64,000 nucleotides of DNA from Bacteroidaceae bacterium (lineage in GTDB: Bacteria > Bacteroidota > Bacteroidia > Bacteroidales > Bacteroidaceae), in NCBI GenBank assembly GCA_017631315.1, contig JAGBTN010000018.1:1-64000 (forward strand). Reading direction: 5' to 3'. This document shows, in pieces, positions 1 to 64,000 of the stretch (positions are counted from its first letter, which is position 1; each line of letters begins with the position of its first letter). The notes beneath the pieces were generated by a model that did not search any database, was not told where the DNA came from, and saw nothing but the letters and a program-made list of their open reading frames with translations. The translations under genes and the position numbers were made by a program.

Positions 1-254
1 GGCGACTGCTGGCCGGCAGCATTGGTGAACAGGAAACGCTGACCTGTGTTGTCAATCTTGGCGGTGCAGTATTCTCCCCAACTCTCGCACGCAGTAAAAA
101 GAACGGGTGCTTGGCGGACATTCTCGACATTCAGACGTGCCCGCAGATTGCAGTACTTGTTATTGACTTCACCATTGCTGCAGGAGGCCAACGTTAATGC
201 TAACCCTAACGTTAACGTTAATCTTAACCTTGGCGATAACATTGATTTCGACAT
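1..254 (-). CDS. Putative lipoprotein, partial (3' end outside window)
   Basis: An open frame starts at the ATG at 254, ten bases after the argH stop codon, and runs off the left edge of the window (about 84 residues seen). The first 25 residues form a signal peptide: a basic start (SPRLRL), a leucine/threonine-rich core (LTLTLGLALTL) and a lipobox ending in ASC, so the mature protein should be lipid-anchored at Cys25. Downstream residues contain several cysteines and aromatic residues (CNLRARLNVENV, ACESWGEYC). I do not recognise the family. The very short gap to argH suggests it is the last gene seen of the pyrE-argH transcription unit. The signal-peptide core is encoded by near-repeated hexamers (see findings). 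The start is well supported by the signal peptide; the function is unknown. Confidence 0.7.
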   Translation of the reverse strand, partial: MSKSMLSPRLRLTLTLGLALTLASCSNGEVNNKYCNLRARLNVENVRQAPVLFTACESWGEYCTAKIDNTGQRFLFTNAAGQQS

Positions 255-263
255 TGGTTAAGA

Positions 264-1610
264 TTAATTGTTAGGGTCAGGGTTGGCTAATCTTTCTTCC
301 GCTTCTTCTGCTCGCTCAAAGTGGAATCCGTCCCATATTTGGCCGAAAAGGGCTGCAATCTCCTTCGTGCAGAGATTGCCTATGCTGCCTTCGTGGGTAT
401 GATTTACCTCTTTCTTCGGCACGAACTTTCCAGCCTCAATGTCCAGTCCTACTTTCTTGTATGCGTCGCGGAATGGCATCCCTTCGCTTGCCAGGCGGTT
501 GACTTCTTCTACAGAGAACATCAGGTCGTAGCGGTCGTCGTTGAGAATGTTTTCGTTCACTTCGAGTCGCGAAATGATGTAAGTAGCCATTTGCAGACAC
601 TCTCTCAGTTCCTGGAAAGCAGGCAGGAAGACTTCTTTGATGATTTGCAGGTCGCGGAAATAGCCGCTTGGCAGGTTATTCATGATGAGCGTAACCTGTT
701 GAGGCAACGCCTGGAGTTTGTTGCATTTGGCGCGTGTCAGTTCGAAGACGTCGGGATTCTTCTTATGGGGCATAATGCTCGAACCCGTAGTACACTCTTT
801 CGGCAATTTGATGAAGCCAAAGTTCTGGCTGTTGTAGAGGCAAGCATCGAAGGCAAGTTTGCTGATGGCCCCTGCGATGCCTGCCAATGCGAAGGCAACG
901 TTTCTTTCGGTCTTGCCACGTCCCATCTGTGCATAGACAACATTGTAGTCGAGAGAATCGAAACCCAACAACTCGGTGGTCATTGTTCTGTTCAGGGGGA
1001 ACGATGAACCATAGCCAGCGGCGGAGCCTAAGGGGTTGCGATTTGTGATGCGATAGGCAGCTTGCAGAAAGACGAGGTCGTCGGCAAGGCTCTCGGCATA
1101 CGCGCCCAACCACAGACCAAAACTGCTGGGCATGGCTACCTGCAAATGAGTGTAACCTGGCAAAAGGATGTCTTTGTAGCGTTCACTTCCCTTCTGCAAT
1201 TCATCGAAGAGAGCACGCACATCTTCCGCCACAAGACGCAACTGTTTGCGAATGAAGAGTTTTAAATCAACCAATACTTGGTCGTTACGGCTGCGGCCGG
1301 AATGTATCTTCTTGCCTACATCGCCGAGCCGGCGGGTGAGCATCAGTTCCACTTGTGAGTGGACGTCTTCGATACCGTCTTCGATAGTGAACGCGCCAGA
1401 GCGTATCTCGCCTAAGATGTCTCGTAGTTCAGAAAGCAGCAGTTGCAGTTCGTCTTTCTCGAGTAGCCCGATGCTTTCGAGCATAGTAATATGAGCCATC
1501 GAGCCAAGCACGTCGGCTTCTGCCAAATACATATCCATCTCACGGTCACGACCAACAGTGAAGCGTTCAATTTCCGCTGTCACTTCATATCCTTTGTCCC
1601 AAAGCTTCAT
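264..1610 (-). CDS. argH: Argininosuccinate lyase
   Basis: The protein has 448 residues, the normal length for this cytoplasmic enzyme, which splits argininosuccinate into arginine and fumarate in the last step of arginine synthesis. The fumarase/aspartase superfamily signature GSSIMPHKKNPD lies near residue 275 and holds the mobile catalytic serine loop. SGRSRNDQV near residue 104 and GYTHLQ near residue 153 are also typical argH motifs. The start at MKLWDKG matches the family, whose members begin with a similar K-LW-K/G segment. The gene lies 50 bases after the SRPBCC gene on the same strand, and the lipoprotein begins 10 bases after its stop, so it is probably co-transcribed with pyrE. No arginine operator was recognised. 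Confidence 0.97.
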   Translation of the reverse strand: MKLWDKGYEVTAEIERFTVGRDREMDMYLAEADVLGSMAHITMLESIGLLEKDELQLLLSELRDILGEIRSGAFTIEDGIEDVHSQVELMLTRRLGDVGKKIHSGRSRNDQVLVDLKLFIRKQLRLVAEDVRALFDELQKGSERYKDILLPGYTHLQVAMPSSFGLWLGAYAESLADDLVFLQAAYRITNRNPLGSAAGYGSSFPLNRTMTTELLGFDSLDYNVVYAQMGRGKTERNVAFALAGIAGAISKLAFDACLYNSQNFGFIKLPKECTTGSSIMPHKKNPDVFELTRAKCNKLQALPQQVTLIMNNLPSGYFRDLQIIKEVFLPAFQELRECLQMATYIISRLEVNENILNDDRYDLMFSVEEVNRLASEGMPFRDAYKKVGLDIEAGKFVPKKEVNHTHEGSIGNLCTKEIAALFGQIWDGFHFERAEEAEERLANPDPNN

Positions 1611-1660
1611 TCAGTTACGATTTTATCATTTTACCATTTATTCCCCTTTGATAGGGGTGT

Positions 1661-2140
1661 TTAATAAGGCAGACTTGCCAGCATTTGTGCCAGCCCATCG
1701 ACACCTTGTTCGAGTTTCTTGCCCACCATCTGACGGATAAAGAAATTGAGGTCAGCCTTGAGCGTCAGACGCATGGCACACTCGTTCTCGCCGTTAGGCA
1801 GCAGTTGTACCCACATGTTTGCAGCCACAGGCATGCCCTCGGCTGCAAACTTGATGGTCTTCTCCGGTTCTCGTTCTATGATGCGCAACGTTGCTGTGCC
1901 AAGAGGTGTCTCTCCCGAAACGGAGTCGGTATCGAACTGCAGAGAACGCAGTTTTTCGACTATCTGCTCCAGTTGTTCGGGCTTTACCTTGTCTCCTGCC
2001 TGCTCTTGTATGCGTCGCATCGCTTCGGGATTGTCGAGCCCTTGCTGAATGACAGCCAGATTGTTGAGGTCGGCAAGACGCTCATAGACACGTCCGACAG
2101 GAGCAAATATCTTTTTTACTTCGCTTTTGTATTCTGTCAT
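1661..2140 (-). CDS. SRPBCC (START-like) family protein
   Basis: The protein has 159 residues and starts at MTEYKSEVKKIF. An in-frame extension upstream to 2254 would overlap pyrE and has no family-like sequence, so the ATG at 2140 is chosen. The sequence fits the small helix-grip SRPBCC fold seen in many Bacteroidetes proteins: an N-terminal strand followed by VGRVYERLADLNNL, then a strand-rich middle (TLRIIEREPEKTIKF, MWVQLLPNGENECAMRLTL) and a long C-terminal helix (MVGKKLEQGVDGLAQML). Such proteins usually bind a hydrophobic ligand, but the ligand here is unknown. The gene lies between pyrE (19-base gap) and argH. The assignment is from fold-level pattern only. Confidence 0.8.
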   Translation of the reverse strand: MTEYKSEVKKIFAPVGRVYERLADLNNLAVIQQGLDNPEAMRRIQEQAGDKVKPEQLEQIVEKLRSLQFDTDSVSGETPLGTATLRIIEREPEKTIKFAAEGMPVAANMWVQLLPNGENECAMRLTLKADLNFFIRQMVGKKLEQGVDGLAQMLASLPY

Positions 2141-2159
2141 TTCTTGTATATACAATTTA

Positions 2160-2792
2160 CTATTTGTTCCAGTTTGCAGGATCCTTGCGCCATTCGTTGA
2201 GTGTTGCGATGTCCTCTTCCTTGATGTAGCCTGTCTTGGCGGCTTCTGCAACAACGGCTTCGTAGTTGGTCAAGGTAACGAGTTTTACATTTGCTGCACT
2301 GAAGGCTTCTTCTGCAACGGGGAAACCATAAGTGTATGATGCTACCATGCCAACCACTTCGCAGCCTGCTGCTCTGAGAGCTTCGACTGCCTTAAGGCTG
2401 CTGCCACCAGTGCTGATGAGGTCTTCTACGACGACAACCTTCATGCCGGGTTTCAGTTCGCCTTCGATGAGGTTTGTTAGGCCGTGGTCTTTTGGCTTGC
2501 TACGAACATAGGCAAAGGGCAGGCTCAGTGCATCTGCCACCAATGCACCTTGTGCAATGGCACCGGTAGCAACACCTGCAACGCCTTCTGCTTCGGGGAA
2601 TTGCTCCATGATGAGACGAGTGAGTTCTACCTTGACGAAGGTACGGAGATCGGGGAAGGAGAGTGTTTTGCGATTGTCGCAATAAAAGGGACTCTTCCAG
2701 CCGCTTGCCCATGTGAAGGGGTCGTTGGGTTGTAACTTAATGGCTTTTACATTCAGCAATTTTGCTGCAAAGATTGATTCAACTGTACTCAT
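2160..2792 (-). CDS. pyrE: Orotate phosphoribosyltransferase
   Basis: The protein has 210 residues and joins orotate to PRPP to make OMP in pyrimidine synthesis in the cytoplasm. The PRPP-binding motif VVVVEDLISTGGSS lies near residues 119-132, and FTWASGWKSPFYCDNRK near residue 25 is the typical orotate-side segment of bacterial PyrE. GVATGAIAQGALVADAL and YVRSKPKDHG are further conserved pieces. It begins 20 bases after the phosphoesterase gene and is followed by the SRPBCC gene and argH, so it is probably in the middle of one operon. No pyrimidine-responsive leader is visible in the short gap. Confidence 0.97.
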   Translation of the reverse strand: MSTVESIFAAKLLNVKAIKLQPNDPFTWASGWKSPFYCDNRKTLSFPDLRTFVKVELTRLIMEQFPEAEGVAGVATGAIAQGALVADALSLPFAYVRSKPKDHGLTNLIEGELKPGMKVVVVEDLISTGGSSLKAVEALRAAGCEVVGMVASYTYGFPVAEEAFSAANVKLVTLTNYEAVVAEAAKTGYIKEEDIATLNEWRKDPANWNK

Positions 2793-2811
2793 GTTGTTTT
2801 ATATTTATTGT

Positions 2812-5235
2812 TTATGTGTTAATCAGAAATTTCTTGCCGTCCTTGATGTAAAGTCCCGGCTCTTGTATGCTGGCCGTGCGAGTTCCATTGAGACGATAGA
2901 TGAGCCCTTTCCCCTTTGTTTCCATTGGGGCGGAAACTGCATCGTCGTCACTGGCAACGGTCAGGAGAAGTGGTTGTGAGATGGGTGTGCCGTCGATGCA
3001 AATGCAATACTCGTATTCTCCTGCTGCAAGTCCAGTGAGTGTGATGTTACCTTCTTCTGTTCCGAGAGGCATCACTTCTTGCCATGCCTCGTTTTGTTTA
3101 ATGCAGAGTTTGGCAGGCAGGGCAGGGTGGAGACCGCTATAGTGCATCGCTATTTCTTCGCTTGTTTTGTAGTCCGATTTGTCTGCACGGAGTCGTGCCG
3201 GCTTGCCGATGGCAAAGTATTGACGTTCAAAAGGCTCGGAGTAGCCGTCTGCCATGAAGTAACCAGTGAAGTAGATGCCTTCCGGAAGTGGCTCGGTCCA
3301 GTTGTTTGTGCCGCTTACGTTGAGGGTAAGCGAACCGTTAATTCTGGTGTTATAGAGCCAGGTGGGGCATTTCGAATCCTTTGGCACGATGCCTGCAGCA
3401 TAGATGCCCACCCAGTCTTTGCTTATCATGGGTGTGTTTGTGAGTCTTACCACAACGGCATTACCAACGGCATAGGCACGTTTGCTGGGTTGCATGCTGA
3501 AAGTTGTGGGGTCGAAGGAACGCGACGTTACAAAGAAGGGAATACGCTGCGAACACTCGGTGTAGCCACTGTCGGCAAAGAGTACGGCAAAGTATTCGCC
3601 TGCGGTCGGGACGTTTAGGCTGACAGTGCCTGCTGCTACGTCGGTGTATTTATAGACGATGGCCTTGTCGTTTGTGCCTGGGTTCTTTCCTTTGGCATAG
3701 ATGCCAATCCATGCTTCTTTGCCAACGGGAACATCGCTGAAGGTGGCTTGTATGTTTTCGTTCACCCGATAGAATTGTTTGTCGAGGGTGAGAGAAGAAG
3801 TGTACATTGTTGTTGAACCGTCGATCCAGTCGGTATAGATTGGGTTGCCTTTTCTGCCGAAGCAGTTGCAGGGACGAATGGCAAAGCGATAGGCAAAGTC
3901 CTTTGGCAATTCACTTACGCCATAGACACAGTGTGCAATGCCTTCTTCTTTATTCTCCCCGAGATAGCATTTGGGTGAGAATACGCGTTTTGTGGCAGTG
4001 ATGTGTCGAACATCGAGCCAGTCGTATTCTACTTGCACCTCGTAGTCGAAGGCACGAACACCGGCATTCTTTTTCAGAACAGTAGGAAAGTGAACGGTGA
4101 CTTGCGGTTGTGCTGTGCCATATCTGTCTGTGCCGTTGCCGGCAGTAACTGTTGCTTTTGCATCGGCAGGGAATTGTGGGATGGCAGCCACTTTGGCGCG
4201 ATTTTCATAGGAAAGCGGTTGTGTGGCCGAAATGGGCCATGGCAGGTACCAGGCATCGCCAATGGGTTCGTTGTAAACAAACTCGCGTTTCTCGAAGGTA
4301 ATGGCATCGTCGTAAACGCGCATTATCATACCTTGACGGCCATCGGAGGGGTCCATCTTCTGCATTTGCGATGGTGGTTTGGCCGACCAATCGTCCTGGT
4401 AGGTATTCTCTCTTGCTGGCATCGGGTAGAGATACTTGAGCGAAGAGGTGCCGATACTGGTGAAACTGCCTTGCCAAAGGTTGCGGTCGTCGTCGAGCGG
4501 CGAATGAGAATGACCGGAGAAGGCAATGGCGTTGGGGTATTTGCTCAGCAGTTTTGTGACTGTTCCGTTGTCTCTGCCCCAAGCCCAAGCGCAGTTGCAG
4601 GTGTCTTTGGGGTGTGGATGTTGTATGTAGAAGAAGGGTTTCCCGTCGGTGGTCAGTTCGGAATTGTGTTTCTGGAGAAAGTCGGCAAGGCCACTGATGT
4701 GGCTTTGGTTCTCCCAATGGGCGCCGATGAAGTGATAACCCTTGATGGTCTTCATCCAGATGGGCTGGTATGGCTCCTTGAAGCATTGTTCCCAAGCCTC
4801 AGCCCGACGTTTGCCGATGCCTTGTGCTTGTGCTGTTTCAGAACCTACACTGCTGATGGTGCTGCCCCAGGTGTAGCCTTCAGTGTCGTGATTGCCGTAG
4901 ATGAAGAGTTGTGCTGTTTCTTTTCCGTTCAGGCCTTTGTTGTTGGGAAAGACTTGGAACCATGCGTCTGCAACGACTTGCAGTTGCGGAATGAGTCCTT
5001 GGTCGGCCATGTCGCCGGCAACGATTACGCCATCCACATTCTGTTCGCGGAAGTATTCGAGCGTATGGATAAAGGTCTCTGCGGTGTTGGCTTCCGTCAA
5101 ATGAATGTCGCTGACAATGCCAATGATAAGATTAGGCTCACCCAGGGTGGCAATCTTTTCAGCAAGGGCAGGAGTGCCCAGGTATGCGGCTCCCGCAAGA
5201 GCAGTAGAGCGTTGGAGAAATTCTCTGCGGTTCAT
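2812..5235 (-). CDS. Tat-type metallophosphoesterase with C-terminal secretion-like tail
   Basis: The protein has 807 residues. It opens with a twin-arginine type signal (NRREFLQRSTALAGAAYL, then an Ala-rich cleavage region). A calcineurin-like phosphoesterase domain follows, with metal-ligand motifs DIH near residue 42, GDMADQG near 74, GNHDTEG near 113 and GHSHSP near 240. The rest appears to be beta-sandwich repeats (two related segments containing VGKEAWIGIYAKG and ISKDWVGIYAAG). The last 35 residues (IYRLNGTRTA, then EPGLYIKDGKK) resemble the C-terminal tails of other exported proteins in this window. It is probably an extracytoplasmic phosphatase or phosphodiesterase of unknown substrate. 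It has its own promoter box at 5281-5288 and heads the run leading into pyrE. Confidence 0.88.
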   Translation of the reverse strand: MNRREFLQRSTALAGAAYLGTPALAEKIATLGEPNLIIGIVSDIHLTEANTAETFIHTLEYFREQNVDGVIVAGDMADQGLIPQLQVVADAWFQVFPNNKGLNGKETAQLFIYGNHDTEGYTWGSTISSVGSETAQAQGIGKRRAEAWEQCFKEPYQPIWMKTIKGYHFIGAHWENQSHISGLADFLQKHNSELTTDGKPFFYIQHPHPKDTCNCAWAWGRDNGTVTKLLSKYPNAIAFSGHSHSPLDDDRNLWQGSFTSIGTSSLKYLYPMPARENTYQDDWSAKPPSQMQKMDPSDGRQGMIMRVYDDAITFEKREFVYNEPIGDAWYLPWPISATQPLSYENRAKVAAIPQFPADAKATVTAGNGTDRYGTAQPQVTVHFPTVLKKNAGVRAFDYEVQVEYDWLDVRHITATKRVFSPKCYLGENKEEGIAHCVYGVSELPKDFAYRFAIRPCNCFGRKGNPIYTDWIDGSTTMYTSSLTLDKQFYRVNENIQATFSDVPVGKEAWIGIYAKGKNPGTNDKAIVYKYTDVAAGTVSLNVPTAGEYFAVLFADSGYTECSQRIPFFVTSRSFDPTTFSMQPSKRAYAVGNAVVVRLTNTPMISKDWVGIYAAGIVPKDSKCPTWLYNTRINGSLTLNVSGTNNWTEPLPEGIYFTGYFMADGYSEPFERQYFAIGKPARLRADKSDYKTSEEIAMHYSGLHPALPAKLCIKQNEAWQEVMPLGTEEGNITLTGLAAGEYEYCICIDGTPISQPLLLTVASDDDAVSAPMETKGKGLIYRLNGTRTASIQEPGLYIKDGKKFLINT

Positions 5236-5280
5236 GGTTTGTTGTCGTGGACAAGTCTAATAACCTACATATTGTAGGCG

Positions 5281-5288
5281 CAAAGATA
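5281..5288 (-). promoter_or_regulatory. Bacteroidetes -7 box for the phosphoesterase/pyrE/argH run
   Basis: On the minus strand this reads TATCTTTG, a full match to the Bacteroidetes -7 consensus TAnnTTTG. It lies 46 bases upstream of the phosphoesterase start codon, so transcription should begin near 5275. Confidence 0.75.
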
Positions 5289-5407
5289 CGAAAAAAAGGG
5301 AAAAGAGAAAAGAGAAAAGAGAAATGAATTTTCAAGGCACGGTGAATTGTCAAAATCTCCATTTGACAAAATGTTTCACGAAGTGGCGTTTCACTAACTT
5401 TTTGCTA

Positions 5408-5601
5408 TTTTTGCACACTTCGTAAAGTGGCGAAAAATAGGCTGAAAAACGTTGAAATTTCGATTTTCTCGAGGAATGTTTGCAGACGGTGCCAGTAACG
5501 TTTGCAAACTATACACGTTAAGTTTGGCTTTTATCCACGTGTAGTTTGCTGTTTACTCACGTTACGTCTGCCCAAACATCAAGTCAAAAAGTGTGCAAAA
5601 A
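5408..5601. repeat. 13-bp inverted repeat bracketing a 22-bp-period array
   Basis: The 13-mer TTTTTGCACACTT at 5408-5420 is exactly the reverse complement of 5589-5601. The two arms enclose the 22-bp-period array at 5476-5585, with 55 bases before the array and 3 after it. The 667-base spacer (5236-5902) holds this bracket, the array and the phosphoesterase promoter; I see no convincing gene in it. Confidence 0.6.
5476..5585. repeat. 22-bp-period array A (five units)
   Basis: Units begin at 5476, 5498, 5520, 5542 and 5564, each exactly 22 bases. The common pattern is (A/T)nGTTTGC/GGC at the left and a right half ending in CACGTT or CACGTG in the middle three units. The array lies downstream of the ATP-grasp gene stop (5903, minus strand) and ahead of the phosphoesterase promoter. 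A sixth, weaker unit may lie at 5454-5475. Confidence 0.75.
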
Positions 5602-5902
5602 CGCCTAAAACCGTTCATTTTTGCTAACTATAATTGCCAATCAGACACTTTTGAATTTTACGATAGTCTTGTAACTTCTTGATTCTCTGTGTTGACTTTA
5701 TTTGAGCGATTTTCTTTGGAAAAATGAACCTAACACTATCCGAAGTCATTTTAAGCGATTCTGGAGCGTTTGCCAAAAATGCGAGTGTAAGCAAAATGTT
5801 GAATTTGCTTACATTTTGTCAAGTGTATAAAACGGGGCAGAGACATGGCAGACTAATCGGATTGTTTAGTTCCGATGCCTTGCAACTTACAATGTTCTGG
5901 TA

Positions 5903-6862
5903 TTAGCCAAACGCTTCGACTTCGGCAGAGTAGTGCCCATAGATGTATTCCACCACCATTCGGCCGAAGCGGCCTTGCTCGGCAGCCAAACAAGAGACGA
6001 GTCCCATTGTCCAACGCCAATTGACTTCGATGCATGGGCAAATGCCTTCCTGGGCCAGCATCATGTCGATGCCGACCGGACCGGAGTAGTTGTATTGGCT
6101 CAGACGCTGTTCCCACCAGGCACGAATCTCCTGAATGTATGCCGGCGGAATGTATTGTGCCAGCCATGCAAGTTTCTGTTCTTCCGGTGCCACAAGGTTT
6201 CCCAGATAGGCTCCTCGCTCGTTGGTATAAAAGAGAGAAAGTCCTCGATACTCGACTCCGCCTTTTCCGTCGAGCCAGAATTCAAGGGCAAAGTCGGTCA
6301 TTTTGTGCAGGAACTGTTCTACAACGACGCTGCCCTGGGCTTTGAGCGTCCGTTTTGCCCATGCTTGCCACTGCGTATTGTTGCTCTGCATCAAGCCCTT
6401 GCCACTGCTGCTCCAAGGGGATTTCAACAAGGCATGGCCATATTTTGCAACGGCCTCCTCTGCCTCTTCCATGCTTTGGCAAAGCACAGATTCGCCTGCA
6501 AGGTGCCCGTCGAGAGGCAGTTGCTCGCGAATTTCCTGCAAAAGGCCAACGGCTGTACGCCTATGGGAGAGTTGTCTCAGTCGTTCAATCTCTTCGGAAG
6601 AAGGCATGAGCGACTCTTGAACGCCAGCCTGCTTCAGTTGATGGCAGAGTGCGGCACTCCATCCCCAAGGCACAATGCGGCAATCATCTGGCAGCGAGAG
6701 CCTGTCTTCGCCATTCCATACGATGTCTCCTTCCTTTGCCCACCACTGCGGAAGCCACCACAATTCGCGGCGCATCTGCTGTATCTGTGCCGGCGGTGTA
6801 TATCCCGGATGCCCGTCGGCGAGGGCCATGTCATTCTCGGGGTTGAAGATGTAGAGTGTCAT
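5903..6862 (-). CDS. ATP-grasp-like protein, function unknown
   Basis: The protein has 319 residues and no signal peptide. It begins with a short conserved piece (LYIFNPENDMALADG) seen in Bacteroidetes hypothetical proteins. The centre has an ATP-grasp-like segment: ALLKSPWSSSGKGL near residue 144, with a nucleotide-binding lysine and a Ser/Gly loop, VVVEQFLHKMTDFALEF near 175, and a C-terminal PCIEVNWRWTMG near 277 that would supply the metal-binding Glu and Asn. This points to a carboxylate-amine or carboxylate-thiol ligase, but no substrate can be named. It starts three bases after the stop of the large glycosyltransferase/DUF4922/SpoIID gene, so the two are certainly co-transcribed and probably work together, perhaps on an envelope polymer (inference). 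Confidence 0.8.
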   Translation of the reverse strand: MTLYIFNPENDMALADGHPGYTPPAQIQQMRRELWWLPQWWAKEGDIVWNGEDRLSLPDDCRIVPWGWSAALCHQLKQAGVQESLMPSSEEIERLRQLSHRRTAVGLLQEIREQLPLDGHLAGESVLCQSMEEAEEAVAKYGHALLKSPWSSSGKGLMQSNNTQWQAWAKRTLKAQGSVVVEQFLHKMTDFALEFWLDGKGGVEYRGLSLFYTNERGAYLGNLVAPEEQKLAWLAQYIPPAYIQEIRAWWEQRLSQYNYSGPVGIDMMLAQEGICPCIEVNWRWTMGLVSCLAAEQGRFGRMVVEYIYGHYSAEVEAFG

Positions 6863-6865
6863 GGT

Positions 6866-9800
6866 TCAGGAGAGACGCTTGATTTGAATGTCGGTATAAT
6901 AGTGTTTCAGTATCTGCTTGTAGCCGTAACCTTGCTCGCCCATCACGGCAGCACCGATTTGGCAAAGTCCTACGCCATGTCCCCAACCGCGTCCATGAAG
7001 AACAAAACGACCAGGAATGCCGTTCTCGACGTCCTTAATCTCAATGGTGAAGGCACTGCTCTTCAAGGTAGATGTGCAGAGCATGCGGCGTATCTCAAGT
7101 TCCTTGCCTACAACAAACTCTTTGTCCTTGCCCACAATGCGCAGTTTGCTGATGTGCCCGCCAGGACCTTTCTCGACAGGTTCCATGTCAAGTATTGCTC
7201 CCAAGTCCGTCTTCAGGTGTGCCGTAATGCGATTGTGAATCTCTTCTTGCGTCAGTTCCTCTGTCCATTCGAGGAAGTCGTGAGTCTCGAGGTCGTAGTC
7301 GTTGAGCACCTGTTTCAGTATCTGTTTGTTGTCTGTGTTGCAGAAGGGGTCTTTGACCGAACGCAGATAGGGGACACTTATATTTTCCCAACAATACTGG
7401 TATTCATTGGTCTGCCCGCCACAACACTTGCCAAAGCGAGTGTCGCAAATCTTTCCGTCGTACATCAAAACCTGTCCGCGAGTGGCATCGACAGCCTTTG
7501 CCACTTGGGGATTGTTTGCCCGGGTAATGCCCTGATAGCGTTGGCAATGGTCGTCGGCACAAACGTCGAAGATGGTATGGTCTTCACGGTCGTACCAGCG
7601 GATGCTCTCTCCTTCGCCTTTGACGAAGGAGAAGAATGGTGCCGGACCGTTTGCCCTTTCCTGACGGCGTTGCATTTGGGCATAAAGCCAACTGCGGGAA
7701 ATGACTGCTGCAGCCTTCAGGAACTCCAGCGAACAACTGCTTTTCATTTCACTGCTGATGACACTCTTCAGATAATCCTCCACGGGCAGAATGTTGATAG
7801 CCACAATCTTGTCTTCTTCGACAACAAGTTTCAAGACACCCTGGAAGGTTTGCGACTCCTTTCGCTCCCAGTGGAAACTTTGTCCGATGGTGACATCATG
7901 CAGAGTGAACGAACCTTCACCTCGGAAGGTCAGTTCTTGATAAACGTTGTCATGCCAGCGAATGCCTCCTTCGGTGTATTCTGCTATTTGCTCACCAACA
8001 ACTTCGTTGCCTTTGGCGTGATAGGGTGTGTTCATGCAGAACCGAAGGACAGTATCCTTCATGATGCCGACAGAAACCTCCTGGCTGAGGCTGATGGTGT
8101 CTTCTTTAGTGTCTTTGCTGTTGAACTCTTCCGGTTTGTCCGTTAGTTGTGCTATGATGGGTTTCAGGGCTTCCGGACTTAGTGTGACTTCTTGCAAAAT
8201 GGCTTGCGCCTTTTCGGAGGTCAGTGCGTTGAAGTCCTGTTCCCTTGGTGTAATGAACAGACCACACATGTCAAGCGCTCCCGGACTTATCATCAACTGC
8301 TCTTCTCCTTCGGCATAATAACAATCCGGACGATGTTTGCTGCGAGGGAAGATAAGTGTAACGAGTTCGTCTGGACGGCTTGCTGTCCCTTCTTGTCTCC
8401 AGCAGACGATATTCAGTCTGGGCTCAGCCTCATTGCCTTCTACAGGGAGAGCATTGTATGTTCTTTGACAAAGGATGCTGTCGCTTTCTGCCGGCATACT
8501 GCGAATAACAAAAATAGGGCAGGCATATCCTTCCAGAATATAGAGTCCACAACGGTTCCCGACATTGCCTGCCTCTTCCATCGTGGCGGTTTGTTCTCCT
8601 GTCAGTGGATAAAGCTTTCGCAGTTTGTTCTCATACATTGCCCAGTCGCGTTCAAGTGGGACAATACCTCTGCTGCCTGCCTGAAGATGCATGTGGTCTG
8701 GGCATGAAGCACCACAAAGAGGACCATTGTAGAAGACCAGATGTTTAGGCATGTTCCATGCCATGCGACGTAGTGTGCCGAAACTGCTGTAAATGCTTTG
8801 TGGCGTGTGACGACGCATTGGAATGGTGAAATGTTGAGGAAGGATGGGGTAAGGGTTGACAAGAATCTGATAATGTTTTTCCGTCATCAGTTTGTGTTGC
8901 TCTTGCGGGCGGTTGATGTCGCAAAGGAAGCAAGGGCGCTCGCTGATGCTTTTCTTGTCAATGCTTGCACCTGTCGAAATGATGCGAGCAGGATTCCATT
9001 GCGCAGCAAGAGACATTTCGCCAAGTGGCAGTTCTTTTGTCTGCACACTTTCCTCTAATGCCTTGTAGCGTTCGGCAGCTTCATGCCATTCGGATAGTTC
9101 TTTTTGGAAGAAATCTTCTACCTCCTCGGCAGTTACTTTGTGTTGCCAAAGCAGGTTGAGTTGTTGGCGTGCCTTAATTTCAAGGCTGCGCAAATGATCT
9201 TTGTATGTATTGTTTTTGTTGATTTTGTCTTGACTGAGGGCAGCATCGCTGTTTCCTTCCCAGCGTCGGCAGAGATAGACCTCATCGTAGATGCGCCCAA
9301 TGCGATACCTTCGGCTTATCATCAAGCCAAGGGCGTAGTCTTCTCCGTAACTTGTGTTAGGTATCTGCAACTCTTGCAGTACTGGTGTAAAGAAAGCGCG
9401 TGGAGCACCCAGACCATTGATGCGCAGAGCATTGTTGCGGCCGTTGTGTTCTGTCCATTCACGATGGTCGATAAGACCTGGTGGAAGCGTGTTCAGTTGG
9501 AAGTCACACATGCGATACGAACCAATCACCATTGCAGCACCTTCGGCGTAGAAGGTATCTACCATTCGCTGCAAGGTTTGTGGCGAAGAGTACAAGTCGT
9601 CGCTGTCGAGTTGCACCACAAAGCGTCCCACCTTCGGGTGATGTACTGCCATATTCCAGCATCCACCGATGCCGAGGTCGTTACGTTCGGGAATGATGTG
9701 TATGACACGTTCGTCGTTCCTGAATTCGTCGATGGCTTCTGTTGTTCCATCGGTGCTTCCATTATCTACGATGATGAGGTTGAAAGGGAATGATGTTTCT

Positions 9801-10567
9801 TGTTCCAGTACACTACGAATGGCATCACGAATGGTGCGCTCACGGTTGCGAACAGGAATGATGACCGATGCCTCGACAGCATACTCGCCTTCACTTAGTT
9901 TCACTTCGTCGTATTCATCTCCGTGGAGATACGCATTCAGTGCACGCAAGTGTCGAGTGCATGCCCGTTCCATTTCCACTTGACGGTTACGGTTGCGTGG
10001 GTCGACATAGTCGAACTGCTTTTGTCCGCTCAGTCGTGTGTCGTGTTCTACTTCAGTATAGAGGAACTCGTCGATGTGCAGAGGTAATTGTTGGCGACTA
10101 ATAAAGAGCCTTAGGTCGTAGAGAGCGGCATACTGGTAGTTATGCAGGTTCTCTTGGCGAGCATATTCTTTCAGGGCAGAAGTGCGGAAGAGGAGCACGC
10201 TGCCCATTTGGAAGTCATCTCGTACAGCACCGAGTTGGCAATCGATGAGTGGCATTGCGTGGCGTTCTCCATCTGGAGTGAGTGTATAGTGGTCGGCATA
10301 GAGCATCAATGCCTTGCTGTCCTCGGCAATGGTGATCCATCGTGTGAGAGCATGATAACCCAGTTGCAGTGTGTCGTACTTTGTATATATAAGAGTATAT
10401 GGTGCACAAGCAGTTTCGGCAATATACTTTATGGTCTTAGTGTTGCCAATGCTTTCTTCTTGCAGGAAATGTATCTCGTTTATGTTTGGTTCTGCCTTCA
10501 GGCATTCCAATGTTCCTTTGGCTTGCTCGTCGCTTTGCCAAGGAATGAAGCAATCGATAGATTTCAT
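6866..10567 (-). CDS. Glycosyltransferase-DUF4922-SpoIID fusion protein
   Basis: The protein has 1233 residues and no signal peptide. Residues 1-215 look like a degenerate glycosyltransferase A domain. Residues 229-450 are a clear family 2 glycosyltransferase ([13 protein letters not shown], then [12 protein letters not shown] and the DSDD metal site). Around 542 comes [11 protein letters not shown], and near 622 DHMHLQAGS, the HxHxQ site of GalT/HIT-type nucleotidyl transferases; this is the DUF4922 region. From about 925 a SpoIID/LytB domain follows ([13 protein letters not shown]) and ends with [15 protein letters not shown] near 1190. SpoIID cleaves peptidoglycan glycan strands in sporulating bacteria, but this organism should not sporulate. 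The gene is coupled to the ATP-grasp gene and has its own promoter box. Joint function is unknown; sugar-nucleotide or glycan handling is the safest inference. Confidence 0.88.
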
Positions 10568-10590
10568 CTTTTAGTTTTTCTTTTCGCCTA

Positions 10591-10598
10591 CAAATTTA
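10591..10598 (-). promoter_or_regulatory. -7 box for the glycosyltransferase/SpoIID operon
   Basis: The minus strand reads TAAATTTG, matching TAnnTTTG, 24 bases upstream of the start codon at 10567. Confidence 0.65.
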
Positions 10599-10617
10599 TG
10601 AAGAAAAAACGAGATTA

Positions 10618-10655
10618 CAAAAAGAGATACTCCGTTTGTTCAAACGAGGTATCTC
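10618..10655 (-). terminator. Rho-independent terminator after the LRR gene
   Basis: A hairpin with outer arms GAGATAC (10624-10630) and GTATCTC (10649-10655) and inner arms CGTTT/AAACG is followed on the minus strand by a T run (CTTTTTG). It lies about 150 bases after the LRR gene stop and before the next promoter. Confidence 0.75.
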
Positions 10656-10708
10656 CAATTAAAGACTTCGACAATACAAACAAAAGTTGTTGTACGTGTT
10701 TCCGGTAT

Positions 10709-10743
10709 GCTAACCCCCTCCACTTTAGGGGTGAGAGCATGAC
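10709..10743. repeat. Short GC-rich hairpin in LRR 3' region
   Basis: ATGCT and AGCAT ends enclose ACCCCCT and AGGGGTG with a short loop. It lies between the LRR stop and its terminator. The GGGG/CCCC plus TTT loop style is like other hairpins in the window. Its role is not known. Confidence 0.45.
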
Positions 10744-10805
10744 AAGTTTTCAATTACACAACCATTGCCATCAGGAGTCTTGTAAAGATTTATAGATTCC
10801 TTTTA

Positions 10806-12986
10806 TCAACGCTTTATCAGCACTTTCTTCGTTGTGCCGTCGGCGTTGCGGATGATGTTGATGCCCTTTTGAGCCTTATCAATGCGACGGCCTTGCAGGT
10901 CGAAGCATTCCACTTCACCCACCATAGAAGGATCTGCCTCTATACCATTTATTCCATCGGGATCAAATGCATCGATAAAGAAGAAATCACACCATTGTGA
11001 CGCTGTTTGATATGCAGTAACATATCCCTCTGGAACTTTAAGCATACAAACCCACTTGTCGATATCGTTCAATGCGTCTGTACCACAAGTTGGTGGAGTT
11101 GTAGCACTACTGATAAGTTCTGTCATTGCCGTACAGCCGGAGAATGCTTCCTTGCCAATTGTTGCTACACTTTTGCCAAAATGAAGATAGTCTAAACTAC
11201 TGCATCCGGAAAAAGCCATATCACCAATACTCGTCACACCATCGCCAATAGTAACATCCATCAAATTAGTACAAACTTCAAATGCATTCTTTTCGATGTA
11301 ACCCTTAAAATTGAGTTTCATACTTTTTATACTTGAATTTTTGTAACATATATAAGGATTTACTTTTTTTACAGTGAACATAACATCTTTGTACGTAACA
11401 GTTTCTCCGATCGTGATGTTCTTTGCCAATTCGTTATATGCACAGTCAATAGCATCGCAAGTGCGTTCGGCAGGGTTGACAGGAACATATTTTACGCCAT
11501 CAACCTCAAACATAGAACTCAAATACGGATAAACCACTACATTATCAAGACCTGAGTATGAATTATTAGGTACATAGTTAATGTTTCCTTTTAATTCAGA
11601 ATATGAATCAATATTTGGTTGATTTTTTGCTATCCAGATGACCTTGTGAGGATATACACCTTCAAAAGCATAGCTGCCGATTGATTGAACTCCAGAACCG
11701 ATGGTAACAGAAACCAAACCCGAGCAGTCCTTAAAAGCGTAGTTCCCTATGGTTGTTACGGAGTTAGGTATCGTGATTTCGGAGAGTTCAGTACAGCCTG
11801 CGAATGTATAACTTCCTATACTTGTTAAAGAATTTGGAATAGTAATTGCTTTGAGTTTGATGCAGTTTTCAAATATGCGATTCCTCATACTTGTAACGGA
11901 ATTTGGAATAGCAATTGATACAAGACTTGTGCAATCTCTAAATGTATTGTGTTCTATGGTTGTTATGGAGTTAGGAATTGTGATAGATGTAAGCCCTGTA
12001 CACCCCTTGAATGCACTGTTTCCTATGCTTGTCACTGAGTTCGGGATGGCAATTGATGTAAGACCAGAGCAACCACAGAATGCATACTCTCCTATGCTTG
12101 TTACGGAGTTGGGGATGTCCACAGAGGTAAGACCAGAGCAGCCATCGAATGCACTGTTTCCAATACTTTTAATAGAGTTAGGAATTGTGATTGATGTAAG
12201 TCCAGAATAGCTATTGAATACATAATTTCCGATGCTTGTTACATAACCAGGAATAGTAAGATTAGTTATTTCAGTGGTTTCGTCGCTGTAAAGATGATGT
12301 GCATAATATAAGGGATTTGCAGTATAATCTTCGAACGTAATATTATACCAGGCTTCAATGTTAGGCACAATTACTTTATTAAGTTTTGTACAACCGCTGA
12401 AAGCGCAGGCTTCTATGCTAGTTACGGAATTGCCTATGGTGACGGAGGTCAGACCAGTGCAACCAGAGAATGTAAAGCGTCCTATGCTTGTTACAGAGTT
12501 GGGGATAGTGACAGAAGTAAAACCTGAGCAGCCTTCGAATGCGCAGTTCTCTATGCTTCTAACGGAGTTGGGAATAATGATAGCCTTTAAACCGGTGCAA
12601 TTTTCAAAAGCAAATTTACCTATATTTGTGACGGAGTTACCGATAGTGATTGATTTGAGCCCCGAACAATATCCGAATGCCCATTCCCCTATATTTGTAA
12701 CCGAGTTACCGATGGTGATTGATGTGAGCCCCGAACAATAAAAGAATGCATTATCACCTATCCTTGTAACGTTATAGGCTTTGCCATTAAAAGTAATAAA
12801 AGAAGGGATGACAATATTCCCAGAGTAAGAATAATCACTGATGTTTTTATACGTCACCGTGGCTTCATTTCCGTCGAAGTTGTAGTAGATGCCATTAATC
12901 AGTGCATCGTAAGCAAAAGCATTGGTACTGAATAGACAGGATACTACAAAAAGCAGCATTGCCCAGATGTGTTTTCGTTTTTCCAT
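10806..12986 (-). CDS. BspA-like leucine-rich-repeat surface protein with T9SS-like tail
   Basis: The protein has 726 residues and a classical signal peptide (KHIWAMLLFVVSCLFSTNAFA). From about residue 70 to 460 it holds a run of LRR_5 repeats of 23 residues, with the pattern SVTSIGxxAFxGCxGLTSIxIPN, as in Treponema pallidum and BspA-type proteins. A smaller second repeat block lies at about 570-660. The C-terminus (CFDLQGRRIDKAQKGINI, then KKVLIKR) has the form of the C-terminal tail found on many exported Prevotella proteins and is likely a T9SS signal. BspA relatives bind host proteins and matrix, so adhesion is the likely role. The gene follows an unusual 300-base folded leader with its own promoter and ends at a terminator at 10618-10655. 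Confidence 0.92.
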   Translation of the reverse strand: MEKRKHIWAMLLFVVSCLFSTNAFAYDALINGIYYNFDGNEATVTYKNISDYSYSGNIVIPSFITFNGKAYNVTRIGDNAFFYCSGLTSITIGNSVTNIGEWAFGYCSGLKSITIGNSVTNIGKFAFENCTGLKAIIIPNSVRSIENCAFEGCSGFTSVTIPNSVTSIGRFTFSGCTGLTSVTIGNSVTSIEACAFSGCTKLNKVIVPNIEAWYNITFEDYTANPLYYAHHLYSDETTEITNLTIPGYVTSIGNYVFNSYSGLTSITIPNSIKSIGNSAFDGCSGLTSVDIPNSVTSIGEYAFCGCSGLTSIAIPNSVTSIGNSAFKGCTGLTSITIPNSITTIEHNTFRDCTSLVSIAIPNSVTSMRNRIFENCIKLKAITIPNSLTSIGSYTFAGCTELSEITIPNSVTTIGNYAFKDCSGLVSVTIGSGVQSIGSYAFEGVYPHKVIWIAKNQPNIDSYSELKGNINYVPNNSYSGLDNVVVYPYLSSMFEVDGVKYVPVNPAERTCDAIDCAYNELAKNITIGETVTYKDVMFTVKKVNPYICYKNSSIKSMKLNFKGYIEKNAFEVCTNLMDVTIGDGVTSIGDMAFSGCSSLDYLHFGKSVATIGKEAFSGCTAMTELISSATTPPTCGTDALNDIDKWVCMLKVPEGYVTAYQTASQWCDFFFIDAFDPDGINGIEADPSMVGEVECFDLQGRRIDKAQKGINIIRNADGTTKKVLIKR

Positions 12987-13044
12987 AGTGGACTAAGTTT
13001 TTGTTGTCCTCCAGCACCAAAAGGACATTTAATAGTATGCAAAA

Positions 13045-13229
13045 GCGTGGAACTGTATGTTCCATCCTCAAGTCGAAGGCCCTAGGAAAGCCCGAAAAAG
13101 ATAAGATATAACAGCAGTTCCACGCTATCGCGTGAAGCCGTCATGTCTGCCTTCATCTTTTTCAGAGCCATTATTACTGGTCTCCGGGGATTCTATGCAA
13201 TGATGAAAATTTCCTAGGTTTTCGACTTG
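13045..13229 (-). ncRNA. Candidate structured leader RNA upstream of the LRR gene
   Basis: The promoter box at 13314-13321 would yield a leader of about 320 bases. It contains several exact inverted repeats: CAAGTCGAA 13069-13077 with 13221-13229, CCTAGGAAA 13081-13089 with 13210-13218, GAAAAAGAT 13094-13102 with 13155-13163, and GCGTGGAACTG 13045-13055 with 13115-13125. The last pair crosses the first two, so it must be a pseudoknot or an alternative fold; 13118-13125 can also pair locally with 13130-13137. I cannot match it to a known riboswitch or to 6S RNA. It could be a cis-acting leader or a separate small RNA. The sequence shows the repeats; the RNA role is inference. Confidence 0.5.
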
Positions 13230-13313
13230 CAAGAGAAGAGCATAACGCTTCGTTTATTTCTAATAAGGTACGAAAGTGCCTCCGCTGAGGCTGTTTGATA
13301 ACCCTTCGCATTG

Positions 13314-13321
13314 CAAAGTTA
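13314..13321 (-). promoter_or_regulatory. -7 box for the LRR gene leader
   Basis: The minus strand reads TAACTTTG, a full match to TAnnTTTG. Transcription should start near 13307, giving a leader of about 320 bases before the LRR start codon. Confidence 0.7.
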
Positions 13322-13354
13322 TAAAATAGTTGTGAATAACGAGCAAAAAGCATG

Positions 13355-13382
13355 AAAAAAATAACCTCCTTGCGGGAGGTTA
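13355..13382 (-). terminator. Rho-independent terminator after the PEP/pyruvate-binding gene
   Basis: Eight-base arms TAACCTCC (13362-13369) and GGAGGTTA (13375-13382) with a five-base loop are followed on the minus strand by seven T residues. It lies 190 bases after the stop of the PEP/pyruvate-binding gene, so array B at 13400-13531 is inside that gene's transcribed 3' region. Confidence 0.8.
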
Positions 13383-13399
13383 AGAAAACACACAAGAGA

Positions 13400-13531
13400 A
13401 CTTCGCCAACTTCTGCAGTGAAGTTGCCCGACTTCTCTGCAGAACTTTGGCAATTACTCTGGAGTGGTTTGGGAGCCTGCCGAGTGGCTGGTTTCTACGC
13501 CTGCAGTCCATTTGGCAAAACGGACGCGTGG
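13400..13531. repeat. 22-bp-period array B (six units)
   Basis: Units start at 13400, 13422, 13444, 13466, 13488 and 13510. The first, second and fifth carry CTGCAG; the third carries CTGGAG in nearly the same column. The sixth is of another flavour (TTTGGCAAAACGGACG). Units one and two form a hairpin: TTCTGCAG pairs with CTGCAGAA and GAAGT with ACTTC around one mismatch. The array lies between the PEP/pyruvate-binding gene stop (13573) and its terminator, so it should be transcribed as 3' UTR. Confidence 0.75.
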
Positions 13532-13572
13532 TGTTGAAAGTTGTCTTTGGGGTTTATGTGGCGATGTGGCCA

Positions 13573-16566
13573 TCAGGATGGCATCACTACGGCTTCTTTC
13601 TTGCTGCCATCGACTTTGATGGTTAGCGGTGTCTCCAGACGGACATGGCGAACATGTTCCGTTTCTTGTACGGCAGGCAACTGATTGAGGACTTCCTGAC
13701 GGTAGATGCCGTCGCCTCGGAATGCATTGATGGTGAGATAGCATACACCGAGCGAGGTGAGGTTCTGGAAGAAGTGGGTGCCTTGAGACGGGTCGACCTG
13801 GAAACTGTCTATGCCGGCTTCTACAATGACATGCGCAGCACTGATATGACTCCACCTGACGGGAATGCCCAGCCATGGGTCGCTGCTTCCCCATCTGCCG
13901 GGGCCGATGAGGAGATAACTGCCTCCCTCCGTTTCTTCTGTTGGTGTGTGTCCGGTGTTTAATTCTCCGTTACCTTGAGCAGAGGCCAGGAATGTTCTGT
14001 TTATTTTTTCTATCTCTTCGGCAATGGCAGGGTTGCTGGAAGGGGTATATCCGTCGGTCTTGACATAGACGATATCGCGAATGTTGTTGGAGATGCCGTG
14101 CCCGATGGCGCTGTGTGAGCGCAGAAGGCATTTCTCGTCGGCAATGGCTGTGAGGTCTTCGTCGAGTTCCATGCGGTTGTCTACCATTGGCCTTATTTGC
14201 AGAAGACAGAATTCGCCTGTGCGGTCGGCATGCAGATTGACAGCAAACTCTATTTCTACGGGTCGTTTCATCTCCTCTTGGCCATACTGCAAAACCTTTT
14301 GCATCAGTTCCGGAAGAGGGAAAATGCCGTTTTGCAATACTCCGGCAAAGGAGATGATTTTGCGGTTGCGCCCTTCGTAGAAACCATCGTATATGCATTG
14401 GTCGATAGGGTCGAATGTGGAACAAATCCATTGCAATGTGCCGTCGTTTTCTGCATCGCGGACAGGGACCTTGATGAGGTTGAAGCCATCGTTGACGCTT
14501 ATCTCTCCTGCTTCTTTTGAACTTTGAGCCCGAAGTGCCAGGAAGTGTGTCTGTGTGTCGCGCAAGGCAATCTCCATCTCGCTCATCTGCAAGACTTGGT
14601 TCGGATGGGCGGGGCAGACGCGAAGGCTTGTTCCGCCATCGACGATGTACTTGCCCAAGCCCATTGCCAGCGAGACGGTTCCTTCTTCGGCTTTCTCATC
14701 TCCGATGGGATAGTAGTTGATGCTGCGAGCCACTCCGCTGATGAGGGGGTAGAAACGGCCGTTGTGCTCTTCGCCAACCACTTCTTGCAGGATGACTGCC
14801 ATCTTCTCTCGGTCTATGACATTGCTGGTGGCGGTCATGTAGTCCTTGCTGCTCTGATAGAACACACTGGCATAGACGCCTTTGATTGCTTCTGACAGCA
14901 TGGACAGACGCTCGTAGCGGTCGTTAGTGGCGGGAATCATGTAGGTGCTGTAAACGCCGGCGAAGGGTTGATAGTGTGAGTCTTCGAGCAGGCTGCTTGA
15001 GCGGACAGCGATGGGGCCGGCCACGACGTCGAGGAATGCTTCCATGTCGCCAACAAGTCTTATGGGAAGGCGTGCGCGGAGGAAGTGCTCGAGTATGTCT
15101 TCGTCGGGTATGTTGCTGAGTGCAATTTGGTAGAGGTCGTTTGCGTCCATAAACTCGTCGAAGATGTCAGTGCAGAGCACGACGGTCTTGGGGATGCAGA
15201 CGGTGACGCCTTCTTTATTATTGAGGTCGGGGTGCCGTCCCAGCAAGTGGTCGATGAAGGCAAGGCCACGGCCTTTGCCTCCAAGACTGCCTTCGCCAAT
15301 GCGTGCGAAGTTGCTGTACTTGTCGAAACGTTCTCGTTGGAAGACTGCCACTACGCCTTGATTCTTCATGCGCCGGTAGGCAACGATGGCATCGAAAATG
15401 ATGGTTCGGTGTGCGTCGATGTCTTGCAGGCTTTCCCATGTGATGCCTTTTAAGAATTCGGAGATGGGGAATAGGGCTCTGCTGGCAAGCCAACGGCTCA
15501 CGTTGTTGTGTGAAATGTGATAGAGCAGGCTTCGTGCGGGCAGGGTCATGATGTTGTCCTGCAGGTCTTTCAAGTTGTGAAGTCTGGCAACTTCTTCCAT
15601 TGTGTCGGGGTTGCGCAAGATGAAGTCGCCGAAGCCGAAGTGGTCGCGCAGATGGTCGCGCAAGTCGACATCCATCTTTTTGGAGTTTTTGTCGATGAAA
15701 CTTGCATGACATTCTTTGGCAAATTGTGCTTTGTCCGATTCGCTGGAATTGAGGATGAGGGGCACGTGCGGGTCGCGTTCGCGTATTGCGCTGAATAGCT
15801 TGTGGCCGGCTGTTTCGTCCTTCTCTCCGCCTTCTGTTATGGGGAATCGGCAGTCGCTGATGACGCCAAGTGTGTTGTCGGCAAAGCGGTTGTAGAGCAG
15901 CCATGCTTCTTCGTAGTTGCGGGCAAGCACAATCTTCGGTCGGCCACGCATTCGCAGCATTTCGAGGCTTGTGTTGAGTGCTTCGGTGGCGAACTCGAGG
16001 CTTTGCTGAAGTACGAACTTATAGAGTGTGGGCAGTATGCTTGAATAGAATCGGATGTTGTCTTCGACGACAAGAAGCATTTGTACGCCTGCCGAACGGA
16101 TGTCGTGTTCCAGATTCATGCGGTCTTCCATCAGTTTGATGATGGAGAGCAGAAGTTCGGTATTTCCCAGCCAACAGAAGACGTACTCGAAGGCGCTGAG
16201 GTCTTCGTTTTGCATGCGGCGGGTAATGCCGTGGCTGAAGGGTGTCAGTACGACGATGGGCGTTGCGGGGTAGTCTTGCTTGATGTCTCGGGCGATGTCG
16301 AACACCGAGTTGTCTTCGGCGGCTGGCATGACGATGACGAGGTCTATTTGTCCTCCTGCCATTTGTGCGGCGGCCTCTTCCTTGCTGTGCACTTGCAGGA
16401 AGCGTGGTGGGAAGCGAAGTCCGAGTTTTGCATACTCCGAGAAGATTTTCTCGTCCACTCGTCCGTCGTCTTCAAGCATGAAGGCATCGTAGGGGTTGGC
16501 AATGAGAAGCACGTTGCGCACGCGGTTGAGCATGAGGTCAACGAAGGATGTGTCTTTCAGCGTCAT
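13573..16566 (-). CDS. PEP/pyruvate-binding domain protein with receiver-like N-terminus
   Basis: The protein has 997 residues and no signal peptide. The first 300 residues hold two CheY-like segments: one around 18-140 (VLLIANPYDAF, IDLVIVMPAAED, TPIVVLTPFSH) and one around 160-300 (MLLVVEDNIRFY, GVISDCRFPI, PLILNSSESD). From about 425 comes the nucleotide-binding domain of PEP synthase/PPDK enzymes: GEGSLGGKGRGLAF, AVRSSSLLEDS and, near 815, CLLQIRPM. A C-terminal block has GGSYLLIGPGRWGSSDPW. I see no phosphohistidine swivel motif and no PEP-binding barrel, so it is not a complete PEP synthase. It may be a sensor or phosphotransferase. It has its own promoter box and terminator. The family is known in Bacteroidetes, but its role is not. 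Confidence 0.85.
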   Translation of the reverse strand: MTLKDTSFVDLMLNRVRNVLLIANPYDAFMLEDDGRVDEKIFSEYAKLGLRFPPRFLQVHSKEEAAAQMAGGQIDLVIVMPAAEDNSVFDIARDIKQDYPATPIVVLTPFSHGITRRMQNEDLSAFEYVFCWLGNTELLLSIIKLMEDRMNLEHDIRSAGVQMLLVVEDNIRFYSSILPTLYKFVLQQSLEFATEALNTSLEMLRMRGRPKIVLARNYEEAWLLYNRFADNTLGVISDCRFPITEGGEKDETAGHKLFSAIRERDPHVPLILNSSESDKAQFAKECHASFIDKNSKKMDVDLRDHLRDHFGFGDFILRNPDTMEEVARLHNLKDLQDNIMTLPARSLLYHISHNNVSRWLASRALFPISEFLKGITWESLQDIDAHRTIIFDAIVAYRRMKNQGVVAVFQRERFDKYSNFARIGEGSLGGKGRGLAFIDHLLGRHPDLNNKEGVTVCIPKTVVLCTDIFDEFMDANDLYQIALSNIPDEDILEHFLRARLPIRLVGDMEAFLDVVAGPIAVRSSSLLEDSHYQPFAGVYSTYMIPATNDRYERLSMLSEAIKGVYASVFYQSSKDYMTATSNVIDREKMAVILQEVVGEEHNGRFYPLISGVARSINYYPIGDEKAEEGTVSLAMGLGKYIVDGGTSLRVCPAHPNQVLQMSEMEIALRDTQTHFLALRAQSSKEAGEISVNDGFNLIKVPVRDAENDGTLQWICSTFDPIDQCIYDGFYEGRNRKIISFAGVLQNGIFPLPELMQKVLQYGQEEMKRPVEIEFAVNLHADRTGEFCLLQIRPMVDNRMELDEDLTAIADEKCLLRSHSAIGHGISNNIRDIVYVKTDGYTPSSNPAIAEEIEKINRTFLASAQGNGELNTGHTPTEETEGGSYLLIGPGRWGSSDPWLGIPVRWSHISAAHVIVEAGIDSFQVDPSQGTHFFQNLTSLGVCYLTINAFRGDGIYRQEVLNQLPAVQETEHVRHVRLETPLTIKVDGSKKEAVVMPS

Positions 16567-16591
16567 AATCGTTCAGGACATATATTCGTGC

Positions 16592-16599
16592 CAAAGTTA
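16592..16599 (-). promoter_or_regulatory. -7 box for the PEP/pyruvate-binding gene
   Basis: The minus strand reads TAACTTTG, 26 bases upstream of the start codon at 16566, a full consensus match. Confidence 0.75.
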
Positions 16600-16680
16600 C
16601 GAATTATTCCTGAGATAGCCAAACATTTCAACAGCAGAAGAATGAAGGATGGCAGGAGACGGTTGAAAACATGGCGTGCG

Positions 16681-16745
16681 AAGTTGGCCAACAAGGCACA
16701 CCTAATTGGCCGACTTCCTAATTAAGTCGGGCAATTAGGTTGTAG
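16681..16745. repeat. 22-bp-period array C (three units)
   Basis: Units start at 16681, 16703 and 16724 (22, 21 and 22 bases) and share TTGGCC or TCGGGC at the left. Units two and three fold together: CCTAATT and CCGACTT (16701-16716) pair with AAGTCGG and AATTAGG (16724-16739). It lies 25 bases beyond the plsC stop codon and before the next promoter. No T run follows on the minus strand. A weaker unit may precede it at 16659-16680. Confidence 0.65.
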
Positions 16746-16769
16746 ATGTTTTTGGGGAACCTTGTGGTG

Positions 16770-17528
16770 TTATTGGTTGGGGACGGTGGAATGGTCCTGA
16801 TGGCGCTTGGGGAGGTCGTTCATGATGATTTCGTAGCTCTGCTCAAGTGTGCGTTGAACGTTCTCCGGACCTTGTCCTTCGGGAGCAATCGGTGCATGGA
16901 TAATGAGACGAAGTGGGTGCCAGGAAACGAAATTGATGCCTCGCTGACGGGGGAGAACGTCGAAGCAGCCGTCGATGGTGACGGGCACTACGGGCAGCCC
17001 CAACTCGTCGGCCAACTGGAAGGCTCCGCGGCGGAACTTGGTCATGCGCCCGTCGAAGGTGCGTGCTCCCTCGGGGAAAACGGCCAACGACACACCATTC
17101 TTCAATACGGCTCTGGCCTGTTCGTATGTTTTTTTGATGGCTTTCGGGCCACTTTTGTCAACGAAAATGTGACCTGCGCTTTCGCATGTCTTGCCTATTA
17201 AAGGCGTTTTGCGGAGTGACTTCTTCATCATCCAACGGAAACTGCGTCCTAGGAAACCATAAATGAGGAAGATGTCGTAAGACCCCTGGTGGTTCGCCAC
17301 GAAAACATACGATTGCTTCTCGTCGAGAAGTTCTCGCCCTTCCACCTTTACAGGCAGAAGCATTATCCAACAAAGGAATCGACCCCATACCATTGGGGGA
17401 TAATAGCTCCATACGTTTGCTTTGCCTATGGTGCAACCAATGATTATAGAGGTGCAGGTGATGATTGTAGAAAGAATAACAAGCGGAGCAGCGATGAAGA
17501 GCTGGTACAAGCGGTATAAAATTATCAT
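16770..17528 (-). CDS. plsC: 1-acyl-sn-glycerol-3-phosphate acyltransferase
   Basis: The protein has 252 residues with a hydrophobic N-terminal membrane segment (LFIAAPLVILSTIITCTSIII). It carries the acyltransferase motif NHQGSYDIF (the HX4D catalytic pair is H-QGSY-D) near residue 79 and the phosphate-binding FPEGART near residue 151, as in PlsC/LPLAT enzymes. It transfers a second acyl chain to lysophosphatidic acid in phospholipid synthesis at the inner membrane. It starts 30 bases after the DUF4369 lipoprotein gene on the same strand and probably shares its promoter at 18278-18285. Array C follows its stop codon. Other LPLAT substrates, such as ornithine lipids, cannot be excluded. Confidence 0.92.
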   Translation of the reverse strand: MIILYRLYQLFIAAPLVILSTIITCTSIIIGCTIGKANVWSYYPPMVWGRFLCWIMLLPVKVEGRELLDEKQSYVFVANHQGSYDIFLIYGFLGRSFRWMMKKSLRKTPLIGKTCESAGHIFVDKSGPKAIKKTYEQARAVLKNGVSLAVFPEGARTFDGRMTKFRRGAFQLADELGLPVVPVTIDGCFDVLPRQRGINFVSWHPLRLIIHAPIAPEGQGPENVQRTLEQSYEIIMNDLPKRHQDHSTVPNQ

Positions 17529-17558
17529 AACTTAAGAATTTAAAACTCAGGGTGGTAA

Positions 17559-18251
17559 TTAGTCTCTTTCTTCTTCTAGTTCTTTTGCTTTCTGAATGTA
17601 GTCTTTTACATAAGGGTGCCCCAGAAAGTACGGAGGTGCATCGGTGATGATCTCCTCTAACTGGGGATTGAGAATGGGATAGGGCAGGCTGCTGGTCAGT
17701 ATCATGAAGATTCCGGGCCCTAACACATTATTATAATTCGCGCGTATGAAACGGGTAATGAGTTGGTCGTTCTCGGCGGCAATCTCCTTCGACTGCTTGC
17801 CCAGCTCATACGCAATCTCGTCATAGTCTGCACCATCCATTATCATTCGCGATTCCAGGCGTGGAAGTTCGGCCATACGGGCATCAAGCTGTGTCTTTCT
17901 CAGAATGAAACCGGACAAAGTGTCGTTGAGCGGAGTGCCGGTTGCCGATTGCTGTGTCTCGCCAATGTCCAGCATTACTTCCCCTTCTTCCAATACAATA
18001 GGCATCACGCTTATGTCATTGAAGAAAATGTTGGCAAGCATGATGGAGTCCATGCCGCCGCCAAAGTTGAAACGCCCATGCACCACTCTTGTGGAGTCGA
18101 TGCTTCGCATTTCTCCGTTAACATAAACTTTCAGCGTCAGCATCTTGCCCTCAAGGTCGTCCACATCAGAAGACCCCTTTACCATATATTGGCTCTTGCA
18201 GGATATCAACGCCAACAGTACCACCAAAATTAGATAGTATTGTTTCTTCAT
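17559..18251 (-). CDS. DUF4369-type lipoprotein
   Basis: The protein has 230 residues with a lipoprotein signal (YYLILVVLLALISC, lipid-anchored Cys near residue 19). The mature part starts with a beta-rich DUF4369-like segment: a short GKMLTLKVYVNGEMRSIDST, then GRFNFGGG and LEEGEVMLDIG, which is the usual N-terminal module of Bacteroidetes thioredoxin-fold lipoproteins. Here no CXXC thioredoxin motif follows; the remainder is a helical region (LDARMAELPRLESRM, YELGKQSKEIAAENDQL) and a short tail. It is therefore a thioredoxin-less member or a truncated one. It lies ahead of plsC with a 30-base gap and has its own promoter box. Its function is unknown; the family name is from pattern memory. 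Confidence 0.8.
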   Translation of the reverse strand: MKKQYYLILVVLLALISCKSQYMVKGSSDVDDLEGKMLTLKVYVNGEMRSIDSTRVVHGRFNFGGGMDSIMLANIFFNDISVMPIVLEEGEVMLDIGETQQSATGTPLNDTLSGFILRKTQLDARMAELPRLESRMIMDGADYDEIAYELGKQSKEIAAENDQLITRFIRANYNNVLGPGIFMILTSSLPYPILNPQLEEIITDAPPYFLGHPYVKDYIQKAKELEEERD

Positions 18252-18277
18252 TACTTATTTCAAATCAAATGGATAGG

Positions 18278-18285
18278 CAAAGGTA
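18278..18285 (-). promoter_or_regulatory. -7 box for the DUF4369-plsC operon
   Basis: The minus strand reads TACCTTTG, 27 bases upstream of the DUF4369 start codon at 18251. Confidence 0.7.
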
Positions 18286-18335
18286 AACAATCTTCCCCAA
18301 ACAGCAAAAACAATTAAGACTAATTAACTAAATAA

Positions 18336-18363
18336 AAAGCCTTCCTTTGGAGGGGAAGGCTTT
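18336..18363 (-). terminator. Terminator downstream of metY
   Basis: Ten-base arms AAAGCCTTCC and GGAAGGCTTT enclose an eight-base loop, with A and T runs on both sides, so the hairpin can end metY (stop at 18376) on the minus strand. Confidence 0.85.
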
Positions 18364-18375
18364 AAAAGATGGGAA

Positions 18376-19656
18376 CTACATTTTAGCCATTGCTTGTTCA
18401 AGGTCGGCAATAATGTCGTCTATGTTTTCGATGCCGACACTGAGTCGGACAAGGTCGGGGGCAATGCCGGCTTCGCGGAGTTGTTCGTCGGAAAGTTGGC
18501 GGTGTGTGTGGCTTGCAGGGTGCAAAACACAAGTGCGGGCATCGGCAACATGCGTCACAATGCTGATGAAGTCAAGGTTGTCCATAAAGCGAATGGCCTC
18601 TTCCTTCGTGCCTTTCAATCCGAAGGCAATCACGCCGCAAGTGCCGTTCGGCAAATACTTTTGAGCCAAATCATAGTATTTATTTGAGGGCAGACCCGCG
18701 AAATTCACCCATCCAACCTTAGGATTCTTTTCCAGCCACTCGGCAACCTTCTGTGCATTCTCGCAGTGGCGAGGCATGCGAAGATGCAGAGTCTCAAGTC
18801 CGAGGTTAAGCAGGAAAGCATTTTGAGGAGAAGGGATGCTGCCCAAGTCACGCATCAGTTGAGCAACAAGCTTCGTGGTGTAAGCCATATTGCCAAAAGC
18901 TTTGGTGTAAGTCAGGCCGTGATAGGATTCGTCGGGAGTGCAGAGACAGGGGAATTTCTCAGCATAATCTTCCCAAGGGAAGTTGCCACTATCGACAACT
19001 ACACCGCCAACTTGCGTTGCATGGCCGTCCATATATTTTGTGGTCGAGTGTGTTACGATGTCGCAACCCCATTCAAACGGACGGCAGTTGATTGGCGTGG
19101 CAAAGGTGTTGTCCACGATGAGAGGAACACCATGTTTGTGGGCCATCTTTGCAAAACGCTCAATGTCGAATACATTGCAGCCAGGGTTGGAGATGGTTTC
19201 GCCAAAGAAACATTTTGTGTTGGGACGGAAGGCGGCTTCGATGCGCTCGTCATCCCATTCGGGATCGATGAAGGTACATTCGATTCCGAGCTTCTTCAGT
19301 GTAACGCCAAACAAGTTGAATGTGCCTCCGTAAATGGTGTTTGCGGTGATGAAATGATCGCCTGCCTGGCAGATATTGAAGATTGCATAGAAGTTTGCCG
19401 CTTGTCCACTGCTTGTCAGCACCGCACCGACGCCGCCTTCGAGAGCCGCGATTTTTTGCGCCACTGCATCGTTTGTGGGGTTGGCAAGGCGGGTGTAAAA
19501 GTATCCATTGTCTTTTAGGTCAAACAGACGAGCCATTTGGTCGCTTGTCTCATAGCGAAAGGTTGTGCTCTGGAAAATAGGCAATTGTTGTGACTCGCCT
19601 TTCTTTGGCTTCCATCCGCCATGAATACATATGGTCTCAAGGTTCTTTTTCTTCAT
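18376..19656 (-). CDS. metY: O-acetylhomoserine sulfhydrylase (Cys/Met metabolism PLP enzyme)
   Basis: The protein has 426 residues, the normal length for MetY. It makes homocysteine from O-acetylhomoserine and sulfide. The start is typical (ETICIHGGWKP) and PIFQSTTFRYETSD follows. The PLP-binding lysine is in THSTTKYMDGH near residue 205, after DNTFATP. The long AQKYLPNGTCGVIAFGLKG and VRLSVGIENIDDIIADL near the C-terminus are typical of the O-acetylhomoserine branch and unlike the shorter MetB/MetC proteins. The gene is divergent from pflB, has its own promoter box at 19692-19699 and ends at a strong terminator. I see no S-adenosylmethionine riboswitch in the short leader. A gamma-synthase side activity is possible. 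Confidence 0.93.
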   Translation of the reverse strand: MKKKNLETICIHGGWKPKKGESQQLPIFQSTTFRYETSDQMARLFDLKDNGYFYTRLANPTNDAVAQKIAALEGGVGAVLTSSGQAANFYAIFNICQAGDHFITANTIYGGTFNLFGVTLKKLGIECTFIDPEWDDERIEAAFRPNTKCFFGETISNPGCNVFDIERFAKMAHKHGVPLIVDNTFATPINCRPFEWGCDIVTHSTTKYMDGHATQVGGVVVDSGNFPWEDYAEKFPCLCTPDESYHGLTYTKAFGNMAYTTKLVAQLMRDLGSIPSPQNAFLLNLGLETLHLRMPRHCENAQKVAEWLEKNPKVGWVNFAGLPSNKYYDLAQKYLPNGTCGVIAFGLKGTKEEAIRFMDNLDFISIVTHVADARTCVLHPASHTHRQLSDEQLREAGIAPDLVRLSVGIENIDDIIADLEQAMAKM

Positions 19657-19691
19657 AATTTTAGTGATGTTATGTTTTCAACTTTGAGGTG

Positions 19692-19699
19692 CAAAGTTA
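19692..19699 (-). promoter_or_regulatory. -7 box for metY
   Basis: The minus strand reads TAACTTTG, 36 bases upstream of the metY start codon, a full consensus match. Confidence 0.75.
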
Positions 19700-19849
19700 C
19701 ATATTTCTACGACAATGACAAGAACATGATTTAAGTTTTCTGTTAAAAATGTTTGATGTGTGAGGTCTCACACAATGATATATGTCAATTAAAGTGAAAT
19801 AATGATAGAAAGAACAGGCAATAATAGCTGGACTTTGGATTATTTTTTG

Positions 19850-19857
19850 TACCTTTG
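19850..19857 (+). promoter_or_regulatory. -7 box for pflB
   Basis: TACCTTTG matches TAnnTTTG. It puts the transcript start near 19863 and so rules out the in-frame ATG at 19802 as the start of pflB. Confidence 0.8.
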
Positions 19858-19894
19858 CACGCAAACATGTAAAACCAATAAAACCAATATATAC

Positions 19895-22129
19895 ATGAAA
19901 TTAACGAATCATTTAAATCAGTACAAGGGTTTAATTTGGAGGCGCGAGATAAATGTCCGCGACTTCATTCAGAACAACTACACGCCATATACCGGCGACG
20001 AATCTTTTCTTGTTGGTCCTACAGCACGTACTTTGAAACTTTGGGAAATTCTTTCCGAGATGTTCAAGGTGGAACGTGAGAAGGGCGTCTATGATGCAGA
20101 AACAAAGAAGCCACAAACTTTGTGCACATATGGACCTGGATATATCAGCAAAGAAGATGAGGTTATCGTTGGCTTGCAGACAGATGCTCCTCTTAAGCGT
20201 GGTATCTTCCCCAAGGGAGGTATTCGTATGGTGGAGGCTGCATTGCAGTCTTATGGCTATGAGCTTGATGCCGACACGAAAGATGTTTATACCAAGCATC
20301 GCAAGACACACAATGCAGGTGTGTTCTCGGCTTATACACAGGATATCCGCAAGGCTCGTCATTCTCATATTATCACTGGTCTTCCTGATGCTTATGGCCG
20401 TGGTCGTATCATTGGCGACTATCGTCGTATTGCCCTCTATGGCGTTGACAACCTCATAGCAGAAAAGAAGCGTTTCTTGGACAGACTCGATGTTCAGGAG
20501 ATGACAGAGAGCGTAATCCGTCAGCGTGAAGAGATTTCAGAGCAAATTCAGGCATTGAAGGATTTCGTTAAGATGTGTGCAGATTATGGCTTTGATGTAA
20601 CGAAACCTGCGCAGAATGCTCGCGAGGCAGTGCAGTTCGTATACTTCGGCTATCTTGGCGCAGTAAAGGACCAGGATGGTGCTGCTATGTCAATTGGCCG
20701 TATTTCAACCTTCCTTGATATTTTCATCGAACATGATTTGCAGAATGGTACTCTGACTGAAGAGGAGGCTCAGGAACTTATTGACCAAATGGTTATCAAG
20801 CTCCGTATTATCCGCTTCCTTCGTACTCCAGAATATAACGACCTTTTCTCTGGCGACCCCGTTTGGGTAACTGCAAGCGAAGGCGGTATGGGTATCGATG
20901 GTCGTACCCTCGTTACCAAGACCTGCTTCCGTATGCTCCACACATTGGATAACCTTGGCCCCGCTCCTGAGCCCAACCTGACTGTACTTTGGAGCGATCG
21001 TTTGCCGGAGGGTTGGAAGCGTTATTGTGCAAAGATGTCTATTAAGACAAGCGCAATTCAGTACGAGAACGATGATTTGATGCGTGTTGACTTTGGTGAC
21101 GACTATGGTATTGCATGCTGCGTGAGCCCCATGAAGATTGGCAAACAGATGCAGTTCTTCGGCGCTCGTGCCAACTTGGCGAAGTGCCTGCTCTATGCTA
21201 TTAATGGTGGTAGAGACGAACGCAGCGGCGAACAGGTTACTCCGGTATTTACTCCGATCACTTCCGACGTGCTTGAATATGATGATGTAATGGAGAAGTT
21301 CGAGCAGATGATGCAATGGCTTGCAAAGGTCTATGCAGATGCTTTGAAGATTATTCACTACATGCACGACAAGTATGACTACGAGGCATTCGAGATGTCT
21401 TTGCACGATGGTGATGTAGAGCGCATCAGTGCTTCTGGTATTGCCGGTCTGTCTATCGTTACCGACTCTTTGGCTGCTATCAAGTATGGTACAGTGAAGG
21501 TGATTCGTGACGATAGAGGTTTGGCTGTTGGTTTCGAGAACAGTGGCTATGTGCCTTTCGGTAACAACGACGACAAGACCGACGCATTGGCTATGATGGT
21601 AACGGAGAAGTTCATGGAGTTCATGCGCCAGCACCAGACATACCGCGAGGCTGTTCCTACTCAGTCAGTACTGACCATTACTTCGAACGTTGTTTACGGC
21701 AAATACACAGGTGCTACTCCCGACGGACGTCCTGGAGGCGTTCCATTTGCTCCTGGTGCTAACCCAATGAATGGCCGCGACACACGTGGTGCTGTTGCTG
21801 CTCTTGCATCAGTTGCAAAACTTCCCTTCCAACATTCACACGACGGCATCTCTTACACCTTCGCCATTTCACCGGCTACATTGGGTAAGAACAATGAGAT
21901 GCAGGTGGACAACCTCGTCAATCTGATGGACGGTTACTTTACTCCCGACGGTGGTCATCACCTCAATGTGAATGTCTTCGACCGTGAACTTCTTGTTGAT
22001 GCTATGGAGCATCCCGAGAAATATCCGCAATTGACTATCCGCGTATCTGGTTATGCAGTGAACTTCGTTAAGTTGACTCGCGAACAGCAGCTTGACGTTC
22101 TCAGCCGTACCATTAACCACGCTCTTTAA
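19895..22129 (+). CDS. pflB: Formate C-acetyltransferase (pyruvate formate-lyase)
   Basis: The protein has 744 residues from the ATG at 19895 ([10 protein letters not shown]), chosen because the promoter box lies between it and an earlier in-frame ATG at 19802. The enzyme splits pyruvate into acetyl-CoA and formate under anaerobic conditions by a glycyl radical. The catalytic cysteine pair is in [11 protein letters not shown] near residues 407-408, and the radical glycine is in RVSGYAVNF near residue 719. Length and motifs match the family closely. The activase gene pflA follows 130 bases later on the same strand, with a long inverted repeat in the gap. It is a core fermentation gene; no FNR-type box was recognised. 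Confidence 0.97.
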
Positions 22130-22145
22130 TTAGTAAAGAAGAGTT

Positions 22146-22259
22146 CATAAATTCAATATTCTATTTCCTTTGTCGGAACGCTGACTTCTTTGCAGGTTGC
22201 CATGGGATGGCGCTTGATGCGGAAGGAAGCAGGTCACAGGATTGGATATTGAATTTATG
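22146..22259 (+). repeat. Inverted repeat spanning the pflB-pflA gap
   Basis: CATAAATTCAATAT at 22146-22159 is the exact reverse complement of 22246-22259, extended by a G-U pair and a C-G pair. The 3' arm contains the ATG at 22257. The 86-base loop holds a smaller hairpin, GCCA/TGGC. In the mRNA this stem would hide that start codon. Confidence 0.6.
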
Positions 22260-23066
22260 GACTCTGTTTTTTATATGATAGCTCGTATTCATTCTATAGA
22301 GACGTTGGGTGCTGTTGATGGCCCTGGCATCCGTTTTGTGGCTTTTATGCAGGGCTGTCCTTTGCGATGTGCCTTTTGTCATAATCCGGACACTTGGGAA
22401 ACCTTTCCTGCGGAAAGACCAACGGAAACGGATTCTTCGTCTTTGCCGCAATCTTCCCATAGCGTAGAGGGTGGGGGCTACTGGACGGCAGAAGAACTTA
22501 TGGCCGAAGTGTTGCGATACAAGAATTTCATTCGCAAGGGAGGTGTGACACTCAGTGGTGGCGAACCGCTTTTGCAGGCTCGCTTTGCCAAAGAGTTCTT
22601 CGCTCTGTGTCGACAGAATGGCATTCATACGGCTCTTGACACAAGTGGAGCGGTCTTTACTCCGGAGGCACGAGCTGTTATGGACTACACGGATCTTGTA
22701 CTTCTTGACATCAAAACAGCCGACGACACTTTACACCCCTCGTACGTTGGCGCAGAGAGGACCAACAATCGTCGCTGGTTCGACTATCTGCTCGAAATAG
22801 GAAAACCCATTTGGGTACGTCATGTAGTTGTTCCAGGCTATACAGATAACGAGGTTCAATTGAAGGGCGTAGCTGATTACCTTCAGGCCTATCTCCCGAT
22901 TATTGAGCGAATAGAACTGCTCCCATATCACAGTTTAGGTAAGTATAAGTACGAAAAACTGGGGCTCTCTTATCGTTTGGCCGATGTTCCAGACCTTACG
23001 CAAGAGGAAATCAATCGTGTGCGTGCTCTGTTCCGGCAGTGGTTGCCGAATGTAACCATATCTTAG
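22257..23066 (+). CDS. pflA: Pyruvate formate-lyase activating enzyme
   Basis: This radical SAM enzyme loads the glycyl radical on PflB. The cluster motif CPLRCAFC (CX3CX2C) lies near residue 33, with a typical start segment IARIHSIETLGAVDGPGIRF. GGVTLSGGEPLLQ is the SAM-contacting GGE region. VLLDIKTADD and VRHVVVPGYTDN are further conserved pieces. Three in-frame ATGs exist at 22242, 22257 and 22275; the last (MIARIHSIE) fits other PflA proteins best, but 22257 is also possible and lies in a stem (see 22146-22259). The gene lies downstream of pflB, so they are likely co-transcribed, with the structured gap setting their ratio (inference). Array D follows the stop codon. Confidence 0.93.
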   Translation: MDSVFYMIARIHSIETLGAVDGPGIRFVAFMQGCPLRCAFCHNPDTWETFPAERPTETDSSSLPQSSHSVEGGGYWTAEELMAEVLRYKNFIRKGGVTLSGGEPLLQARFAKEFFALCRQNGIHTALDTSGAVFTPEARAVMDYTDLVLLDIKTADDTLHPSYVGAERTNNRRWFDYLLEIGKPIWVRHVVVPGYTDNEVQLKGVADYLQAYLPIIERIELLPYHSLGKYKYEKLGLSYRLADVPDLTQEEINRVRALFRQWLPNVTIS

Positions 23067-23097
23067 GGAAGTCGCATCGCACAACAGTCGTCTAAAT

Positions 23098-23185
23098 TAC
23101 CTTAACCATTATTGCCAAAAAGGTTAACCATTCTGTACGGAAAGGTTAGCCTTTTTCTGTAAATAGGTTAACCAATATTTTGCAG
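23098..23185. repeat. 22-bp-period array D (four units, GGTTAACC flavour)
   Basis: Units start at 23098, 23120, 23142 and 23164, each exactly 22 bases. They share a core of (C/G)(C/G)TTAACC or GGTTAGCC in the same columns; the last ends in TTTTGCAG, as in array I. The core is unlike the GTTTGCC of the other arrays, but period and placement just after the pflA stop are the same. Confidence 0.65.
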
Positions 23186-23205
23186 GCGGCGGAGGGGTGT
23201 GGCAA

Positions 23206-23243
23206 AAAAGAAATCCCGCAGCGTTTGTAAACGTTGCGGGATT
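23206..23243 (-). terminator. Terminator for tRNA-Cys (may act both ways)
   Basis: AATCCCGCAGCGTTT (23212-23226) pairs with 23229-23243 with one G-U; the loop is two bases. On the minus strand a T-rich run (TTTCTTTTTTG) follows. It may also end pflBA transcripts on the plus strand. Confidence 0.85.
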
Positions 23244-23258
23244 CGTTGTTTTCGAGGG

Positions 23259-23330
23259 AGGTGCCTGGCGGATTCGAACCGCCGTGCACGGTTTTGCAGA
23301 CCGGTGACTAAGCCACTCATCCAAGGCACC
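23259..23330 (-). tRNA. tRNA-Cys (GCA)
   Basis: The minus strand gives a full cloverleaf: acceptor arms GGTGCCT and AGGCACC, the T arm with GGTTCGAATCC, and the anticodon loop CTGCAAA with anticodon GCA. The discriminator base is U, as expected for tRNA-Cys, and CCA is not encoded. A promoter box (23349-23356) and a terminator flank it. Confidence 0.97.
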
Positions 23331-23348
23331 ATTTCCTTAAATGCGGTG

Positions 23349-23356
23349 CAAAGGTA
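23349..23356 (-). promoter_or_regulatory. -7 box for tRNA-Cys
   Basis: The minus strand reads TACCTTTG, 19 bases before the tRNA 5' end. Confidence 0.75.
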
Positions 23357-23441
23357 CGACGATTATTTCATATTGCCAAACAAACTGGCAACTTTTTTTG
23401 TCGAAGGGCTATTTTTGTTCGATTTGCGCAGTCGGTTGTCT

Positions 23442-25016
23442 TCAGCGAAGATATACTTTGCGACCACCGACTACGTATATTCCGGCAGGCAATTTGCCGT
23501 TTTCCCATTTGCTGTTCTCTACTTTGCGACCCTGCAGGTCGTACACATTCTTGTCAAGAACGAACGGTGAGTTGTAGATTTCTTCAATGCCAGTTGCATA
23601 TTCAAGAGCCTTCTGGTAGGCAGTCTTCAGTGCCTCTATAGCCTGGAGGTACTCGTATATCATGTAGTCCCCAGGAGCGTCGAGGATAGCTTTTGCAGTA
23701 GCCATCGCACTGAGGAACTCGGCAAATTCTTTATCCTCTTCGTGGCCGGGCTCAATAGTGAGAGTGCTGCACTCTTTGTAGAGTGTGCCCAACTCGTAGC
23801 GATTGGTAATGACACGATACATTCTTGCAGTATTCTCTACGAGCGATGCACCGCTGCATGCTGCTCCCATAGATGCGTCTTCATCCGCTCCGGTCCATTT
23901 TGTGCCCCAATAATAGTTCATGAAGATGATAGGGTATCGTGATATGTCGAGGTTCTTCCACAAGGTTTGTGTGTTCTTCTGAATAAGTTTTGAAAGATTG
24001 ATGCGGTTCTGGGCGGGCATGTCCTCGTCGAGAACAAAGTTGACAGCATAAGGAATGAGTATGGCTTTGAAGATGCTCTGGTCGCCACTTGGGCCCTCAT
24101 CGCGAAGGATTCCGTTGTGTGTGCACCATCCATTGGTGAAGGCATAGTTCAGACAATTGTATGCTGTTTGTTTATACTTGTTTTTAATGGTTGTCGATTC
24201 GTCGGTAACATGGATGAGCATGCGGCATGCCTCGGCAAAGGTGCCTTGTGTATAACTCAAGGGAGGTTCCTCTATGTGGTCGTTGTTCTTCAGCATTTTC
24301 TTGCTGGCATAGGTATAAAGTTTCTTTGCGTATTCCAGATACTTTGTGTTTGTCTCTGAACCGAATATCTTGTGAAGTTTTGCTGCGACCAATGTTGCAG
24401 GCGATTGTGTGCAGGCATTCGGACCACTGCCTTCGTCGGTGTTCCATGGAAGCCAAAGTCCACCGGTCGCTTCATCCTCGTTAGCACGTGTGATGATGTA
24501 GTTGTCAAAGACTTGGCGGGCAACCGTAGCGTATGATTTGGTATTTGTTGCTTCGCTAATGTGCAGCAATGTGAGAGTAATCCAACACATATCGTCGGTG
24601 TAGGGGTTTTCAAACATCTTGTAGTCCCTTGTTGTGTTGGGTGTGGTTGTTGTGCTTGCAGCAGCACCGGCGTAGTTGTTGGCTTTGTTCTTGTACCAGA
24701 GCTTGATGTAGTTCAGGTATCTGTTTGCAAGAGTGCGGTTGATGTTCTTGTAACGTTCGTAGGCATAGACAACAACGTCAATGGCATGTGCCTGTGTCCA
24801 ATAGGCATTGAAGGCATAGTGCTTGTAACTGACATTGAAATAGCCTTTGTCCTTAATCATAAAGGATTCGATAAAGGCATGGGTTGTAGTGTCAGCCTTT
24901 GTTTCGTAGGTCTCTCCTCTAATGGAGTTATATATGTTTTTTGTGGCGGTAGATTGTGCAAATATCTCTGTGGCCGACAAGGCAATCAATAAGAGCGTAG
25001 CAAGTTTTCTGAACAT
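23442..25016 (-). CDS. Glycoside hydrolase family 76 protein with T9SS-like tail
   Basis: The protein has 524 residues with a signal peptide (KLATLLLIALSATEIFA). The middle follows the all-helical GH76 (alpha-1,6-mannanase) plan: AYWTQAHAIDVVVYAYERY, ENPYTDDMCWITLTLL near residue 136 (the YxDDxxW active-site aspartate pair), then GGLWLPWN and the later SYTQGTFAEACRMLIHVT and DEGPSGDQSIFKAILI. The C-terminus (VYDLQGRKVENSKW, then AGIYVVGGRKVYLR) is the tail type shared with other exported proteins here. It probably acts on alpha-mannan outside the cell. No SusC/SusD pair is near it. GH92, another mannosidase family, is at 51.6 kb but not linked. No clear promoter box was seen upstream. Confidence 0.85.
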   Translation of the reverse strand: MFRKLATLLLIALSATEIFAQSTATKNIYNSIRGETYETKADTTTHAFIESFMIKDKGYFNVSYKHYAFNAYWTQAHAIDVVVYAYERYKNINRTLANRYLNYIKLWYKNKANNYAGAAASTTTTPNTTRDYKMFENPYTDDMCWITLTLLHISEATNTKSYATVARQVFDNYIITRANEDEATGGLWLPWNTDEGSGPNACTQSPATLVAAKLHKIFGSETNTKYLEYAKKLYTYASKKMLKNNDHIEEPPLSYTQGTFAEACRMLIHVTDESTTIKNKYKQTAYNCLNYAFTNGWCTHNGILRDEGPSGDQSIFKAILIPYAVNFVLDEDMPAQNRINLSKLIQKNTQTLWKNLDISRYPIIFMNYYWGTKWTGADEDASMGAACSGASLVENTARMYRVITNRYELGTLYKECSTLTIEPGHEEDKEFAEFLSAMATAKAILDAPGDYMIYEYLQAIEALKTAYQKALEYATGIEEIYNSPFVLDKNVYDLQGRKVENSKWENGKLPAGIYVVGGRKVYLR

Positions 25017-25058
25017 CTTTTCACCTTTCTTTAATTGGTATATAATTGTATAAGTTAA

Positions 25059-25121
25059 AACAGCAGAGCCAAATCCTTTTCGTTGACATTGGGAATTGTA
25101 AAAGTATTTGGCTCTGCTGCC
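25059..25121 (-). terminator. Long-stem terminator between mscL and the GH76 gene
   Basis: AGCAGAGCCAAAT at 25062-25074 is the exact reverse complement of 25106-25118, and inner TTTT and AAAA runs can extend the stem. On the minus strand GTTTTAA follows. It lies 21 bases after the mscL stop. Confidence 0.65.
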
Positions 25122-25139
25122 AAATATATTACATTGTTT

Positions 25140-25598
25140 TTATTGTTTCTTCAGCAGGTCGCGTATTTCAGTCAGCAATTTCTCCTCTGCGCTTGGTTCG
25201 GGAGCAGGTGCAGGCGCAGCGGGTGCTTCAACTTCCTTCTTCTTACGCAATTCTGTAAGTTTTGTTACACCCTTAATCATAAAGAAAATAGTTAGAGCTA
25301 TAATCAAGAAATCAACAACATTCTGTATGAATGAACCATAATTAAGAGTAACTTCAGCAACAGCTGCTTGAACAACATTTCCTGCCTCATCCAACTGTTC
25401 AGGAACTGCATCCTTAAGCACCAACTTGAGGTCTTTAAAATCAACGCCGCCAATAAGAACTCCAATAGGAGGCATTATAACATCATTTACAACTGATGAT
25501 ACAATCTTGTTGAATGCACCGCCGATGATGACACCGATAGCCATATCTATCACGTTGCCTTTAAGGGCGAATGCCTTGAAATCTTGAATAAATGACAT
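25140..25598 (-). CDS. mscL: Large-conductance mechanosensitive channel
   Basis: The protein has 152 residues. The N-terminal [39 protein letters not shown] region matches the first MscL helix and pore segment (shown here in part: [16 protein letters not shown]). A second membrane segment ([15 protein letters not shown]) and a charged C-terminal helix follow, with an Ala/Pro-rich linker before the final coiled segment ([12 protein letters not shown]). It opens under membrane tension to release solutes during osmotic downshock. The linker (AAPAPAPEP) makes it slightly longer than the E. coli protein. It is divergent from the tiny lipoprotein gene, with the two promoter boxes only 20 bases apart. 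Confidence 0.95.
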
Positions 25599-25629
25599 AA
25601 TTATAGAATTTTTTATTGGTTAACGAGTG

Positions 25630-25637
25630 CGAAATTA
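25630..25637 (-). promoter_or_regulatory. -7 box for mscL (one mismatch)
   Basis: The minus strand reads TAATTTCG, one mismatch from TAnnTTTG, 32 bases before the mscL start codon. Confidence 0.5.
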
Positions 25638-25649
25638 AAAAGAATTTTG

Positions 25650-25657
25650 TAATTTTG
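25650..25657 (+). promoter_or_regulatory. -7 box for the small lipoprotein gene
   Basis: TAATTTTG matches TAnnTTTG exactly and lies 20 bases before the GTG at 25677. Confidence 0.7.
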
Positions 25658-25676
25658 CAGCGGAAAAGAAGGAAAA

Positions 25677-25769
25677 GTGAAGAAAAAACTCATTTTTGTA
25701 TCAATATGCCTGCTTTTAGCAGTTATTGTATTGGCATGTAAGTCATCGCACTACTGCAATTGCGGATGA
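25677..25769 (+). CDS. Tiny lipoprotein (30 residues)
   Basis: A GTG-started frame encodes 30 residues: three lysines, a hydrophobic stretch (LIFVSICLLLAVIVL), a lipobox ending in LAC, then a nine-residue mature peptide (KSSHYCNCG) rich in Cys and with a His. The start is set by the -7 box at 25650-25657 and by a purine-rich stretch (AAGAAGGAAAA) just before the GTG. Such short lipid-anchored peptides are easily missed. The mature part could bind metal or be a simple anchor, but no function is known. It precedes gapA by 77 bases on the same strand and may be co-transcribed with it, since I see no clear separate -7 box for gapA. Confidence 0.65.
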   Translation: MKKKLIFVSICLLLAVIVLACKSSHYCNCG

Positions 25770-25846
25770 GACGCACAAAGCGTAATTCAAAATTGACAAA
25801 TTAAAAATTCAAGTTTATTATAAACCCTTTAATTAACACAAACACA

Positions 25847-26878
25847 ATGGCAAACGTAAAAGTCGCTATTAACGGTTTCGGCCGTATCGGTCGCCTCGCT
25901 TTCCGTCAGATGTTCGAGGCTGAAGGTTATGAAGTAGTAGCTATCAACGACTTGACCAGCCCCAAGATGCTGGCTCACCTCTTGAAGTACGACACCGCTC
26001 AGGGTGGTTTCGCTGGCAAGTTCGGCGAAGGCAAGCACATTGTAGAGGCTACAGATAACTCTATCATCGTTGATGGTAAGGAGATCATCATCTATGCTAT
26101 GCCCAACGCTGCTGAACTCCCCTGGGGTCAGATTGGTGTTGACGTAGTTCTCGAGTGCACAGGTTTCTACACAAGCAAGGCAAAGGCTGAGGCTCACATC
26201 CAGGCTGGTGCTAAGAAGGTAGTTATCTCTGCTCCCGCAGGTAACGACCTCCCCACTATCGTTTACAACGTAAACCACGAGACTTTGAAGAAGGAAGACA
26301 CAGTTATCTCTGCTGCTTCTTGCACAACAAACTGCTTGGCTCCCATGGCAGCTGCTCTGAACGCATACGCTCCCATCCAGAGCGGTATCATGAGCACTAT
26401 CCACGCTTACACTGGCGACCAGATGATTCTCGACGGTCCTCAGCGCAAGGGTGACCTCCGTCGCAGCCGTGCAGGTGCTTGCAACATCGTTCCCAACAGC
26501 ACTGGTGCTGCTAAGGCTATCGGTCTCGTTATTCCCGAACTGAACGGCAAGCTCATCGGCTCTGCTCAGCGTATCCCCACTCCCACAGGTTCTACCACCA
26601 TCTTGGTTGCTGTTGTTAAGGGTAAGGACGTTACCGTTGAAGGCATCAACGCTGCCATGAAGGCTGCTCAGACAGAGAGCTACGGCTACACAGAAGATGA
26701 AATCGTAAGCAGCGACATCATCGGCATGAAGTTCGGTAGCCTCTTCGACGCTACTCAGACTATGGTTAGCAAGGTTGACGAGGACACATTCCAGGTACAG
26801 GTTGTTAGCTGGTACGACAACGAGAACAGCTACACCAGCCAGATGGTTCGCACCATCAAGTACTTCGCTGAACTCTAA
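25847..26878 (+). CDS. gapA: Glyceraldehyde-3-phosphate dehydrogenase
   Basis: The protein has 343 residues and catalyses the NAD-dependent oxidation of glyceraldehyde-3-phosphate in glycolysis. The N-terminal NAD-binding motif is [16 protein letters not shown], the catalytic cysteine is in [13 protein letters not shown] near residue 157, and the C-terminal [16 protein letters not shown] is typical. The codon choice is narrow (mostly C-ending for Phe, Tyr, Asn and Asp), unlike most neighbours, which suggests very high expression. It ends at a strong terminator at 26915-26949. Confidence 0.98.
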
Positions 26879-26914
26879 TCAGCCCATAAGACGATAAATC
26901 GTTTTATATAAGTC

Positions 26915-26949
26915 AAGGGGTATCACTCAAACGAGCGATACCCCTTTTT
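26915..26949 (+). terminator. Terminator after gapA
   Basis: AAGGGGTATC (26915-26924) pairs with GATACCCCTT (26937-26946), with inner CTC/GAG pairs, and a T run follows on the plus strand. It begins 37 bases after the gapA stop. Confidence 0.9.
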
Positions 26950-27144
26950 GTGTTCGCTGACGCAAATTATTCAACTCTTCTTGCTTCATTTGAATCATGA
27001 ATCAAGTATGATGATCAGCATGATTCTGTCTTTGAGAGAGTTGATTTTTTGATGGCAAGGACGTTTTCCTATGTTCTTTAGCATTATTTTGCCATCATTC
27101 TATTAAAAACTTGCAAAACTGATTTGTTGTAGAAAAAGATTTAA

Positions 27145-27152
27145 TAACTTTG
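27145..27152 (+). promoter_or_regulatory. Distal -7 box upstream of the MG2-like gene
   Basis: TAACTTTG matches the consensus. It would give a leader of about 190 bases that includes the palindrome at 27237-27252. The 473-base gap from gapA to the MG2-like gene holds only this, the gapA terminator, the palindrome and a second promoter box; I see no gene in it. Confidence 0.55.
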
Positions 27153-27236
27153 CTCTCGGTGATTATAGCAATTATAGTTTGTAATATCTGTAAATAAGCA
27201 CTATAAATATATAACAATTTTCGCCAATTACGAAAC

Positions 27237-27252
27237 TTATAAGCGCTTATAA
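27237..27252. promoter_or_regulatory. 16-bp perfect palindrome, possible operator
   Basis: TTATAAGC followed by GCTTATAA is a perfect palindrome between two promoter boxes of the MG2-like gene. It lies 72 bases upstream of the proximal box. The form fits a dimeric repressor or activator site, but the regulator is unknown. Confidence 0.45.
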
Positions 27253-27323
27253 ATCATCGAACTCACGTTAAATAATAAGTTGATAGATGATTTTTCAAGA
27301 ATTCTTGAACGAATCAAAAAATG

Positions 27324-27331
27324 TATCTTTG
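27324..27331 (+). promoter_or_regulatory. Proximal -7 box for the MG2-like gene
   Basis: TATCTTTG is 20 bases upstream of the ATG at 27352. It excludes the earlier in-frame start at 27280. Confidence 0.75.
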
Positions 27332-27351
27332 TACACAATAATCCTTATCAA

Positions 27352-30276
27352 ATGCGTCAAGTTCTGTTTCTCATTCTGCTCTCGCTTGCTCTGTTTTTGC
27401 CAACATTGTTGTTTGCTCAGGAGTCGGAACTGGATAAGTTCGCCTTAAGGCAGGCTGCTTTTGGTGAGACTATCCCACAGGAAAAGGTTTATGTCCACAT
27501 GGATAACACCTGCTACTTTCAAGGCGACACAATATGGTTCTCTGCTTATACACAACAGACAAATACAGCCAAGCCATCGGAGGTTAGCGGTGTGCTATAT
27601 GTGGAGTTGTTGAACAATGACGGTTACCTCGTTGAGCGCAAACTGATTGAGATGACGCAGGGGAGGGGCAACGGTTTCTTTGCTTTGAACAATCAGATAC
27701 AATACAGTGGTTTTTACGAACTGAGGGCATATACACGATGGCAATTGAATTGGGGAGAATACGAGCATAAGCATCCCCGCAGTTTTGGTTTTATGTTCCG
27801 GAACAAAGAGAAGGAAAGGGAATACTTCCGCGATTATGACAAACTATACAGCCGTGTGTTTCCCGTTTATGACAAGCCTCTTTCGCTTGGCGACTATACA
27901 CGCGATATGACCATGCGGGTGATGCGGCGCGAGTTCAAGAATAACCCGGACAAGCGCGAACTCAAACTATCGCTATTCCCAGAAGGCGGCAACTTGATTG
28001 CAGGCGTAGAGAATCGTGTGGCCTTTGAAGTGGCGATGTCAGACGGAGAGGAAGTAGAAGGGATATTGACGATAGGAAGCGAAAATGTGAAAACCAAAAA
28101 CCGAGGTCGAGGTGTGTTCACCATTGTTCCGGAAAAAGGGACGGAGACGGAAGTGACTTTTATTGCTGCAAACGGCGAAAAGGTCTCTGCTACGCTCCCC
28201 CAACCGGAAGTGAAAGGTGTTGCAATAAAAGTGACGCATGAGGAAGATAGTATTGCGATTAACATGACTCTTGCAGACCTCAATGCCGACAGCCTGGGAC
28301 TCACTCTCATGCACGAAGGCAGACAGGAGAAATTTCATGCCTTAAGCGATGGTTTGAGTATAAAGATAGGTAATTTGGCAGCAGGCATTCATCAAGTGAC
28401 AGTCTTCAATACGCAAGGTCGTGTCTGGGCAGACCGTCTCTTCTTCGTCACCAAGCCGGAACAAACGGAGCCGACGCTTACAATTATTGGGGAAAAAGGA
28501 GAAATAGCACCATACGAGAAGGTCGAACTGAAGATTGAAGGAAAAGCGAAGAATACGCCTATTTCGCTGTCTGTTCGTGATAACTATCAGACCGCCCCGC
28601 TCTTCGATAACGGGAATATTATGACGGAGATGCTGCTCTGCTCTGAAGTGAAAGGTTTCATCCCCAATCCTGGCTGGTTCTTCGAGGAAGATGATGACGA
28701 GCATCGAGAGGCACTTGACCTTCTAATGATGACTCAGGGTTGGCGTCGATTTGTATGGCGAGATATGGCTGTGAAAGGAGAATGGGATTTAACCCAACCT
28801 AACGAGAAATACCCCATCCTTATGGGGGAAGTGTTTTTCAATCCGAACAGGATATCTTATTTAGGTATTAGTGATTTAAGTGATAGCAAAGGCAATATAA
28901 TATTGCGTGACTATAAATATGCCTTGGAACTTGCGAGAAAGGATTTAACATCCAGTATTCTCGTACACGCAGAACTCATCAATCTGTACACAAACGAAAC
29001 AGTAGTAGCCGAAGAACCATACAGAGGCAACAAATTCAAGATACCTCTTCCCAAGTTCTATGATGACTGCGTGTTTTTCCTTTCAGTAGCCGACACGGTG
29101 AAATGGGAGAAGAAGAAAAAGGACTATGTGTGGATTCAAATGGCAGGTTATGGCGAAGATTATTCTATGCGTGTCATGAGGAAACTCGACTTGGAGGAGG
29201 CAGACTTTAGAGCCTACATTTCATGGCCTTATCCACGCTTTGTTAAGCCATACGGTTTCTATCAGACGCATTTACCTCCGAAGCCTGCAGCATACGGATA
29301 TGACATTCCTGCCGAACTGTTGGCAGATTCCACAAAGGCTCTTCGTGAAGTCACTGTTACGGCACGCCGAAGAAGCCGACTCAAAGGATTTAATTATGCC
29401 TACCCGGCTTTTATGGTAGACGCGTACGATGCTTGGAATACGATAGAAGATGCCGGCGTACCTATCTTCGATTACAAGAAGATAGGCAAGGCAATGGCTC
29501 GTGTCTATTTGAATGACTATGGGGTGAACGAAGAAAAGGATGGAAACGGAGACGACCGTATTTACACAAGTCTGCAACGCCGGACATTGACTCAGGACAT
29601 GGGCATCCCTTATGATTCGCTTTATCATCCGAAGTTCCTGAGTTCTGTGGATACAGACGTAACTACAGGAAAGCCCGTGAATCGTACTTCTGGTGAATTC
29701 AATGATATCATTTCGGGAAAGTCTGACGGTATGCAAAACTCAACTAAGGGAAGAGGAGCAAACTTTGGAGAAGCATCCGGGAACTCTCCTCATAATGAGT
29801 CTGGCGGCATTCCTTCCGGAGATAATGAAAGCAACTCTACAGATGCATTTAGCGAATTCTTTGGTGGAACACCCGTAGAAGACCCACGATTCTTGATAGA
29901 TAAATATGTCGTATATACAGATTATCAGCCTCGGCTGGAAGGCAGTACCCGTTACATGGGATCAAACAGGCCCGAGACGCGCATAATGATTTATCCTTTC
30001 TACGATAACAGCATACGCCCGATTTATCGCGACCGCCGCTATATTCTTGAAGGCTTCTCATATCCTGCCGAGTTTTATCATCCCGACTACAGCAAGCACA
30101 AGTTGCCGGAAGGACAGAAGGACTATCGCAGGACTTTGTATTGGAACCCCAATCTTCAACTGGACGAGAACGGAGAAGCCAACATCACTTTCTATAACAA
30201 CTCGCGTCAGACAAGTTTGAGCATTGATGCAGAGGGACAGTCTGCCGATGGCACACTGCTTTGGGGAGTGTGGTAA
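27352..30276 (+). CDS. Large MG2-like envelope protein, function unknown
   Basis: The protein has 974 residues from the ATG at 27352, which opens a clear signal peptide (RQVLFLILLSLALFLPTLLFA). The mature start (PQEKVYVHMDNTCYFQGDTIWFSAYT) is the macroglobulin MG2-like pattern seen in large Bacteroidetes envelope proteins. More beta-sandwich segments follow (LSLFPEGGNLIAGVENRVAFEV). Near residue 660 is LREVTVTARR, which resembles the junction before a TonB-receptor plug domain, but no barrel follows. The last 60 residues (TLYWNPNLQLDENGEANITFYN) resemble the alpha-2-macroglobulin-type end. It probably sits in the outer membrane or periplasm and may bind or present a partner protein. The role is not known. 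It is followed by array E. Confidence 0.78.
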   Translation: MRQVLFLILLSLALFLPTLLFAQESELDKFALRQAAFGETIPQEKVYVHMDNTCYFQGDTIWFSAYTQQTNTAKPSEVSGVLYVELLNNDGYLVERKLIEMTQGRGNGFFALNNQIQYSGFYELRAYTRWQLNWGEYEHKHPRSFGFMFRNKEKEREYFRDYDKLYSRVFPVYDKPLSLGDYTRDMTMRVMRREFKNNPDKRELKLSLFPEGGNLIAGVENRVAFEVAMSDGEEVEGILTIGSENVKTKNRGRGVFTIVPEKGTETEVTFIAANGEKVSATLPQPEVKGVAIKVTHEEDSIAINMTLADLNADSLGLTLMHEGRQEKFHALSDGLSIKIGNLAAGIHQVTVFNTQGRVWADRLFFVTKPEQTEPTLTIIGEKGEIAPYEKVELKIEGKAKNTPISLSVRDNYQTAPLFDNGNIMTEMLLCSEVKGFIPNPGWFFEEDDDEHREALDLLMMTQGWRRFVWRDMAVKGEWDLTQPNEKYPILMGEVFFNPNRISYLGISDLSDSKGNIILRDYKYALELARKDLTSSILVHAELINLYTNETVVAEEPYRGNKFKIPLPKFYDDCVFFLSVADTVKWEKKKKDYVWIQMAGYGEDYSMRVMRKLDLEEADFRAYISWPYPRFVKPYGFYQTHLPPKPAAYGYDIPAELLADSTKALREVTVTARRRSRLKGFNYAYPAFMVDAYDAWNTIEDAGVPIFDYKKIGKAMARVYLNDYGVNEEKDGNGDDRIYTSLQRRTLTQDMGIPYDSLYHPKFLSSVDTDVTTGKPVNRTSGEFNDIISGKSDGMQNSTKGRGANFGEASGNSPHNESGGIPSGDNESNSTDAFSEFFGGTPVEDPRFLIDKYVVYTDYQPRLEGSTRYMGSNRPETRIMIYPFYDNSIRPIYRDRRYILEGFSYPAEFYHPDYSKHKLPEGQKDYRRTLYWNPNLQLDENGEANITFYNNSRQTSLSIDAEGQSADGTLLWGVW

Positions 30277-30384
30277 ACTAACCGATGAAATCGCTGTATC
30301 TCCGTCCGAAAAAAGTTTGGCGGCAATGGTTCGAACCGTTCTCTTTTTGAGGTTTTGTTGCAGACGGATGATCACCCTGCAGTC

Positions 30385-30494
30385 CTTCCGGCAAAATTCA
30401 CGTGTGTAGTTGCCCAACTTCTGCAGAGAAGTCGGGCAACTTCTCTGCAGAAGTTGGCGAAGTTCTCTGGAGTGTTTTCAAAACTTCTTTTGAG
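30385..30494. repeat. 22-bp-period array E (five units, CTGCAG flavour)
   Basis: Units start at 30385, 30407, 30429, 30451 and 30473. AACTTCTGCAGAGAAGT at 30416-30432 is the exact reverse complement of 30439-30455, so two neighbouring units form a 17-bp hairpin with a six-base loop. A weaker unit may precede at 30363. It starts 108 bases after the MG2-like gene stop and ends 109 bases before the next promoter box. The 384-base gap holds no gene that I can support. Confidence 0.8.
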
Positions 30495-30602
30495 AGGTTT
30501 TTTTTTGCCTTGAGTCTTATCCCTGCGGATGTAAAGAATGATTTCTTTTTCAATGGATTAAAAAATAATTCTTTGAAGTCTTGTGTGTGAAAAAAAAAGC
30601 AG

Positions 30603-30610
30603 TACATTTG
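30603..30610 (+). promoter_or_regulatory. -7 box for the secreted protein at 30661
   Basis: TACATTTG matches TAnnTTTG and lies 50 bases before the start codon. Confidence 0.65.
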
Positions 30611-30660
30611 GGCGGACTTTTGTATAACCTAAAAATATATAACCATTAAAAACTTATTGT

Positions 30661-31755
30661 ATGAAATCAACTTTGCTGATATCCCTGCTGCTTTTCTTGT
30701 GTAACACCAATGGTTTTGCAAAAGAGGACTCGAACGTTGCTGCAAACTTTCAGGGAACCTATTTCGTGGTTACACCAGATGGGCTATATGAGACTCTATA
30801 CATTGAACCGCATCAGAATGTTATGTTGGGCGGACAAAGGTATTGGCGGTATTCGGCTTATTTCGGAGGAAACAAATATGAGGAGACCTTTCTCCTGCTC
30901 CGACAAGACGGAACAAAATTCTTTTGTTATGACACCAGGACCAATTCGGAACATCTGTTATTCGATTTTGGTTTGGAACAGGGTGACACTTTTGCCGACG
31001 CCTTCAATGGAGAGGAATATCGAGTGACCGATGTACGCGACACTTTGGCGAACAACAGAAGTCTGCGCCTGATAGAACTCCGGAACGAGGAGGGGAAACG
31101 CGATGTTTGGATGGAGGGGATTGGCTCTGTCTATACAGGCATTATGCGTGCAAACGATTGTTACAAACAAATATATCTGTTGACGAGTCCTCGATACGAT
31201 ACAGATGAAGACGCCGATGGTTCGGACTTCTTCTGCTATTGTTTCTATCCCAACAATCAGTATATCAAGACAGCAGACATGAACTTTGCAGAAGCGAAAT
31301 GGGAAGGCGGAGAAATAGAGACAGACGAGGAGTGGGAGGCATATATGGAGTGGAGTAGTGCTCCAACCAATCTTAATGCTGAGTTTTCGGGCGACACGCT
31401 TCATGTGTGGGGCAGACTTCGCACGTCCTGCGCATTGCAGCCCTATGCTGCTTGTGTGCTGGAGGGAGACAATATTTCTTTCAAGACCTACTCTTTAGCT
31501 GATGTGGATTGCTTCAGCAACTACAACATAGAAGCGCGCATATCAAATTTCAAGAAAGGAACATATCAAGTTCAACTTTACAATAAGACGGTGGAACTGG
31601 AATGTATGACTGGTAATCCAACGTCTTTACGTAACCAACAAATTCTTTCTTCGCCAGCGAGGCTTTACGACTTGCAAGGCAGACAACTCTTCGATAAACC
31701 AGCGCAAGGCATCTATATCGAGGGAGGAAAAAAGAAACTCGTAGAAAGGCGATAA
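30661..31755 (+). CDS. Secreted protein with T9SS-like tail, function unknown
   Basis: The protein has 364 residues with a signal peptide (KSTLLISLLLFLCNTNGFA). The mature part is beta-rich and full of aromatic and acidic residues (GQRYWRYSAYFGGNKYEE, then FDFGLEQGDTFAD); it contains DVWMEGIGSVYTGI, a phrase of the kind seen in Prevotella exported proteins of unknown function. The C-terminus (ARLYDLQGRQLFDKPAQGIY, then GGKKKLVERR) is close to the tails of the GH76 and LRR proteins. I do not recognise a catalytic domain. It has its own promoter and terminator and so is monocistronic. Confidence 0.75.
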   Translation: MKSTLLISLLLFLCNTNGFAKEDSNVAANFQGTYFVVTPDGLYETLYIEPHQNVMLGGQRYWRYSAYFGGNKYEETFLLLRQDGTKFFCYDTRTNSEHLLFDFGLEQGDTFADAFNGEEYRVTDVRDTLANNRSLRLIELRNEEGKRDVWMEGIGSVYTGIMRANDCYKQIYLLTSPRYDTDEDADGSDFFCYCFYPNNQYIKTADMNFAEAKWEGGEIETDEEWEAYMEWSSAPTNLNAEFSGDTLHVWGRLRTSCALQPYAACVLEGDNISFKTYSLADVDCFSNYNIEARISNFKKGTYQVQLYNKTVELECMTGNPTSLRNQQILSSPARLYDLQGRQLFDKPAQGIYIEGGKKKLVERR

Positions 31756-31778
31756 AACAAACCTGTTAATTTACATAA

Positions 31779-31816
31779 AAAGAAGCCTCTCCCCAAGCAG
31801 ATAGGGAGAGGCTTTT
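31779..31816. terminator. Bidirectional terminator between the secreted protein and glk
   Basis: AAGCCTCTCCC (31783-31793) pairs with GGGAGAGGCTT (31804-31814), with A-rich and T-rich flanks on both sides. It lies between two convergent stop codons (31755 and 31840). Confidence 0.9.
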
Positions 31817-31839
31817 GTATGGAATGGGATGTTCTTCGT

Positions 31840-32823
31840 TTAGTTCTCGTTTGCTGCTTCCCAGCCCAATGCACTTGCACCCAGAACGGCAGCGTTGGCA
31901 TTCATCAAGCCGGAAACAAGGAACTTGGCTTTACCCTTGAAGATTTTCAGTACGGCATTGTCGTAGGCTTCCTTGATGGGGTTCATGATGAGATCGCCAG
32001 CCTTGCAAAGACCACCGAAGAAGATGAAGGCTTCGGGGCTGCTGAAGGCTGCGAAGTCGGCACAAGCCTCACCCAGCATCTTGCCTGTGAACTGGAAGAT
32101 TTCGTTAGCCACTTCGTCACCCTTGCTTGCAGCAATGCTTACGTCGAGCGATTCGATTTCTTCGGCAGGCTTGTCGCGAAGCAAAGAAGGACGGTCGGTG
32201 GTGGCAAGTATCTCGCGAGCAGTACGCGCTACACCGGTGGCAGAGCAGTAAGCCTCGAGGCAACCTGTGCGACCGCAACCGCAGCTGCGACCCTTCTCTG
32301 TGCGGTCCATTACAACGTGACCGAGTTCGCCGGCAAAACCGTCGCTGCCATATACCAACTGGCCGTTGATGACGATGCCGCTGCCAACGCCTGTGCCGAG
32401 AGTGATGACGATGAAGTTCTTCATGCCACGTGCAGCACCGTATGCCATTTCGCCCATTGCGGCAGCATTGGCGTCGTTGGTGAGTTTAACGGGAATGCCT
32501 GTGGCTTCGTTGAACATCTTAGCCAAAGGAATGATGCCGTCGTGTGCCCAGGGAAGGTTGGGAGCGAACTCGATGGTGCCATTGTAGTAGTTGCCGTTAG
32601 GAGCACCGATGCCCATGCCCTGAACCTGATCGGCACCGCCAATCTGCTCCAGCAAAGGCTTCATGCAAGCCACGCCTGCCTCGACGAACTCTTCTGCCGT
32701 CTTGTACTGCTGCGTCTTGATGCTGTTCTCTGCTACAACTTCGCCACGAGCGTTTACTACTCCGAACACAGTGTTGGTACCACCCAGGTCCACACCAATT
32801 ACATAGGGTTTCAATTTGTCCAT
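31840..32823 (-). CDS. ROK family glucokinase
   Basis: The protein has 327 residues. The N-terminal phosphate loop is VIGVDLGGTNTVFGVV, and the ROK signature is near residue 150-190: ELGHVVMD followed by the zinc-binding motif CGCGRTGCLEAYCS. MGIGAPNGN and LTNDANAAAMGE are further sugar-kinase pieces. It phosphorylates glucose or a related hexose with ATP in the cytoplasm and has the length of bacterial glucokinases. It could also act on N-acetylmannosamine or another sugar, as ROK substrate is hard to read from sequence. It is divergent from the LysE-type gene, with a -7 box at 32897-32904. Confidence 0.9.
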   Translation of the reverse strand: MDKLKPYVIGVDLGGTNTVFGVVNARGEVVAENSIKTQQYKTAEEFVEAGVACMKPLLEQIGGADQVQGMGIGAPNGNYYNGTIEFAPNLPWAHDGIIPLAKMFNEATGIPVKLTNDANAAAMGEMAYGAARGMKNFIVITLGTGVGSGIVINGQLVYGSDGFAGELGHVVMDRTEKGRSCGCGRTGCLEAYCSATGVARTAREILATTDRPSLLRDKPAEEIESLDVSIAASKGDEVANEIFQFTGKMLGEACADFAAFSSPEAFIFFGGLCKAGDLIMNPIKEAYDNAVLKIFKGKAKFLVSGLMNANAAVLGASALGWEAANEN

Positions 32824-32896
32824 TGTTTTAGTTTATGAATTTATGAGTTAATGGTTAGCGTAATTTGTTGACGTCGTTGTCTGACGTTTTTCTGCA

Positions 32897-32904
32897 CAAA
32901 TATA
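32897..32904 (-). promoter_or_regulatory. -7 box for the ROK kinase gene
   Basis: The minus strand reads TATATTTG, 74 bases before the start codon at 32823, a full consensus match in an AT-rich stretch. Confidence 0.55.
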
Positions 32905-32967
32905 TAAAAAAATGAAGAGTAAAGTATCAAGCAGAGGGAATTATTATGACTTATGAACTTTTTTTCG

Positions 32968-32975
32968 TACTTTTG
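32968..32975 (+). promoter_or_regulatory. -7 box for the LysE-prfC-ClC operon
   Basis: TACTTTTG ends only nine bases before the ATG at 32984, so the transcript should have almost no leader. Confidence 0.7.
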
Positions 32976-32983
32976 CGCCCGAA

Positions 32984-33631
32984 ATGATGTGGATTGAATC
33001 TGTCAACGCCATAGACCTTGCGGTGCGAGGTATGGTGGTGGGAATAGTGGCAAGCGCACCTATGGGACCCGTAGGGGTGCTGACCGTTCAACGAACCTTC
33101 AACAAGGGACGCTGGTATGGCTTTGCTACAGGGTTGGGTGCTGCGCTGAGCGACCTTATCTATGCCATGCTGACGGGCTTGGGCATGAGTTTTGTGATGG
33201 ACTTCATAGAACGTCCCACAACTGTTCTCTGTCTTAAGATACTGGGCAGCATCATGCTCTTCTTCTTTGGAGCATACACCTATTTCGTGAAACCAACAAA
33301 ACCCCACAAGTCGAGCGGAAAGGTTGGCAGTTTCTGGCACAATATGTTCACAGGCTTGGCCATAACGGCAAGCAACCCGCTCATTGTCTTCCTCTTCCTT
33401 GCACTCTTTGCCCGTTGCGGTTTCGTTGTGCCCGACCATCCGGCAGAACAGGCAATAGGCTATGCAGGAGTATTCGTGGGTGCAATAGTCTGGTGGCTCT
33501 GCTTGACAACCGCCCTCAATAAACTTGGTTCCCGTTTCGACATGAACACCATCAGTGTGCTCAACCGTTTGCTTGGCCTCTTGGTAATGGTGGCGTCGTC
33601 GGTGGGATTGATTTATACGCTATTCAGATAG
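32984..33631 (+). CDS. LysE family exporter
   Basis: The protein has 215 residues with six predicted membrane segments. The N-terminal GIVASAPMGPVGVLTVQRTF near residue 21 is the typical LysE/RhtB first-helix motif with its Gly/Pro-rich turn, and the first half also has GFATGLGAALSDLIYAML. It probably exports amino acids or a related solute across the inner membrane; the substrate cannot be told. It is the first gene of an operon with DUF4924, prfC, a YrdC protein and a ClC channel, and its start codon lies directly after the promoter. An ATG at 32987 (MWIESV) is an equally good start. Confidence 0.88.
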   Translation: MMWIESVNAIDLAVRGMVVGIVASAPMGPVGVLTVQRTFNKGRWYGFATGLGAALSDLIYAMLTGLGMSFVMDFIERPTTVLCLKILGSIMLFFFGAYTYFVKPTKPHKSSGKVGSFWHNMFTGLAITASNPLIVFLFLALFARCGFVVPDHPAEQAIGYAGVFVGAIVWWLCLTTALNKLGSRFDMNTISVLNRLLGLLVMVASSVGLIYTLFR

Positions 33632-33637
33632 AGAAAT

Positions 33638-34159
33638 ATGTTCATAGCCCAGAAACTCAGAAGTCAAAGCGTCTGCGCTTACCTGATATACATGTATCAG
33701 ACAGAAGATTTGGTGCGTGCTTACGGCCTTGATGCCGAACGCATCGCTGCGGAATATCTGCCTCGATTCGGTTATGACGACACACAGTTGCAGCAAGCAA
33801 AGGAATGGTATGAGTCTCTTGCACGAATGATGCGTGAAGAAGGAAAGGAACAGGCAGGACATATTCGTGTGGTACAGAACACCATCGACCTCATGGAGGA
33901 CCACCATCGCGAACTTCTTGACGATAGCGAGGAGCAGGCATACAAGACGGCTTACTATAAGGCTCTACCACACATTGTGACTCTCCGTTCGCAAGGCAAC
34001 AACAAGGATAAGCATGAGATGGAGAACTGCATAGATGCCCTCTATGGAGCCACATTGCTCCGCATGCAAGGCAAGGACCTTTCGGCAGGAACACAAGCAG
34101 CCCTCCAACCTATCAGCGAGCTGCTCCGTCTCGGAGAAGAAAAGGCGAATCAAGTTTGA
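33638..34159 (+). CDS. DUF4924-type protein
   Basis: The protein has 173 residues, is helical and has no signal peptide. The beginning (MFIAQKLRSQSVCAYLIYMYQTEDLVRAYG) and the HHRELLDDSEEQAYKTAYY segment fit the small Bacteroidetes family DUF4924, as far as I recall it. The function is unknown. It begins 6 bases after the LysE gene stop and is followed 31 bases later by prfC, so it is in the same operon. No catalytic motif is visible. Confidence 0.8.
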   Translation: MFIAQKLRSQSVCAYLIYMYQTEDLVRAYGLDAERIAAEYLPRFGYDDTQLQQAKEWYESLARMMREEGKEQAGHIRVVQNTIDLMEDHHRELLDDSEEQAYKTAYYKALPHIVTLRSQGNNKDKHEMENCIDALYGATLLRMQGKDLSAGTQAALQPISELLRLGEEKANQV

Positions 34160-34190
34160 TCTTTGAATTTATAAATTTAGAATATAATCA

Positions 34191-35765
34191 ATGCTAAGTG
34201 AAATAGAACGCAGACGCACCTTTGCCATTATCTCGCATCCCGATGCCGGCAAGACAACTCTCACCGAGAAACTGTTGCTCTTCGGTGGTCAGATACAAGT
34301 GGCTGGTGCCGTCAAGAGTAACAAGATACGCAAGAGCGCTACGAGCGACTGGATGGAAATCGAGAAGCAGCGTGGTATTAGTGTGACCACCTCCGTGATG
34401 GAGTTTGACTATGAAGGTTATAAAGTCAATATCCTCGACACCCCCGGTCACCAAGACTTTGCCGAAGATACATTTCGCACTCTGACTGCTGTCGATAGCG
34501 CAATCATCGTTGTAGATAGTGCAAAAGGCGTGGAGACACAGACAAGGAAACTGATGGAAGTCTGCCGTATGCGCAAAACTCCTGTCATCATCTTTGTAAA
34601 CAAGATGGACCGCGAAGGCAGAGACCCTTTCGACCTGCTCGACGAACTGGAAGAAGAATTGCAAATCAGTGTGCGCCCCCTCTCATGGCCTATCAACCAG
34701 GGTGCGAGATTCAAAGGCGTTTATAACATCTACGAGCAGAACCTCAACCTTTTCACCCCCGACAAACAGAAGGTGACAGAAAAAGTGGAGGTGGACATCA
34801 ATAGCCAGGAACTGGACGAACGAGTAGGAGAACGAGATGCGGAAAAACTTCGTGAAGACCTCGAACTCGTGGATGGTGTTTATCCAGAATTCAACGTACA
34901 GAGTTATCTTGATGCCGACGTGGCTCCTGTCTTCTTCGGTTCTGCTCTCAATAACTTTGGCGTTCAGGAACTGCTCGATTGCTTCGTTCAGATTGCTCCT
35001 TATCCTCGCCCGACAAAGGCAGAAGAGAGAACCGTTACCCCCGATGAACCTAAATTTACGGGTTTCATCTTCAAGATAACGGCAAACATCGACCCGAACC
35101 ATCGCTCTTGTATTGCTTTCTGTAAGGTTTGTTCAGGCAAGTTCGTTCGGAATGCTCCTTATCTGCATGTCCGTCAAGGCAAGACGCTTCGATTCTCCAG
35201 CCCCACGCAATTCATGGCGCAGCACAAAGAGACCATCGATGAGGCTTGGCCAGGCGATATCGTCGGTTTGCCCGACAACGGAACCTTTAAAATAGGCGAC
35301 ACACTGAGCGAAGGCGAAAAACTGCATTATCGTGGTCTTCCCTCCTTCTCTCCCGAGATGTTTAAGTACATCGAGAATGCCGACCCAATGAAAACTAAAC
35401 AACTGGAGAAAGGCATCAATCAACTTATGGACGAAGGTGTGGCGCAATTGTTCATCAATCAGTTCAATAACCGCAAGGTCATAGGTACCGTCGGCCAATT
35501 GCAGTTCGAGGTTATTCAGTATCGTCTCGAAAATGAATATGGTGCCAAGTGTCGCTGGGAACCAATAAGTCTGTACAAGGCATGTTGGGTGGAGGCAATG
35601 CCCGGCTATGAAAGTGAGCTCGATGCATTTAAGAAGCGTAAGCATCAGTACATGGCTCGCGACAGAGAAGGTAGAGACGTCTTCCTTGCCGATTCGGGTT
35701 ATGTACTGCAAATGGCTCAACAAGACTTTGAACACATAAAGTTCCACTTTACAAGCGAATTCTGA
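34191..35765 (+). CDS. prfC: Peptide chain release factor 3
   Basis: The protein has 524 residues, the normal RF3 length. The G1 loop [19 protein letters not shown] is at residues 14-32 (shown in part), the switch [10 protein letters not shown] follows and the G4 motif is NKMD. The first domain is EF-G-like and the C-terminal part ([14 protein letters not shown]) is RF3-specific. RF3 releases RF1/RF2 from the ribosome after termination. The next gene starts 4 bases after its stop, so translation is probably coupled. Confidence 0.97.
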
Positions 35766-35769
35766 CAAG

Positions 35770-36348
35770 ATGACTCAAAAACAAATAGCAGAAGACATAA
35801 AGACTGCCGTTCAGACTTTGCGTAAAGGTGGTCTTATCCTATATCCGACTGATACGATTTGGGGCATTGGGTGCGATGCCTCCAACGAGGATGCAGTCCG
35901 TCGCATATTTCAACTCAAACAGCGTGAGGACAGCAAGGCGATGATATGTCTTGTGGACAGTGCCAACCGTATGCAACGGTATTTGCGACAAGTTCCAGAT
36001 GTTGCTTGGGATTTAGTGGAGTTTGCGGAAAAACCACTTACTCTCATTCTCGACGGTGCTGTCAATCTGGCTCCAAGTCTCATTGCCGAAGATGGCAGCG
36101 TTGGGATCCGAGTGACAAGGGAGAATATCAGTCATGAGCTTTGCTATCGTTACGAGCGTGCCATTGTCAGCACAAGTGCTAACATCAGTGGAGCCCCATC
36201 GCCGTCTTGCTTTGCGGAAATATCTGATGAGATAAAAAATGGCGTGGATTATATTATGTTGTCTCGCCAAAATGACCTTAGTAAAGGTAAACCCAGCCAA
36301 ATCATCAAGTTGGGACTCGACGGACAGATTCAAATAATCAGGAAGTAA
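35770..36348 (+). CDS. Threonylcarbamoyl-AMP synthase (YrdC/Sua5 family)
   Basis: The protein has 192 residues and is a single YrdC domain. LRKGGLILYPTDTIWGIGCDA (in part GLILYPTDTIWGIGCDA) is the family signature near residue 20, followed by KQREDSKAMICLV and GSVGIRVT; SSTSANISGAPSP-like sequence is present as IVSTSANISGAPSP. It makes threonylcarbamoyl-AMP for the t6A modification of tRNAs reading ANN codons. It is the short TsaC-type form, without the Sua5 extension. It sits between prfC and the ClC gene, so translation-related genes are paired here. Confidence 0.93.
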   Translation: MTQKQIAEDIKTAVQTLRKGGLILYPTDTIWGIGCDASNEDAVRRIFQLKQREDSKAMICLVDSANRMQRYLRQVPDVAWDLVEFAEKPLTLILDGAVNLAPSLIAEDGSVGIRVTRENISHELCYRYERAIVSTSANISGAPSPSCFAEISDEIKNGVDYIMLSRQNDLSKGKPSQIIKLGLDGQIQIIRK

Positions 36349-36350
36349 GC

Positions 36351-38135
36351 GTGAATCATAGGAAACTCATAGCATTTCTCCTTCGTTGGCGTCGCAGGAA
36401 TCTCAGCGACAGAAACTTCGTACTGCTCATAAGTTTGCTTGTAGGTGTCTTTACTGCTCTAGCGGGTTTGCTCCTGAAATGGCTTATTGAGCAAATAGAA
36501 GTTTTACTGACGCACGAGTTTGCTGCAACGAGTTCCAACTGGCTTTACTTGGTTTATCCTGTTGTCGGTGTCTGGCTGACAATGCTGTTTATCCGTTATA
36601 TTGTGAGGGATGATATAGGTCATGGTGTAACTAAGATTCTATTTGCCATAGCCCGCAAACAAAGTCGCATCAAGCCCCATAATACATGGACCTCTATTGT
36701 CGCTTCTGCCATTACCATCGGCTTTGGTGGAAGTGTGGGAGCAGAGGCGCCTATTGTCCTTACCGGCAGTGCAATTGGTAGCAGTTTGGGCAAAGTCTGT
36801 CGCCTGAGCAATAAATACATGATGCTTCTTGTCGGTTGTGGTGCAGCCGGAGCAGTGGCAGGCATCTTCAAGGCTCCGATAGCAGGTCTTGTTTTTGTGC
36901 TGGAGGTCCTAATGATAGATTTGACAATGACCAGTTTGCTGCCATTGCTCGTAACGAGTGTTACTGCAGCAGGACTTACCTTTGCAGTCTCCGGCACAAA
37001 TCCTATCTTTGAGTTTCGCCTTCAAGATGCTTTTACGGTAGACCGTATTCCTGCATACATTGCGTTGGGTATTGTATGCGGATTGGTGGCTCTGTATTTT
37101 ACCAGAACCATGAGTTTCCTCGAGAACGTTTTTCGCAAATTGCAGGGACGCTACAGAAAATTCCTTTTAGGAGCAGTAATGCTGAGTTTACTGATATATC
37201 TTTTTCCATCGCTTTATGGTGAAGGCTATGATCTCATTACGCTTCTGCTCAACGGGAACGGACAAGCAGATTGGGATACGGCCATGGACCGGTCTCTTTT
37301 CTATGGCAGTAATTATCTGCTAGTTTATCTGTTTTTGATAGTAATATTTAAGGTCTTTGCTTCTACTGCTACCAATGGTGGCGGTGGCTGTGGTGGAATA
37401 TTTGCACCCAGCCTGTTTTTGGGTTGCGTCTGTGGTTTTATATTCTGCCGTCTTTGGAATACATACGACGTATTAGGTTTCGATATTCCTGAACGCAACT
37501 TCGCTATGTTGGGTATGTGTGGACTTATGAGCGGTGTGATGCATGCTCCTCTGACGGGTATCTTTCTTATTGCAGAACTCACAGGCGGGTATGCCCTTTT
37601 TATGCCGCTCATGATAGTTTCCGTAGGTTCGTATCTTACCATTAAGTGTTTTGAACCTCATAGTATTTATGCTATCCGATTAGCTCAGCGTGGTGAACTT
37701 CTCACTCATCATACCGACCGTTCAGTTCTTACCTTGATGAGTATGGATAGTGTGATACAGCATTATGACAAGGTTCTTTACTCCGATATGAACTTGGGAG
37801 ATGTTGCCACCCAGGTTTCAAATAGCAAGAACCATGTTTTCCCTGTCGTGAATAAGCAGATGCAGTTTGTTGGCGCAGTTTATTTAGACGATATCCGTCA
37901 TCTTATTTTCCGTACAGAATTGCACAGGAATTTTACGGTTTCGCAGCTTATGACGCAGCCCAAAGCCCAACTTTCAGTAAACGATTCGATGGATGTCGTG
38001 GTTAAGGTCTTTGACAAGACTGGAGCATGGACGCTTCCTGTTGTTGACGAAGAAGGTGTTTTTGTGGGATTTATTCGTAAAAGCTCTGTCCTGACAGTCT
38101 ATCGCCAGGTTCTTGCAGACTTCTCAAATGACTGA
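36351..38135 (+). CDS. ClC-family chloride channel/antiporter with CBS domains
   Basis: The protein has 594 residues and starts with GTG two bases after the previous stop. There are about ten membrane helices with the ClC motifs GSVGAEAPIVLTGSAIGS and GGGGCGGIFAPSLFLG, which build the anion-binding site, and a further GVMHAPLTGIFLI. Two C-terminal CBS segments follow (MSMDSVIQHYDKVLYSDMNL and SQLMTQPKAQLSVNDSMDVV), which often bind adenine nucleotides. It moves chloride (perhaps with protons) across the inner membrane. The gene ends the operon at a bidirectional terminator at 38159-38183. Confidence 0.94.
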   Translation: MNHRKLIAFLLRWRRRNLSDRNFVLLISLLVGVFTALAGLLLKWLIEQIEVLLTHEFAATSSNWLYLVYPVVGVWLTMLFIRYIVRDDIGHGVTKILFAIARKQSRIKPHNTWTSIVASAITIGFGGSVGAEAPIVLTGSAIGSSLGKVCRLSNKYMMLLVGCGAAGAVAGIFKAPIAGLVFVLEVLMIDLTMTSLLPLLVTSVTAAGLTFAVSGTNPIFEFRLQDAFTVDRIPAYIALGIVCGLVALYFTRTMSFLENVFRKLQGRYRKFLLGAVMLSLLIYLFPSLYGEGYDLITLLLNGNGQADWDTAMDRSLFYGSNYLLVYLFLIVIFKVFASTATNGGGGCGGIFAPSLFLGCVCGFIFCRLWNTYDVLGFDIPERNFAMLGMCGLMSGVMHAPLTGIFLIAELTGGYALFMPLMIVSVGSYLTIKCFEPHSIYAIRLAQRGELLTHHTDRSVLTLMSMDSVIQHYDKVLYSDMNLGDVATQVSNSKNHVFPVVNKQMQFVGAVYLDDIRHLIFRTELHRNFTVSQLMTQPKAQLSVNDSMDVVVKVFDKTGAWTLPVVDEEGVFVGFIRKSSVLTVYRQVLADFSND

Positions 38136-38158
38136 TAAAAACTTTTCTGGTAGAAAGC

Positions 38159-38183
38159 AAAGAAGCGCCTTGAGGCGCTTCTT
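38159..38183. terminator. Bidirectional terminator between ClC and DUF1846 genes
   Basis: AAGAAGCGCCT and AGGCGCTTCTT enclose a two- to three-base loop, with A- and T-rich flanks. It lies between two convergent stop codons (38135 and 38196). Confidence 0.9.
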
Positions 38184-38195
38184 ATTTGTACATGT

Positions 38196-39659
38196 TTAGT
38201 TTTTCCTTACTGGGTCGCATGTAAGGTCGATGCCCAATTTCTTGAATATCTTTCGGTCTACTTCTCCGAGCATAATAGTGGAATGTGCTTGTAGGCCGGC
38301 CAAGCCTGGTAATTGAGCAAGAGCTCTGCGGCAGTTCTCGTCTTGGCGGCTCAGTACGCTGAGGGTAACAAGAACTTCGTCGGTATGCAAACGTGGGTTA
38401 CGTCCGCCCAGGTATTCAATTTTTGTATGTTGGATAGGTTCTATGAAATCTTGTGAAATGAGTTTCAATTCGTGGTCTATGCCAGCTAAGTGTTTCATTG
38501 CATTGAGCAGGAGCGATGCAGCTGTGCCGAGCAATGGCGAGGATGCAGCTGTAATGATTGTTCCGTCTTCGAGCTCGATTGCCGATGATGGTACTCCCGA
38601 CTCTTCCTTCCTAAGACGTGCTTCGACTGTCACCCGCCGGTTGTCGGTGCTGATTTTAGCTTGTTTGAGAAGTAAATCAATCTTGTTGACTTCGGCTTCA
38701 TTGCATGCACCTTCAGCCATTCTATTTAAGGCAGTATAGTAGCGACGAATGATTTCATTGTTGCCTGCTTGCTGGCATATTTCGTCATCGCAAATGCAGA
38801 AACCCACCATGTTCACTCCCATGTCTGTAGGAGACTTGTAGGGGCATTCGCCGTAGATGCCTTCGAAGAGCGCATTGAGCACAGGGAAGATTTCCACATC
38901 ACGGTTGTAATTGATGGCAACCTTGTTGTAGGCATCCATGTGGAATGGGTCAATCATGTTCACATCGCCTAAATCTGCTGTAGCTGATTCATAGGCAATG
39001 TTAATTGGATGCTTCAAAGGGAGGTTCCAGACAGGGAAGGTTTCGAATTTTGCATATCCGGCTTCTACTCCGCGTTTGCGTTCTTGGTAAAGCTGGCTTA
39101 AACAAACGGCCATCTTTCCGCAGCCAGGGCCAGGAGCTGTTACGATGACGAGCGGCCGTGTCGTTTCGACATAATCGTTACGGCCGAAGCCTTCGTCGGA
39201 ATTGATGAATTGTACGTTGTTGGGGTAGCCTTCAATGTTATAATGATAGTATGTGCGGATGCCGAGGTTTTCCAGGCGTTTACGATATATGGTAGCGCTG
39301 CCTTGTCCGTTATAGTGAGTGATGACAACACCATTTACCAAGAATCCACGATTTTGGAACTCGGAACGCAGACGGAGGACATCTTCGTCGTAGGTGATGC
39401 CTAAGTCCTGACGTACCTTGTTTTTTTCGATGTCGAGAGCGCTGATGACAATAACAATCTCCGTTGATGAACTCAGTCGCTGCAACATGCGCAGTTTGCT
39501 GTCGGGTTGAAAGCCGGGTAATACTCTGCTGGCATGATAATCGTCGAAGAGTTTGCCGCCAAGTTCCAAATAAAGTTTGCCGGAGAATTGTGCGATGCGT
39601 TCCTGAATATGCTGTGACTGAATGGATATATACTTGTCGTTGTCGAATCCGTACTTCAT
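38196..39659 (-). CDS. DUF1846 family protein
   Basis: The protein has 487 residues and no signal peptide. It follows the DUF1846 pattern: FDNDKYISIQSQHIQERIAQFSGKLYLELGGKLF at the start (shown here in part: YLELGGKLFDDYHASRVLPG), then a central VIVTAPGPGCGKMAVCLSQLY and NMIDPFHMDAYN. The GPGCGKMA piece looks like a nucleotide- or phosphate-binding loop. Crystal structures exist for the family, but as far as I know no function is settled. It is divergent from the HD-domain gene, with -7 boxes for each in a 100-base gap. Confidence 0.9.
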   Translation of the reverse strand: MKYGFDNDKYISIQSQHIQERIAQFSGKLYLELGGKLFDDYHASRVLPGFQPDSKLRMLQRLSSSTEIVIVISALDIEKNKVRQDLGITYDEDVLRLRSEFQNRGFLVNGVVITHYNGQGSATIYRKRLENLGIRTYYHYNIEGYPNNVQFINSDEGFGRNDYVETTRPLVIVTAPGPGCGKMAVCLSQLYQERKRGVEAGYAKFETFPVWNLPLKHPINIAYESATADLGDVNMIDPFHMDAYNKVAINYNRDVEIFPVLNALFEGIYGECPYKSPTDMGVNMVGFCICDDEICQQAGNNEIIRRYYTALNRMAEGACNEAEVNKIDLLLKQAKISTDNRRVTVEARLRKEESGVPSSAIELEDGTIITAASSPLLGTAASLLLNAMKHLAGIDHELKLISQDFIEPIQHTKIEYLGGRNPRLHTDEVLVTLSVLSRQDENCRRALAQLPGLAGLQAHSTIMLGEVDRKIFKKLGIDLTCDPVRKN

Positions 39660-39689
39660 TTTATAACATTCATTTTACTATTCAATGTG

Positions 39690-39697
39690 CAAATGTA
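39690..39697 (-). promoter_or_regulatory. -7 box for the DUF1846 gene
   Basis: The minus strand reads TACATTTG, 31 bases before the start codon at 39659. Confidence 0.65.
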
Positions 39698-39741
39698 CGA
39701 AAAAACTCCGAACTCTGGACAACGTATTGCCAATTATTTAG

Positions 39742-39749
39742 TAATTTTG
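39742..39749 (+). promoter_or_regulatory. -7 box for the HD-domain gene
   Basis: TAATTTTG lies 19 bases before the ATG at 39768 and excludes the earlier in-frame start at 39687. Confidence 0.65.
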
Positions 39750-39767
39750 CCCGAAATAAGATTCGAA

Positions 39768-40301
39768 ATGGTTGAAGAAATAATATCCAAGTATTGTCAA
39801 GGTAATGCACTGTTGGAGGAGGTTTTGTGTCGCCACAGTCGCGATGTGGCAAATCGGGCGTTGCGTGTAGCGAAAGAACATCCAGAACTGAAGGCGGATG
39901 AGAAATTGATTTGGGAAGGTGCAATGCTTCATGATATTGGTGTTGTGAAGGTCGATGCTCCGTCAATATATTGTTACGGCACAGAACCTTATATCCGTCA
40001 TGGTATTCTTGGAGCGGAGATTTTACGCAACGAGGGGCTTCACTTGCATGCACGCATTGCAGAGCGTCATACAGGAACCGGATTGACAATGGCAGAAATA
40101 GAAAGGCAGAATCTTCCGTTACCTCTTCAGGATTTTACACCGCAGAGCATAGAGGAACAGATCATTTGCTATGCCGATAAATTCTTTTCGAAGACACGTC
40201 CGGGCGTAGAGAAGACTTCGGAACAGGCTATCCGAAGCCTTGAGAAATTTGGAGGCGAAGGGATTGAGGTATTCAAGGCTTGGATGGTGCGTTTTGAGTA
40301 G
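39768..40301 (+). CDS. HD-domain phosphohydrolase
   Basis: The protein has 177 residues from the ATG at 39768 (MVEEIISKYC). Metal-binding HD-domain motifs are present: the first His in CRHSRDV, then AMLHDIGVVK (the HD pair) near residue 53, and RHGILGAEIL with ERHTGTGL further on. Such proteins hydrolyse nucleotides or phosphodiester bonds. The short single-domain form has no synthase partner domain. The substrate is unknown. The start is chosen from the promoter position; the earlier frame start would lie upstream of it. The gene is followed by lptD 104 bases later, with a separate promoter. Confidence 0.85.
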   Translation: MVEEIISKYCQGNALLEEVLCRHSRDVANRALRVAKEHPELKADEKLIWEGAMLHDIGVVKVDAPSIYCYGTEPYIRHGILGAEILRNEGLHLHARIAERHTGTGLTMAEIERQNLPLPLQDFTPQSIEEQIICYADKFFSKTRPGVEKTSEQAIRSLEKFGGEGIEVFKAWMVRFE

Positions 40302-40340
40302 AAAAGTAATAAAATAAACGCTTTATAAGAAGTAATTCCA

Positions 40341-40370
40341 AATTCTTAATTCTTAATTCTTAAATTCTTT
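40341..40370. repeat. Four near-direct copies of AATTCTTA upstream of lptD
   Basis: Three or four copies of AATTCTT(A) lie head to tail just before the lptD -7 box. They could be a binding site series or only simple-sequence drift. Confidence 0.4.
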
Positions 40371-40371
40371 G

Positions 40372-40379
40372 TATCTTTG
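40372..40379 (+). promoter_or_regulatory. -7 box for lptD
   Basis: TATCTTTG places the transcript start near 40386, so the start codon must be the TTG at 40405 or later. Confidence 0.7.
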
Positions 40380-40404
40380 CAACTTGGAACTATTAGGCAC
40401 TGGT

Positions 40405-43176
40405 TTGAAGGCAAAGATAGTATTGATATTAACGGCGTGTTACTTTTGGGCATCGCTGATGGCTCGTCCTGCGGGAGGAAATGTCTTTCTGTTGGAAGGG
40501 AGTGATTCGCTTCGTACTGATAGCGCATCGCTCTCTGCTCATGTTCTTCAGCCAGACACTACAGTGCAGGATACGCTTTCGGCTGATACGGCATCGCGCA
40601 GCAAGAGTTCTTTGGACATGCCTGTAAGTTATTCTGCAGAGGACTCAATTACCTTTGACTATGCCCGTTCCCGTGCTAATCTCTATGGTGCAAGTAAGGT
40701 TAATTATCAGAATCTGGAGTTAGAGGCAGACATTATCAGGATATCTATTGATAGCAGTCTAGTGCATGCCACGGGTCGAACCGACTCTGTAGGAAATGTT
40801 ACGGGAAAACCGCTTTTCAGGCAGGGACAGGATGAGTATGAGCCCGACAGCATGAGCTATAATTTCAAGACACGTAAGGCTTTCATCTCGAATGTCTATA
40901 CTCAGCAGGGCGAAGGCTTCATGAAGAGTATGGACGGAAAACGTGACAGTAGTGGCACGATGTACGTGAAGAAGGCTTTCTACTCTACATGTGATGCCGA
41001 GCATCCGCACTTCTATCTCAACATGACGAGAGCCAAGATGCGTCCAGGCAAGGATATTGTTTTTGGTCCGACTTATCTTGTTGTAGAGGACATTCCGTTG
41101 CCTTTGGCTATTCCCTACGGCTTTTTCCCTTTCAAGAGCAAGTATAGCAGTGGTTTTATTATGCCTTCTTATGGCGACGAAACATCGCGAGGTTTTTATT
41201 TGCGCGATGGTGGTTATTACTTTGCTTTCAATGACTATGTTGACGCCAAGGTTTTGGGTGAGATATATACGAAGGGCTCTTGGGCTCTTTCTCTGCAATC
41301 CAACTACAGAAAGCGTTATCGTTTCAATGGTAACCTCTTTCTGAGTTATCAGTACACGCAGACGGGCGAGAAGAATATGCCTGACTTTGCAATATCAAAA
41401 AGCTTTAAGGTGGTGTGGAGCCACCGGCAAGACCCGAAGTCCAATCCGACACAGTCTTTCTCTGCCAGCGTGAACTTTGCTACCAGCAGTTATGAGCGTA
41501 ATAACCTGGTCAGCATGTATAATCCGGAAAGTTACACGCAGAGTACGCGTACGAGCAGTATATCTTACAGCAAATCGTTCCCTGACATCGGACTGACGTT
41601 GAGTGGTACTTTCAATCTTTCCCAAAACATGCGCGACAGCAGTCTGTCTGTTACATTGCCCAACCTTAACATTCAGCTCAACCGATTCTATCCCTTCAAG
41701 CGTAAGAAGACTGCCGGAAAGGAGCGATGGTACGAGAAGATTGGCATGAGTTACTCAGGCTCGCTTACGAATAGCATCAACACCAAGGAGAACCTTCTCT
41801 TTAAGAGTAGTCTGGTGAAGGATTGGCGTAATGGTATGCGCCACCAGATTCCCATCAATGCCAGCTTCCCTATATTCAAGTATATCAACGTTACTCCGGG
41901 CTTTACATTTGTGGACCGTATGTACACCAACAAGGTCATGCAGTCGTGGGACGAGGAGAACCGCAGGGTGAAGCGTGATACATTGCAGGGTTTCTACAAT
42001 GTCTATAACTTCAGTATGTCGTTGAGTGCCAATACTAAACTCTATGGCTTCTATACGCCTGCGCCTTGGTTTGGCGGTAAGAAGATACAGGCAATTCGTC
42101 ATATGATGACGCCTGCTGTTACCTTCAGCTATGCTCCAGACTTCAGTTCTCCGAGGTGGGGATTCTATGATACTTATGTTCGAACGGATGCCAACGGTCA
42201 GGTTTCTACTGTCACTTATTCTCCGTTCAGCGGCGGAACCTATGGTACGGCGCCCAGTGCCATGACGGGTAGCGTGCAGTTCGACCTTTCGAATAACGTG
42301 GAAATGAAGGTTAGGTCGGACAAGGATACGACAGGAATGAAGAAAATAAGTCTTATCGACGAGTTTGGCCTTTCTATGAGTTACAACATGGCAGCCAAGC
42401 GAAAGCCCTGGAGTGACCTTAATATGCGCCTCCGTCTCAAACTTACCAAGAGCTATACCTTCTCCATGAATGCCGTGTTTGCTACATATGCTTACGAGTT
42501 CGACAAGAACGGCAACGTCGTTGTGGGCGACCACACGGAGTGGGGAAGAGGACGTTTTGGACGTTTTCAGGGTATGAGTCAGAACATTTCATACACCTTC
42601 AACAACCAGACCCTGAAGAAATTGTTTGGCCTTAGAGATAAGGTTTCGAGTCGGTTGAGCAGTAATAGCAGTTCGGACGACGAGGATATGGACGACGAGG
42701 AAACAGATCCTACGATGCAGAATCTCGACCCCGAGCGCAAGAAGAGCATGAAGGGTGCCGAGGAAAGTTCTTCTGCCGAATTGGATGCCGACGGCTATCT
42801 CAAGTTCCAGATGCCTTGGAGTCTTTCTGTCAGCTATGGTATTTCGATGCGTGAGGACACAAGCGCAAAGATCAACCCCAAACGAATGCGTTATCCTTAC
42901 CGTTTCAATCAGACGCTCAACTTCTCCGGCAATGTTCGTATATCCGAGGGTTGGAACATCAACTTCTCGTCAGGTTATGACTTCAACTATAAGAAAATCA
43001 GCATGACAACCGTTTCTTTGGCTCGCGACCTCCATTGCTTCTCCATGTCGTGCAGCATGGTTATTTCGCCCTACACCAGCTTCAATTTCCTTTTTGCAGC
43101 GAAGGCCGGTACGCTTGCCGATGCTCTCCGCTGGAAGAAGCAGAGTTCTTATGGCACCAATGTCGAGTGGTATTAA
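40405..43176 (+). CDS. lptD: LptD-like outer-membrane LPS assembly protein
   Basis: The protein has about 923 residues from the TTG at 40405, chosen because it directly opens a signal peptide (KAKIVLILTACYFWASLMA) and lies just after the promoter. After a Ser/Thr-rich linker comes an OstA-like beta-jellyroll segment (ITFDYARSRANLYGASKVNY, QNLELEADIIRI), as in the N-terminal part of LptD. PLPLAIPYGFFPFK near residue 225 is a typical LptD piece, and the remainder has alternating aromatic strands of an outer-membrane barrel. It inserts lipopolysaccharide into the outer membrane, with LptE as partner. An acidic/Ser-rich insert (SSSDDEDMDDEETDP) lies late in the barrel. A frame start at TTG 40369 would be upstream of the transcript start. 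Confidence 0.85.
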   Translation: MKAKIVLILTACYFWASLMARPAGGNVFLLEGSDSLRTDSASLSAHVLQPDTTVQDTLSADTASRSKSSLDMPVSYSAEDSITFDYARSRANLYGASKVNYQNLELEADIIRISIDSSLVHATGRTDSVGNVTGKPLFRQGQDEYEPDSMSYNFKTRKAFISNVYTQQGEGFMKSMDGKRDSSGTMYVKKAFYSTCDAEHPHFYLNMTRAKMRPGKDIVFGPTYLVVEDIPLPLAIPYGFFPFKSKYSSGFIMPSYGDETSRGFYLRDGGYYFAFNDYVDAKVLGEIYTKGSWALSLQSNYRKRYRFNGNLFLSYQYTQTGEKNMPDFAISKSFKVVWSHRQDPKSNPTQSFSASVNFATSSYERNNLVSMYNPESYTQSTRTSSISYSKSFPDIGLTLSGTFNLSQNMRDSSLSVTLPNLNIQLNRFYPFKRKKTAGKERWYEKIGMSYSGSLTNSINTKENLLFKSSLVKDWRNGMRHQIPINASFPIFKYINVTPGFTFVDRMYTNKVMQSWDEENRRVKRDTLQGFYNVYNFSMSLSANTKLYGFYTPAPWFGGKKIQAIRHMMTPAVTFSYAPDFSSPRWGFYDTYVRTDANGQVSTVTYSPFSGGTYGTAPSAMTGSVQFDLSNNVEMKVRSDKDTTGMKKISLIDEFGLSMSYNMAAKRKPWSDLNMRLRLKLTKSYTFSMNAVFATYAYEFDKNGNVVVGDHTEWGRGRFGRFQGMSQNISYTFNNQTLKKLFGLRDKVSSRLSSNSSSDDEDMDDEETDPTMQNLDPERKKSMKGAEESSSAELDADGYLKFQMPWSLSVSYGISMREDTSAKINPKRMRYPYRFNQTLNFSGNVRISEGWNINFSSGYDFNYKKISMTTVSLARDLHCFSMSCSMVISPYTSFNFLFAAKAGTLADALRWKKQSSYGTNVEWY

Positions 43177-43193
43177 GGCACTTCCTGTTTGAC

Positions 43194-43230
43194 AAAATGT
43201 AAGCCACAAGAGGGTTTTTGCTTACTTTTT
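43194..43230 (+). terminator. Probable terminator after lptD
   Basis: GTAAGC (43199-43204) pairs with GCTTAC (43220-43225), extended by AAAA against TTTT, and a T run follows. The 443-base convergent gap to engB also holds a CCCTGTACAGGG palindrome at 43270-43281 and array F; no gene is seen. Confidence 0.5.
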
Positions 43231-43432
43231 GCCTTTTGTGATGCACGGAGAAGGCCTCCAGATTTCAGACCCTGTACAGGGGTATAGATTTTCTCAAGGA
43301 AATGTTAATTTGTCAGTTTGTTGAGAATGTGCAAGTTATGCTTTTGGCGATGTCTCAACGGCAGAAAAAGCACCCGATTTGGAGTGGGATGTTGTGCTTT
43401 TAGGCACTTTTTGTAGGGTAATAAGCTGACGG

Positions 43433-43542
43433 TTTTTGCCAAACGACGCACGTGAAGTCGGCAAACTATACACGTGAAGTTTGTCAACTATACACGTTAA
43501 GGCAATAAACTTCTCTCGTGAAGTTTGTTTCTTTCCTGTTTT
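43433..43542. repeat. 22-bp-period array F (five units, CACGTG flavour)
   Basis: Units start at 43433, 43455, 43477, 43499 and 43521. The first four end in CACGTG, CACGTG, CACGTT and CTCGTG in the same columns, after GCCAAAC, GGCAAAC, GTCAAC and ATAAAC. The array lies between the convergent stop codons of lptD and engB. The fifth unit keeps only the left half. Confidence 0.75.
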
Positions 43543-43619
43543 TCGTTCTATTTTGTGCCGTAAGACGTCGGAAATCGAACTGACAAAAAGAAAGCAAAAA
43601 GGGGTTTTTAGTGACAAAA

Positions 43620-44213
43620 CTAACCTTGCATGATTGCCTCGATGCAGCCGAGAACTTCCTCCCTGCCTTGCCTTGTTTCGCTGCTTGTAATGAAGTAGGG
43701 CGGCAGTTCTTCCCATTGCTTGGAAAGCGTGTTGAGGTAGAGCTTGATGTTTGCGGCAAGTTTTCCTCGCGACATTTTGTCGGCTTTCGTGAAAACAATG
43801 CCAAACGGGATGCCGTTCTCGCCCAGCCACTCGATGAACTCCAAATCGATGCGCTGTGGCTCGTGGCGCGAATCGATAAGCAGAAAGAGGTTCATCATTT
43901 GCGGGCGTCGCAGGATGTAGCTGCTAATCATCTGCTGAAACTGTTCCCGTTGCCCCATGCCTCTGCGTGCATAACCATAGCCGGGAAGGTCCACAAGATA
44001 CCAATTCCCGTTGATAAGAAAATGGTTGATGAGAACCGTCTTGCCGGGTGTGGCAGAGGTTTTTGCCAGATGGGTTTTACCCGTCAGCATATTGATGAGG
44101 CTTGATTTGCCTACGTTGCTTCGCCCTATGAAGGCAAATTCGGGCAGCTCTCCCTGCGGACACTGGTCCACTCGGGCACTGCTAATGGTGTATTCGGCGG
44201 ATTTGATAATCAT
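43620..44213 (-). CDS. engB: Ribosome biogenesis GTPase EngB/YsxC
   Basis: The protein has 197 residues, the usual EngB length. The P loop [12 protein letters not shown] is at about residues 29-40, then [10 protein letters not shown] as switch II, and TKADK as the G4 motif. It helps assemble the 50S ribosomal subunit. The start ([13 protein letters not shown]) is typical of the family. The DUF3078 gene lies 58 bases upstream on the same strand, so they could share a transcript, but this is not certain. The gene faces lptD across a spacer with array F. Confidence 0.95.
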
Positions 44214-44270
44214 GAGGCTTCTTTTCTGCTTGCTCCCATCCTCTGGGAAACAGAGTTTTTAGTTTGAGAG

Positions 44271-45614
44271 TTAGAAGTTGTATTTCAAGCCAAGGCTGAG
44301 GAACTCCCTGAACATGAAGTATGTGTCGAAACGGCTCTTTTGGCGGTAACCTTCGTTGCTGTTGTCGAAACGTGGATAGAGATACAACTGAGTGTTGATG
44401 AGTTTTGTAACGGAAAAGTCGATGGTGTTCTCCCATTCCAGAATGTTATACTCGAAGTTGCTCATCCAATATATGCGGCTCGACCATGAAATCTGCTTGC
44501 ATATCTGCCATCGTGAATTCAGGGTGATGTTAGGACCGAAGGTGAACTTGCTGTGGGTGTCTTCCTCAAGACCATAATTCTTCACAATATCGTCGTCGTG
44601 GACATAGAGAACCTTCATGGCAAGAGGAGCCACGTTGAGTTGGCCGGTGAACTGTTTCTTCTTGCCGGCAGCGAAGTCCCACTTCATACCCGGGGCAACG
44701 GTTACTTCAAGGGGAGAAAGAATCTTGGAGTTGACCTTGTCGCTATTTCTTTGAACATTGGGAGCAATCTGGGTCTGCATGATGACCTGCAAAGAGTAGG
44801 AAAGAGTCTTCCATGCTTTATAGCCGGCATTGGTGGTGTAGCGTAGCAGGTTTTGCGAAGGGTGGAAGGAACGTTTTTCGTCGTTTTTCGTCGTTTGGAA
44901 ACCCAACTGAATGTTCACTTCATTGTCCCAACTTATCTTGCGCTGGTCGTTGTAGTTCGCCCTCAATGTCATGTTAAGGTTGCCGGTGACGTTCGTCTCG
45001 CCACCTCTGTACCAGTTGTCGGAGAAGAAGTTTTGAACGAACTGTAACGATACGTCGCCCGAGAATTTCCAGAAGTTTGGTCTGCGAGTAATAACCTCCA
45101 CAGGCTCGTTAAATTCCGGAGTCAGTTTGGAGTCGACCACCTTGTCGGCCAGCTTGTCGGAACTTTGCAGAATCTCATTCACGTCGTCTCGAATGCTCGC
45201 CTGCCCCATGATATCGCTTTCTGTCTGCGTAACCAACCAGGGAGCATCGGTGTATAGCGTGGACAGGGCTCTTCGAGAGGCATAGAGTCGCTGAAGTTGA
45301 GGGTCGGGACAAGACGTGTCTGTTTCGCTCATCATTTGCTGAAGCGGAGAATTGTAGAGCGCAGGAGGGGAAAGAAGCTGGTAGTAGTAGGCATTGAGCA
45401 TGGACGGCGTTGTTGTAGCGTTGAGCACGTCACGTTCTTTTGCCAATGTGTCGATAATGGCAAGATACTTGTCAACTAAAGAAATCGAGTCGGTAACCGC
45501 ATTGGTCACCGAGTCGGTTCTTTCTGTTACTACTTCTTCGTTTTCTGTTTGTGATGCACAATAAGCGCCCAAAGCCATTGTGCAGACACAGAAAAGTATT
45601 ATTAAACGCTTCAT
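44271..45614 (-). CDS. DUF3078 outer-membrane protein
   Basis: The protein has 447 residues with a signal peptide (KRLIILFCVCTMALGAYCA). The C-terminal part is beta-rich and looks like an outer-membrane barrel: WKFSGDVSLQFVQNFFSDNW, then GNLNMTLRANYNDQRKISWDN and a final aromatic-ended strand GLKYNF. The DUF3078 name comes from the FSDNWYRGGE and SPLEVTVAPG segments, as I remember the family. A non-barrel helical region fills residues 40-160. The function is unknown. It is divergent from yidC and has its own -7 box at 45631-45638. Confidence 0.82.
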   Translation of the reverse strand: MKRLIILFCVCTMALGAYCASQTENEEVVTERTDSVTNAVTDSISLVDKYLAIIDTLAKERDVLNATTTPSMLNAYYYQLLSPPALYNSPLQQMMSETDTSCPDPQLQRLYASRRALSTLYTDAPWLVTQTESDIMGQASIRDDVNEILQSSDKLADKVVDSKLTPEFNEPVEVITRRPNFWKFSGDVSLQFVQNFFSDNWYRGGETNVTGNLNMTLRANYNDQRKISWDNEVNIQLGFQTTKNDEKRSFHPSQNLLRYTTNAGYKAWKTLSYSLQVIMQTQIAPNVQRNSDKVNSKILSPLEVTVAPGMKWDFAAGKKKQFTGQLNVAPLAMKVLYVHDDDIVKNYGLEEDTHSKFTFGPNITLNSRWQICKQISWSSRIYWMSNFEYNILEWENTIDFSVTKLINTQLYLYPRFDNSNEGYRQKSRFDTYFMFREFLSLGLKYNF

Positions 45615-45630
45615 TTATCCCAATTTTGTG

Positions 45631-45638
45631 CAAAAGTA
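45631..45638 (-). promoter_or_regulatory. -7 box for the DUF3078 gene
   Basis: The minus strand reads TACTTTTG, 17 bases before the start codon at 45614. Confidence 0.65.
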
Positions 45639-45682
45639 CAAAATAAATGCGAACTAAGAACCATGAACTATTAACTTTTTTA

Positions 45683-45690
45683 TAACTTTG
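45683..45690 (+). promoter_or_regulatory. -7 box for yidC
   Basis: TAACTTTG gives a yidC leader of about 70 bases, which contains a short CGTTATATATAAACG hairpin. Confidence 0.7.
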
Positions 45691-45765
45691 CACCCCCGTT
45701 ATATATAAACGGCACGATTGTTGCCGTCAAAGTAGAAACAAATCAGTAGAAAATACATAGAACAC

Positions 45766-47625
45766 ATGGATAAGAACACAATTACAGGATTTATTCTCAT
45801 TGCTCTCGTTGTCATTGGTTTCAGCTGGTACAGCCAGCCCAGCCGTGAAGAATTGGAGGCAATGGCACAAAGAGACAGTATTGCTGCCGTAGAGCAACAG
45901 AAACAGGCAGAAGCAGAGCAGGCAAACAGCCAGACACTTACTGCAACTTCAGCAACTCCCGATAGCAGTGCTCTTTTCTTCTCACAACTTACAGGCGAAG
46001 GACAGCGCGTACTGCTCCAGAACGAAAAGGTAAAAGTTGGCATCAATAGCAAGGGCGCAGTGGTAGAAGATGCCGAGATTATTGGTTATAAGAGCCGTCG
46101 CAGAGAAGGCGATGTTGTTATTCTTGGCAAGGAAGACGCTTCGATGCGTCTGACACTGCCCCTCAAACAACAGAATCTCTGTCTTGCCGATCTCTGTTTC
46201 AATATCGCAGAGCAGACAGATTCTTCCGTTACGTTTGTGGCTGAGCAAGGAGAAAAGCAATTGCAGGTGCGTTACATATTGCGTCCCGAATCTTATATGC
46301 TCGACATGGAAATTGCAAGCGCAGGAATGGAAGGCATGACAATGCCTGGAGCAAGCAATCTCCTTGTAGAATGGGTTGCACGTATCCCTCAACAGGAGAA
46401 GGGTGCAGACTTTGAGAACCGTTATAGTTCGCTGACTTACAAACGTCAGGAAAAAAGTGTAAAACAACTCAGCGAGACGAGCGACGAGAGTAAAAAACCT
46501 GAAGAAGCATTGGAATGGATTGCCTTCAAGAACCAGTTCTTCAGTGCAGTGCTCATAGGCTCTCAGCCAATGACGCAAGTGTCGCTCTCAACGACACAAC
46601 TTCCCGACGAGAAAGATTATCTGAAACGATATGAGGCTTCTTTCCAAGTTCCCTTTGATGCAACGGGAAAGGATGCTACCCAATTGCAGATGTATCTTGG
46701 CCCGAATGACTTCCATGTTCTTCAGGCACACAGTAAAATGACTGCTTATGGCTCGGATGCAGACCTTGATGAACTCGTTTATCTTGGCTGGTCTTTCTTC
46801 CGCTTCATCAATCGTTGGTCAATTCTGTATATCTTTGATTGGCTCAAGGCAATGGGATTGCCTATGGGCATTGTATTGTTGCTCTTGACTGTGATTGTTA
46901 AAATCATAGTTTGGCCAACGCAGAAGAAGAGTTACATGAGCAGCGCGAAGATGCGTGTCCTCAAGCCGAAACTCGACGAGATAACAAAACAATATCCCAA
47001 TCCCGACCAGGCTATGCAGAAGCAGCAGGCCATGATGCAGGTTTATAGTCAGTATGGCGTAAGCCCAATGGGTGGTTGTCTGCCAATGCTCATACAGATG
47101 CCAATCTGGTTGGCTTTGTTTAACTTCATTCCAAATGCTATTGATCTTCGTGGCGAAAGTTTCCTTTGGGCAGACGACCTGAGCGCTTACGACGACCTTA
47201 TCCGTTGGGATGCAGACCTTTGGCTGATAGGAAATCACCTCAGCATCTTCTGTCTCCTCTTTAGTGCAACGAACCTCATCAATACATGGATTTCGATGCG
47301 TCAACAGCAGAACCAGTTCACAGGTGAGCAAGCACAACAGATGAAGATGATGCAGTGGATGATGTATCTCATGCCTTTGATGTTCTTCTTTATGTTCAAT
47401 AACTACAGTAGCGGTTTGAGTTACTACTACTTCGTTTCTGGTTTGCTCAGCATCATTACCATGTGGTACTTGCGTTGGTCAACAGATGACGCAAAACTTT
47501 TGGCAAGTCTGGAGGCATATCGTGAGCAACACAAGAACGATCCCAAGAAAATGTCAGGTCTTCAGGCACGACTCGAAGCATTGCAGAAGATGCAGCAGGA
47601 ACAGCAAGCCCGTGGCCGCAAATAA
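45766..47625 (+). CDS. yidC: Membrane protein insertase YidC
   Basis: The protein has 619 residues: an N-terminal membrane anchor (ITGFILIALVVIGFSWY), a Gln/Glu-rich linker, a large periplasmic beta domain, and the insertase core from about residue 360. In the core GIVLLLLTVIVKIIVWP is the helix with the conserved groove side, and MGGCLPMLIQMPIWLALF and the last pair SSGLSYYYFVSGLLSI are typical. It inserts and folds inner-membrane proteins with or without SecYEG. The length is normal for Bacteroidetes. The S9 peptidase gene follows after 17 bases, so they may be co-transcribed. Confidence 0.97.
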   Translation: MDKNTITGFILIALVVIGFSWYSQPSREELEAMAQRDSIAAVEQQKQAEAEQANSQTLTATSATPDSSALFFSQLTGEGQRVLLQNEKVKVGINSKGAVVEDAEIIGYKSRRREGDVVILGKEDASMRLTLPLKQQNLCLADLCFNIAEQTDSSVTFVAEQGEKQLQVRYILRPESYMLDMEIASAGMEGMTMPGASNLLVEWVARIPQQEKGADFENRYSSLTYKRQEKSVKQLSETSDESKKPEEALEWIAFKNQFFSAVLIGSQPMTQVSLSTTQLPDEKDYLKRYEASFQVPFDATGKDATQLQMYLGPNDFHVLQAHSKMTAYGSDADLDELVYLGWSFFRFINRWSILYIFDWLKAMGLPMGIVLLLLTVIVKIIVWPTQKKSYMSSAKMRVLKPKLDEITKQYPNPDQAMQKQQAMMQVYSQYGVSPMGGCLPMLIQMPIWLALFNFIPNAIDLRGESFLWADDLSAYDDLIRWDADLWLIGNHLSIFCLLFSATNLINTWISMRQQQNQFTGEQAQQMKMMQWMMYLMPLMFFFMFNNYSSGLSYYYFVSGLLSIITMWYLRWSTDDAKLLASLEAYREQHKNDPKKMSGLQARLEALQKMQQEQQARGRK

Positions 47626-47642
47626 AGTATTGGAGAAGTAAT

Positions 47643-49838
47643 ATGAAGTTAAAGGCAATCTTTGCTGCAGCGGTTTTGTTATGTACCGCTTGTGGCGTTC
47701 AGAAAGAGAACAACGAGGTGAACATAGAGAGGCAAACCATACAGCTCGATAATGATGTGATGACACCCGAGGCGCTTTGGGCAATGAGTCGCATAGGCGC
47801 TTATCAAACGTCACCTGATGGTAAGCATATTGTTTTCCAAATGGGCTATTATAGTGTTAAGGAGAACAAGAGCCATCAAGTTCTTTGGTTGATGAATGCT
47901 GATGGCACTGAGCAGCGTCAACTGACAAAGGATGCAGACAATGAGGCCGACGCTCAATGGATAGACAACGAAACCATTGCCTTCTTAAAGGGAGGCGAGG
48001 TGTGGAAGATGTCTCTAAATGGCGACAAGCGTAAGCAGATGTCTCAGACCGATGGCAAGGTGGAGGGCTTTATGTTTTCTCCCGACCACAAGAAAGTTAT
48101 TCTTTTGAAGAGCATTGACTTCAATGAGGTTATTCAGAAGAACCCCGAAGATTTACCCTATGCGACCGGTCGTGTGGTGAACGATTTGATGTACCGCCAT
48201 TGGGACCATTACGTCGAGAGCATACAGCATCCTTTTGTGGCTGTTGTATATGGTGACAAGATTGCCTCAGACATGCAGGATATACTTGTCGGTGAGCCTT
48301 ATGAGTGTCCGATGGAACCATTCGGAGGCATGGAACAATTGGCATGGAGTATCGACTCCAAACAGATTGCCTATACATGCCGCAAGAAGGTTGGACTTGC
48401 TTACAGCATCTCTACCGACTCGGATATTTTCCTTTATAATATTGAGACGAAGGAAACAAGAAATCTATGTAAGCCTGCCGACTATCAGGCTCCTGCCGTC
48501 GAACCTACGAAGTCGCTCAGTACTCAAGGTGTCAACCAACAGGCAGCGGACTATAATTTAGGCTACGACACCAATCCTAAGTTCTCACCCGACGGACGCT
48601 ATTTGGCATGGTTGTCAATGGAGAGAGATGGATATGAAAGCGACCGTAACCGTCTCTGTATTTACGACTTGAAAGAAGAAACAAAATCTTACATTACCGA
48701 ATCTTTCGATTCAGGTGTTGATGATTACGGTTGGGCACCGGATTCTAACACCTTATATTTTATTGGTGTTTGGCATGGTACAGAGAATCTTTACAAAACC
48801 AATTTGAAGGGTGAGGTTAAACAACTTACCAAGGATTTGGCAGACTTTGGTTCTTTACAGGTGGTTAGCAATACAATGCTTTTGGCCGAACGCCATAGTT
48901 TTGTAGAACCGTCTGACCTTTATATGGTGACTCCTGGCGACAGCGTTGCCGATACAAAGGTTGTTCAGATTACGGAAGTCAATAAGGATATCCTCGACCA
49001 ACTGGCGAAACCTACTGTAGAACAACGTTGGGTGAAGACAACCGACGGAAAGGAGATGCTGACGTGGGTGATCTTGCCTCCTCATTTCGATGCTTCAAAG
49101 AAGTATCCCACGTTGCTCTTCTGTGAGGGTGGTCCGCAAAGTGCCGTTTCGCAGTTCTGGAGTTATCGTTGGAACTTTATGATTATGGCATCGCAAGGTT
49201 ATGTTGTGATTGCTCCTAACCGCAGAGGTGTGCCTGGATTCGGTCAGGAATGGTTAGAGGAGATAAGTGGTGACTGGACCGGACAGTGCATGAAGGACTA
49301 CATGTCTGCCATTGACGATGCCGTCGAAAACTTGCCGTATGTGGACAAGGATCGTTTGGCTGCCGTTGGTGCTTCGTTTGGTGGCTTCTCTGTTTATTAC
49401 CTTGCAGGTCATCACGAAGGCCGTTTCAAGTGCTTTATTGCTCACGATGGTGCCTTCAATCTTGAGGCTATGTACACCGAGACAGAGGAAAACTGGTTCT
49501 CTAACTGGGAGTATGACGATGCCTATTGGAATAAGGACCAGACAGAAAGAGCACGTCGCACTTATGAGAATAGTCCACATCGCTTTGTTGACAAGTGGGA
49601 TACGCCCATTCTTTGCATACATGGCGAGAAGGATTATCGCATCAATGCAACGCAAGGTATGAGCGCTTTCAATGCAGCTCGTATGAGAGGCATAGAGGCC
49701 CAATTGCTCATCTTCCCCGACGAGAATCACTGGGTGCTCAAACCACAGAATGGTATTCTCTGGCAGAGGACTTATTTTGCATGGCTCGACAAGTGGCTGA
49801 ATACAGCCTCTGCCTCTTCTTTGGGAGCAGAGAATTGA
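47643..49838 (+). CDS. S9 family prolyl oligopeptidase-type lipoprotein
   Basis: The protein has 731 residues with a lipoprotein-like signal (KLKAIFAAAVLLCTAC), so it may be anchored at Cys17. Residues 40-430 form a WD40-like beta propeller (ISPDG-type repeats such as FSPDGRYLAWLS and YTCRKKVGLA). The C-terminal alpha/beta-hydrolase domain has the nucleophile Ser in GASFGGFS near residue 578, an Asp in KDYRINATQG and a His in ENHWV near 700. It resembles acylaminoacyl and dipeptidyl peptidases of Bacteroidetes that digest peptides in the periplasm. The cleavage preference cannot be read from sequence. It follows yidC and is followed by an MFS gene after 48 bases. Confidence 0.92.
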   Translation: MKLKAIFAAAVLLCTACGVQKENNEVNIERQTIQLDNDVMTPEALWAMSRIGAYQTSPDGKHIVFQMGYYSVKENKSHQVLWLMNADGTEQRQLTKDADNEADAQWIDNETIAFLKGGEVWKMSLNGDKRKQMSQTDGKVEGFMFSPDHKKVILLKSIDFNEVIQKNPEDLPYATGRVVNDLMYRHWDHYVESIQHPFVAVVYGDKIASDMQDILVGEPYECPMEPFGGMEQLAWSIDSKQIAYTCRKKVGLAYSISTDSDIFLYNIETKETRNLCKPADYQAPAVEPTKSLSTQGVNQQAADYNLGYDTNPKFSPDGRYLAWLSMERDGYESDRNRLCIYDLKEETKSYITESFDSGVDDYGWAPDSNTLYFIGVWHGTENLYKTNLKGEVKQLTKDLADFGSLQVVSNTMLLAERHSFVEPSDLYMVTPGDSVADTKVVQITEVNKDILDQLAKPTVEQRWVKTTDGKEMLTWVILPPHFDASKKYPTLLFCEGGPQSAVSQFWSYRWNFMIMASQGYVVIAPNRRGVPGFGQEWLEEISGDWTGQCMKDYMSAIDDAVENLPYVDKDRLAAVGASFGGFSVYYLAGHHEGRFKCFIAHDGAFNLEAMYTETEENWFSNWEYDDAYWNKDQTERARRTYENSPHRFVDKWDTPILCIHGEKDYRINATQGMSAFNAARMRGIEAQLLIFPDENHWVLKPQNGILWQRTYFAWLDKWLNTASASSLGAEN

Positions 49839-49886
49839 GAATGAAATATCAAATAAAATAGTAAACAATAAATCGTTAAATTGTAA

Positions 49887-51494
49887 ATGGAAAAGACTCT
49901 TCGCGACAGTGCCGGTATGCGCTGGACTGCATTGCTGCTTTTGGCACTTGCCATGTTCTGCAGCTACATCTTTATGGACATCCTTTCTCCCATCAAGGAC
50001 TTGATGCAGGAGACACGTGGTTGGGACTCTACGGCTTTTGGCACAATGCAGGGTTCTGAGGTGTTCCTCAACGTTTTTGCTTTCTTCCTTATCTTTGCCG
50101 GCATTATTCTCGACAAGATGGGTGTTCGTTTTACGATGCTTCTCTCTACAGCGCTTATGCTTTTTGGTGCTTGCATCAAGTGGTATGCTGTGAGCGATGG
50201 CTTTGTTGGCAGTGGTCTGGAGGCTTGGTTTACAAACAATTTGAACTACATACCTTTGTTTGAGGAGTTGGGTGTTTCGCCGTTTTATGAGGGCATGCCT
50301 GCTTCTGCAAAGTTTGCCACCACTGGTTTTATGATTTTCGGTTGCGGCTGTGAGATGGCTGGTATTACCGTTTCCCGCGGAATTGTTAAGTGGTTCAAGG
50401 GTCGTGAGATGGCTTTGGCTATGGGATCGGAGATGGCTTTGGCACGTCTTGGCGTGGCAACTTGTATGATTTTCTCACCTTTCTTTGCTCGTTTGGGCGG
50501 TCAGGTCAGCGTGTCTCGCTCGGTTGCTTTTGGCGTTGTTTTGATGTGTATTGCCCTAATCATGATGGTTGTTTATTTCTTTATGGACAGAAAACTCGAT
50601 GCACAGACGGGTGAGGCGGAAGAGAAGGACGACCCATTCAAGATTAGCGACCTTGGTCAGATTCTTACTTCCAGTGGTTTCTGGCTTGTGGCCTTGCTTT
50701 GTGTTCTCTACTACAGTGCAATCTTCCCCTTCCAGAAATATGCTGTGAACATGCTTCAGTGCAATCTTACTCTGGTGGCTCCCGATGCAGATTCGTTTTG
50801 GGCAAAGCCTGATGTCACCATTGTTCAGTATGTCATCATGCTTATTGTTGCAGCCGCAGGGTTTGCCAGCAACTTCCAGAAGAAGTCCAACATGAAGTAT
50901 GGATTGCTTGGCCTTAGCATATTGTCACTCATTGCCTACTGCTATATGGGTTACATGCGACAGTCTGCTGAGAGTATTTTTGCTGTTTTCCCACTGTTGG
51001 CTGTGCTGATTACCCCGATTCTCGGTTCTTATGTCGACCATAAGGGCAAGGCTGCTTCGATGCTTATTTTAGGTTCGTTGTTGCTCATCTTCTGCCACTT
51101 GACCTTTGCTTTCGTTTTGCCGTTGTTTAAGGATTCTGCAGTAGGCGGTACGGTCATTGCCTATGTTACCATTCTTGTGCTTGGCTCCAGCTTCTCGCTT
51201 GTGCCTGCGTCATTGTGGCCTTCTGTTCCCAAATTGGTTGATGCCAAGGTGATAGGCTCGGCTTATGCGCTCATCTTCTGGATTCAGAACATTGGTCTCT
51301 GGCTTTTCCCGATGCTTATTGGCAAGGTGCTCGATGCTACAAATCCCGGTGTTACTGACCCCACGAAGTTCAACTATACTGCTCCGCTCGTAATGTTAGC
51401 CTTTTTGGGTGTTGCAGCCTTGTTGCTTGGCTTCGTGCTGAAGGTTGTTGACAGAAAGAAGGGACTCGGTCTTGAGGAGCCGAATATCAAGTAA
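49887..51494 (+). CDS. MFS transporter
   Basis: The protein has 535 residues with twelve or more membrane helices. FAFFLIFAGIILDKMGVRF near residue 70 holds the MFS motif A position (a helix-loop-helix with DKMGVR), and AMGSEMALARLGVA in the middle resembles nitrate- and sugar-type carriers. SYVDHKGKAAS near 385 is the second-half motif. The substrate is unknown. It follows the S9 peptidase, which might point to peptide or amino-acid uptake (inference). Array G follows its stop codon, then the GH92 gene. Confidence 0.85.
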   Translation: MEKTLRDSAGMRWTALLLLALAMFCSYIFMDILSPIKDLMQETRGWDSTAFGTMQGSEVFLNVFAFFLIFAGIILDKMGVRFTMLLSTALMLFGACIKWYAVSDGFVGSGLEAWFTNNLNYIPLFEELGVSPFYEGMPASAKFATTGFMIFGCGCEMAGITVSRGIVKWFKGREMALAMGSEMALARLGVATCMIFSPFFARLGGQVSVSRSVAFGVVLMCIALIMMVVYFFMDRKLDAQTGEAEEKDDPFKISDLGQILTSSGFWLVALLCVLYYSAIFPFQKYAVNMLQCNLTLVAPDADSFWAKPDVTIVQYVIMLIVAAAGFASNFQKKSNMKYGLLGLSILSLIAYCYMGYMRQSAESIFAVFPLLAVLITPILGSYVDHKGKAASMLILGSLLLIFCHLTFAFVLPLFKDSAVGGTVIAYVTILVLGSSFSLVPASLWPSVPKLVDAKVIGSAYALIFWIQNIGLWLFPMLIGKVLDATNPGVTDPTKFNYTAPLVMLAFLGVAALLLGFVLKVVDRKKGLGLEEPNIK

Positions 51495-51536
51495 AATACT
51501 CCATACTATATGTCGCTGATAATTAGGCGACGTATT

Positions 51537-51624
51537 GTGCATAAAAAGTTCACACGTTAAAATGCCAAACTTAACGTGTGAACTTTGCCATTTTAACGTG
51601 TATAGTTTGGCAACTTCACCGTAG
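51537..51624. repeat. 22-bp-period array G (four units, ACGTGT flavour)
   Basis: Units start at 51537, 51559, 51581 and 51603. AAAGTTCACACGTTAA at 51545-51560 is the exact reverse complement of 51571-51586, giving a 16-bp stem with a ten-base loop. It lies between the MFS stop (51494) and the GH92 start (51643), ending 18 bases before the GH92 ATG. No -7 box is visible in this gap. Confidence 0.8.
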
Positions 51625-51642
51625 TAATTAAATAACGAACTT

Positions 51643-53934
51643 ATGGGCAGCCGATATTTTTCTTTTTTCTTTGTTCTCTTGTCGAGTTTTTTGTTCGTTG
51701 AGGCAGCCTGCCAATCGGATTTAGTTCAGTATGTAAATACTCTGCAAGGCACTCATTCGAACTTTGGTCTTTCACACGGCAACACCTTCCCTGCAACGGC
51801 TATGCCGTATGGTCAGCACATGTGGACGCCTCAGACGGGACCCAACGGCGAGGGATTTAAGTATCTTTATGAGTCCGACAAAATCAGAGGATTCGGTCAG
51901 AGCCACCAGCCTTCGCCCTGGGTTAGCGACTATGCTGTCTATACTTTCTTTCCAGAAACGGGCACGCTGGAAGTTGATCCCGATAAGCGAGGCGCAAGCT
52001 TCTGCCATTGTAACGAAGTCGGGCAGCCCCATTACTATAGTGTAACCTTCGATAACGGCATTCAGACAGAGATGGCGCCTACAGAGAGAGGTGTTCACTT
52101 GCGTTTCTCTTATCCCAAGAAGGACGATGCCTATTTGGTTATTGACGGCTATACAGATCAGTCAGAAATCCATGTAAATCCTGAGAAGAGGCAGGTTACG
52201 GGATGGGTTAACAATCATCGTTTCGTCAATCACAGCGAGAACTTCCGCTGCTATTTCGTCGTTCAGTTCGACCAGCCAATACTCGATTATGGCATTTGGG
52301 AAGGGGAGCAGAAGCAAACGTTTCCGCAAGAGAAGGACGGCAAGGGCAAGCGTTATGGCTGTTACCTCAAGTTCCGTCCGGGCAGTAAGGTGCAGGCAAG
52401 AGCTGCAAGTAGCTATATTTCCGAAGAACAGGCCTGGCAGAACTGGCAATCGGAACTTGGCGCGGACCGAAAGTTGGAACAGACAAAGGCACGTGGCTTC
52501 AAGACGTGGAATGCTCTGCTCAACCGTATAAAGGTCGAAGGGGGCACTGAAGAACAGATGCGAACCTTTTACAGTTGCCTCTTTCGCGCGAACCTTTTCT
52601 CCCGCAAGTTCTATGAAATCAGGTCGGACGGCACGCCTTATTACTATAGTCCTTACGACGGAAAGATTTACGACGGCTATATGCTGACTGACAACGGCTT
52701 TTGGGATACCTTCCGAAGTCAGTTCCCTTTGACCAACATTCTGCATCCTACGCAGCAAGGTCATTACATGCAAGCCCTTCTCGATGCGCAAAAGCAGTTC
52801 GGATGGTTGCCTGCATGGTCTTGCCCAGGCGAGACCGGAGGCATGTGTGGCAACCATAGTATCTCGCTTTTAGCTGATGCTTGGGCAAAAGGCATACATT
52901 CTTTCGACCCAGATTCTGCATTGGCTGCATATGCTCACGAGGCTATGAACAAAGGCCCATTAGGTGGTGCGAACGGAAGAGCAGGTTGGAAAGAGTACTG
53001 GCAACTGGGTTATGTCACCTTCCCTGAGTCGCATGGAAGTGTTACTCAAACACTCGAATATGCCTACGACGACTGGTGCGCTTGGAAACTTGCCCGCTCG
53101 TGTGGCAATACATTTTACGAGAAGATATTCGAAAGAGTGCTTCGCAACTACCTGAACCTTTGGGACCCTGAGACGAAATTCTTCAGAGGAAGAGGTAAGG
53201 ACGGCAGGTGGAGCATGGAGCCTTTCGACCCTCTTGTGTGGGGCGGACCGTACACCGAAGGCAATGCATGGCATTATATATGGAGCGTTTTCCACGATGT
53301 TCAGGGTCTTATCGACCTCTTTGGCAGTGACGAAGCCTTTGTGGAGAAGATGGACAGCGTCTTTTCGCAACCCAGCACAATTAAGCCCGGATGGTATGGC
53401 GGCAAGATTCACGAGATGACGGAGATGGAGATCGCGGGTATGGGACAGTATGCTCACGGCAATCAACCCATTCAACATATGCCATATCTCTACAGTTATG
53501 CGGGTCAGCCATGGAAGACGCAGTACTGGGTTCGCCAGATAATGGAGCGGTTCTATAACAGTACGCCCGATGGTTTCCCTGGTGATGAGGACCAAGGTGG
53601 CATGTCGTCGTGGTATGTTCTCTCTGCGTTAGGCCTTTATGCAGTTACGCCTGGAACAGACCAATATGTGCTCGGAAGTCCCATCTTCCGTAAGGCAACC
53701 ATCACAATGGAAGACGGAAAGCAGTTCGTTATTGAGGCAAAGGACAATTCGAAACAGAATGTCTATGTCGCCGAACGCAGCCTGAACGGTCAGTCTATTA
53801 CACGCAACTATATCACCTACAAGGAACTGGTTTCTGGTGGAACACTCTCTTTACAGATGTCTGACAAGCCGAACAAGCAATTGGGAACAGCCAAGAAGGA
53901 TGCTCCGTACAGTTTGACTTCCGATGGTTACTAA
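51643..53934 (+). CDS. GH92 family alpha-mannosidase
   Basis: The protein has 763 residues with a signal peptide (RYFSFFFVLLSSFLFVEAA). The start of the mature protein (VQYVNTLQGTHSNFGLSHGN, TFPATAMPYG) and the C-terminal GDEDQGGMSSWYVLSALGLY with HGNQPIQHMPYLY before it are the best-known GH92 segments; the latter holds the acid and base residues. GH92 enzymes are calcium-dependent exo-mannosidases acting on alpha-1,2/1,3 and other mannose linkages, with a periplasmic or surface location. The enzyme probably trims host N-glycans. No SusCD genes are next to it. The stop codon is only two bases before array H begins. Confidence 0.95.
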   Translation: MGSRYFSFFFVLLSSFLFVEAACQSDLVQYVNTLQGTHSNFGLSHGNTFPATAMPYGQHMWTPQTGPNGEGFKYLYESDKIRGFGQSHQPSPWVSDYAVYTFFPETGTLEVDPDKRGASFCHCNEVGQPHYYSVTFDNGIQTEMAPTERGVHLRFSYPKKDDAYLVIDGYTDQSEIHVNPEKRQVTGWVNNHRFVNHSENFRCYFVVQFDQPILDYGIWEGEQKQTFPQEKDGKGKRYGCYLKFRPGSKVQARAASSYISEEQAWQNWQSELGADRKLEQTKARGFKTWNALLNRIKVEGGTEEQMRTFYSCLFRANLFSRKFYEIRSDGTPYYYSPYDGKIYDGYMLTDNGFWDTFRSQFPLTNILHPTQQGHYMQALLDAQKQFGWLPAWSCPGETGGMCGNHSISLLADAWAKGIHSFDPDSALAAYAHEAMNKGPLGGANGRAGWKEYWQLGYVTFPESHGSVTQTLEYAYDDWCAWKLARSCGNTFYEKIFERVLRNYLNLWDPETKFFRGRGKDGRWSMEPFDPLVWGGPYTEGNAWHYIWSVFHDVQGLIDLFGSDEAFVEKMDSVFSQPSTIKPGWYGGKIHEMTEMEIAGMGQYAHGNQPIQHMPYLYSYAGQPWKTQYWVRQIMERFYNSTPDGFPGDEDQGGMSSWYVLSALGLYAVTPGTDQYVLGSPIFRKATITMEDGKQFVIEAKDNSKQNVYVAERSLNGQSITRNYITYKELVSGGTLSLQMSDKPNKQLGTAKKDAPYSLTSDGY

Positions 53935-53936
53935 AG

Positions 53937-54024
53937 TAGTCTGCAAACTTCTCCTGTGAAGTTCGTCAACTTCTGCAGTGAAGTTTGCCAACATCACTGC
54001 AGAAATTCGTCAACATCACTGCAG
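53937..54024. repeat. 22-bp-period array H (four units) overlapping a gene end
   Basis: Units start at 53937, 53959, 53981 and 54003. The last three carry CTGCAG; all have (A/T)AGT or AAAT then TGCAAAC/TCAAC at the left. It begins two bases after the GH92 stop codon and its last two units reach into the 3' end of the acyltransferase gene (stop at 53994-53996). Confidence 0.75.
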
Positions 54025-55019
54025 GGTATTTTAATCAAATCTTTTTGAGCCGTAAACCAAGGCAGGTACTTCTTCAAGAACCAGCAGCATAGAATAGATG
54101 TGCCGACGGTGAACGTAAAGAAGATGAGGCTTTCTGTCAAACCAGTCTGCTGGTACATCGCTGGCAGGAAATGCTTTGCTGCAACGAGGAGTGTTATGAT
54201 GACCTGATGCGTGCAAAGCATGATGATGGAGTAGCGGCCCACATAAGAGATGATGGGCAACCGGCGAATAATGCTGCTTAAGAGTAGTATAGCCACTGAC
54301 CCTGCCAATCCGGAGACGTAAAGAAGAGGCAGAGGACTGCTGTAGGTGTTGCTGTAAAAGTAATTGTCGCCCATGTACAGGTAATGTATCATTGCAAACA
54401 AAAGCACGGATATGCTCAGGGCCCAGCCCCACTTGAAGTTCTTACCCAACAGATGCAACTTTTTGTTCATGAAATAACCCGACCAGAAGAGTGGCATACA
54501 AGTCAATGCCGTCCCAAAGTTCAAGTGCCAGTTCCCGACATGATAGCCGATTAAACCAACGCCGAACATGCAGATGCCCAATAGAATCTCTCTGCCGACA
54601 GACATGCGTAAGAGTTGGTGCGTAGCATAGTATGCCACAGCAAAGATGATATTCATGAAGAAAAGGCAACGCAGGAACCACAAAGGTCCCCATATTCCGG
54701 CAATGTTTACTCCCGTCGAAGCAAAATCTGTGTAGTTCTGAACCAACCAGGTTATCGCTCTGAATAACAGAATAAAGAAAAGATAAGGGACAAGAATTTT
54801 GTTCGTCTTACGTATGAGAAACTCCCAAAGACCACCAGGATAGTCTTTGAAGAACAGCCCGGAAAGAATGAAATAGAGCGGCATACGCATCTGGTCGAAG
54901 ACTTCATTCAGTGGATAGTTGCCACTCCAAAAGTAACCTTCGTTGGCAACATGGTCCAAAACAACAAGTAGAATGCAGATGCCCTTTGCAAGGTCGATAT
55001 ACCCGATGCGTTCCTTCAT
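53994..55019 (-). CDS. Acyltransferase family 3 membrane protein
   Basis: The protein has 341 residues with about ten membrane segments, typical of acyltransferase 3 (OafA-like) proteins. IGYIDLAKGICILLVVLDH near residue 4 holds the first helix and the conserved active-site His (VVLDH), and PLYFILSGLFFKD follows. These proteins acylate surface sugars or other small groups. The last nine residues or so (PCSDVDEFLQ) and the stop codon are encoded by array H, so the C-terminus differs from a natural family end (see findings). It starts 12 bases after ispF and shares its promoter. The substrate is unknown. Confidence 0.9.
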   Translation of the reverse strand: MKERIGYIDLAKGICILLVVLDHVANEGYFWSGNYPLNEVFDQMRMPLYFILSGLFFKDYPGGLWEFLIRKTNKILVPYLFFILLFRAITWLVQNYTDFASTGVNIAGIWGPLWFLRCLFFMNIIFAVAYYATHQLLRMSVGREILLGICMFGVGLIGYHVGNWHLNFGTALTCMPLFWSGYFMNKKLHLLGKNFKWGWALSISVLLFAMIHYLYMGDNYFYSNTYSSPLPLLYVSGLAGSVAILLLSSIIRRLPIISYVGRYSIIMLCTHQVIITLLVAAKHFLPAMYQQTGLTESLIFFTFTVGTSILCCWFLKKYLPWFTAQKDLIKIPCSDVDEFLQ

Positions 55020-55031
55020 GAATAGGATTGC

Positions 55032-55511
55032 TTACGCATGACGCTCGATGAGGACTGTGGCGTATGCCGAAATGCCTTCTTCGCGGCCGGTAAAACCAAG
55101 TTTCTCGGTAGTTGTAGCCTTAATGGAAATGTCGTCGATGTCAATACCCATCACTTCTGCCAAACATGCTTGCATTTCGGGAATATGTGCCTTCAACTTC
55201 GGACGCTCGGCACAAATGGTGGCATCGATGTTGCCTACCGTATAGCCTTTGGTTGCAATCAGTTCGATTGTCTTGCCGAGTAGAATCTTACTGTCTATGT
55301 TGTGAAAGTCGTTACTGTTGTCGGGGAAGTGGTAACCAATGTCGCGCATATTGGCTGCACCCAGCAAGGCATCGCAGATGGCATGAATGAGAACATCTGC
55401 ATCACTGTGTCCGAGTAAGCCCAGCGAGTGCTCAAGGCGAATGCCACCCAACCACAATTCACGTCCTTCAACTAACTGATGGACATCAAAACCAAAGCCA
55501 ACCCGTATCAT
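55032..55511 (-). CDS. ispF: 2-C-methyl-D-erythritol 2,4-cyclodiphosphate synthase
   Basis: The protein has 159 residues, the normal IspF length. The metal-binding motif is in GFGFDVHQLVEGR (Asp and His near residues 9-11), followed by GLLGHSDADVLIHAICDALLGA, and the C-terminal EKLGFTGREEGISAYATV is also typical. It makes the cyclic diphosphate intermediate of the non-mevalonate isoprenoid pathway. It lies between porV and the acyltransferase gene, the same order as ispF after porU-porV in Porphyromonas (from memory). Its own promoter box is at 55589-55596. Confidence 0.97.
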   Translation of the reverse strand: MIRVGFGFDVHQLVEGRELWLGGIRLEHSLGLLGHSDADVLIHAICDALLGAANMRDIGYHFPDNSNDFHNIDSKILLGKTIELIATKGYTVGNIDATICAERPKLKAHIPEMQACLAEVMGIDIDDISIKATTTEKLGFTGREEGISAYATVLIERHA

Positions 55512-55588
55512 TTTATTTACGATTTTATGATTAACGATTTACTATTTATTGCTTTTGCAGATTTCGTCATTGCTTCCTGTAAATAACT

Positions 55589-55596
55589 CAAAAGTA
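55589..55596 (-). promoter_or_regulatory. -7 box for ispF
   Basis: The minus strand reads TACTTTTG, in the 115-base gap after porV, 78 bases before the ispF start codon. Confidence 0.55.
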
Positions 55597-55626
55597 AATA
55601 GTAAATGGCTAAATGGTAAATGTATT

Positions 55627-56802
55627 TTATCTTCTTCTCATCTTACCGAAGAGGTCGCGCATGCCGTCCAGGTCGAAACCGAGTGAGAAACGCATGGTCT
55701 GGTCCAGAGGATTGGTCTGTGCCGTTGAGAAGACATAGGCAGCATCGACCGAGAAAACACTCATGTGGAAGCCTGCACCGACAGTGAAGTACTTGCGGTT
55801 ACCCTTGTTTTCTGCTTCGTGGTGATAACCGGCACGTAGCATAAAACGGTCGTTGTAGGTATATTCGCAACCAAGACTCCATTGAATCTCCTGCATCTCT
55901 TCCTTGAAACCACCTGGTGCATCACCGAAGCTCTTGAAGATACCGGCAATGGAAGATACATCATAGTAGTCCTTCTCCACACGAGCTGTATATTCTTCTT
56001 CTGCCTCGCCCTCATCTTGTTTGGGGTAGGTAGGCACGAGAAGTTTGTTTATATCTCCGGCAATGCTGAATTTGTTATACTCGTTGAATGGGATTGTCAA
56101 GTTCATACCGATACGTAGGTTTGTTGGTATGAACTCGGAGTAATCACTACCACCGTATGAAATCTTCGAGCCGATGTTGCTAAGATTGATACCCCAACCA
56201 AAACTGCACTCGCGGTTGCCAGCCATGAAGTAGCCCAAACGGTAGAGGGCAATGTCGGCAGAAAATGCCTTGCCGGCACTGCTTTCGGCAGTGTAGTCGT
56301 ATTTGATGTCGGAAAGTATGAAGCGCAGATTGACAGCCATTGAGAAATTCTCACTCAACATACGGCTATAACCGGCATCGATCGCCATCTCGTAAGGCTT
56401 GATAGTCATGTCTTCCATGTCAGAAAGATAAACTTCACCAAGGCTGAAGTAGCGCAAAGAGGCGTGTACGGCACTGTAGTCACCAATACGGTAGAAGCCG
56501 GTCAGGTTTGCCAGATTGATGTCGCTTACCAGTTTGCGAAGCCATGGCGTATAGCTGATGCCAACACCTGCACGGGCAATGTTGAAAGGATATTTTGCAG
56601 GGTTCCAATACTGTGAATAGATGTCGGCTTCTGTTGCTGCACCAATATCGCCCATGGAGCCGCCTCTTGCATCAGGTGCAATGGCTAATGAGGTGACACT
56701 TGTGTTCACAGGGTTGAACATATTTTGCTTGTCCTGTGCCAGGACTGTTCCTGCGCTGCATACAACAAGTAGCAGGATAAGAATGATTCTGTGTGCTTTC
56801 AT
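55627..56802 (-). CDS. porV: T9SS outer-membrane protein PorV
   Basis: The protein has 391 residues from the ATG at 56802, which opens a signal peptide (KAHRIILILLLVVCSAGTVLA). A further in-frame TTG at 56823 lies upstream but gives no better start. The mature part (NPVNTSVTSLAIAPDARGG, MGDIGAATEADIYSQYWNPA) is the PorV/PG0027 type, with alternating strands of an outer-membrane barrel that follow. PorV shuttles cargo proteins and works with the sortase PorU at the cell surface. It lies 26 bases after porU, so they form an operon. Together with PorU it shows that the organism uses the type IX secretion system. Confidence 0.93.
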   Translation of the reverse strand: MKAHRIILILLLVVCSAGTVLAQDKQNMFNPVNTSVTSLAIAPDARGGSMGDIGAATEADIYSQYWNPAKYPFNIARAGVGISYTPWLRKLVSDINLANLTGFYRIGDYSAVHASLRYFSLGEVYLSDMEDMTIKPYEMAIDAGYSRMLSENFSMAVNLRFILSDIKYDYTAESSAGKAFSADIALYRLGYFMAGNRECSFGWGINLSNIGSKISYGGSDYSEFIPTNLRIGMNLTIPFNEYNKFSIAGDINKLLVPTYPKQDEGEAEEEYTARVEKDYYDVSSIAGIFKSFGDAPGGFKEEMQEIQWSLGCEYTYNDRFMLRAGYHHEAENKGNRKYFTVGAGFHMSVFSVDAAYVFSTAQTNPLDQTMRFSLGFDLDGMRDLFGKMRRR

Positions 56803-56828
56803 AACTCTATTATAACTACGCAAGAGCC

Positions 56829-59800
56829 TTATTTATTGTTTAATACCACAATTTTTTGTGCCTTTGTGGTCCATTTGCTATCTCCACACCTTACACTGCA
56901 TCGGTAAAGGTAGATTCCTGTACCAACCCTTGAGCCGGCTCCGTTTGTTAAATTCCATGCAACGCTGTAAACACCGCTTGGTTCGCTTGCTTTTTCTTCG
57001 TGCATCCATATGCGACGGCCGGAGAAATCGAAGACCTCTACAATGAAGTCGCATTCACTGCCGGGAAGGTCGTAACTAATCATGAAGTTTGTTCCGGTTG
57101 TTGCTGGATTTTGGCTTGCCACCATGTGCAGGATGTCTGTCGCCATGGTGTTGTCAACAACGAAGTCGAGTTGTATCTGGCTTGTGTTGTTCAGTACGTC
57201 CCATGCACGGAATGTAAGACTATGTGCGCCATTCGTGAGTGTAGGAATGTTATAGGCAACTGTTCCTTTTGTGAAGTCGCCAAATTCGTTTGAGTAGTAT
57301 TCGTTGATATTATATGTGAGGTCGCTTCTGCCATCGATGCAAAGTGAGAGGTCGTGGCCAATGCCGTTGCCGCTGGAGCTGATGCCGCTAGCATCAGAGA
57401 GTTGTGCCACGAAGAGTGGTGTGGCATTCACTGTGCCACCATTCTGGAACTCTTCGTTGTTGAGGTAAGCATATATCTGTGGGCCGTCTTTGTCGAAGTC
57501 AGTGTTGTCCACAATGCCACCAAGGGGAATGTCTTCGTTGTGTCCGTTTGCTTCGATGTTTCCTGCATCGTTGATGGCATAGAAAACAAAGCGTCCTTCT
57601 TGATTGCTGAAGTTGATGTCAATGGGGATGATAAACTCCTTGCTGAACAAACCTGCTCGAACACTGTCTTGCGATTCGTGTAACAGAATGTTCTGCTCTG
57701 TAAAGACAAATGGTTCAACGTCTTCTCCTGCATTGTTGAGGCAGACGATATTCTCCTTGCTGTCAAACATACGTGTCTGGATTATGCCATTGAAGTCCGT
57801 CATTGTCGTGCCGTCTTCGCGTTCTATATGTCCGGACATCCTTACGCGTTCGCCTGCCTTTAGGGGGATGGAATTGCCATTCACGTCGTGGTCGTTTATT
57901 TTGTCCACAACAATCTTTTGTGTGGGATTGCCTATGGTGAGAGCCGGGTCGCCAAGCAGAGCGTATTGTAACTTGTTCTCAGTGTATCCCGATTCTTTAT
58001 TATCGCTGATGATGCTGTTCTTTGCCAATCGTATTGCATCGCCTATGCGGTTGCGTTCGTTGCTCTTGCCTGTTCTGCGCGAGAAGAGGTATTGCATGAA
58101 GTATCGATTCATGTGATAGTTCTGGCTGGCAAAAACGGTACGGGCAGTGCCATAGAATGCCAAGGCACCTCCGTTGGGATTGAGAACTGCACTCTCGCCG
58201 ATATTCTCGGTGTTCGAATCGAAAGGCATTACGTCGCAAGCGCATGTTACCCACAGAGGTAACTGGGTGCATTTGTTTTCTTCAAAATCACCGCGTAGCA
58301 ATACATTCTCGTGGCTGAAAGCGTGTGTGCCGGCATGTCCGGTATAGTTCATGACGAGTGCACCTTCGCTCATTTGCTTCTTTATTTGTTTTGTAGCTTC
58401 GGGGAAGGTGTTGCTGTTTGGAGAACTAACTCGGGTGTATGCATCCCACATGATTTTGTGTACTTCGATGTCAGGATAGAGTGAGATGGTATTCTCGGCC
58501 ACATTGTTGGCATACCTCATGTGGCTGTTTTTGTCTCCGTCATCGCCAAGGAAGTAAACAAGGTTTTTCCATGAGCCAGCATTTTTGTTGCTCATATATG
58601 TGATGGTCTTGTCCACCATGATTTTAGCATCTGCAGGGCGAGTGACGGGGAATCGGCCAATGCCTATGTCGCTTTTCTCACGTTTGATTTCATAACCTTC
58701 GTTGTCATCGAGTAAGCCGAAGTAGTCTTCCATGACGAAACTTTTTGTGTCGCTGAAGCTGTTTTCGCTTTCGTAGCAGAGAAGATAGTCATCGGGATTT
58801 TTGTTTATCCATGCACCAGAAAGCATTCGGTTGTCCCATGCGCAGTCTCCCATGAGCAGAAGGTAGCGTGGAGCAACGTCAGGGTTCTTGGCCTTGTCGT
58901 AAAGCATCTTCATGAAGAGACGGTAGGCTGTAGGGTCTGGTGTGCCACTGGAGAATTCGTTGTATACTTGGTCGGCACGGACGATGCCTACTCGCAAACC
59001 GTCGTATTGCAGGTGTGCGTCTGCCAGGCGTTGTGCTTCGGAGAGTAATTTGCCGCTGGTGGGGATGATGATAACCATGTCGAGGCTGTCGATGGCGTGC
59101 AGGTTTTGGTTCTCGACATTGCCTTCGATGGTTGGTTCCGGGAAAGTCGCAGAAGGATTGAATGCTACAAAGTGCTGTGTGCCATCGTCAACGCAAATGC
59201 GGTAATGACCTCCATGCTGTGTGCCTTCCACGAGGGCATCTTTTTGACCAACTTTTCCTGTGCGGATAACCTTTACGTTTGAACCTTCAATGTTGAATGC
59301 TGTGACAGCCTTTTCGGTAGAACGAAAGTCAATGTAGTTGGTTGTCGTTATGCTGAGTTTGCGGTCATAGCTATATGCGAGATAGTCTAATCGTGCTCTC
59401 TTCCCAACTTCGGAGCGGATGTGCACGTTGAGATTAGCTGGTGTCCCTCCTTCAAACAGAGTGTCAAGTTCATAGACTCGTTTCGCTTCAGTGGCTTTGG
59501 CATATTCGTCACTATTCGCTGCAACGGTAAATGCAAATGGAACAGTATCATTCAGACTGATATTGACTCTGTTTGATGTGGAGCCGGATGCGGTAAAGAC
59601 CACAGTCAGTTGCCCGTTTCCAACGGGGTCAATGGCAGAGAGCTTGTAACTGTGTGAATTGTTTTTTGCATAGTCATCACCGTCGAAAAGATGACGTCCG
59701 ATGGAGTACCATGCTTCCTTGTCTTTCTCGTATAGGGTGTGCGCCCTCGTCGTGTAAATGTTATGCTGCGGTTCGTATTTAGACGATGCGATGGTTTCTA

Positions 59801-60593
59801 TCTGCGAGGGTGTGTCTTCCTGCGTGAGGAAGTAGCAGGCTTGTCGGGCATAAGTGTTGCTGATGCGTGTATCTTCTTGCCAATGGATGAGGCCATTGCC
59901 CCAGAAAAGCCAGCTGTCTGTCTGTGCATTATAATAGAGTGGCACTTCTACAAGGTCGTCGTGGTGTGTGCCAGGAAAGACATGTTCGGGCAGCAGATAA
60001 CCACCATATCCGTAAAGATGGACGTTGTCGGGATTGGTGAAACCCATCTTTCGGAGTGTGGCACGAGAGAATTGGTAAAGCCCATCTTCTGTGATGCTGA
60101 CCTTTACCCAGGTACCTGTTGCCAGTTTGGAGCTTGTGGCATAGCGACCTGTCTCTGCAATTCTTGTGATGGGAGCGTTTTGCTTGCCGTTCCAAGTGGC
60201 GTTGATGACTATTTGTGCGCTGATGAGCTTCTCGTATCTGCCTGCGTTTTTCCGTATAGGGATGAAGGAAATGTCGAGCAAACCTTTCCCGCGTTCCACA
60301 CCAACGAAGGTCTCTATATCAATGGCTTCACTCAAAAGGCTGTCGAAACGCTCGGCCACTTGTGCTTCCTTACTGCTGAGTGCGGCATATTCCGGGTAGA
60401 GAAGTGCAACTGAATAGGAATGAAGACGATAATCGGTGTTCAATGGTACTACCTCCGTATAGACGGGCAGTACGGAGTCTATCTTCATTTCCTCCCAATC
60501 CAGGCTAGTGAAGCTGAGTCCTTTTTCCTGCTGGGCATTGATGCATTGCATCAGCACCATCAGCATCAGGCATATTGTGAAAAGTCGTTTCAT
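56829..60593 (-). CDS. porU: T9SS C-terminal signal peptidase/sortase PorU
   Basis: The protein has 1254 residues with a signal peptide (KRLFTICLMLMVLMQCINA). The central part is a gingipain-type (C25) protease: the catalytic His is in NYTGHAGTHAF near residue 752 and the catalytic Cys in WVTCACDV near residue 782, about 30 residues apart as in that clan. Immunoglobulin-like segments follow, and the protein ends in its own T9SS-type tail (VEVFDFSGRRIWMH, then GTGIYLYRCSV). PorU cuts the C-terminal signal from cargo and attaches it to A-LPS in Porphyromonas. It is preceded by the FAH gene and followed by porV; the order FAH-porU-porV-ispF is conserved in related genomes (from memory). Confidence 0.95.
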   Translation of the reverse strand: MKRLFTICLMLMVLMQCINAQQEKGLSFTSLDWEEMKIDSVLPVYTEVVPLNTDYRLHSYSVALLYPEYAALSSKEAQVAERFDSLLSEAIDIETFVGVERGKGLLDISFIPIRKNAGRYEKLISAQIVINATWNGKQNAPITRIAETGRYATSSKLATGTWVKVSITEDGLYQFSRATLRKMGFTNPDNVHLYGYGGYLLPEHVFPGTHHDDLVEVPLYYNAQTDSWLFWGNGLIHWQEDTRISNTYARQACYFLTQEDTPSQIETIASSKYEPQHNIYTTRAHTLYEKDKEAWYSIGRHLFDGDDYAKNNSHSYKLSAIDPVGNGQLTVVFTASGSTSNRVNISLNDTVPFAFTVAANSDEYAKATEAKRVYELDTLFEGGTPANLNVHIRSEVGKRARLDYLAYSYDRKLSITTTNYIDFRSTEKAVTAFNIEGSNVKVIRTGKVGQKDALVEGTQHGGHYRICVDDGTQHFVAFNPSATFPEPTIEGNVENQNLHAIDSLDMVIIIPTSGKLLSEAQRLADAHLQYDGLRVGIVRADQVYNEFSSGTPDPTAYRLFMKMLYDKAKNPDVAPRYLLLMGDCAWDNRMLSGAWINKNPDDYLLCYESENSFSDTKSFVMEDYFGLLDDNEGYEIKREKSDIGIGRFPVTRPADAKIMVDKTITYMSNKNAGSWKNLVYFLGDDGDKNSHMRYANNVAENTISLYPDIEVHKIMWDAYTRVSSPNSNTFPEATKQIKKQMSEGALVMNYTGHAGTHAFSHENVLLRGDFEENKCTQLPLWVTCACDVMPFDSNTENIGESAVLNPNGGALAFYGTARTVFASQNYHMNRYFMQYLFSRRTGKSNERNRIGDAIRLAKNSIISDNKESGYTENKLQYALLGDPALTIGNPTQKIVVDKINDHDVNGNSIPLKAGERVRMSGHIEREDGTTMTDFNGIIQTRMFDSKENIVCLNNAGEDVEPFVFTEQNILLHESQDSVRAGLFSKEFIIPIDINFSNQEGRFVFYAINDAGNIEANGHNEDIPLGGIVDNTDFDKDGPQIYAYLNNEEFQNGGTVNATPLFVAQLSDASGISSSGNGIGHDLSLCIDGRSDLTYNINEYYSNEFGDFTKGTVAYNIPTLTNGAHSLTFRAWDVLNNTSQIQLDFVVDNTMATDILHMVASQNPATTGTNFMISYDLPGSECDFIVEVFDFSGRRIWMHEEKASEPSGVYSVAWNLTNGAGSRVGTGIYLYRCSVRCGDSKWTTKAQKIVVLNNK

Positions 60594-60657
60594 GTACGAT
60601 TTGACTATTTACGAATTATTATTTATGTCTTTCTCCTCAGGGGAGTTTTTGTAGGGG

Positions 60658-61299
60658 CTACTTTACGTTGAACTCCAGCACTTTTTCTCCCTCAAGATAT
60701 CCTTCCAGGTGGTCTTCTATGTTGACAGGGCCTACACCTGCCGGAGTTCCTGTGAAGATGATGTCACCCGTTTTGAGTGTGAAGTATTGGCTGATGAAAC
60801 TTACCAATTTATTGACTCCAAACAACATGTCTGCCGTATATCCTGTCTGTACTTGCTTCCCGTTTTGAAGCAGATGGAAATGTAGGTTCTGAACATCTTT
60901 GTCAAAATGTTTCAGTGGCATCCATTTCCCGACGGCGGCACTACCGTCGAAACCTTTGCAGAGATCCCAGGGAAGACCTTCCTGTCGAAACTTTTCTTGC
61001 AGGTCGCGAGCAGTGAAATCGATGCCAACTGTTACTTCGTCGTAGTAGCGGTGTGCAAAACGCTCGGGAATGCTACGCCCAAGATGGTTGATGCGTACAC
61101 AAAGTTCAGTCTCATATTCACATCGTTTTGTGTAAGACGGAATAAAGAAAGGCCGTCCGTCTGTCAGTAGAGCAGAGTCTGCTTTTGTGAAGACAACGGG
61201 CTGACTTCGCTGTGCGGAATCATCTTCTATATTTAATAACGAATTTTGCAGCTCTTTATTGTGTGCTGCATAGTTCATTCCTATACCAAATATCTTCAT
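60658..61299 (-). CDS. Fumarylacetoacetate hydrolase family protein
   Basis: The protein has 213 residues and no signal peptide. The metal-binding motif is near residue 60-75 (CEYETELCVRI, with the two Glu), followed by GIDFTARDLQ and KGFDGSAAVG, and DIIFTGTPAGVGPV near 185 is the classic C-terminal FAH signature. These enzymes cleave acylpyruvates or decarboxylate oxaloacetate; the short form resembles YcgM-type acylpyruvase. It is the first gene of the porU-porV run, probably due to conserved synteny and not a link in function. A near-consensus -7 box lies at 61307-61314. Confidence 0.92.
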   Translation of the reverse strand: MKIFGIGMNYAAHNKELQNSLLNIEDDSAQRSQPVVFTKADSALLTDGRPFFIPSYTKRCEYETELCVRINHLGRSIPERFAHRYYDEVTVGIDFTARDLQEKFRQEGLPWDLCKGFDGSAAVGKWMPLKHFDKDVQNLHFHLLQNGKQVQTGYTADMLFGVNKLVSFISQYFTLKTGDIIFTGTPAGVGPVNIEDHLEGYLEGEKVLEFNVK

Positions 61300-61306
61300 A
61301 TCGGGC

Positions 61307-61314
61307 GTAAAGAT
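61307..61314 (-). promoter_or_regulatory. -7 box (one mismatch) for FAH-porU-porV
   Basis: The minus strand reads TATCTTTA, one base off TAnnTTTG, just before the FAH start codon at 61299 (seven bases). The leader would be almost absent. Confidence 0.5.
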
Positions 61315-61346
61315 ACGAAGAATAGTTTAGAATTAGGAGTTAAAAG

Positions 61347-61478
61347 CAAACAAAAACCTTCTCGCGTGACGTTTTCGCGCACCACTCGTCCACTTTGCCA
61401 AATGGACACGTCCATTTGGCAAACTTCACACGTGAAGTTGCCCAACTTCTCTAGAGTAAATTGCAAACTTCTTTGCAG
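61347..61478. repeat. 22-bp-period array I (six units, mixed flavour)
   Basis: Units start at 61347, 61369, 61391, 61413, 61435 and 61457. TTTGCCAAATGGA at 61394-61406 is the exact reverse complement of 61411-61423, a 13-bp stem with a four-base loop, and AACTTCAC pairs with GTGAAGTT in the next units. Units one to four end in CGCGTG, CTCGTC, CACGTC, CACGTG; the last ends in TTTGCAG. It lies beyond the tsf terminator and before the FAH promoter. A seventh unit may follow. Confidence 0.8.
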
Positions 61479-61582
61479 TAGTTTTATGTCGCATTTGTCC
61501 CGAATGGCAGCCATGTCAAATGACATTGTCTTGTTTGCGCTCTTTGCCCTGGATTACAATAATCTTTCTATAGTTGTTGAAA

Positions 61583-61623
61583 CAAAAAAGAGAGGGAAAT
61601 ACTTAATTGTATAACCCTCTCTC
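61583..61623 (-). terminator. Terminator after the rpsI-rpsB-tsf run
   Basis: GAGAGGG (61590-61596) and CCCTCTC (61615-61621) pair; on the minus strand a run of T residues follows the second arm. It lies 27 bases after the tsf stop. Confidence 0.85.
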
Positions 61624-61649
61624 ATTATTTAGCGTTTTGCTAATGTTGC

Positions 61650-62642
61650 TTATTCTGCGCGCAGTGTGAAGCGCTTGAAGTCGGTTACGGTGAGCTCCTT
61701 GTCGATGCTCTTGAGGTAAGAATCAACAGTGAGGGTCTTGTCCCAAATGTATTCCTGACTCATCAAGCAGTTCTCTTTGAGGAACTTGTTCAGACGACCC
61801 TTTGCGATGTTCTGAATCATAGCCTCATTGAGGTTAGCAGCCTTCTCTGCAGAAACTGTTGCGATGATTTCCTTCACCTTAACAACATCCTCAGCGGTGA
61901 TCCAGCCCTTTGTCTGGTTGCTCTCCATGTGCTCCTCGCTGTCGAAGTGTGCGGGGTTGAAGCCAGCCTTCTTGATAGCAGCCTCAACAGCCTTCTGCAC
62001 CTGCTCAGCCTTAGACTTCTCGATGGCAACAGCCAACTCGTTGTCCTTAACGCTTTGAGCTACACCATTCTCGTCGATAGCAACGGGAGCAGCACTTGCA
62101 ATCTGCATAGCGATGTTCTTACCGATAGACTCGTCCTCAACAGCCTTGTTCAAGGCAAGAATAGCGCAAAGTCCATTGCGGTTCATATGGTTGTAGGTAG
62201 CAATGTATTCGCCTTCGATGGTGCAATATCCGTCGAGCTCCATCTTTTCGCCAGTGATACCGCTGCGAGCAGTAACTGCTTCAGCAACAGTGCTGTCACC
62301 CATAGGCAATGCCAATACCTCTTCCAATGTTTTGCACTTAGCTGCAACTGCGGCATTCAGGATGTCTTGAGTCAAGGCAACGAAGTCTGCATTGTTGGCA
62401 ACGAAGTCTGTCTCACACTTTAAGGCGATGATAGCACCGAAGCCATTCTCTGCCTTAACAAGTACGCAACCTTCAGCAGCTTCACGGTCACTGCGCTTAG
62501 CAGCAACAGCCTGACCCTTCTTGCGCAGGTATGCAATAGCACCGTCCATATCGTCGCTTTCTGCCAGAGCCTTTTTGCAGTCTGCCAGACCAGCACCCGT
62601 TACTTCGCGGAGCTTTTTGATGTCATTCATTGTAAATTCCAT
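61650..62642 (-). CDS. tsf: Elongation factor Ts
   Basis: The protein has 330 residues. The N-terminal UBA-type domain (MNDIKKLREVTGAGLADCKKAL) and the GCVLVKAENGFGAIIALKCETDFVA region (in part ENGFGAIIALKCETDFVA) fit EF-Ts, including the TDFV motif that contacts EF-Tu. The C-terminal part is extended, as in Bacteroidetes. It exchanges GDP for GTP on EF-Tu. A second ATG gives MNDIKKL, four residues later, as an alternative start. It follows rpsB by 44 bases and ends at a terminator. Confidence 0.97.
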   Translation of the reverse strand: MEFTMNDIKKLREVTGAGLADCKKALAESDDMDGAIAYLRKKGQAVAAKRSDREAAEGCVLVKAENGFGAIIALKCETDFVANNADFVALTQDILNAAVAAKCKTLEEVLALPMGDSTVAEAVTARSGITGEKMELDGYCTIEGEYIATYNHMNRNGLCAILALNKAVEDESIGKNIAMQIASAAPVAIDENGVAQSVKDNELAVAIEKSKAEQVQKAVEAAIKKAGFNPAHFDSEEHMESNQTKGWITAEDVVKVKEIIATVSAEKAANLNEAMIQNIAKGRLNKFLKENCLMSQEYIWDKTLTVDSYLKSIDKELTVTDFKRFTLRAE

Positions 62643-62686
62643 AGTATGAATGTCTTTTTAGTGTGTTAATGATGTTTATGCAAGGA

Positions 62687-63481
62687 TTACTCAGCAACTT
62701 CTGCTGCTTCCTCACGTGCCTTGCCGTTACGACGACCTCTCTTTACGGGCTGGTCTTCCTGCTCAGCAGCAGCTTCGCTGTCTGCCTTCTCAACCTTACG
62801 CTCCTCGAGACCTTCGTTGATGGCAGCGCAGCAAGCCTGGAGAATTACCTCGATGCTCTTGCTTGCGTCATCGTTTGCGGGAATAACGAAGTCGATGTTG
62901 TCGGGATTGCTGTTTGTGTCAACGATACCGAAAACGGGAATACCCAAACGGTTTGCCTCGCGTACTGCAATGTGCTCCTTCATTACGTCAATAACGAAGA
63001 GGGCAGAGGGCAGACGGTTAAGGTCGGCAATAGAACCAAGGTTCTTTTCAAGCTTAGCACGCTGACGGCTTACCTGCAAAACCTCACGCTTTGAAAGGTT
63101 GTTGAATGTGCCGTCTGCGAACAACTTGTCGATATTTGTCATCTTCTTCACAGCCTTGCGGATTGTGGGGAAGTTGGTGAGCATACCGCCGGGCCAGCGT
63201 TCGATAACGTAGGGCATGCCTACTGAAGTGGCGAGGTCGGCAACGCATTGCTTGGCCTGCTTCTTGGTAGCAACAAAGAGAACCTTTTTGCCGCTCTTGG
63301 CAATCTGCTTCAAAGCTTCGGCTGCAACATCAACCTTAGCAACAGTCTTGTGAAGGTCAATGATATGAATGCCGTTGCGCTCCATGAAGATGTAAGGAGC
63401 CATAGCGGGGTTCCACTTTCTCTTGAGGTGACCGAAATGACATCCGGCCTCCAACAGTGTATCAAAATTTGTTCTTGACAT
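62687..63481 (-). CDS. rpsB: 30S ribosomal protein S2
   Basis: The protein has 264 residues. Typical S2 segments are present: LLEAGCHFGHLKRKWNPAMAPYIF (in part GCHFGHLKRKWNP), VLFVATKKQAK, RWPGGMLTNFPTIR and IPVFGIVDTNSNPDNIDFVIPANDDA (in part FGIVDTNSNPD). The C-terminus carries a Glu/Lys-rich extension, common in this phylum. It lies between rpsI and tsf, the conserved S9-S2-Ts cluster. Confidence 0.98.
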   Translation of the reverse strand: MSRTNFDTLLEAGCHFGHLKRKWNPAMAPYIFMERNGIHIIDLHKTVAKVDVAAEALKQIAKSGKKVLFVATKKQAKQCVADLATSVGMPYVIERWPGGMLTNFPTIRKAVKKMTNIDKLFADGTFNNLSKREVLQVSRQRAKLEKNLGSIADLNRLPSALFVIDVMKEHIAVREANRLGIPVFGIVDTNSNPDNIDFVIPANDDASKSIEVILQACCAAINEGLEERKVEKADSEAAAEQEDQPVKRGRRNGKAREEAAEVAE

Positions 63482-63645
63482 TGTTTTTGTGTTTGTTTGT
63501 GTTGTTTACTTTCTTTGTTAATTCTTTTGTGTTAGAATCAATCTGCAAGTAGTCCTCTGCATATATATAATATATAATGTATATAGGGAGTCTGGCAGAT
63601 TTAGATGCTAAACAGCTTGACGCAATCCAGTCTGTTATGCAGCAA
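63482..63645 (-). other. rpsI-rpsB spacer
   Basis: This 164-base gap has an AT-only run (about 63562-63585, ATATATATAATATATAATG) and an A-rich segment upstream of the rpsB start. I see no clear promoter box or known ribosomal leader. It could still hold an S2 autoregulatory leader. Confidence 0.4.
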
Positions 63646-64000
63646 TTAGCGCTTGCTGAACTGGAAGCGACGACGAGCCTTTGGACGTCCGGGCTTCTTT
63701 CTCTCGACCTCGCGGCTGTCGCGTGTCATGAAGCCTTCAGCACGAAGTGCCTTCTTGTCCTCTGCGTTAATCTTTACAAGAGCGCGGGCAATAGCCAGAC
63801 GCAAAGCCTGAGACTGACCGGTGTAGCCACCGCCATAGAGATTAACATTGATATCGTATTTCTCGGCAACATCAAGCAGAGTCAAAGGTTGCTTTACCAC
63901 GAACTGCAGGATGGTGCTGGGGAAATACTCGGTAAGGTCGCGCTTGTTGATAGTAATCTTGCCAGAACCTTCGCTGACATAGACGCGGGCTACGGCGCAC
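63646..64000 (-). CDS. rpsI: 30S ribosomal protein S9, partial (5' end outside window)
   Basis: About 117 residues are visible at the C-terminal side of S9. The frame continues to the right edge of the window: the piece AVARVYVSEGSGKITINKRD near the edge is the usual S9 N-terminal part, followed by DINVNLYGGGYTGQSQALRL and ending in the basic tail KARRRFQFSKR that reaches the ribosomal P site. An internal ATG-like start at 63900 is not the true start. rplM is expected upstream beyond the window. Confidence 0.95.
   Translation of the reverse strand, partial: CAVARVYVSEGSGKITINKRDLTEYFPSTILQFVVKQPLTLLDVAEKYDINVNLYGGGYTGQSQALRLAIARALVKINAEDKKALRAEGFMTRDSREVERKKPGRPKARRRFQFSKR

What the first reader, a model, noticed from the sequence alone, without database searches (positions are those of the whole stretch)
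5476..61478. A family of nine intergenic arrays with an exact 22-bp period
Seen directly: arrays A-I (5476-5585, 13400-13531, 16681-16745, 23098-23185, 30385-30494, 43433-43542, 51537-51624, 53937-54024, 61347-61478) each hold three to six units that keep a 22-base step even where the sequence is badly diverged; one unit in array C has 21 bases. The shared layout is AAGTTTGCCAAAC at the left, then a right half ending in CACGTG/CACGTT or CTGCAG. Spacers of unrelated sequence are absent, so this is not CRISPR. A 22-bp period is close to two DNA turns and would place every unit on the same face of the helix, as for a protein that binds in a row. The period is kept while the letters drift, which suggests that spacing is selected. 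I know of no named repeat family with these properties. Function is inference: protein-binding array, RNA 3' end element or REP/BIME-like element.
Basis: partly seen in the sequence, partly recalled or inferred. Interest (0 to 1): 0.88.

Follow-up and report, generated by a model that had tools for sequence, protein, structure and literature searches.

The report
Spacer-ruled 22-bp palindrome arrays
Between the genes of an uncultured gut bacterium and its relatives lie many short arrays of palindromic sites whose letters change from species to species while their spacing stays at 22 bases, which suggests that a still unknown protein binds them in a row.

Summary
Lag-22 self-identity picks out exactly the nine arrays. 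In 864 kb of the genome 91 such arrays occur; the next non-harmonic lag has 15. Spacing is quantized: GGTTAACC pairs up to 120 bp apart lie only 22, 44 or 66 bp apart, intergenic ACGTGT pairs up to 110 bp likewise. Arrays turned up in 16 of 24 sampled congeners, none in 263 kb from 20 other families of the order. At one orthologous site most units of different species match only slightly better than shuffled units, yet all ten keep period 22. Between sister species 36 of 36 comparable sites hold an array in both; 26 keep their length, 5 differ by one unit. The GGTTAACC core is conserved (3% changed, other intergenic DNA 13%) while spacers change fast (26%), and its arms do not covary, so hairpins fail for that family. 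Best model, unproven: phased binding-site arrays for unidentified dimeric DNA-binding protein(s) at transcription-unit borders. Tests for RAYT-linked REP, BrickBuilt and CRISPR membership failed on defining features.

The parts
5476..5585 (.). Array A, type 1 (ACGTGT/ACACGT-like boxes), 5 units, between two minus-strand genes
13400..13531 (.). Array B, type 1 (CTGCAG boxes), up to 6 units; one of at least 5 dispersed copies of a sub-family that shares flanks with a terminator-like stretch
16681..16745 (.). Array C, weak; followed by GTAGATGTTTT like the type 3 family; periodicity begins near 16645
23098..23185 (.). Array D, type 2 (GGTTAACC core), 4 units, 71 bases from a tRNA-Cys gene
30385..30494 (.). 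Array E, type 1 (CTGCAG), 5 units, with a long inverted repeat and a T-run after its right end
43433..43542 (.). Array F, type 1, 5 units, between convergent genes; 83% identical in the sister species, same length
51537..51624 (.). Array G, type 1, 4 units, upstream of a GH92 gene
53937..54024 (.). Array H, type 1 (CTGCAG), 4 units, directly after the GH92 stop codon; the same site holds a 22-bp array in the sister and, with other letters, at 9 further loci from related genomes
61347..61478 (.). Array I, type 1, 6 units, downstream of tsf (EF-Ts); 71-74% identical in the sister, same length

Best explanation
The arrays are rows of palindromic binding sites for one or more unidentified homodimeric DNA-binding proteins that sit side by side at a fixed 22-bp step (about two helical turns, so all on one face). 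The rows lie in intergenic DNA away from gene starts, mostly nearer the stop codon of the upstream gene or in the middle of divergent regions, and would act as architectural or insulating borders of transcription units rather than as a regulon. The 22-bp step is set by contact between neighbouring proteins and is therefore kept; the letters follow the protein's specificity and are replaced between species; recombination between units spreads changes and adds or removes whole units. Shown: quantized spacing, palindromic units, spread through the genus, conserved core with fast spacer in type 2, whole-unit length changes, lack of strand bias. Inferred: that a protein exists, that it is dimeric, and the border function.
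For: Exact step: GGTTAACC pairs up to 120 bp apart occur only at 22 (30), 44 (24) and 66 (14) in 864 kb; intergenic ACGTGT pairs up to 110 bp apart only at 22 (22), 44 (11) and 66 (3); CCAGTGACTGG pairs in one congener 7 of 7 at 22. Purifying selection on the type 2 core: 8 of 264 positions (33 sites) differ from the sister (3.0%) against 13.1% in other intergenic DNA, p=2.5e-8, while spacer positions differ at 68 of 260 (26%). No hairpin covariation in type 2 (WC 0.42 against 0.48 permuted). No strand bias: GU/AC mismatches 23/17 and 20/30; folding energy of transcribed against antisense strand p=0.36, 0.49, 0.16. Letters are somewhat more alike within a genome than between genomes: 12.9 of 22 in own (630 pairs of loci), 12.8 in the sister (741), 14.1 in 18 others (44 pairs; 12.8 by my arithmetic for the 32 pairs left when G008/L068, one genome counted twice, are taken out), against 11.5 between genomes (7495 pairs) and 10.3 for shuffled units. 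Position: 61 of 75 tandem arrays lie nearer the upstream stop than the downstream start (p=3.8e-8, with own and sister copies of one site counted apart). Genes beside the type 2 divergent arrays are unrelated (10 proteins).
Against: No protein has been identified; only 20 genes near arrays were scanned with Pfam and one transposase family was sought. The type 1 core ACGT is not conserved between sisters (10-15% changed against 13%; 41 sites); TGCA cores change at 0-5% (22 sites) but so do most of their flanks, at 5-10%. So the evidence for selection on a core rests on type 2, which was found only in this genome and its sister, apart from one off-step pair in G082. Type 1 arms around the TTGGCAA-like box do covary (0.38 against 0.27, p=0.0005; 0.57 against 0.45, p=0.001), which fits hairpins as well as dimers. 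In 7 of 18 other genomes with several arrays the units of different loci are as unlike as shuffled ones or nearly so (means 9 to 12). A dispersed sub-family of at least 5 copies shows that copying also happens.
Confidence: 0.42

Rival explanations
1. RNA hairpin ladders: the arrays act at mRNA 3' ends as (bidirectional) terminators or exonuclease barriers, and palindromy is kept for base pairing.
For: Predicted folding of all nine arrays is stronger than shuffles on the + strand (z -2.6 to -5.0) and on the - strand except array D (z -1.2; others -2.3 to -5.8); palindromic units at p<0.05 against column-permuted units in 55 of 91 own, 33 of 48 sister and 26 of 45 genus arrays; nearness to stop codons; type 3 elements look like a long hairpin between an A-run and a T-run; type 1 arms covary around one box; gene ends in short convergent gaps with an array have no outside terminator (0 of 6 against 21 of 40, p=0.025; there may simply be no room).
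Against: No GU enrichment or strand asymmetry; no arm covariation in type 2; few compensatory changes between sisters (6, against 1-3 in shifted registers, with 28 pairs broken and 31 gained by one change); ordinary terminators stand beside many arrays (17 of 34 gene ends in long convergent gaps); 15 of 91 own arrays lie between divergent genes; does not explain an exact 22-bp step across unlike sequences.
Confidence: 0.22
2. A non-autonomous mobile or driving repeat (MITE or REPIN-like) of a genus-specific enzyme that copies 22-bp units between loci; the letters drift as families in each genome.
For: Units more alike within than between genomes; a dispersed sub-family of at least 5 copies with shared flanks; type 3 elements with fixed ends CTACTG...CAGTAG, length 8+22k.
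Against: All 36 comparable sites hold an array in both sister species, so no recent insertion or loss was seen among them; no common terminal motif outside type 3; no Y1/RAYT-type transposase in this genome, the sister, G005, G008 or G035 (these are drafts of 72-89% completeness); no target duplication was shown.
Confidence: 0.21
3. Neutral minisatellites of common descent: an ancestral 22-bp repeat was inherited at many sites and homogenised by slippage and template switching, without function.
For: Whole-unit gain and loss (5 of 36); array-wide substitution rate close to other intergenic DNA (12.2% against 13.1%); residual likeness of units at one orthologous site; template switching can make palindromes without selection (recalled).
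Confidence: 0.15

Closest known systems
BrickBuilt minisatellite/MITE of Porphyromonas gingivalis (PMC4596501; abstract and passages seen)
   Same: Intergenic in all its loci; tandem short units (23 nt) without spacers; 19 loci in one genome
   Different: 23-nt unit with a fixed consensus (AGAYCATARTATCCTCTCRTRTG), leader and tail with IS5-type inverted ends, described in one species; here 22 bp, palindromic, letters differ by species, no general ends
REP / REPIN-RAYT elements (PMC3116915, PMC3733652; search listing only)
   Same: Short extragenic palindromes in high copy, diverse sequence families
   Different: No Y1/RAYT-type transposase found in this genome; exact 22-bp step; GTAG-type end only in the small type 3 family
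PINSR, Prevotella intermedia/nigrescens repeat (PMC4755523; abstract and passages seen)
   Same: Lineage-specific intergenic repeat in high copy in the same phylum, no terminal inverted repeats
   Different: 188-bp dispersed unit with a consensus sequence, not described as a 22-bp tandem
Tandem operator or iteron arrays (recalled)
   Same: Short phased protein sites in a row, about two helical turns apart
   Different: Those stand at one or a few loci; here about 280 per genome by extrapolation (91 in 864 of 2684 kb)

Membership tests
REP/RAYT | palindromic, extragenic, high copy | tested here: met
REP/RAYT | cognate Y1 (RAYT) transposase in the genome | tested here: not met
   PF01797 not found in own, sister G023, G005, G008, G035; found in 6 of 41 genus genomes; own genome 86.6% complete
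REP/RAYT | GTAG/CGTC-type tag at the foot | tested here: inconclusive
   no common end motif; CTACTG...CAGTAG ends in 8 type 3 elements
BrickBuilt MITE | 23-nt unit of the published consensus | tested here: not met
   period 22, other letters
MITE | terminal inverted repeats | tested here: inconclusive
   only type 3 and one sub-family show shared ends
MITE | insertion polymorphism between relatives | tested here: not met
   36 of 36 comparable sites hold an array in both sisters, six of them below the 28 of 44 limit in one
CRISPR | near-identical repeats with unrelated spacers, and cas genes | tested here: not met
   neighbouring units 68-86% alike in ten arrays, type 2 spacers of 14 bp with shared AT-rich arms; cas genes were not searched
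Intrinsic terminator | hairpin directly followed by a T-run | tested here: inconclusive
   of 90 own gene ends with an array in the gap, 33 have a terminator outside the array, 18 only at its edge, 39 none
Protein-binding site array | a protein binds it | not testable with these tools
   no binding data
Protein-binding site array | conserved core at fixed phase | tested here: met
   type 2; type 1 has the phase but no core-specific conservation
Rfam family | match at gathering score | tested here: not met
   only a tRNA in the window

The most novel reading that the evidence does not exclude
A genus-wide chromosome-organising system in which the geometry is inherited rather than the sequence: dimeric proteins with fast-changing DNA specificity coat rows of palindromes at a strict 22-bp step at the borders of transcription units, and the sites of a genome are rewritten in step with the protein, much as centromere repeats and their proteins co-evolve.
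Probability: 0.22. Interest if true: 0.9.

Novelty: new variant of a known kind. Interest (0 to 1): 0.72.

Why it matters
Bacterial intergenic repeats are defined by sequence; here most of the sequence is lost between species while step and dyad stay, so a sequence search misses much of the family (the sequence model found it in 9 of 61 genomes, own included). If a protein is responsible, it would be a new architectural or insulator system in gut bacteria and a bacterial case of co-evolution between dispersed repeats and a trans-acting factor. The type 2 core GGTTAACC at a 22-bp step is a ready bait for a pull-down.

Tried and rejected
RNA strand test: GU against AC mismatches and folding energy of the transcribed strand showed no asymmetry. 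Consensus folding of two-unit rows gave no structure. Compensatory changes between sisters were too few to decide. A first result, that arrays strongly prefer convergent gaps in relatives (15 of 28 against 2 of 43 divergent), was inflated because many of those loci are anchored on one gene with a convergent array; in 864 kb of the own genome the bias is weak (19 of 46 convergent, 50 of 167 tandem, 15 of 61 divergent, convergent against divergent p=0.09), and in 19 stretches not anchored on that gene it is 3 of 13, 6 of 77 and 1 of 26. Terminator replacement looked clear in 464 kb (outside terminator at 8 of 18 convergent gene ends with an array against 12 of 14 without) but weakened in 864 kb (17 of 34 against 23 of 32 in long gaps, p=0.08; short gaps p=0.025) and was not significant in the sister (11 of 22 against 8 of 12, p=0.48). 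Avoidance of GTTAAC elsewhere, as for a restriction site, was not seen beyond the mild deficit of other palindromes. A 9-mer core of another species group (CGTATAGTG) had no pair in the 61 genomes drawn, so it could not be counted. Plasmid records gave no match to array F. Literature: the listings shown for searches hold no paper on such a repeat in Bacteroidales other than BrickBuilt and PINSR (one search showed 15 of 27 papers, 8 of 12, 6 of 8); most subscription papers are not held.
Full report
Check of the observation. Counting identities at a fixed lag in 44-bp windows, lag 22 gives nine clusters of at least 27 of 44 in the window, and these are the nine arrays; lags 20, 21 and 23 give none and lag 24 gives one. 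Tandem Repeats Finder reports a 22-bp period for five of them (A, E, F, H, I).

Extent in the genome. The window is the first 64 kb of a 251.6-kb contig of a 2.68-Mb draft genome that is 86.6% complete. A sequence-only model of two units built from the window found 228 matches at E up to 1 genome-wide, with 150 of 1453 candidates scored. In 864 kb taken from five contigs, 91 arrays pass 28 of 44 at lag 22, 50 at the harmonic 44, and at most 15 at any other lag from 12 to 60 (lag 12); 3 of the 91 fall in called genes and 1 at an edge (genes called by a script of mine). If that density holds there are about 280 arrays per genome (extrapolation).

Three sequence families, one step. Type 1 carries ACGTGT/ACACGT or CTGCAG boxes and includes window arrays A, B and E-I. 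Type 2 has the core GGTTAACC and includes array D. Both often share a TTGGCAA/TCGGGCAA-like box half a unit away. Of the 91 own arrays a simple letter count puts 43 in type 1, 26 in type 2 and 22 in neither. The step is exact: GGTTAACC pairs up to 120 bp apart are 22 (30), 44 (24) or 66 (14) bp apart and at no other distance in 864 kb; of 95 occurrences 79 lie in arrays, 13 in other intergenic DNA and 3 in genes. Intergenic ACGTGT pairs up to 110 bp apart are 22 (22), 44 (11) or 66 (3) bp apart. Intergenic CTGCAG pairs lie within 2 bp of the multiples except two (9 and 63), as expected if the box stands on either side of a 2-nt spacer. A small type 3 with ends CTACTG...CAGTAG has intergenic lengths of 30, 52, 74 (seven times) and 96, that is 8+22k (10 pairs from 8 elements), while 7 chance pairs in genes have other lengths. 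A palindrome repeated with period 22 has by symmetry a second dyad 11 bp on, so the two dyads are one fact, not two.

Spread. In stretches of 24 congeners 16 hold at least one array at 28 of 44 (about 10 to 40 kb per genome; the sister is one of the 24; 5 of the 40 stretches were chosen near model hits, and G005, G026 and G035 are positive only through them). The sequence model itself reaches only 9 of 61 genomes, own included. Lag 22 is zero in 262.8 kb from 20 genomes of 20 other families of the order and in 706 kb of 35 loci of other organisms that encode a GH92 relative, and in the more distant GH92 loci L077-L081 and in L073. In the genus sample lags 21 and 14 also rise (22 and 21 clusters against 45 at lag 22), so single weak arrays there should not be over-read.

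One site in many species. Right after the GH92 stop codon period 22 is found in 10 of 21 loci examined (32 to 42 of 44), a shortened remnant in one (L066, 23 of 44), and not in the other 10, several of which have other neighbouring genes. The majority units of ten such arrays (own and nine others) were compared in the best rotation and strand: 40 of 45 pairs match at 10 to 14 of 22, five at 17 to 21 (close pairs, and own with L068). Shuffled units give 10.1 on average and 12 at the 95% point, and 25 of the 45 pairs exceed 12. So site and period are inherited, and of the letters only a faint likeness is left between most species. A genome-private core was found in G016: CCAGTGACTGG, 7 of 7 pairs at step 22 on 5 contigs, absent from the other 60 genomes. 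Within a genome, loci are somewhat more alike than between genomes: 12.9 (own, 630 pairs), 12.8 (sister, 741), 14.1 (18 other genomes, 44 pairs), against 11.5 between genomes (7495 pairs) and 10.3 for shuffled units. In 7 of the 18 the mean is 9 to 12, so sharing is not general.

Evolution between sister species. L061 comes from a roe-deer colon MAG (RGIG4268) that is 92.5% identical over 22 kb. In the aligned parts 36 array sites were compared (33 of the 91 own arrays and 3 detected only in the sister). All 36 show the periodicity in both genomes, six of them with a score of only 23 to 27 of 44 in one. Net length differs by 0 in 26, by one unit in 5, and otherwise in 5. In 154 control windows of 120 bp in other intergenic DNA 59 differ (Fisher p=0.0056). 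Detection at lag 22 favours in-register arrays, so this depletion is an upper estimate. Some arrays change several units alike, for example three TTCACGTG to TTAACGTG in the array at contig position 183119. In type 2 the eight core positions differ at 3.0% (8 of 264) and the spacer positions at 26% (68 of 260), against 13.1% in other intergenic DNA. Type 1 ACGT cores differ at 10-15%; TGCA cores at 0-5% in 22 sites, but most of their flanks are nearly as quiet, so type 1 shows no core-specific constraint.

Position. Tandem arrays of this genome and its sister lie nearer the upstream stop in 61 of 75 cases (p=3.8e-8, with orthologous sites counted twice). In divergent gaps most lie in the middle, typically 100 to 500 bp from both starts. 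The preference for convergent gaps is weak in this genome. Genes next to type 2 divergent arrays are unrelated (GH43, GH97, a TPR protein, calcium exchanger, porin, peptidase M24, OmpA, ProRS, pantothenate kinase, Lnb).

Hairpins or sites. Units are palindromic beyond chance and the arrays fold well as RNA (array D not on the minus strand), but there is no sign that one RNA strand is selected. In type 2 the arms pair no better than when right halves are dealt out anew (0.42 against 0.48 in own, 0.42 against 0.47 in the sister), which speaks against hairpin selection there. In type 1 the arms around the TTGGCAA-like box do covary (0.38 against 0.27; 0.57 against 0.45), around ACACGT weakly (0.44 against 0.40, p=0.013) and around ACGTGT not (0.52 against 0.52). 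Ordinary terminators often stand beside arrays.

Reading. A conserved palindromic core, a fast spacer of fixed length, one step for unlike motifs, no strand bias and borders of unrelated genes fit rows of sites for a dimeric protein best. The protein is not known, and the case is strong for type 2 only. The same facts leave room for a driving repeat, for hairpins in types 1 and 3, and for neutral homogenisation.

Known systems. BrickBuilt (PMC4596501, abstract and passages) has a 23-nt unit of fixed sequence with IS5-type ends. PINSR (PMC4755523, abstract and passages) is a dispersed 188-bp repeat. REPs are linked to RAYT transposases, and none was found here (REP papers seen only in the listing). 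No paper on this repeat stood in the listings.

Noticed in passing
window 13356-13540 and C17:32696, 232123, 242734, 276035 of the own genome: A dispersed sub-family of at least five copies joins an array to a terminator-like stretch and, in three of the five, to an AT-rich promoter-like stretch with TATAACTTTGC or TGTATCTTTGC; it looks like a ready-made border module.
   Followed up: partly
L038:8312, L041:19447, L043:3409 and five more places of the own genome: Type 3 elements AAAACATCTACTG...CAGTAGATGTTTT with length 8+22k between the CTACTG and CAGTAG ends, shaped like bidirectional terminators; GGTTAACC occurs inside some.
   Followed up: partly
own contig C19 126185-126914 and 200977-201696, C3 66975-67576, C16 28377-28973: Four related gene ends; three of the four carry an array after the stop codon, one does not.
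   Followed up: partly
window 53994-55019: Array H overlaps the last 31 bases of the convergent acyltransferase reading frame, so the array supplies its last codons or the call is too long.
   Followed up: no
window 5294-5324, 40333-40369, 55594-55622: Three short period-7 runs (AAAAGAG, TAATTCT, GTAAATG).
   Followed up: no
window 11954-12770: 69-bp repeats inside a BspA-type leucine-rich-repeat gene (PF13306).
   Followed up: partly
window 178-265: A 24-bp period, the only cluster besides lag 22 among the lags 20 to 24 examined.
   Followed up: no
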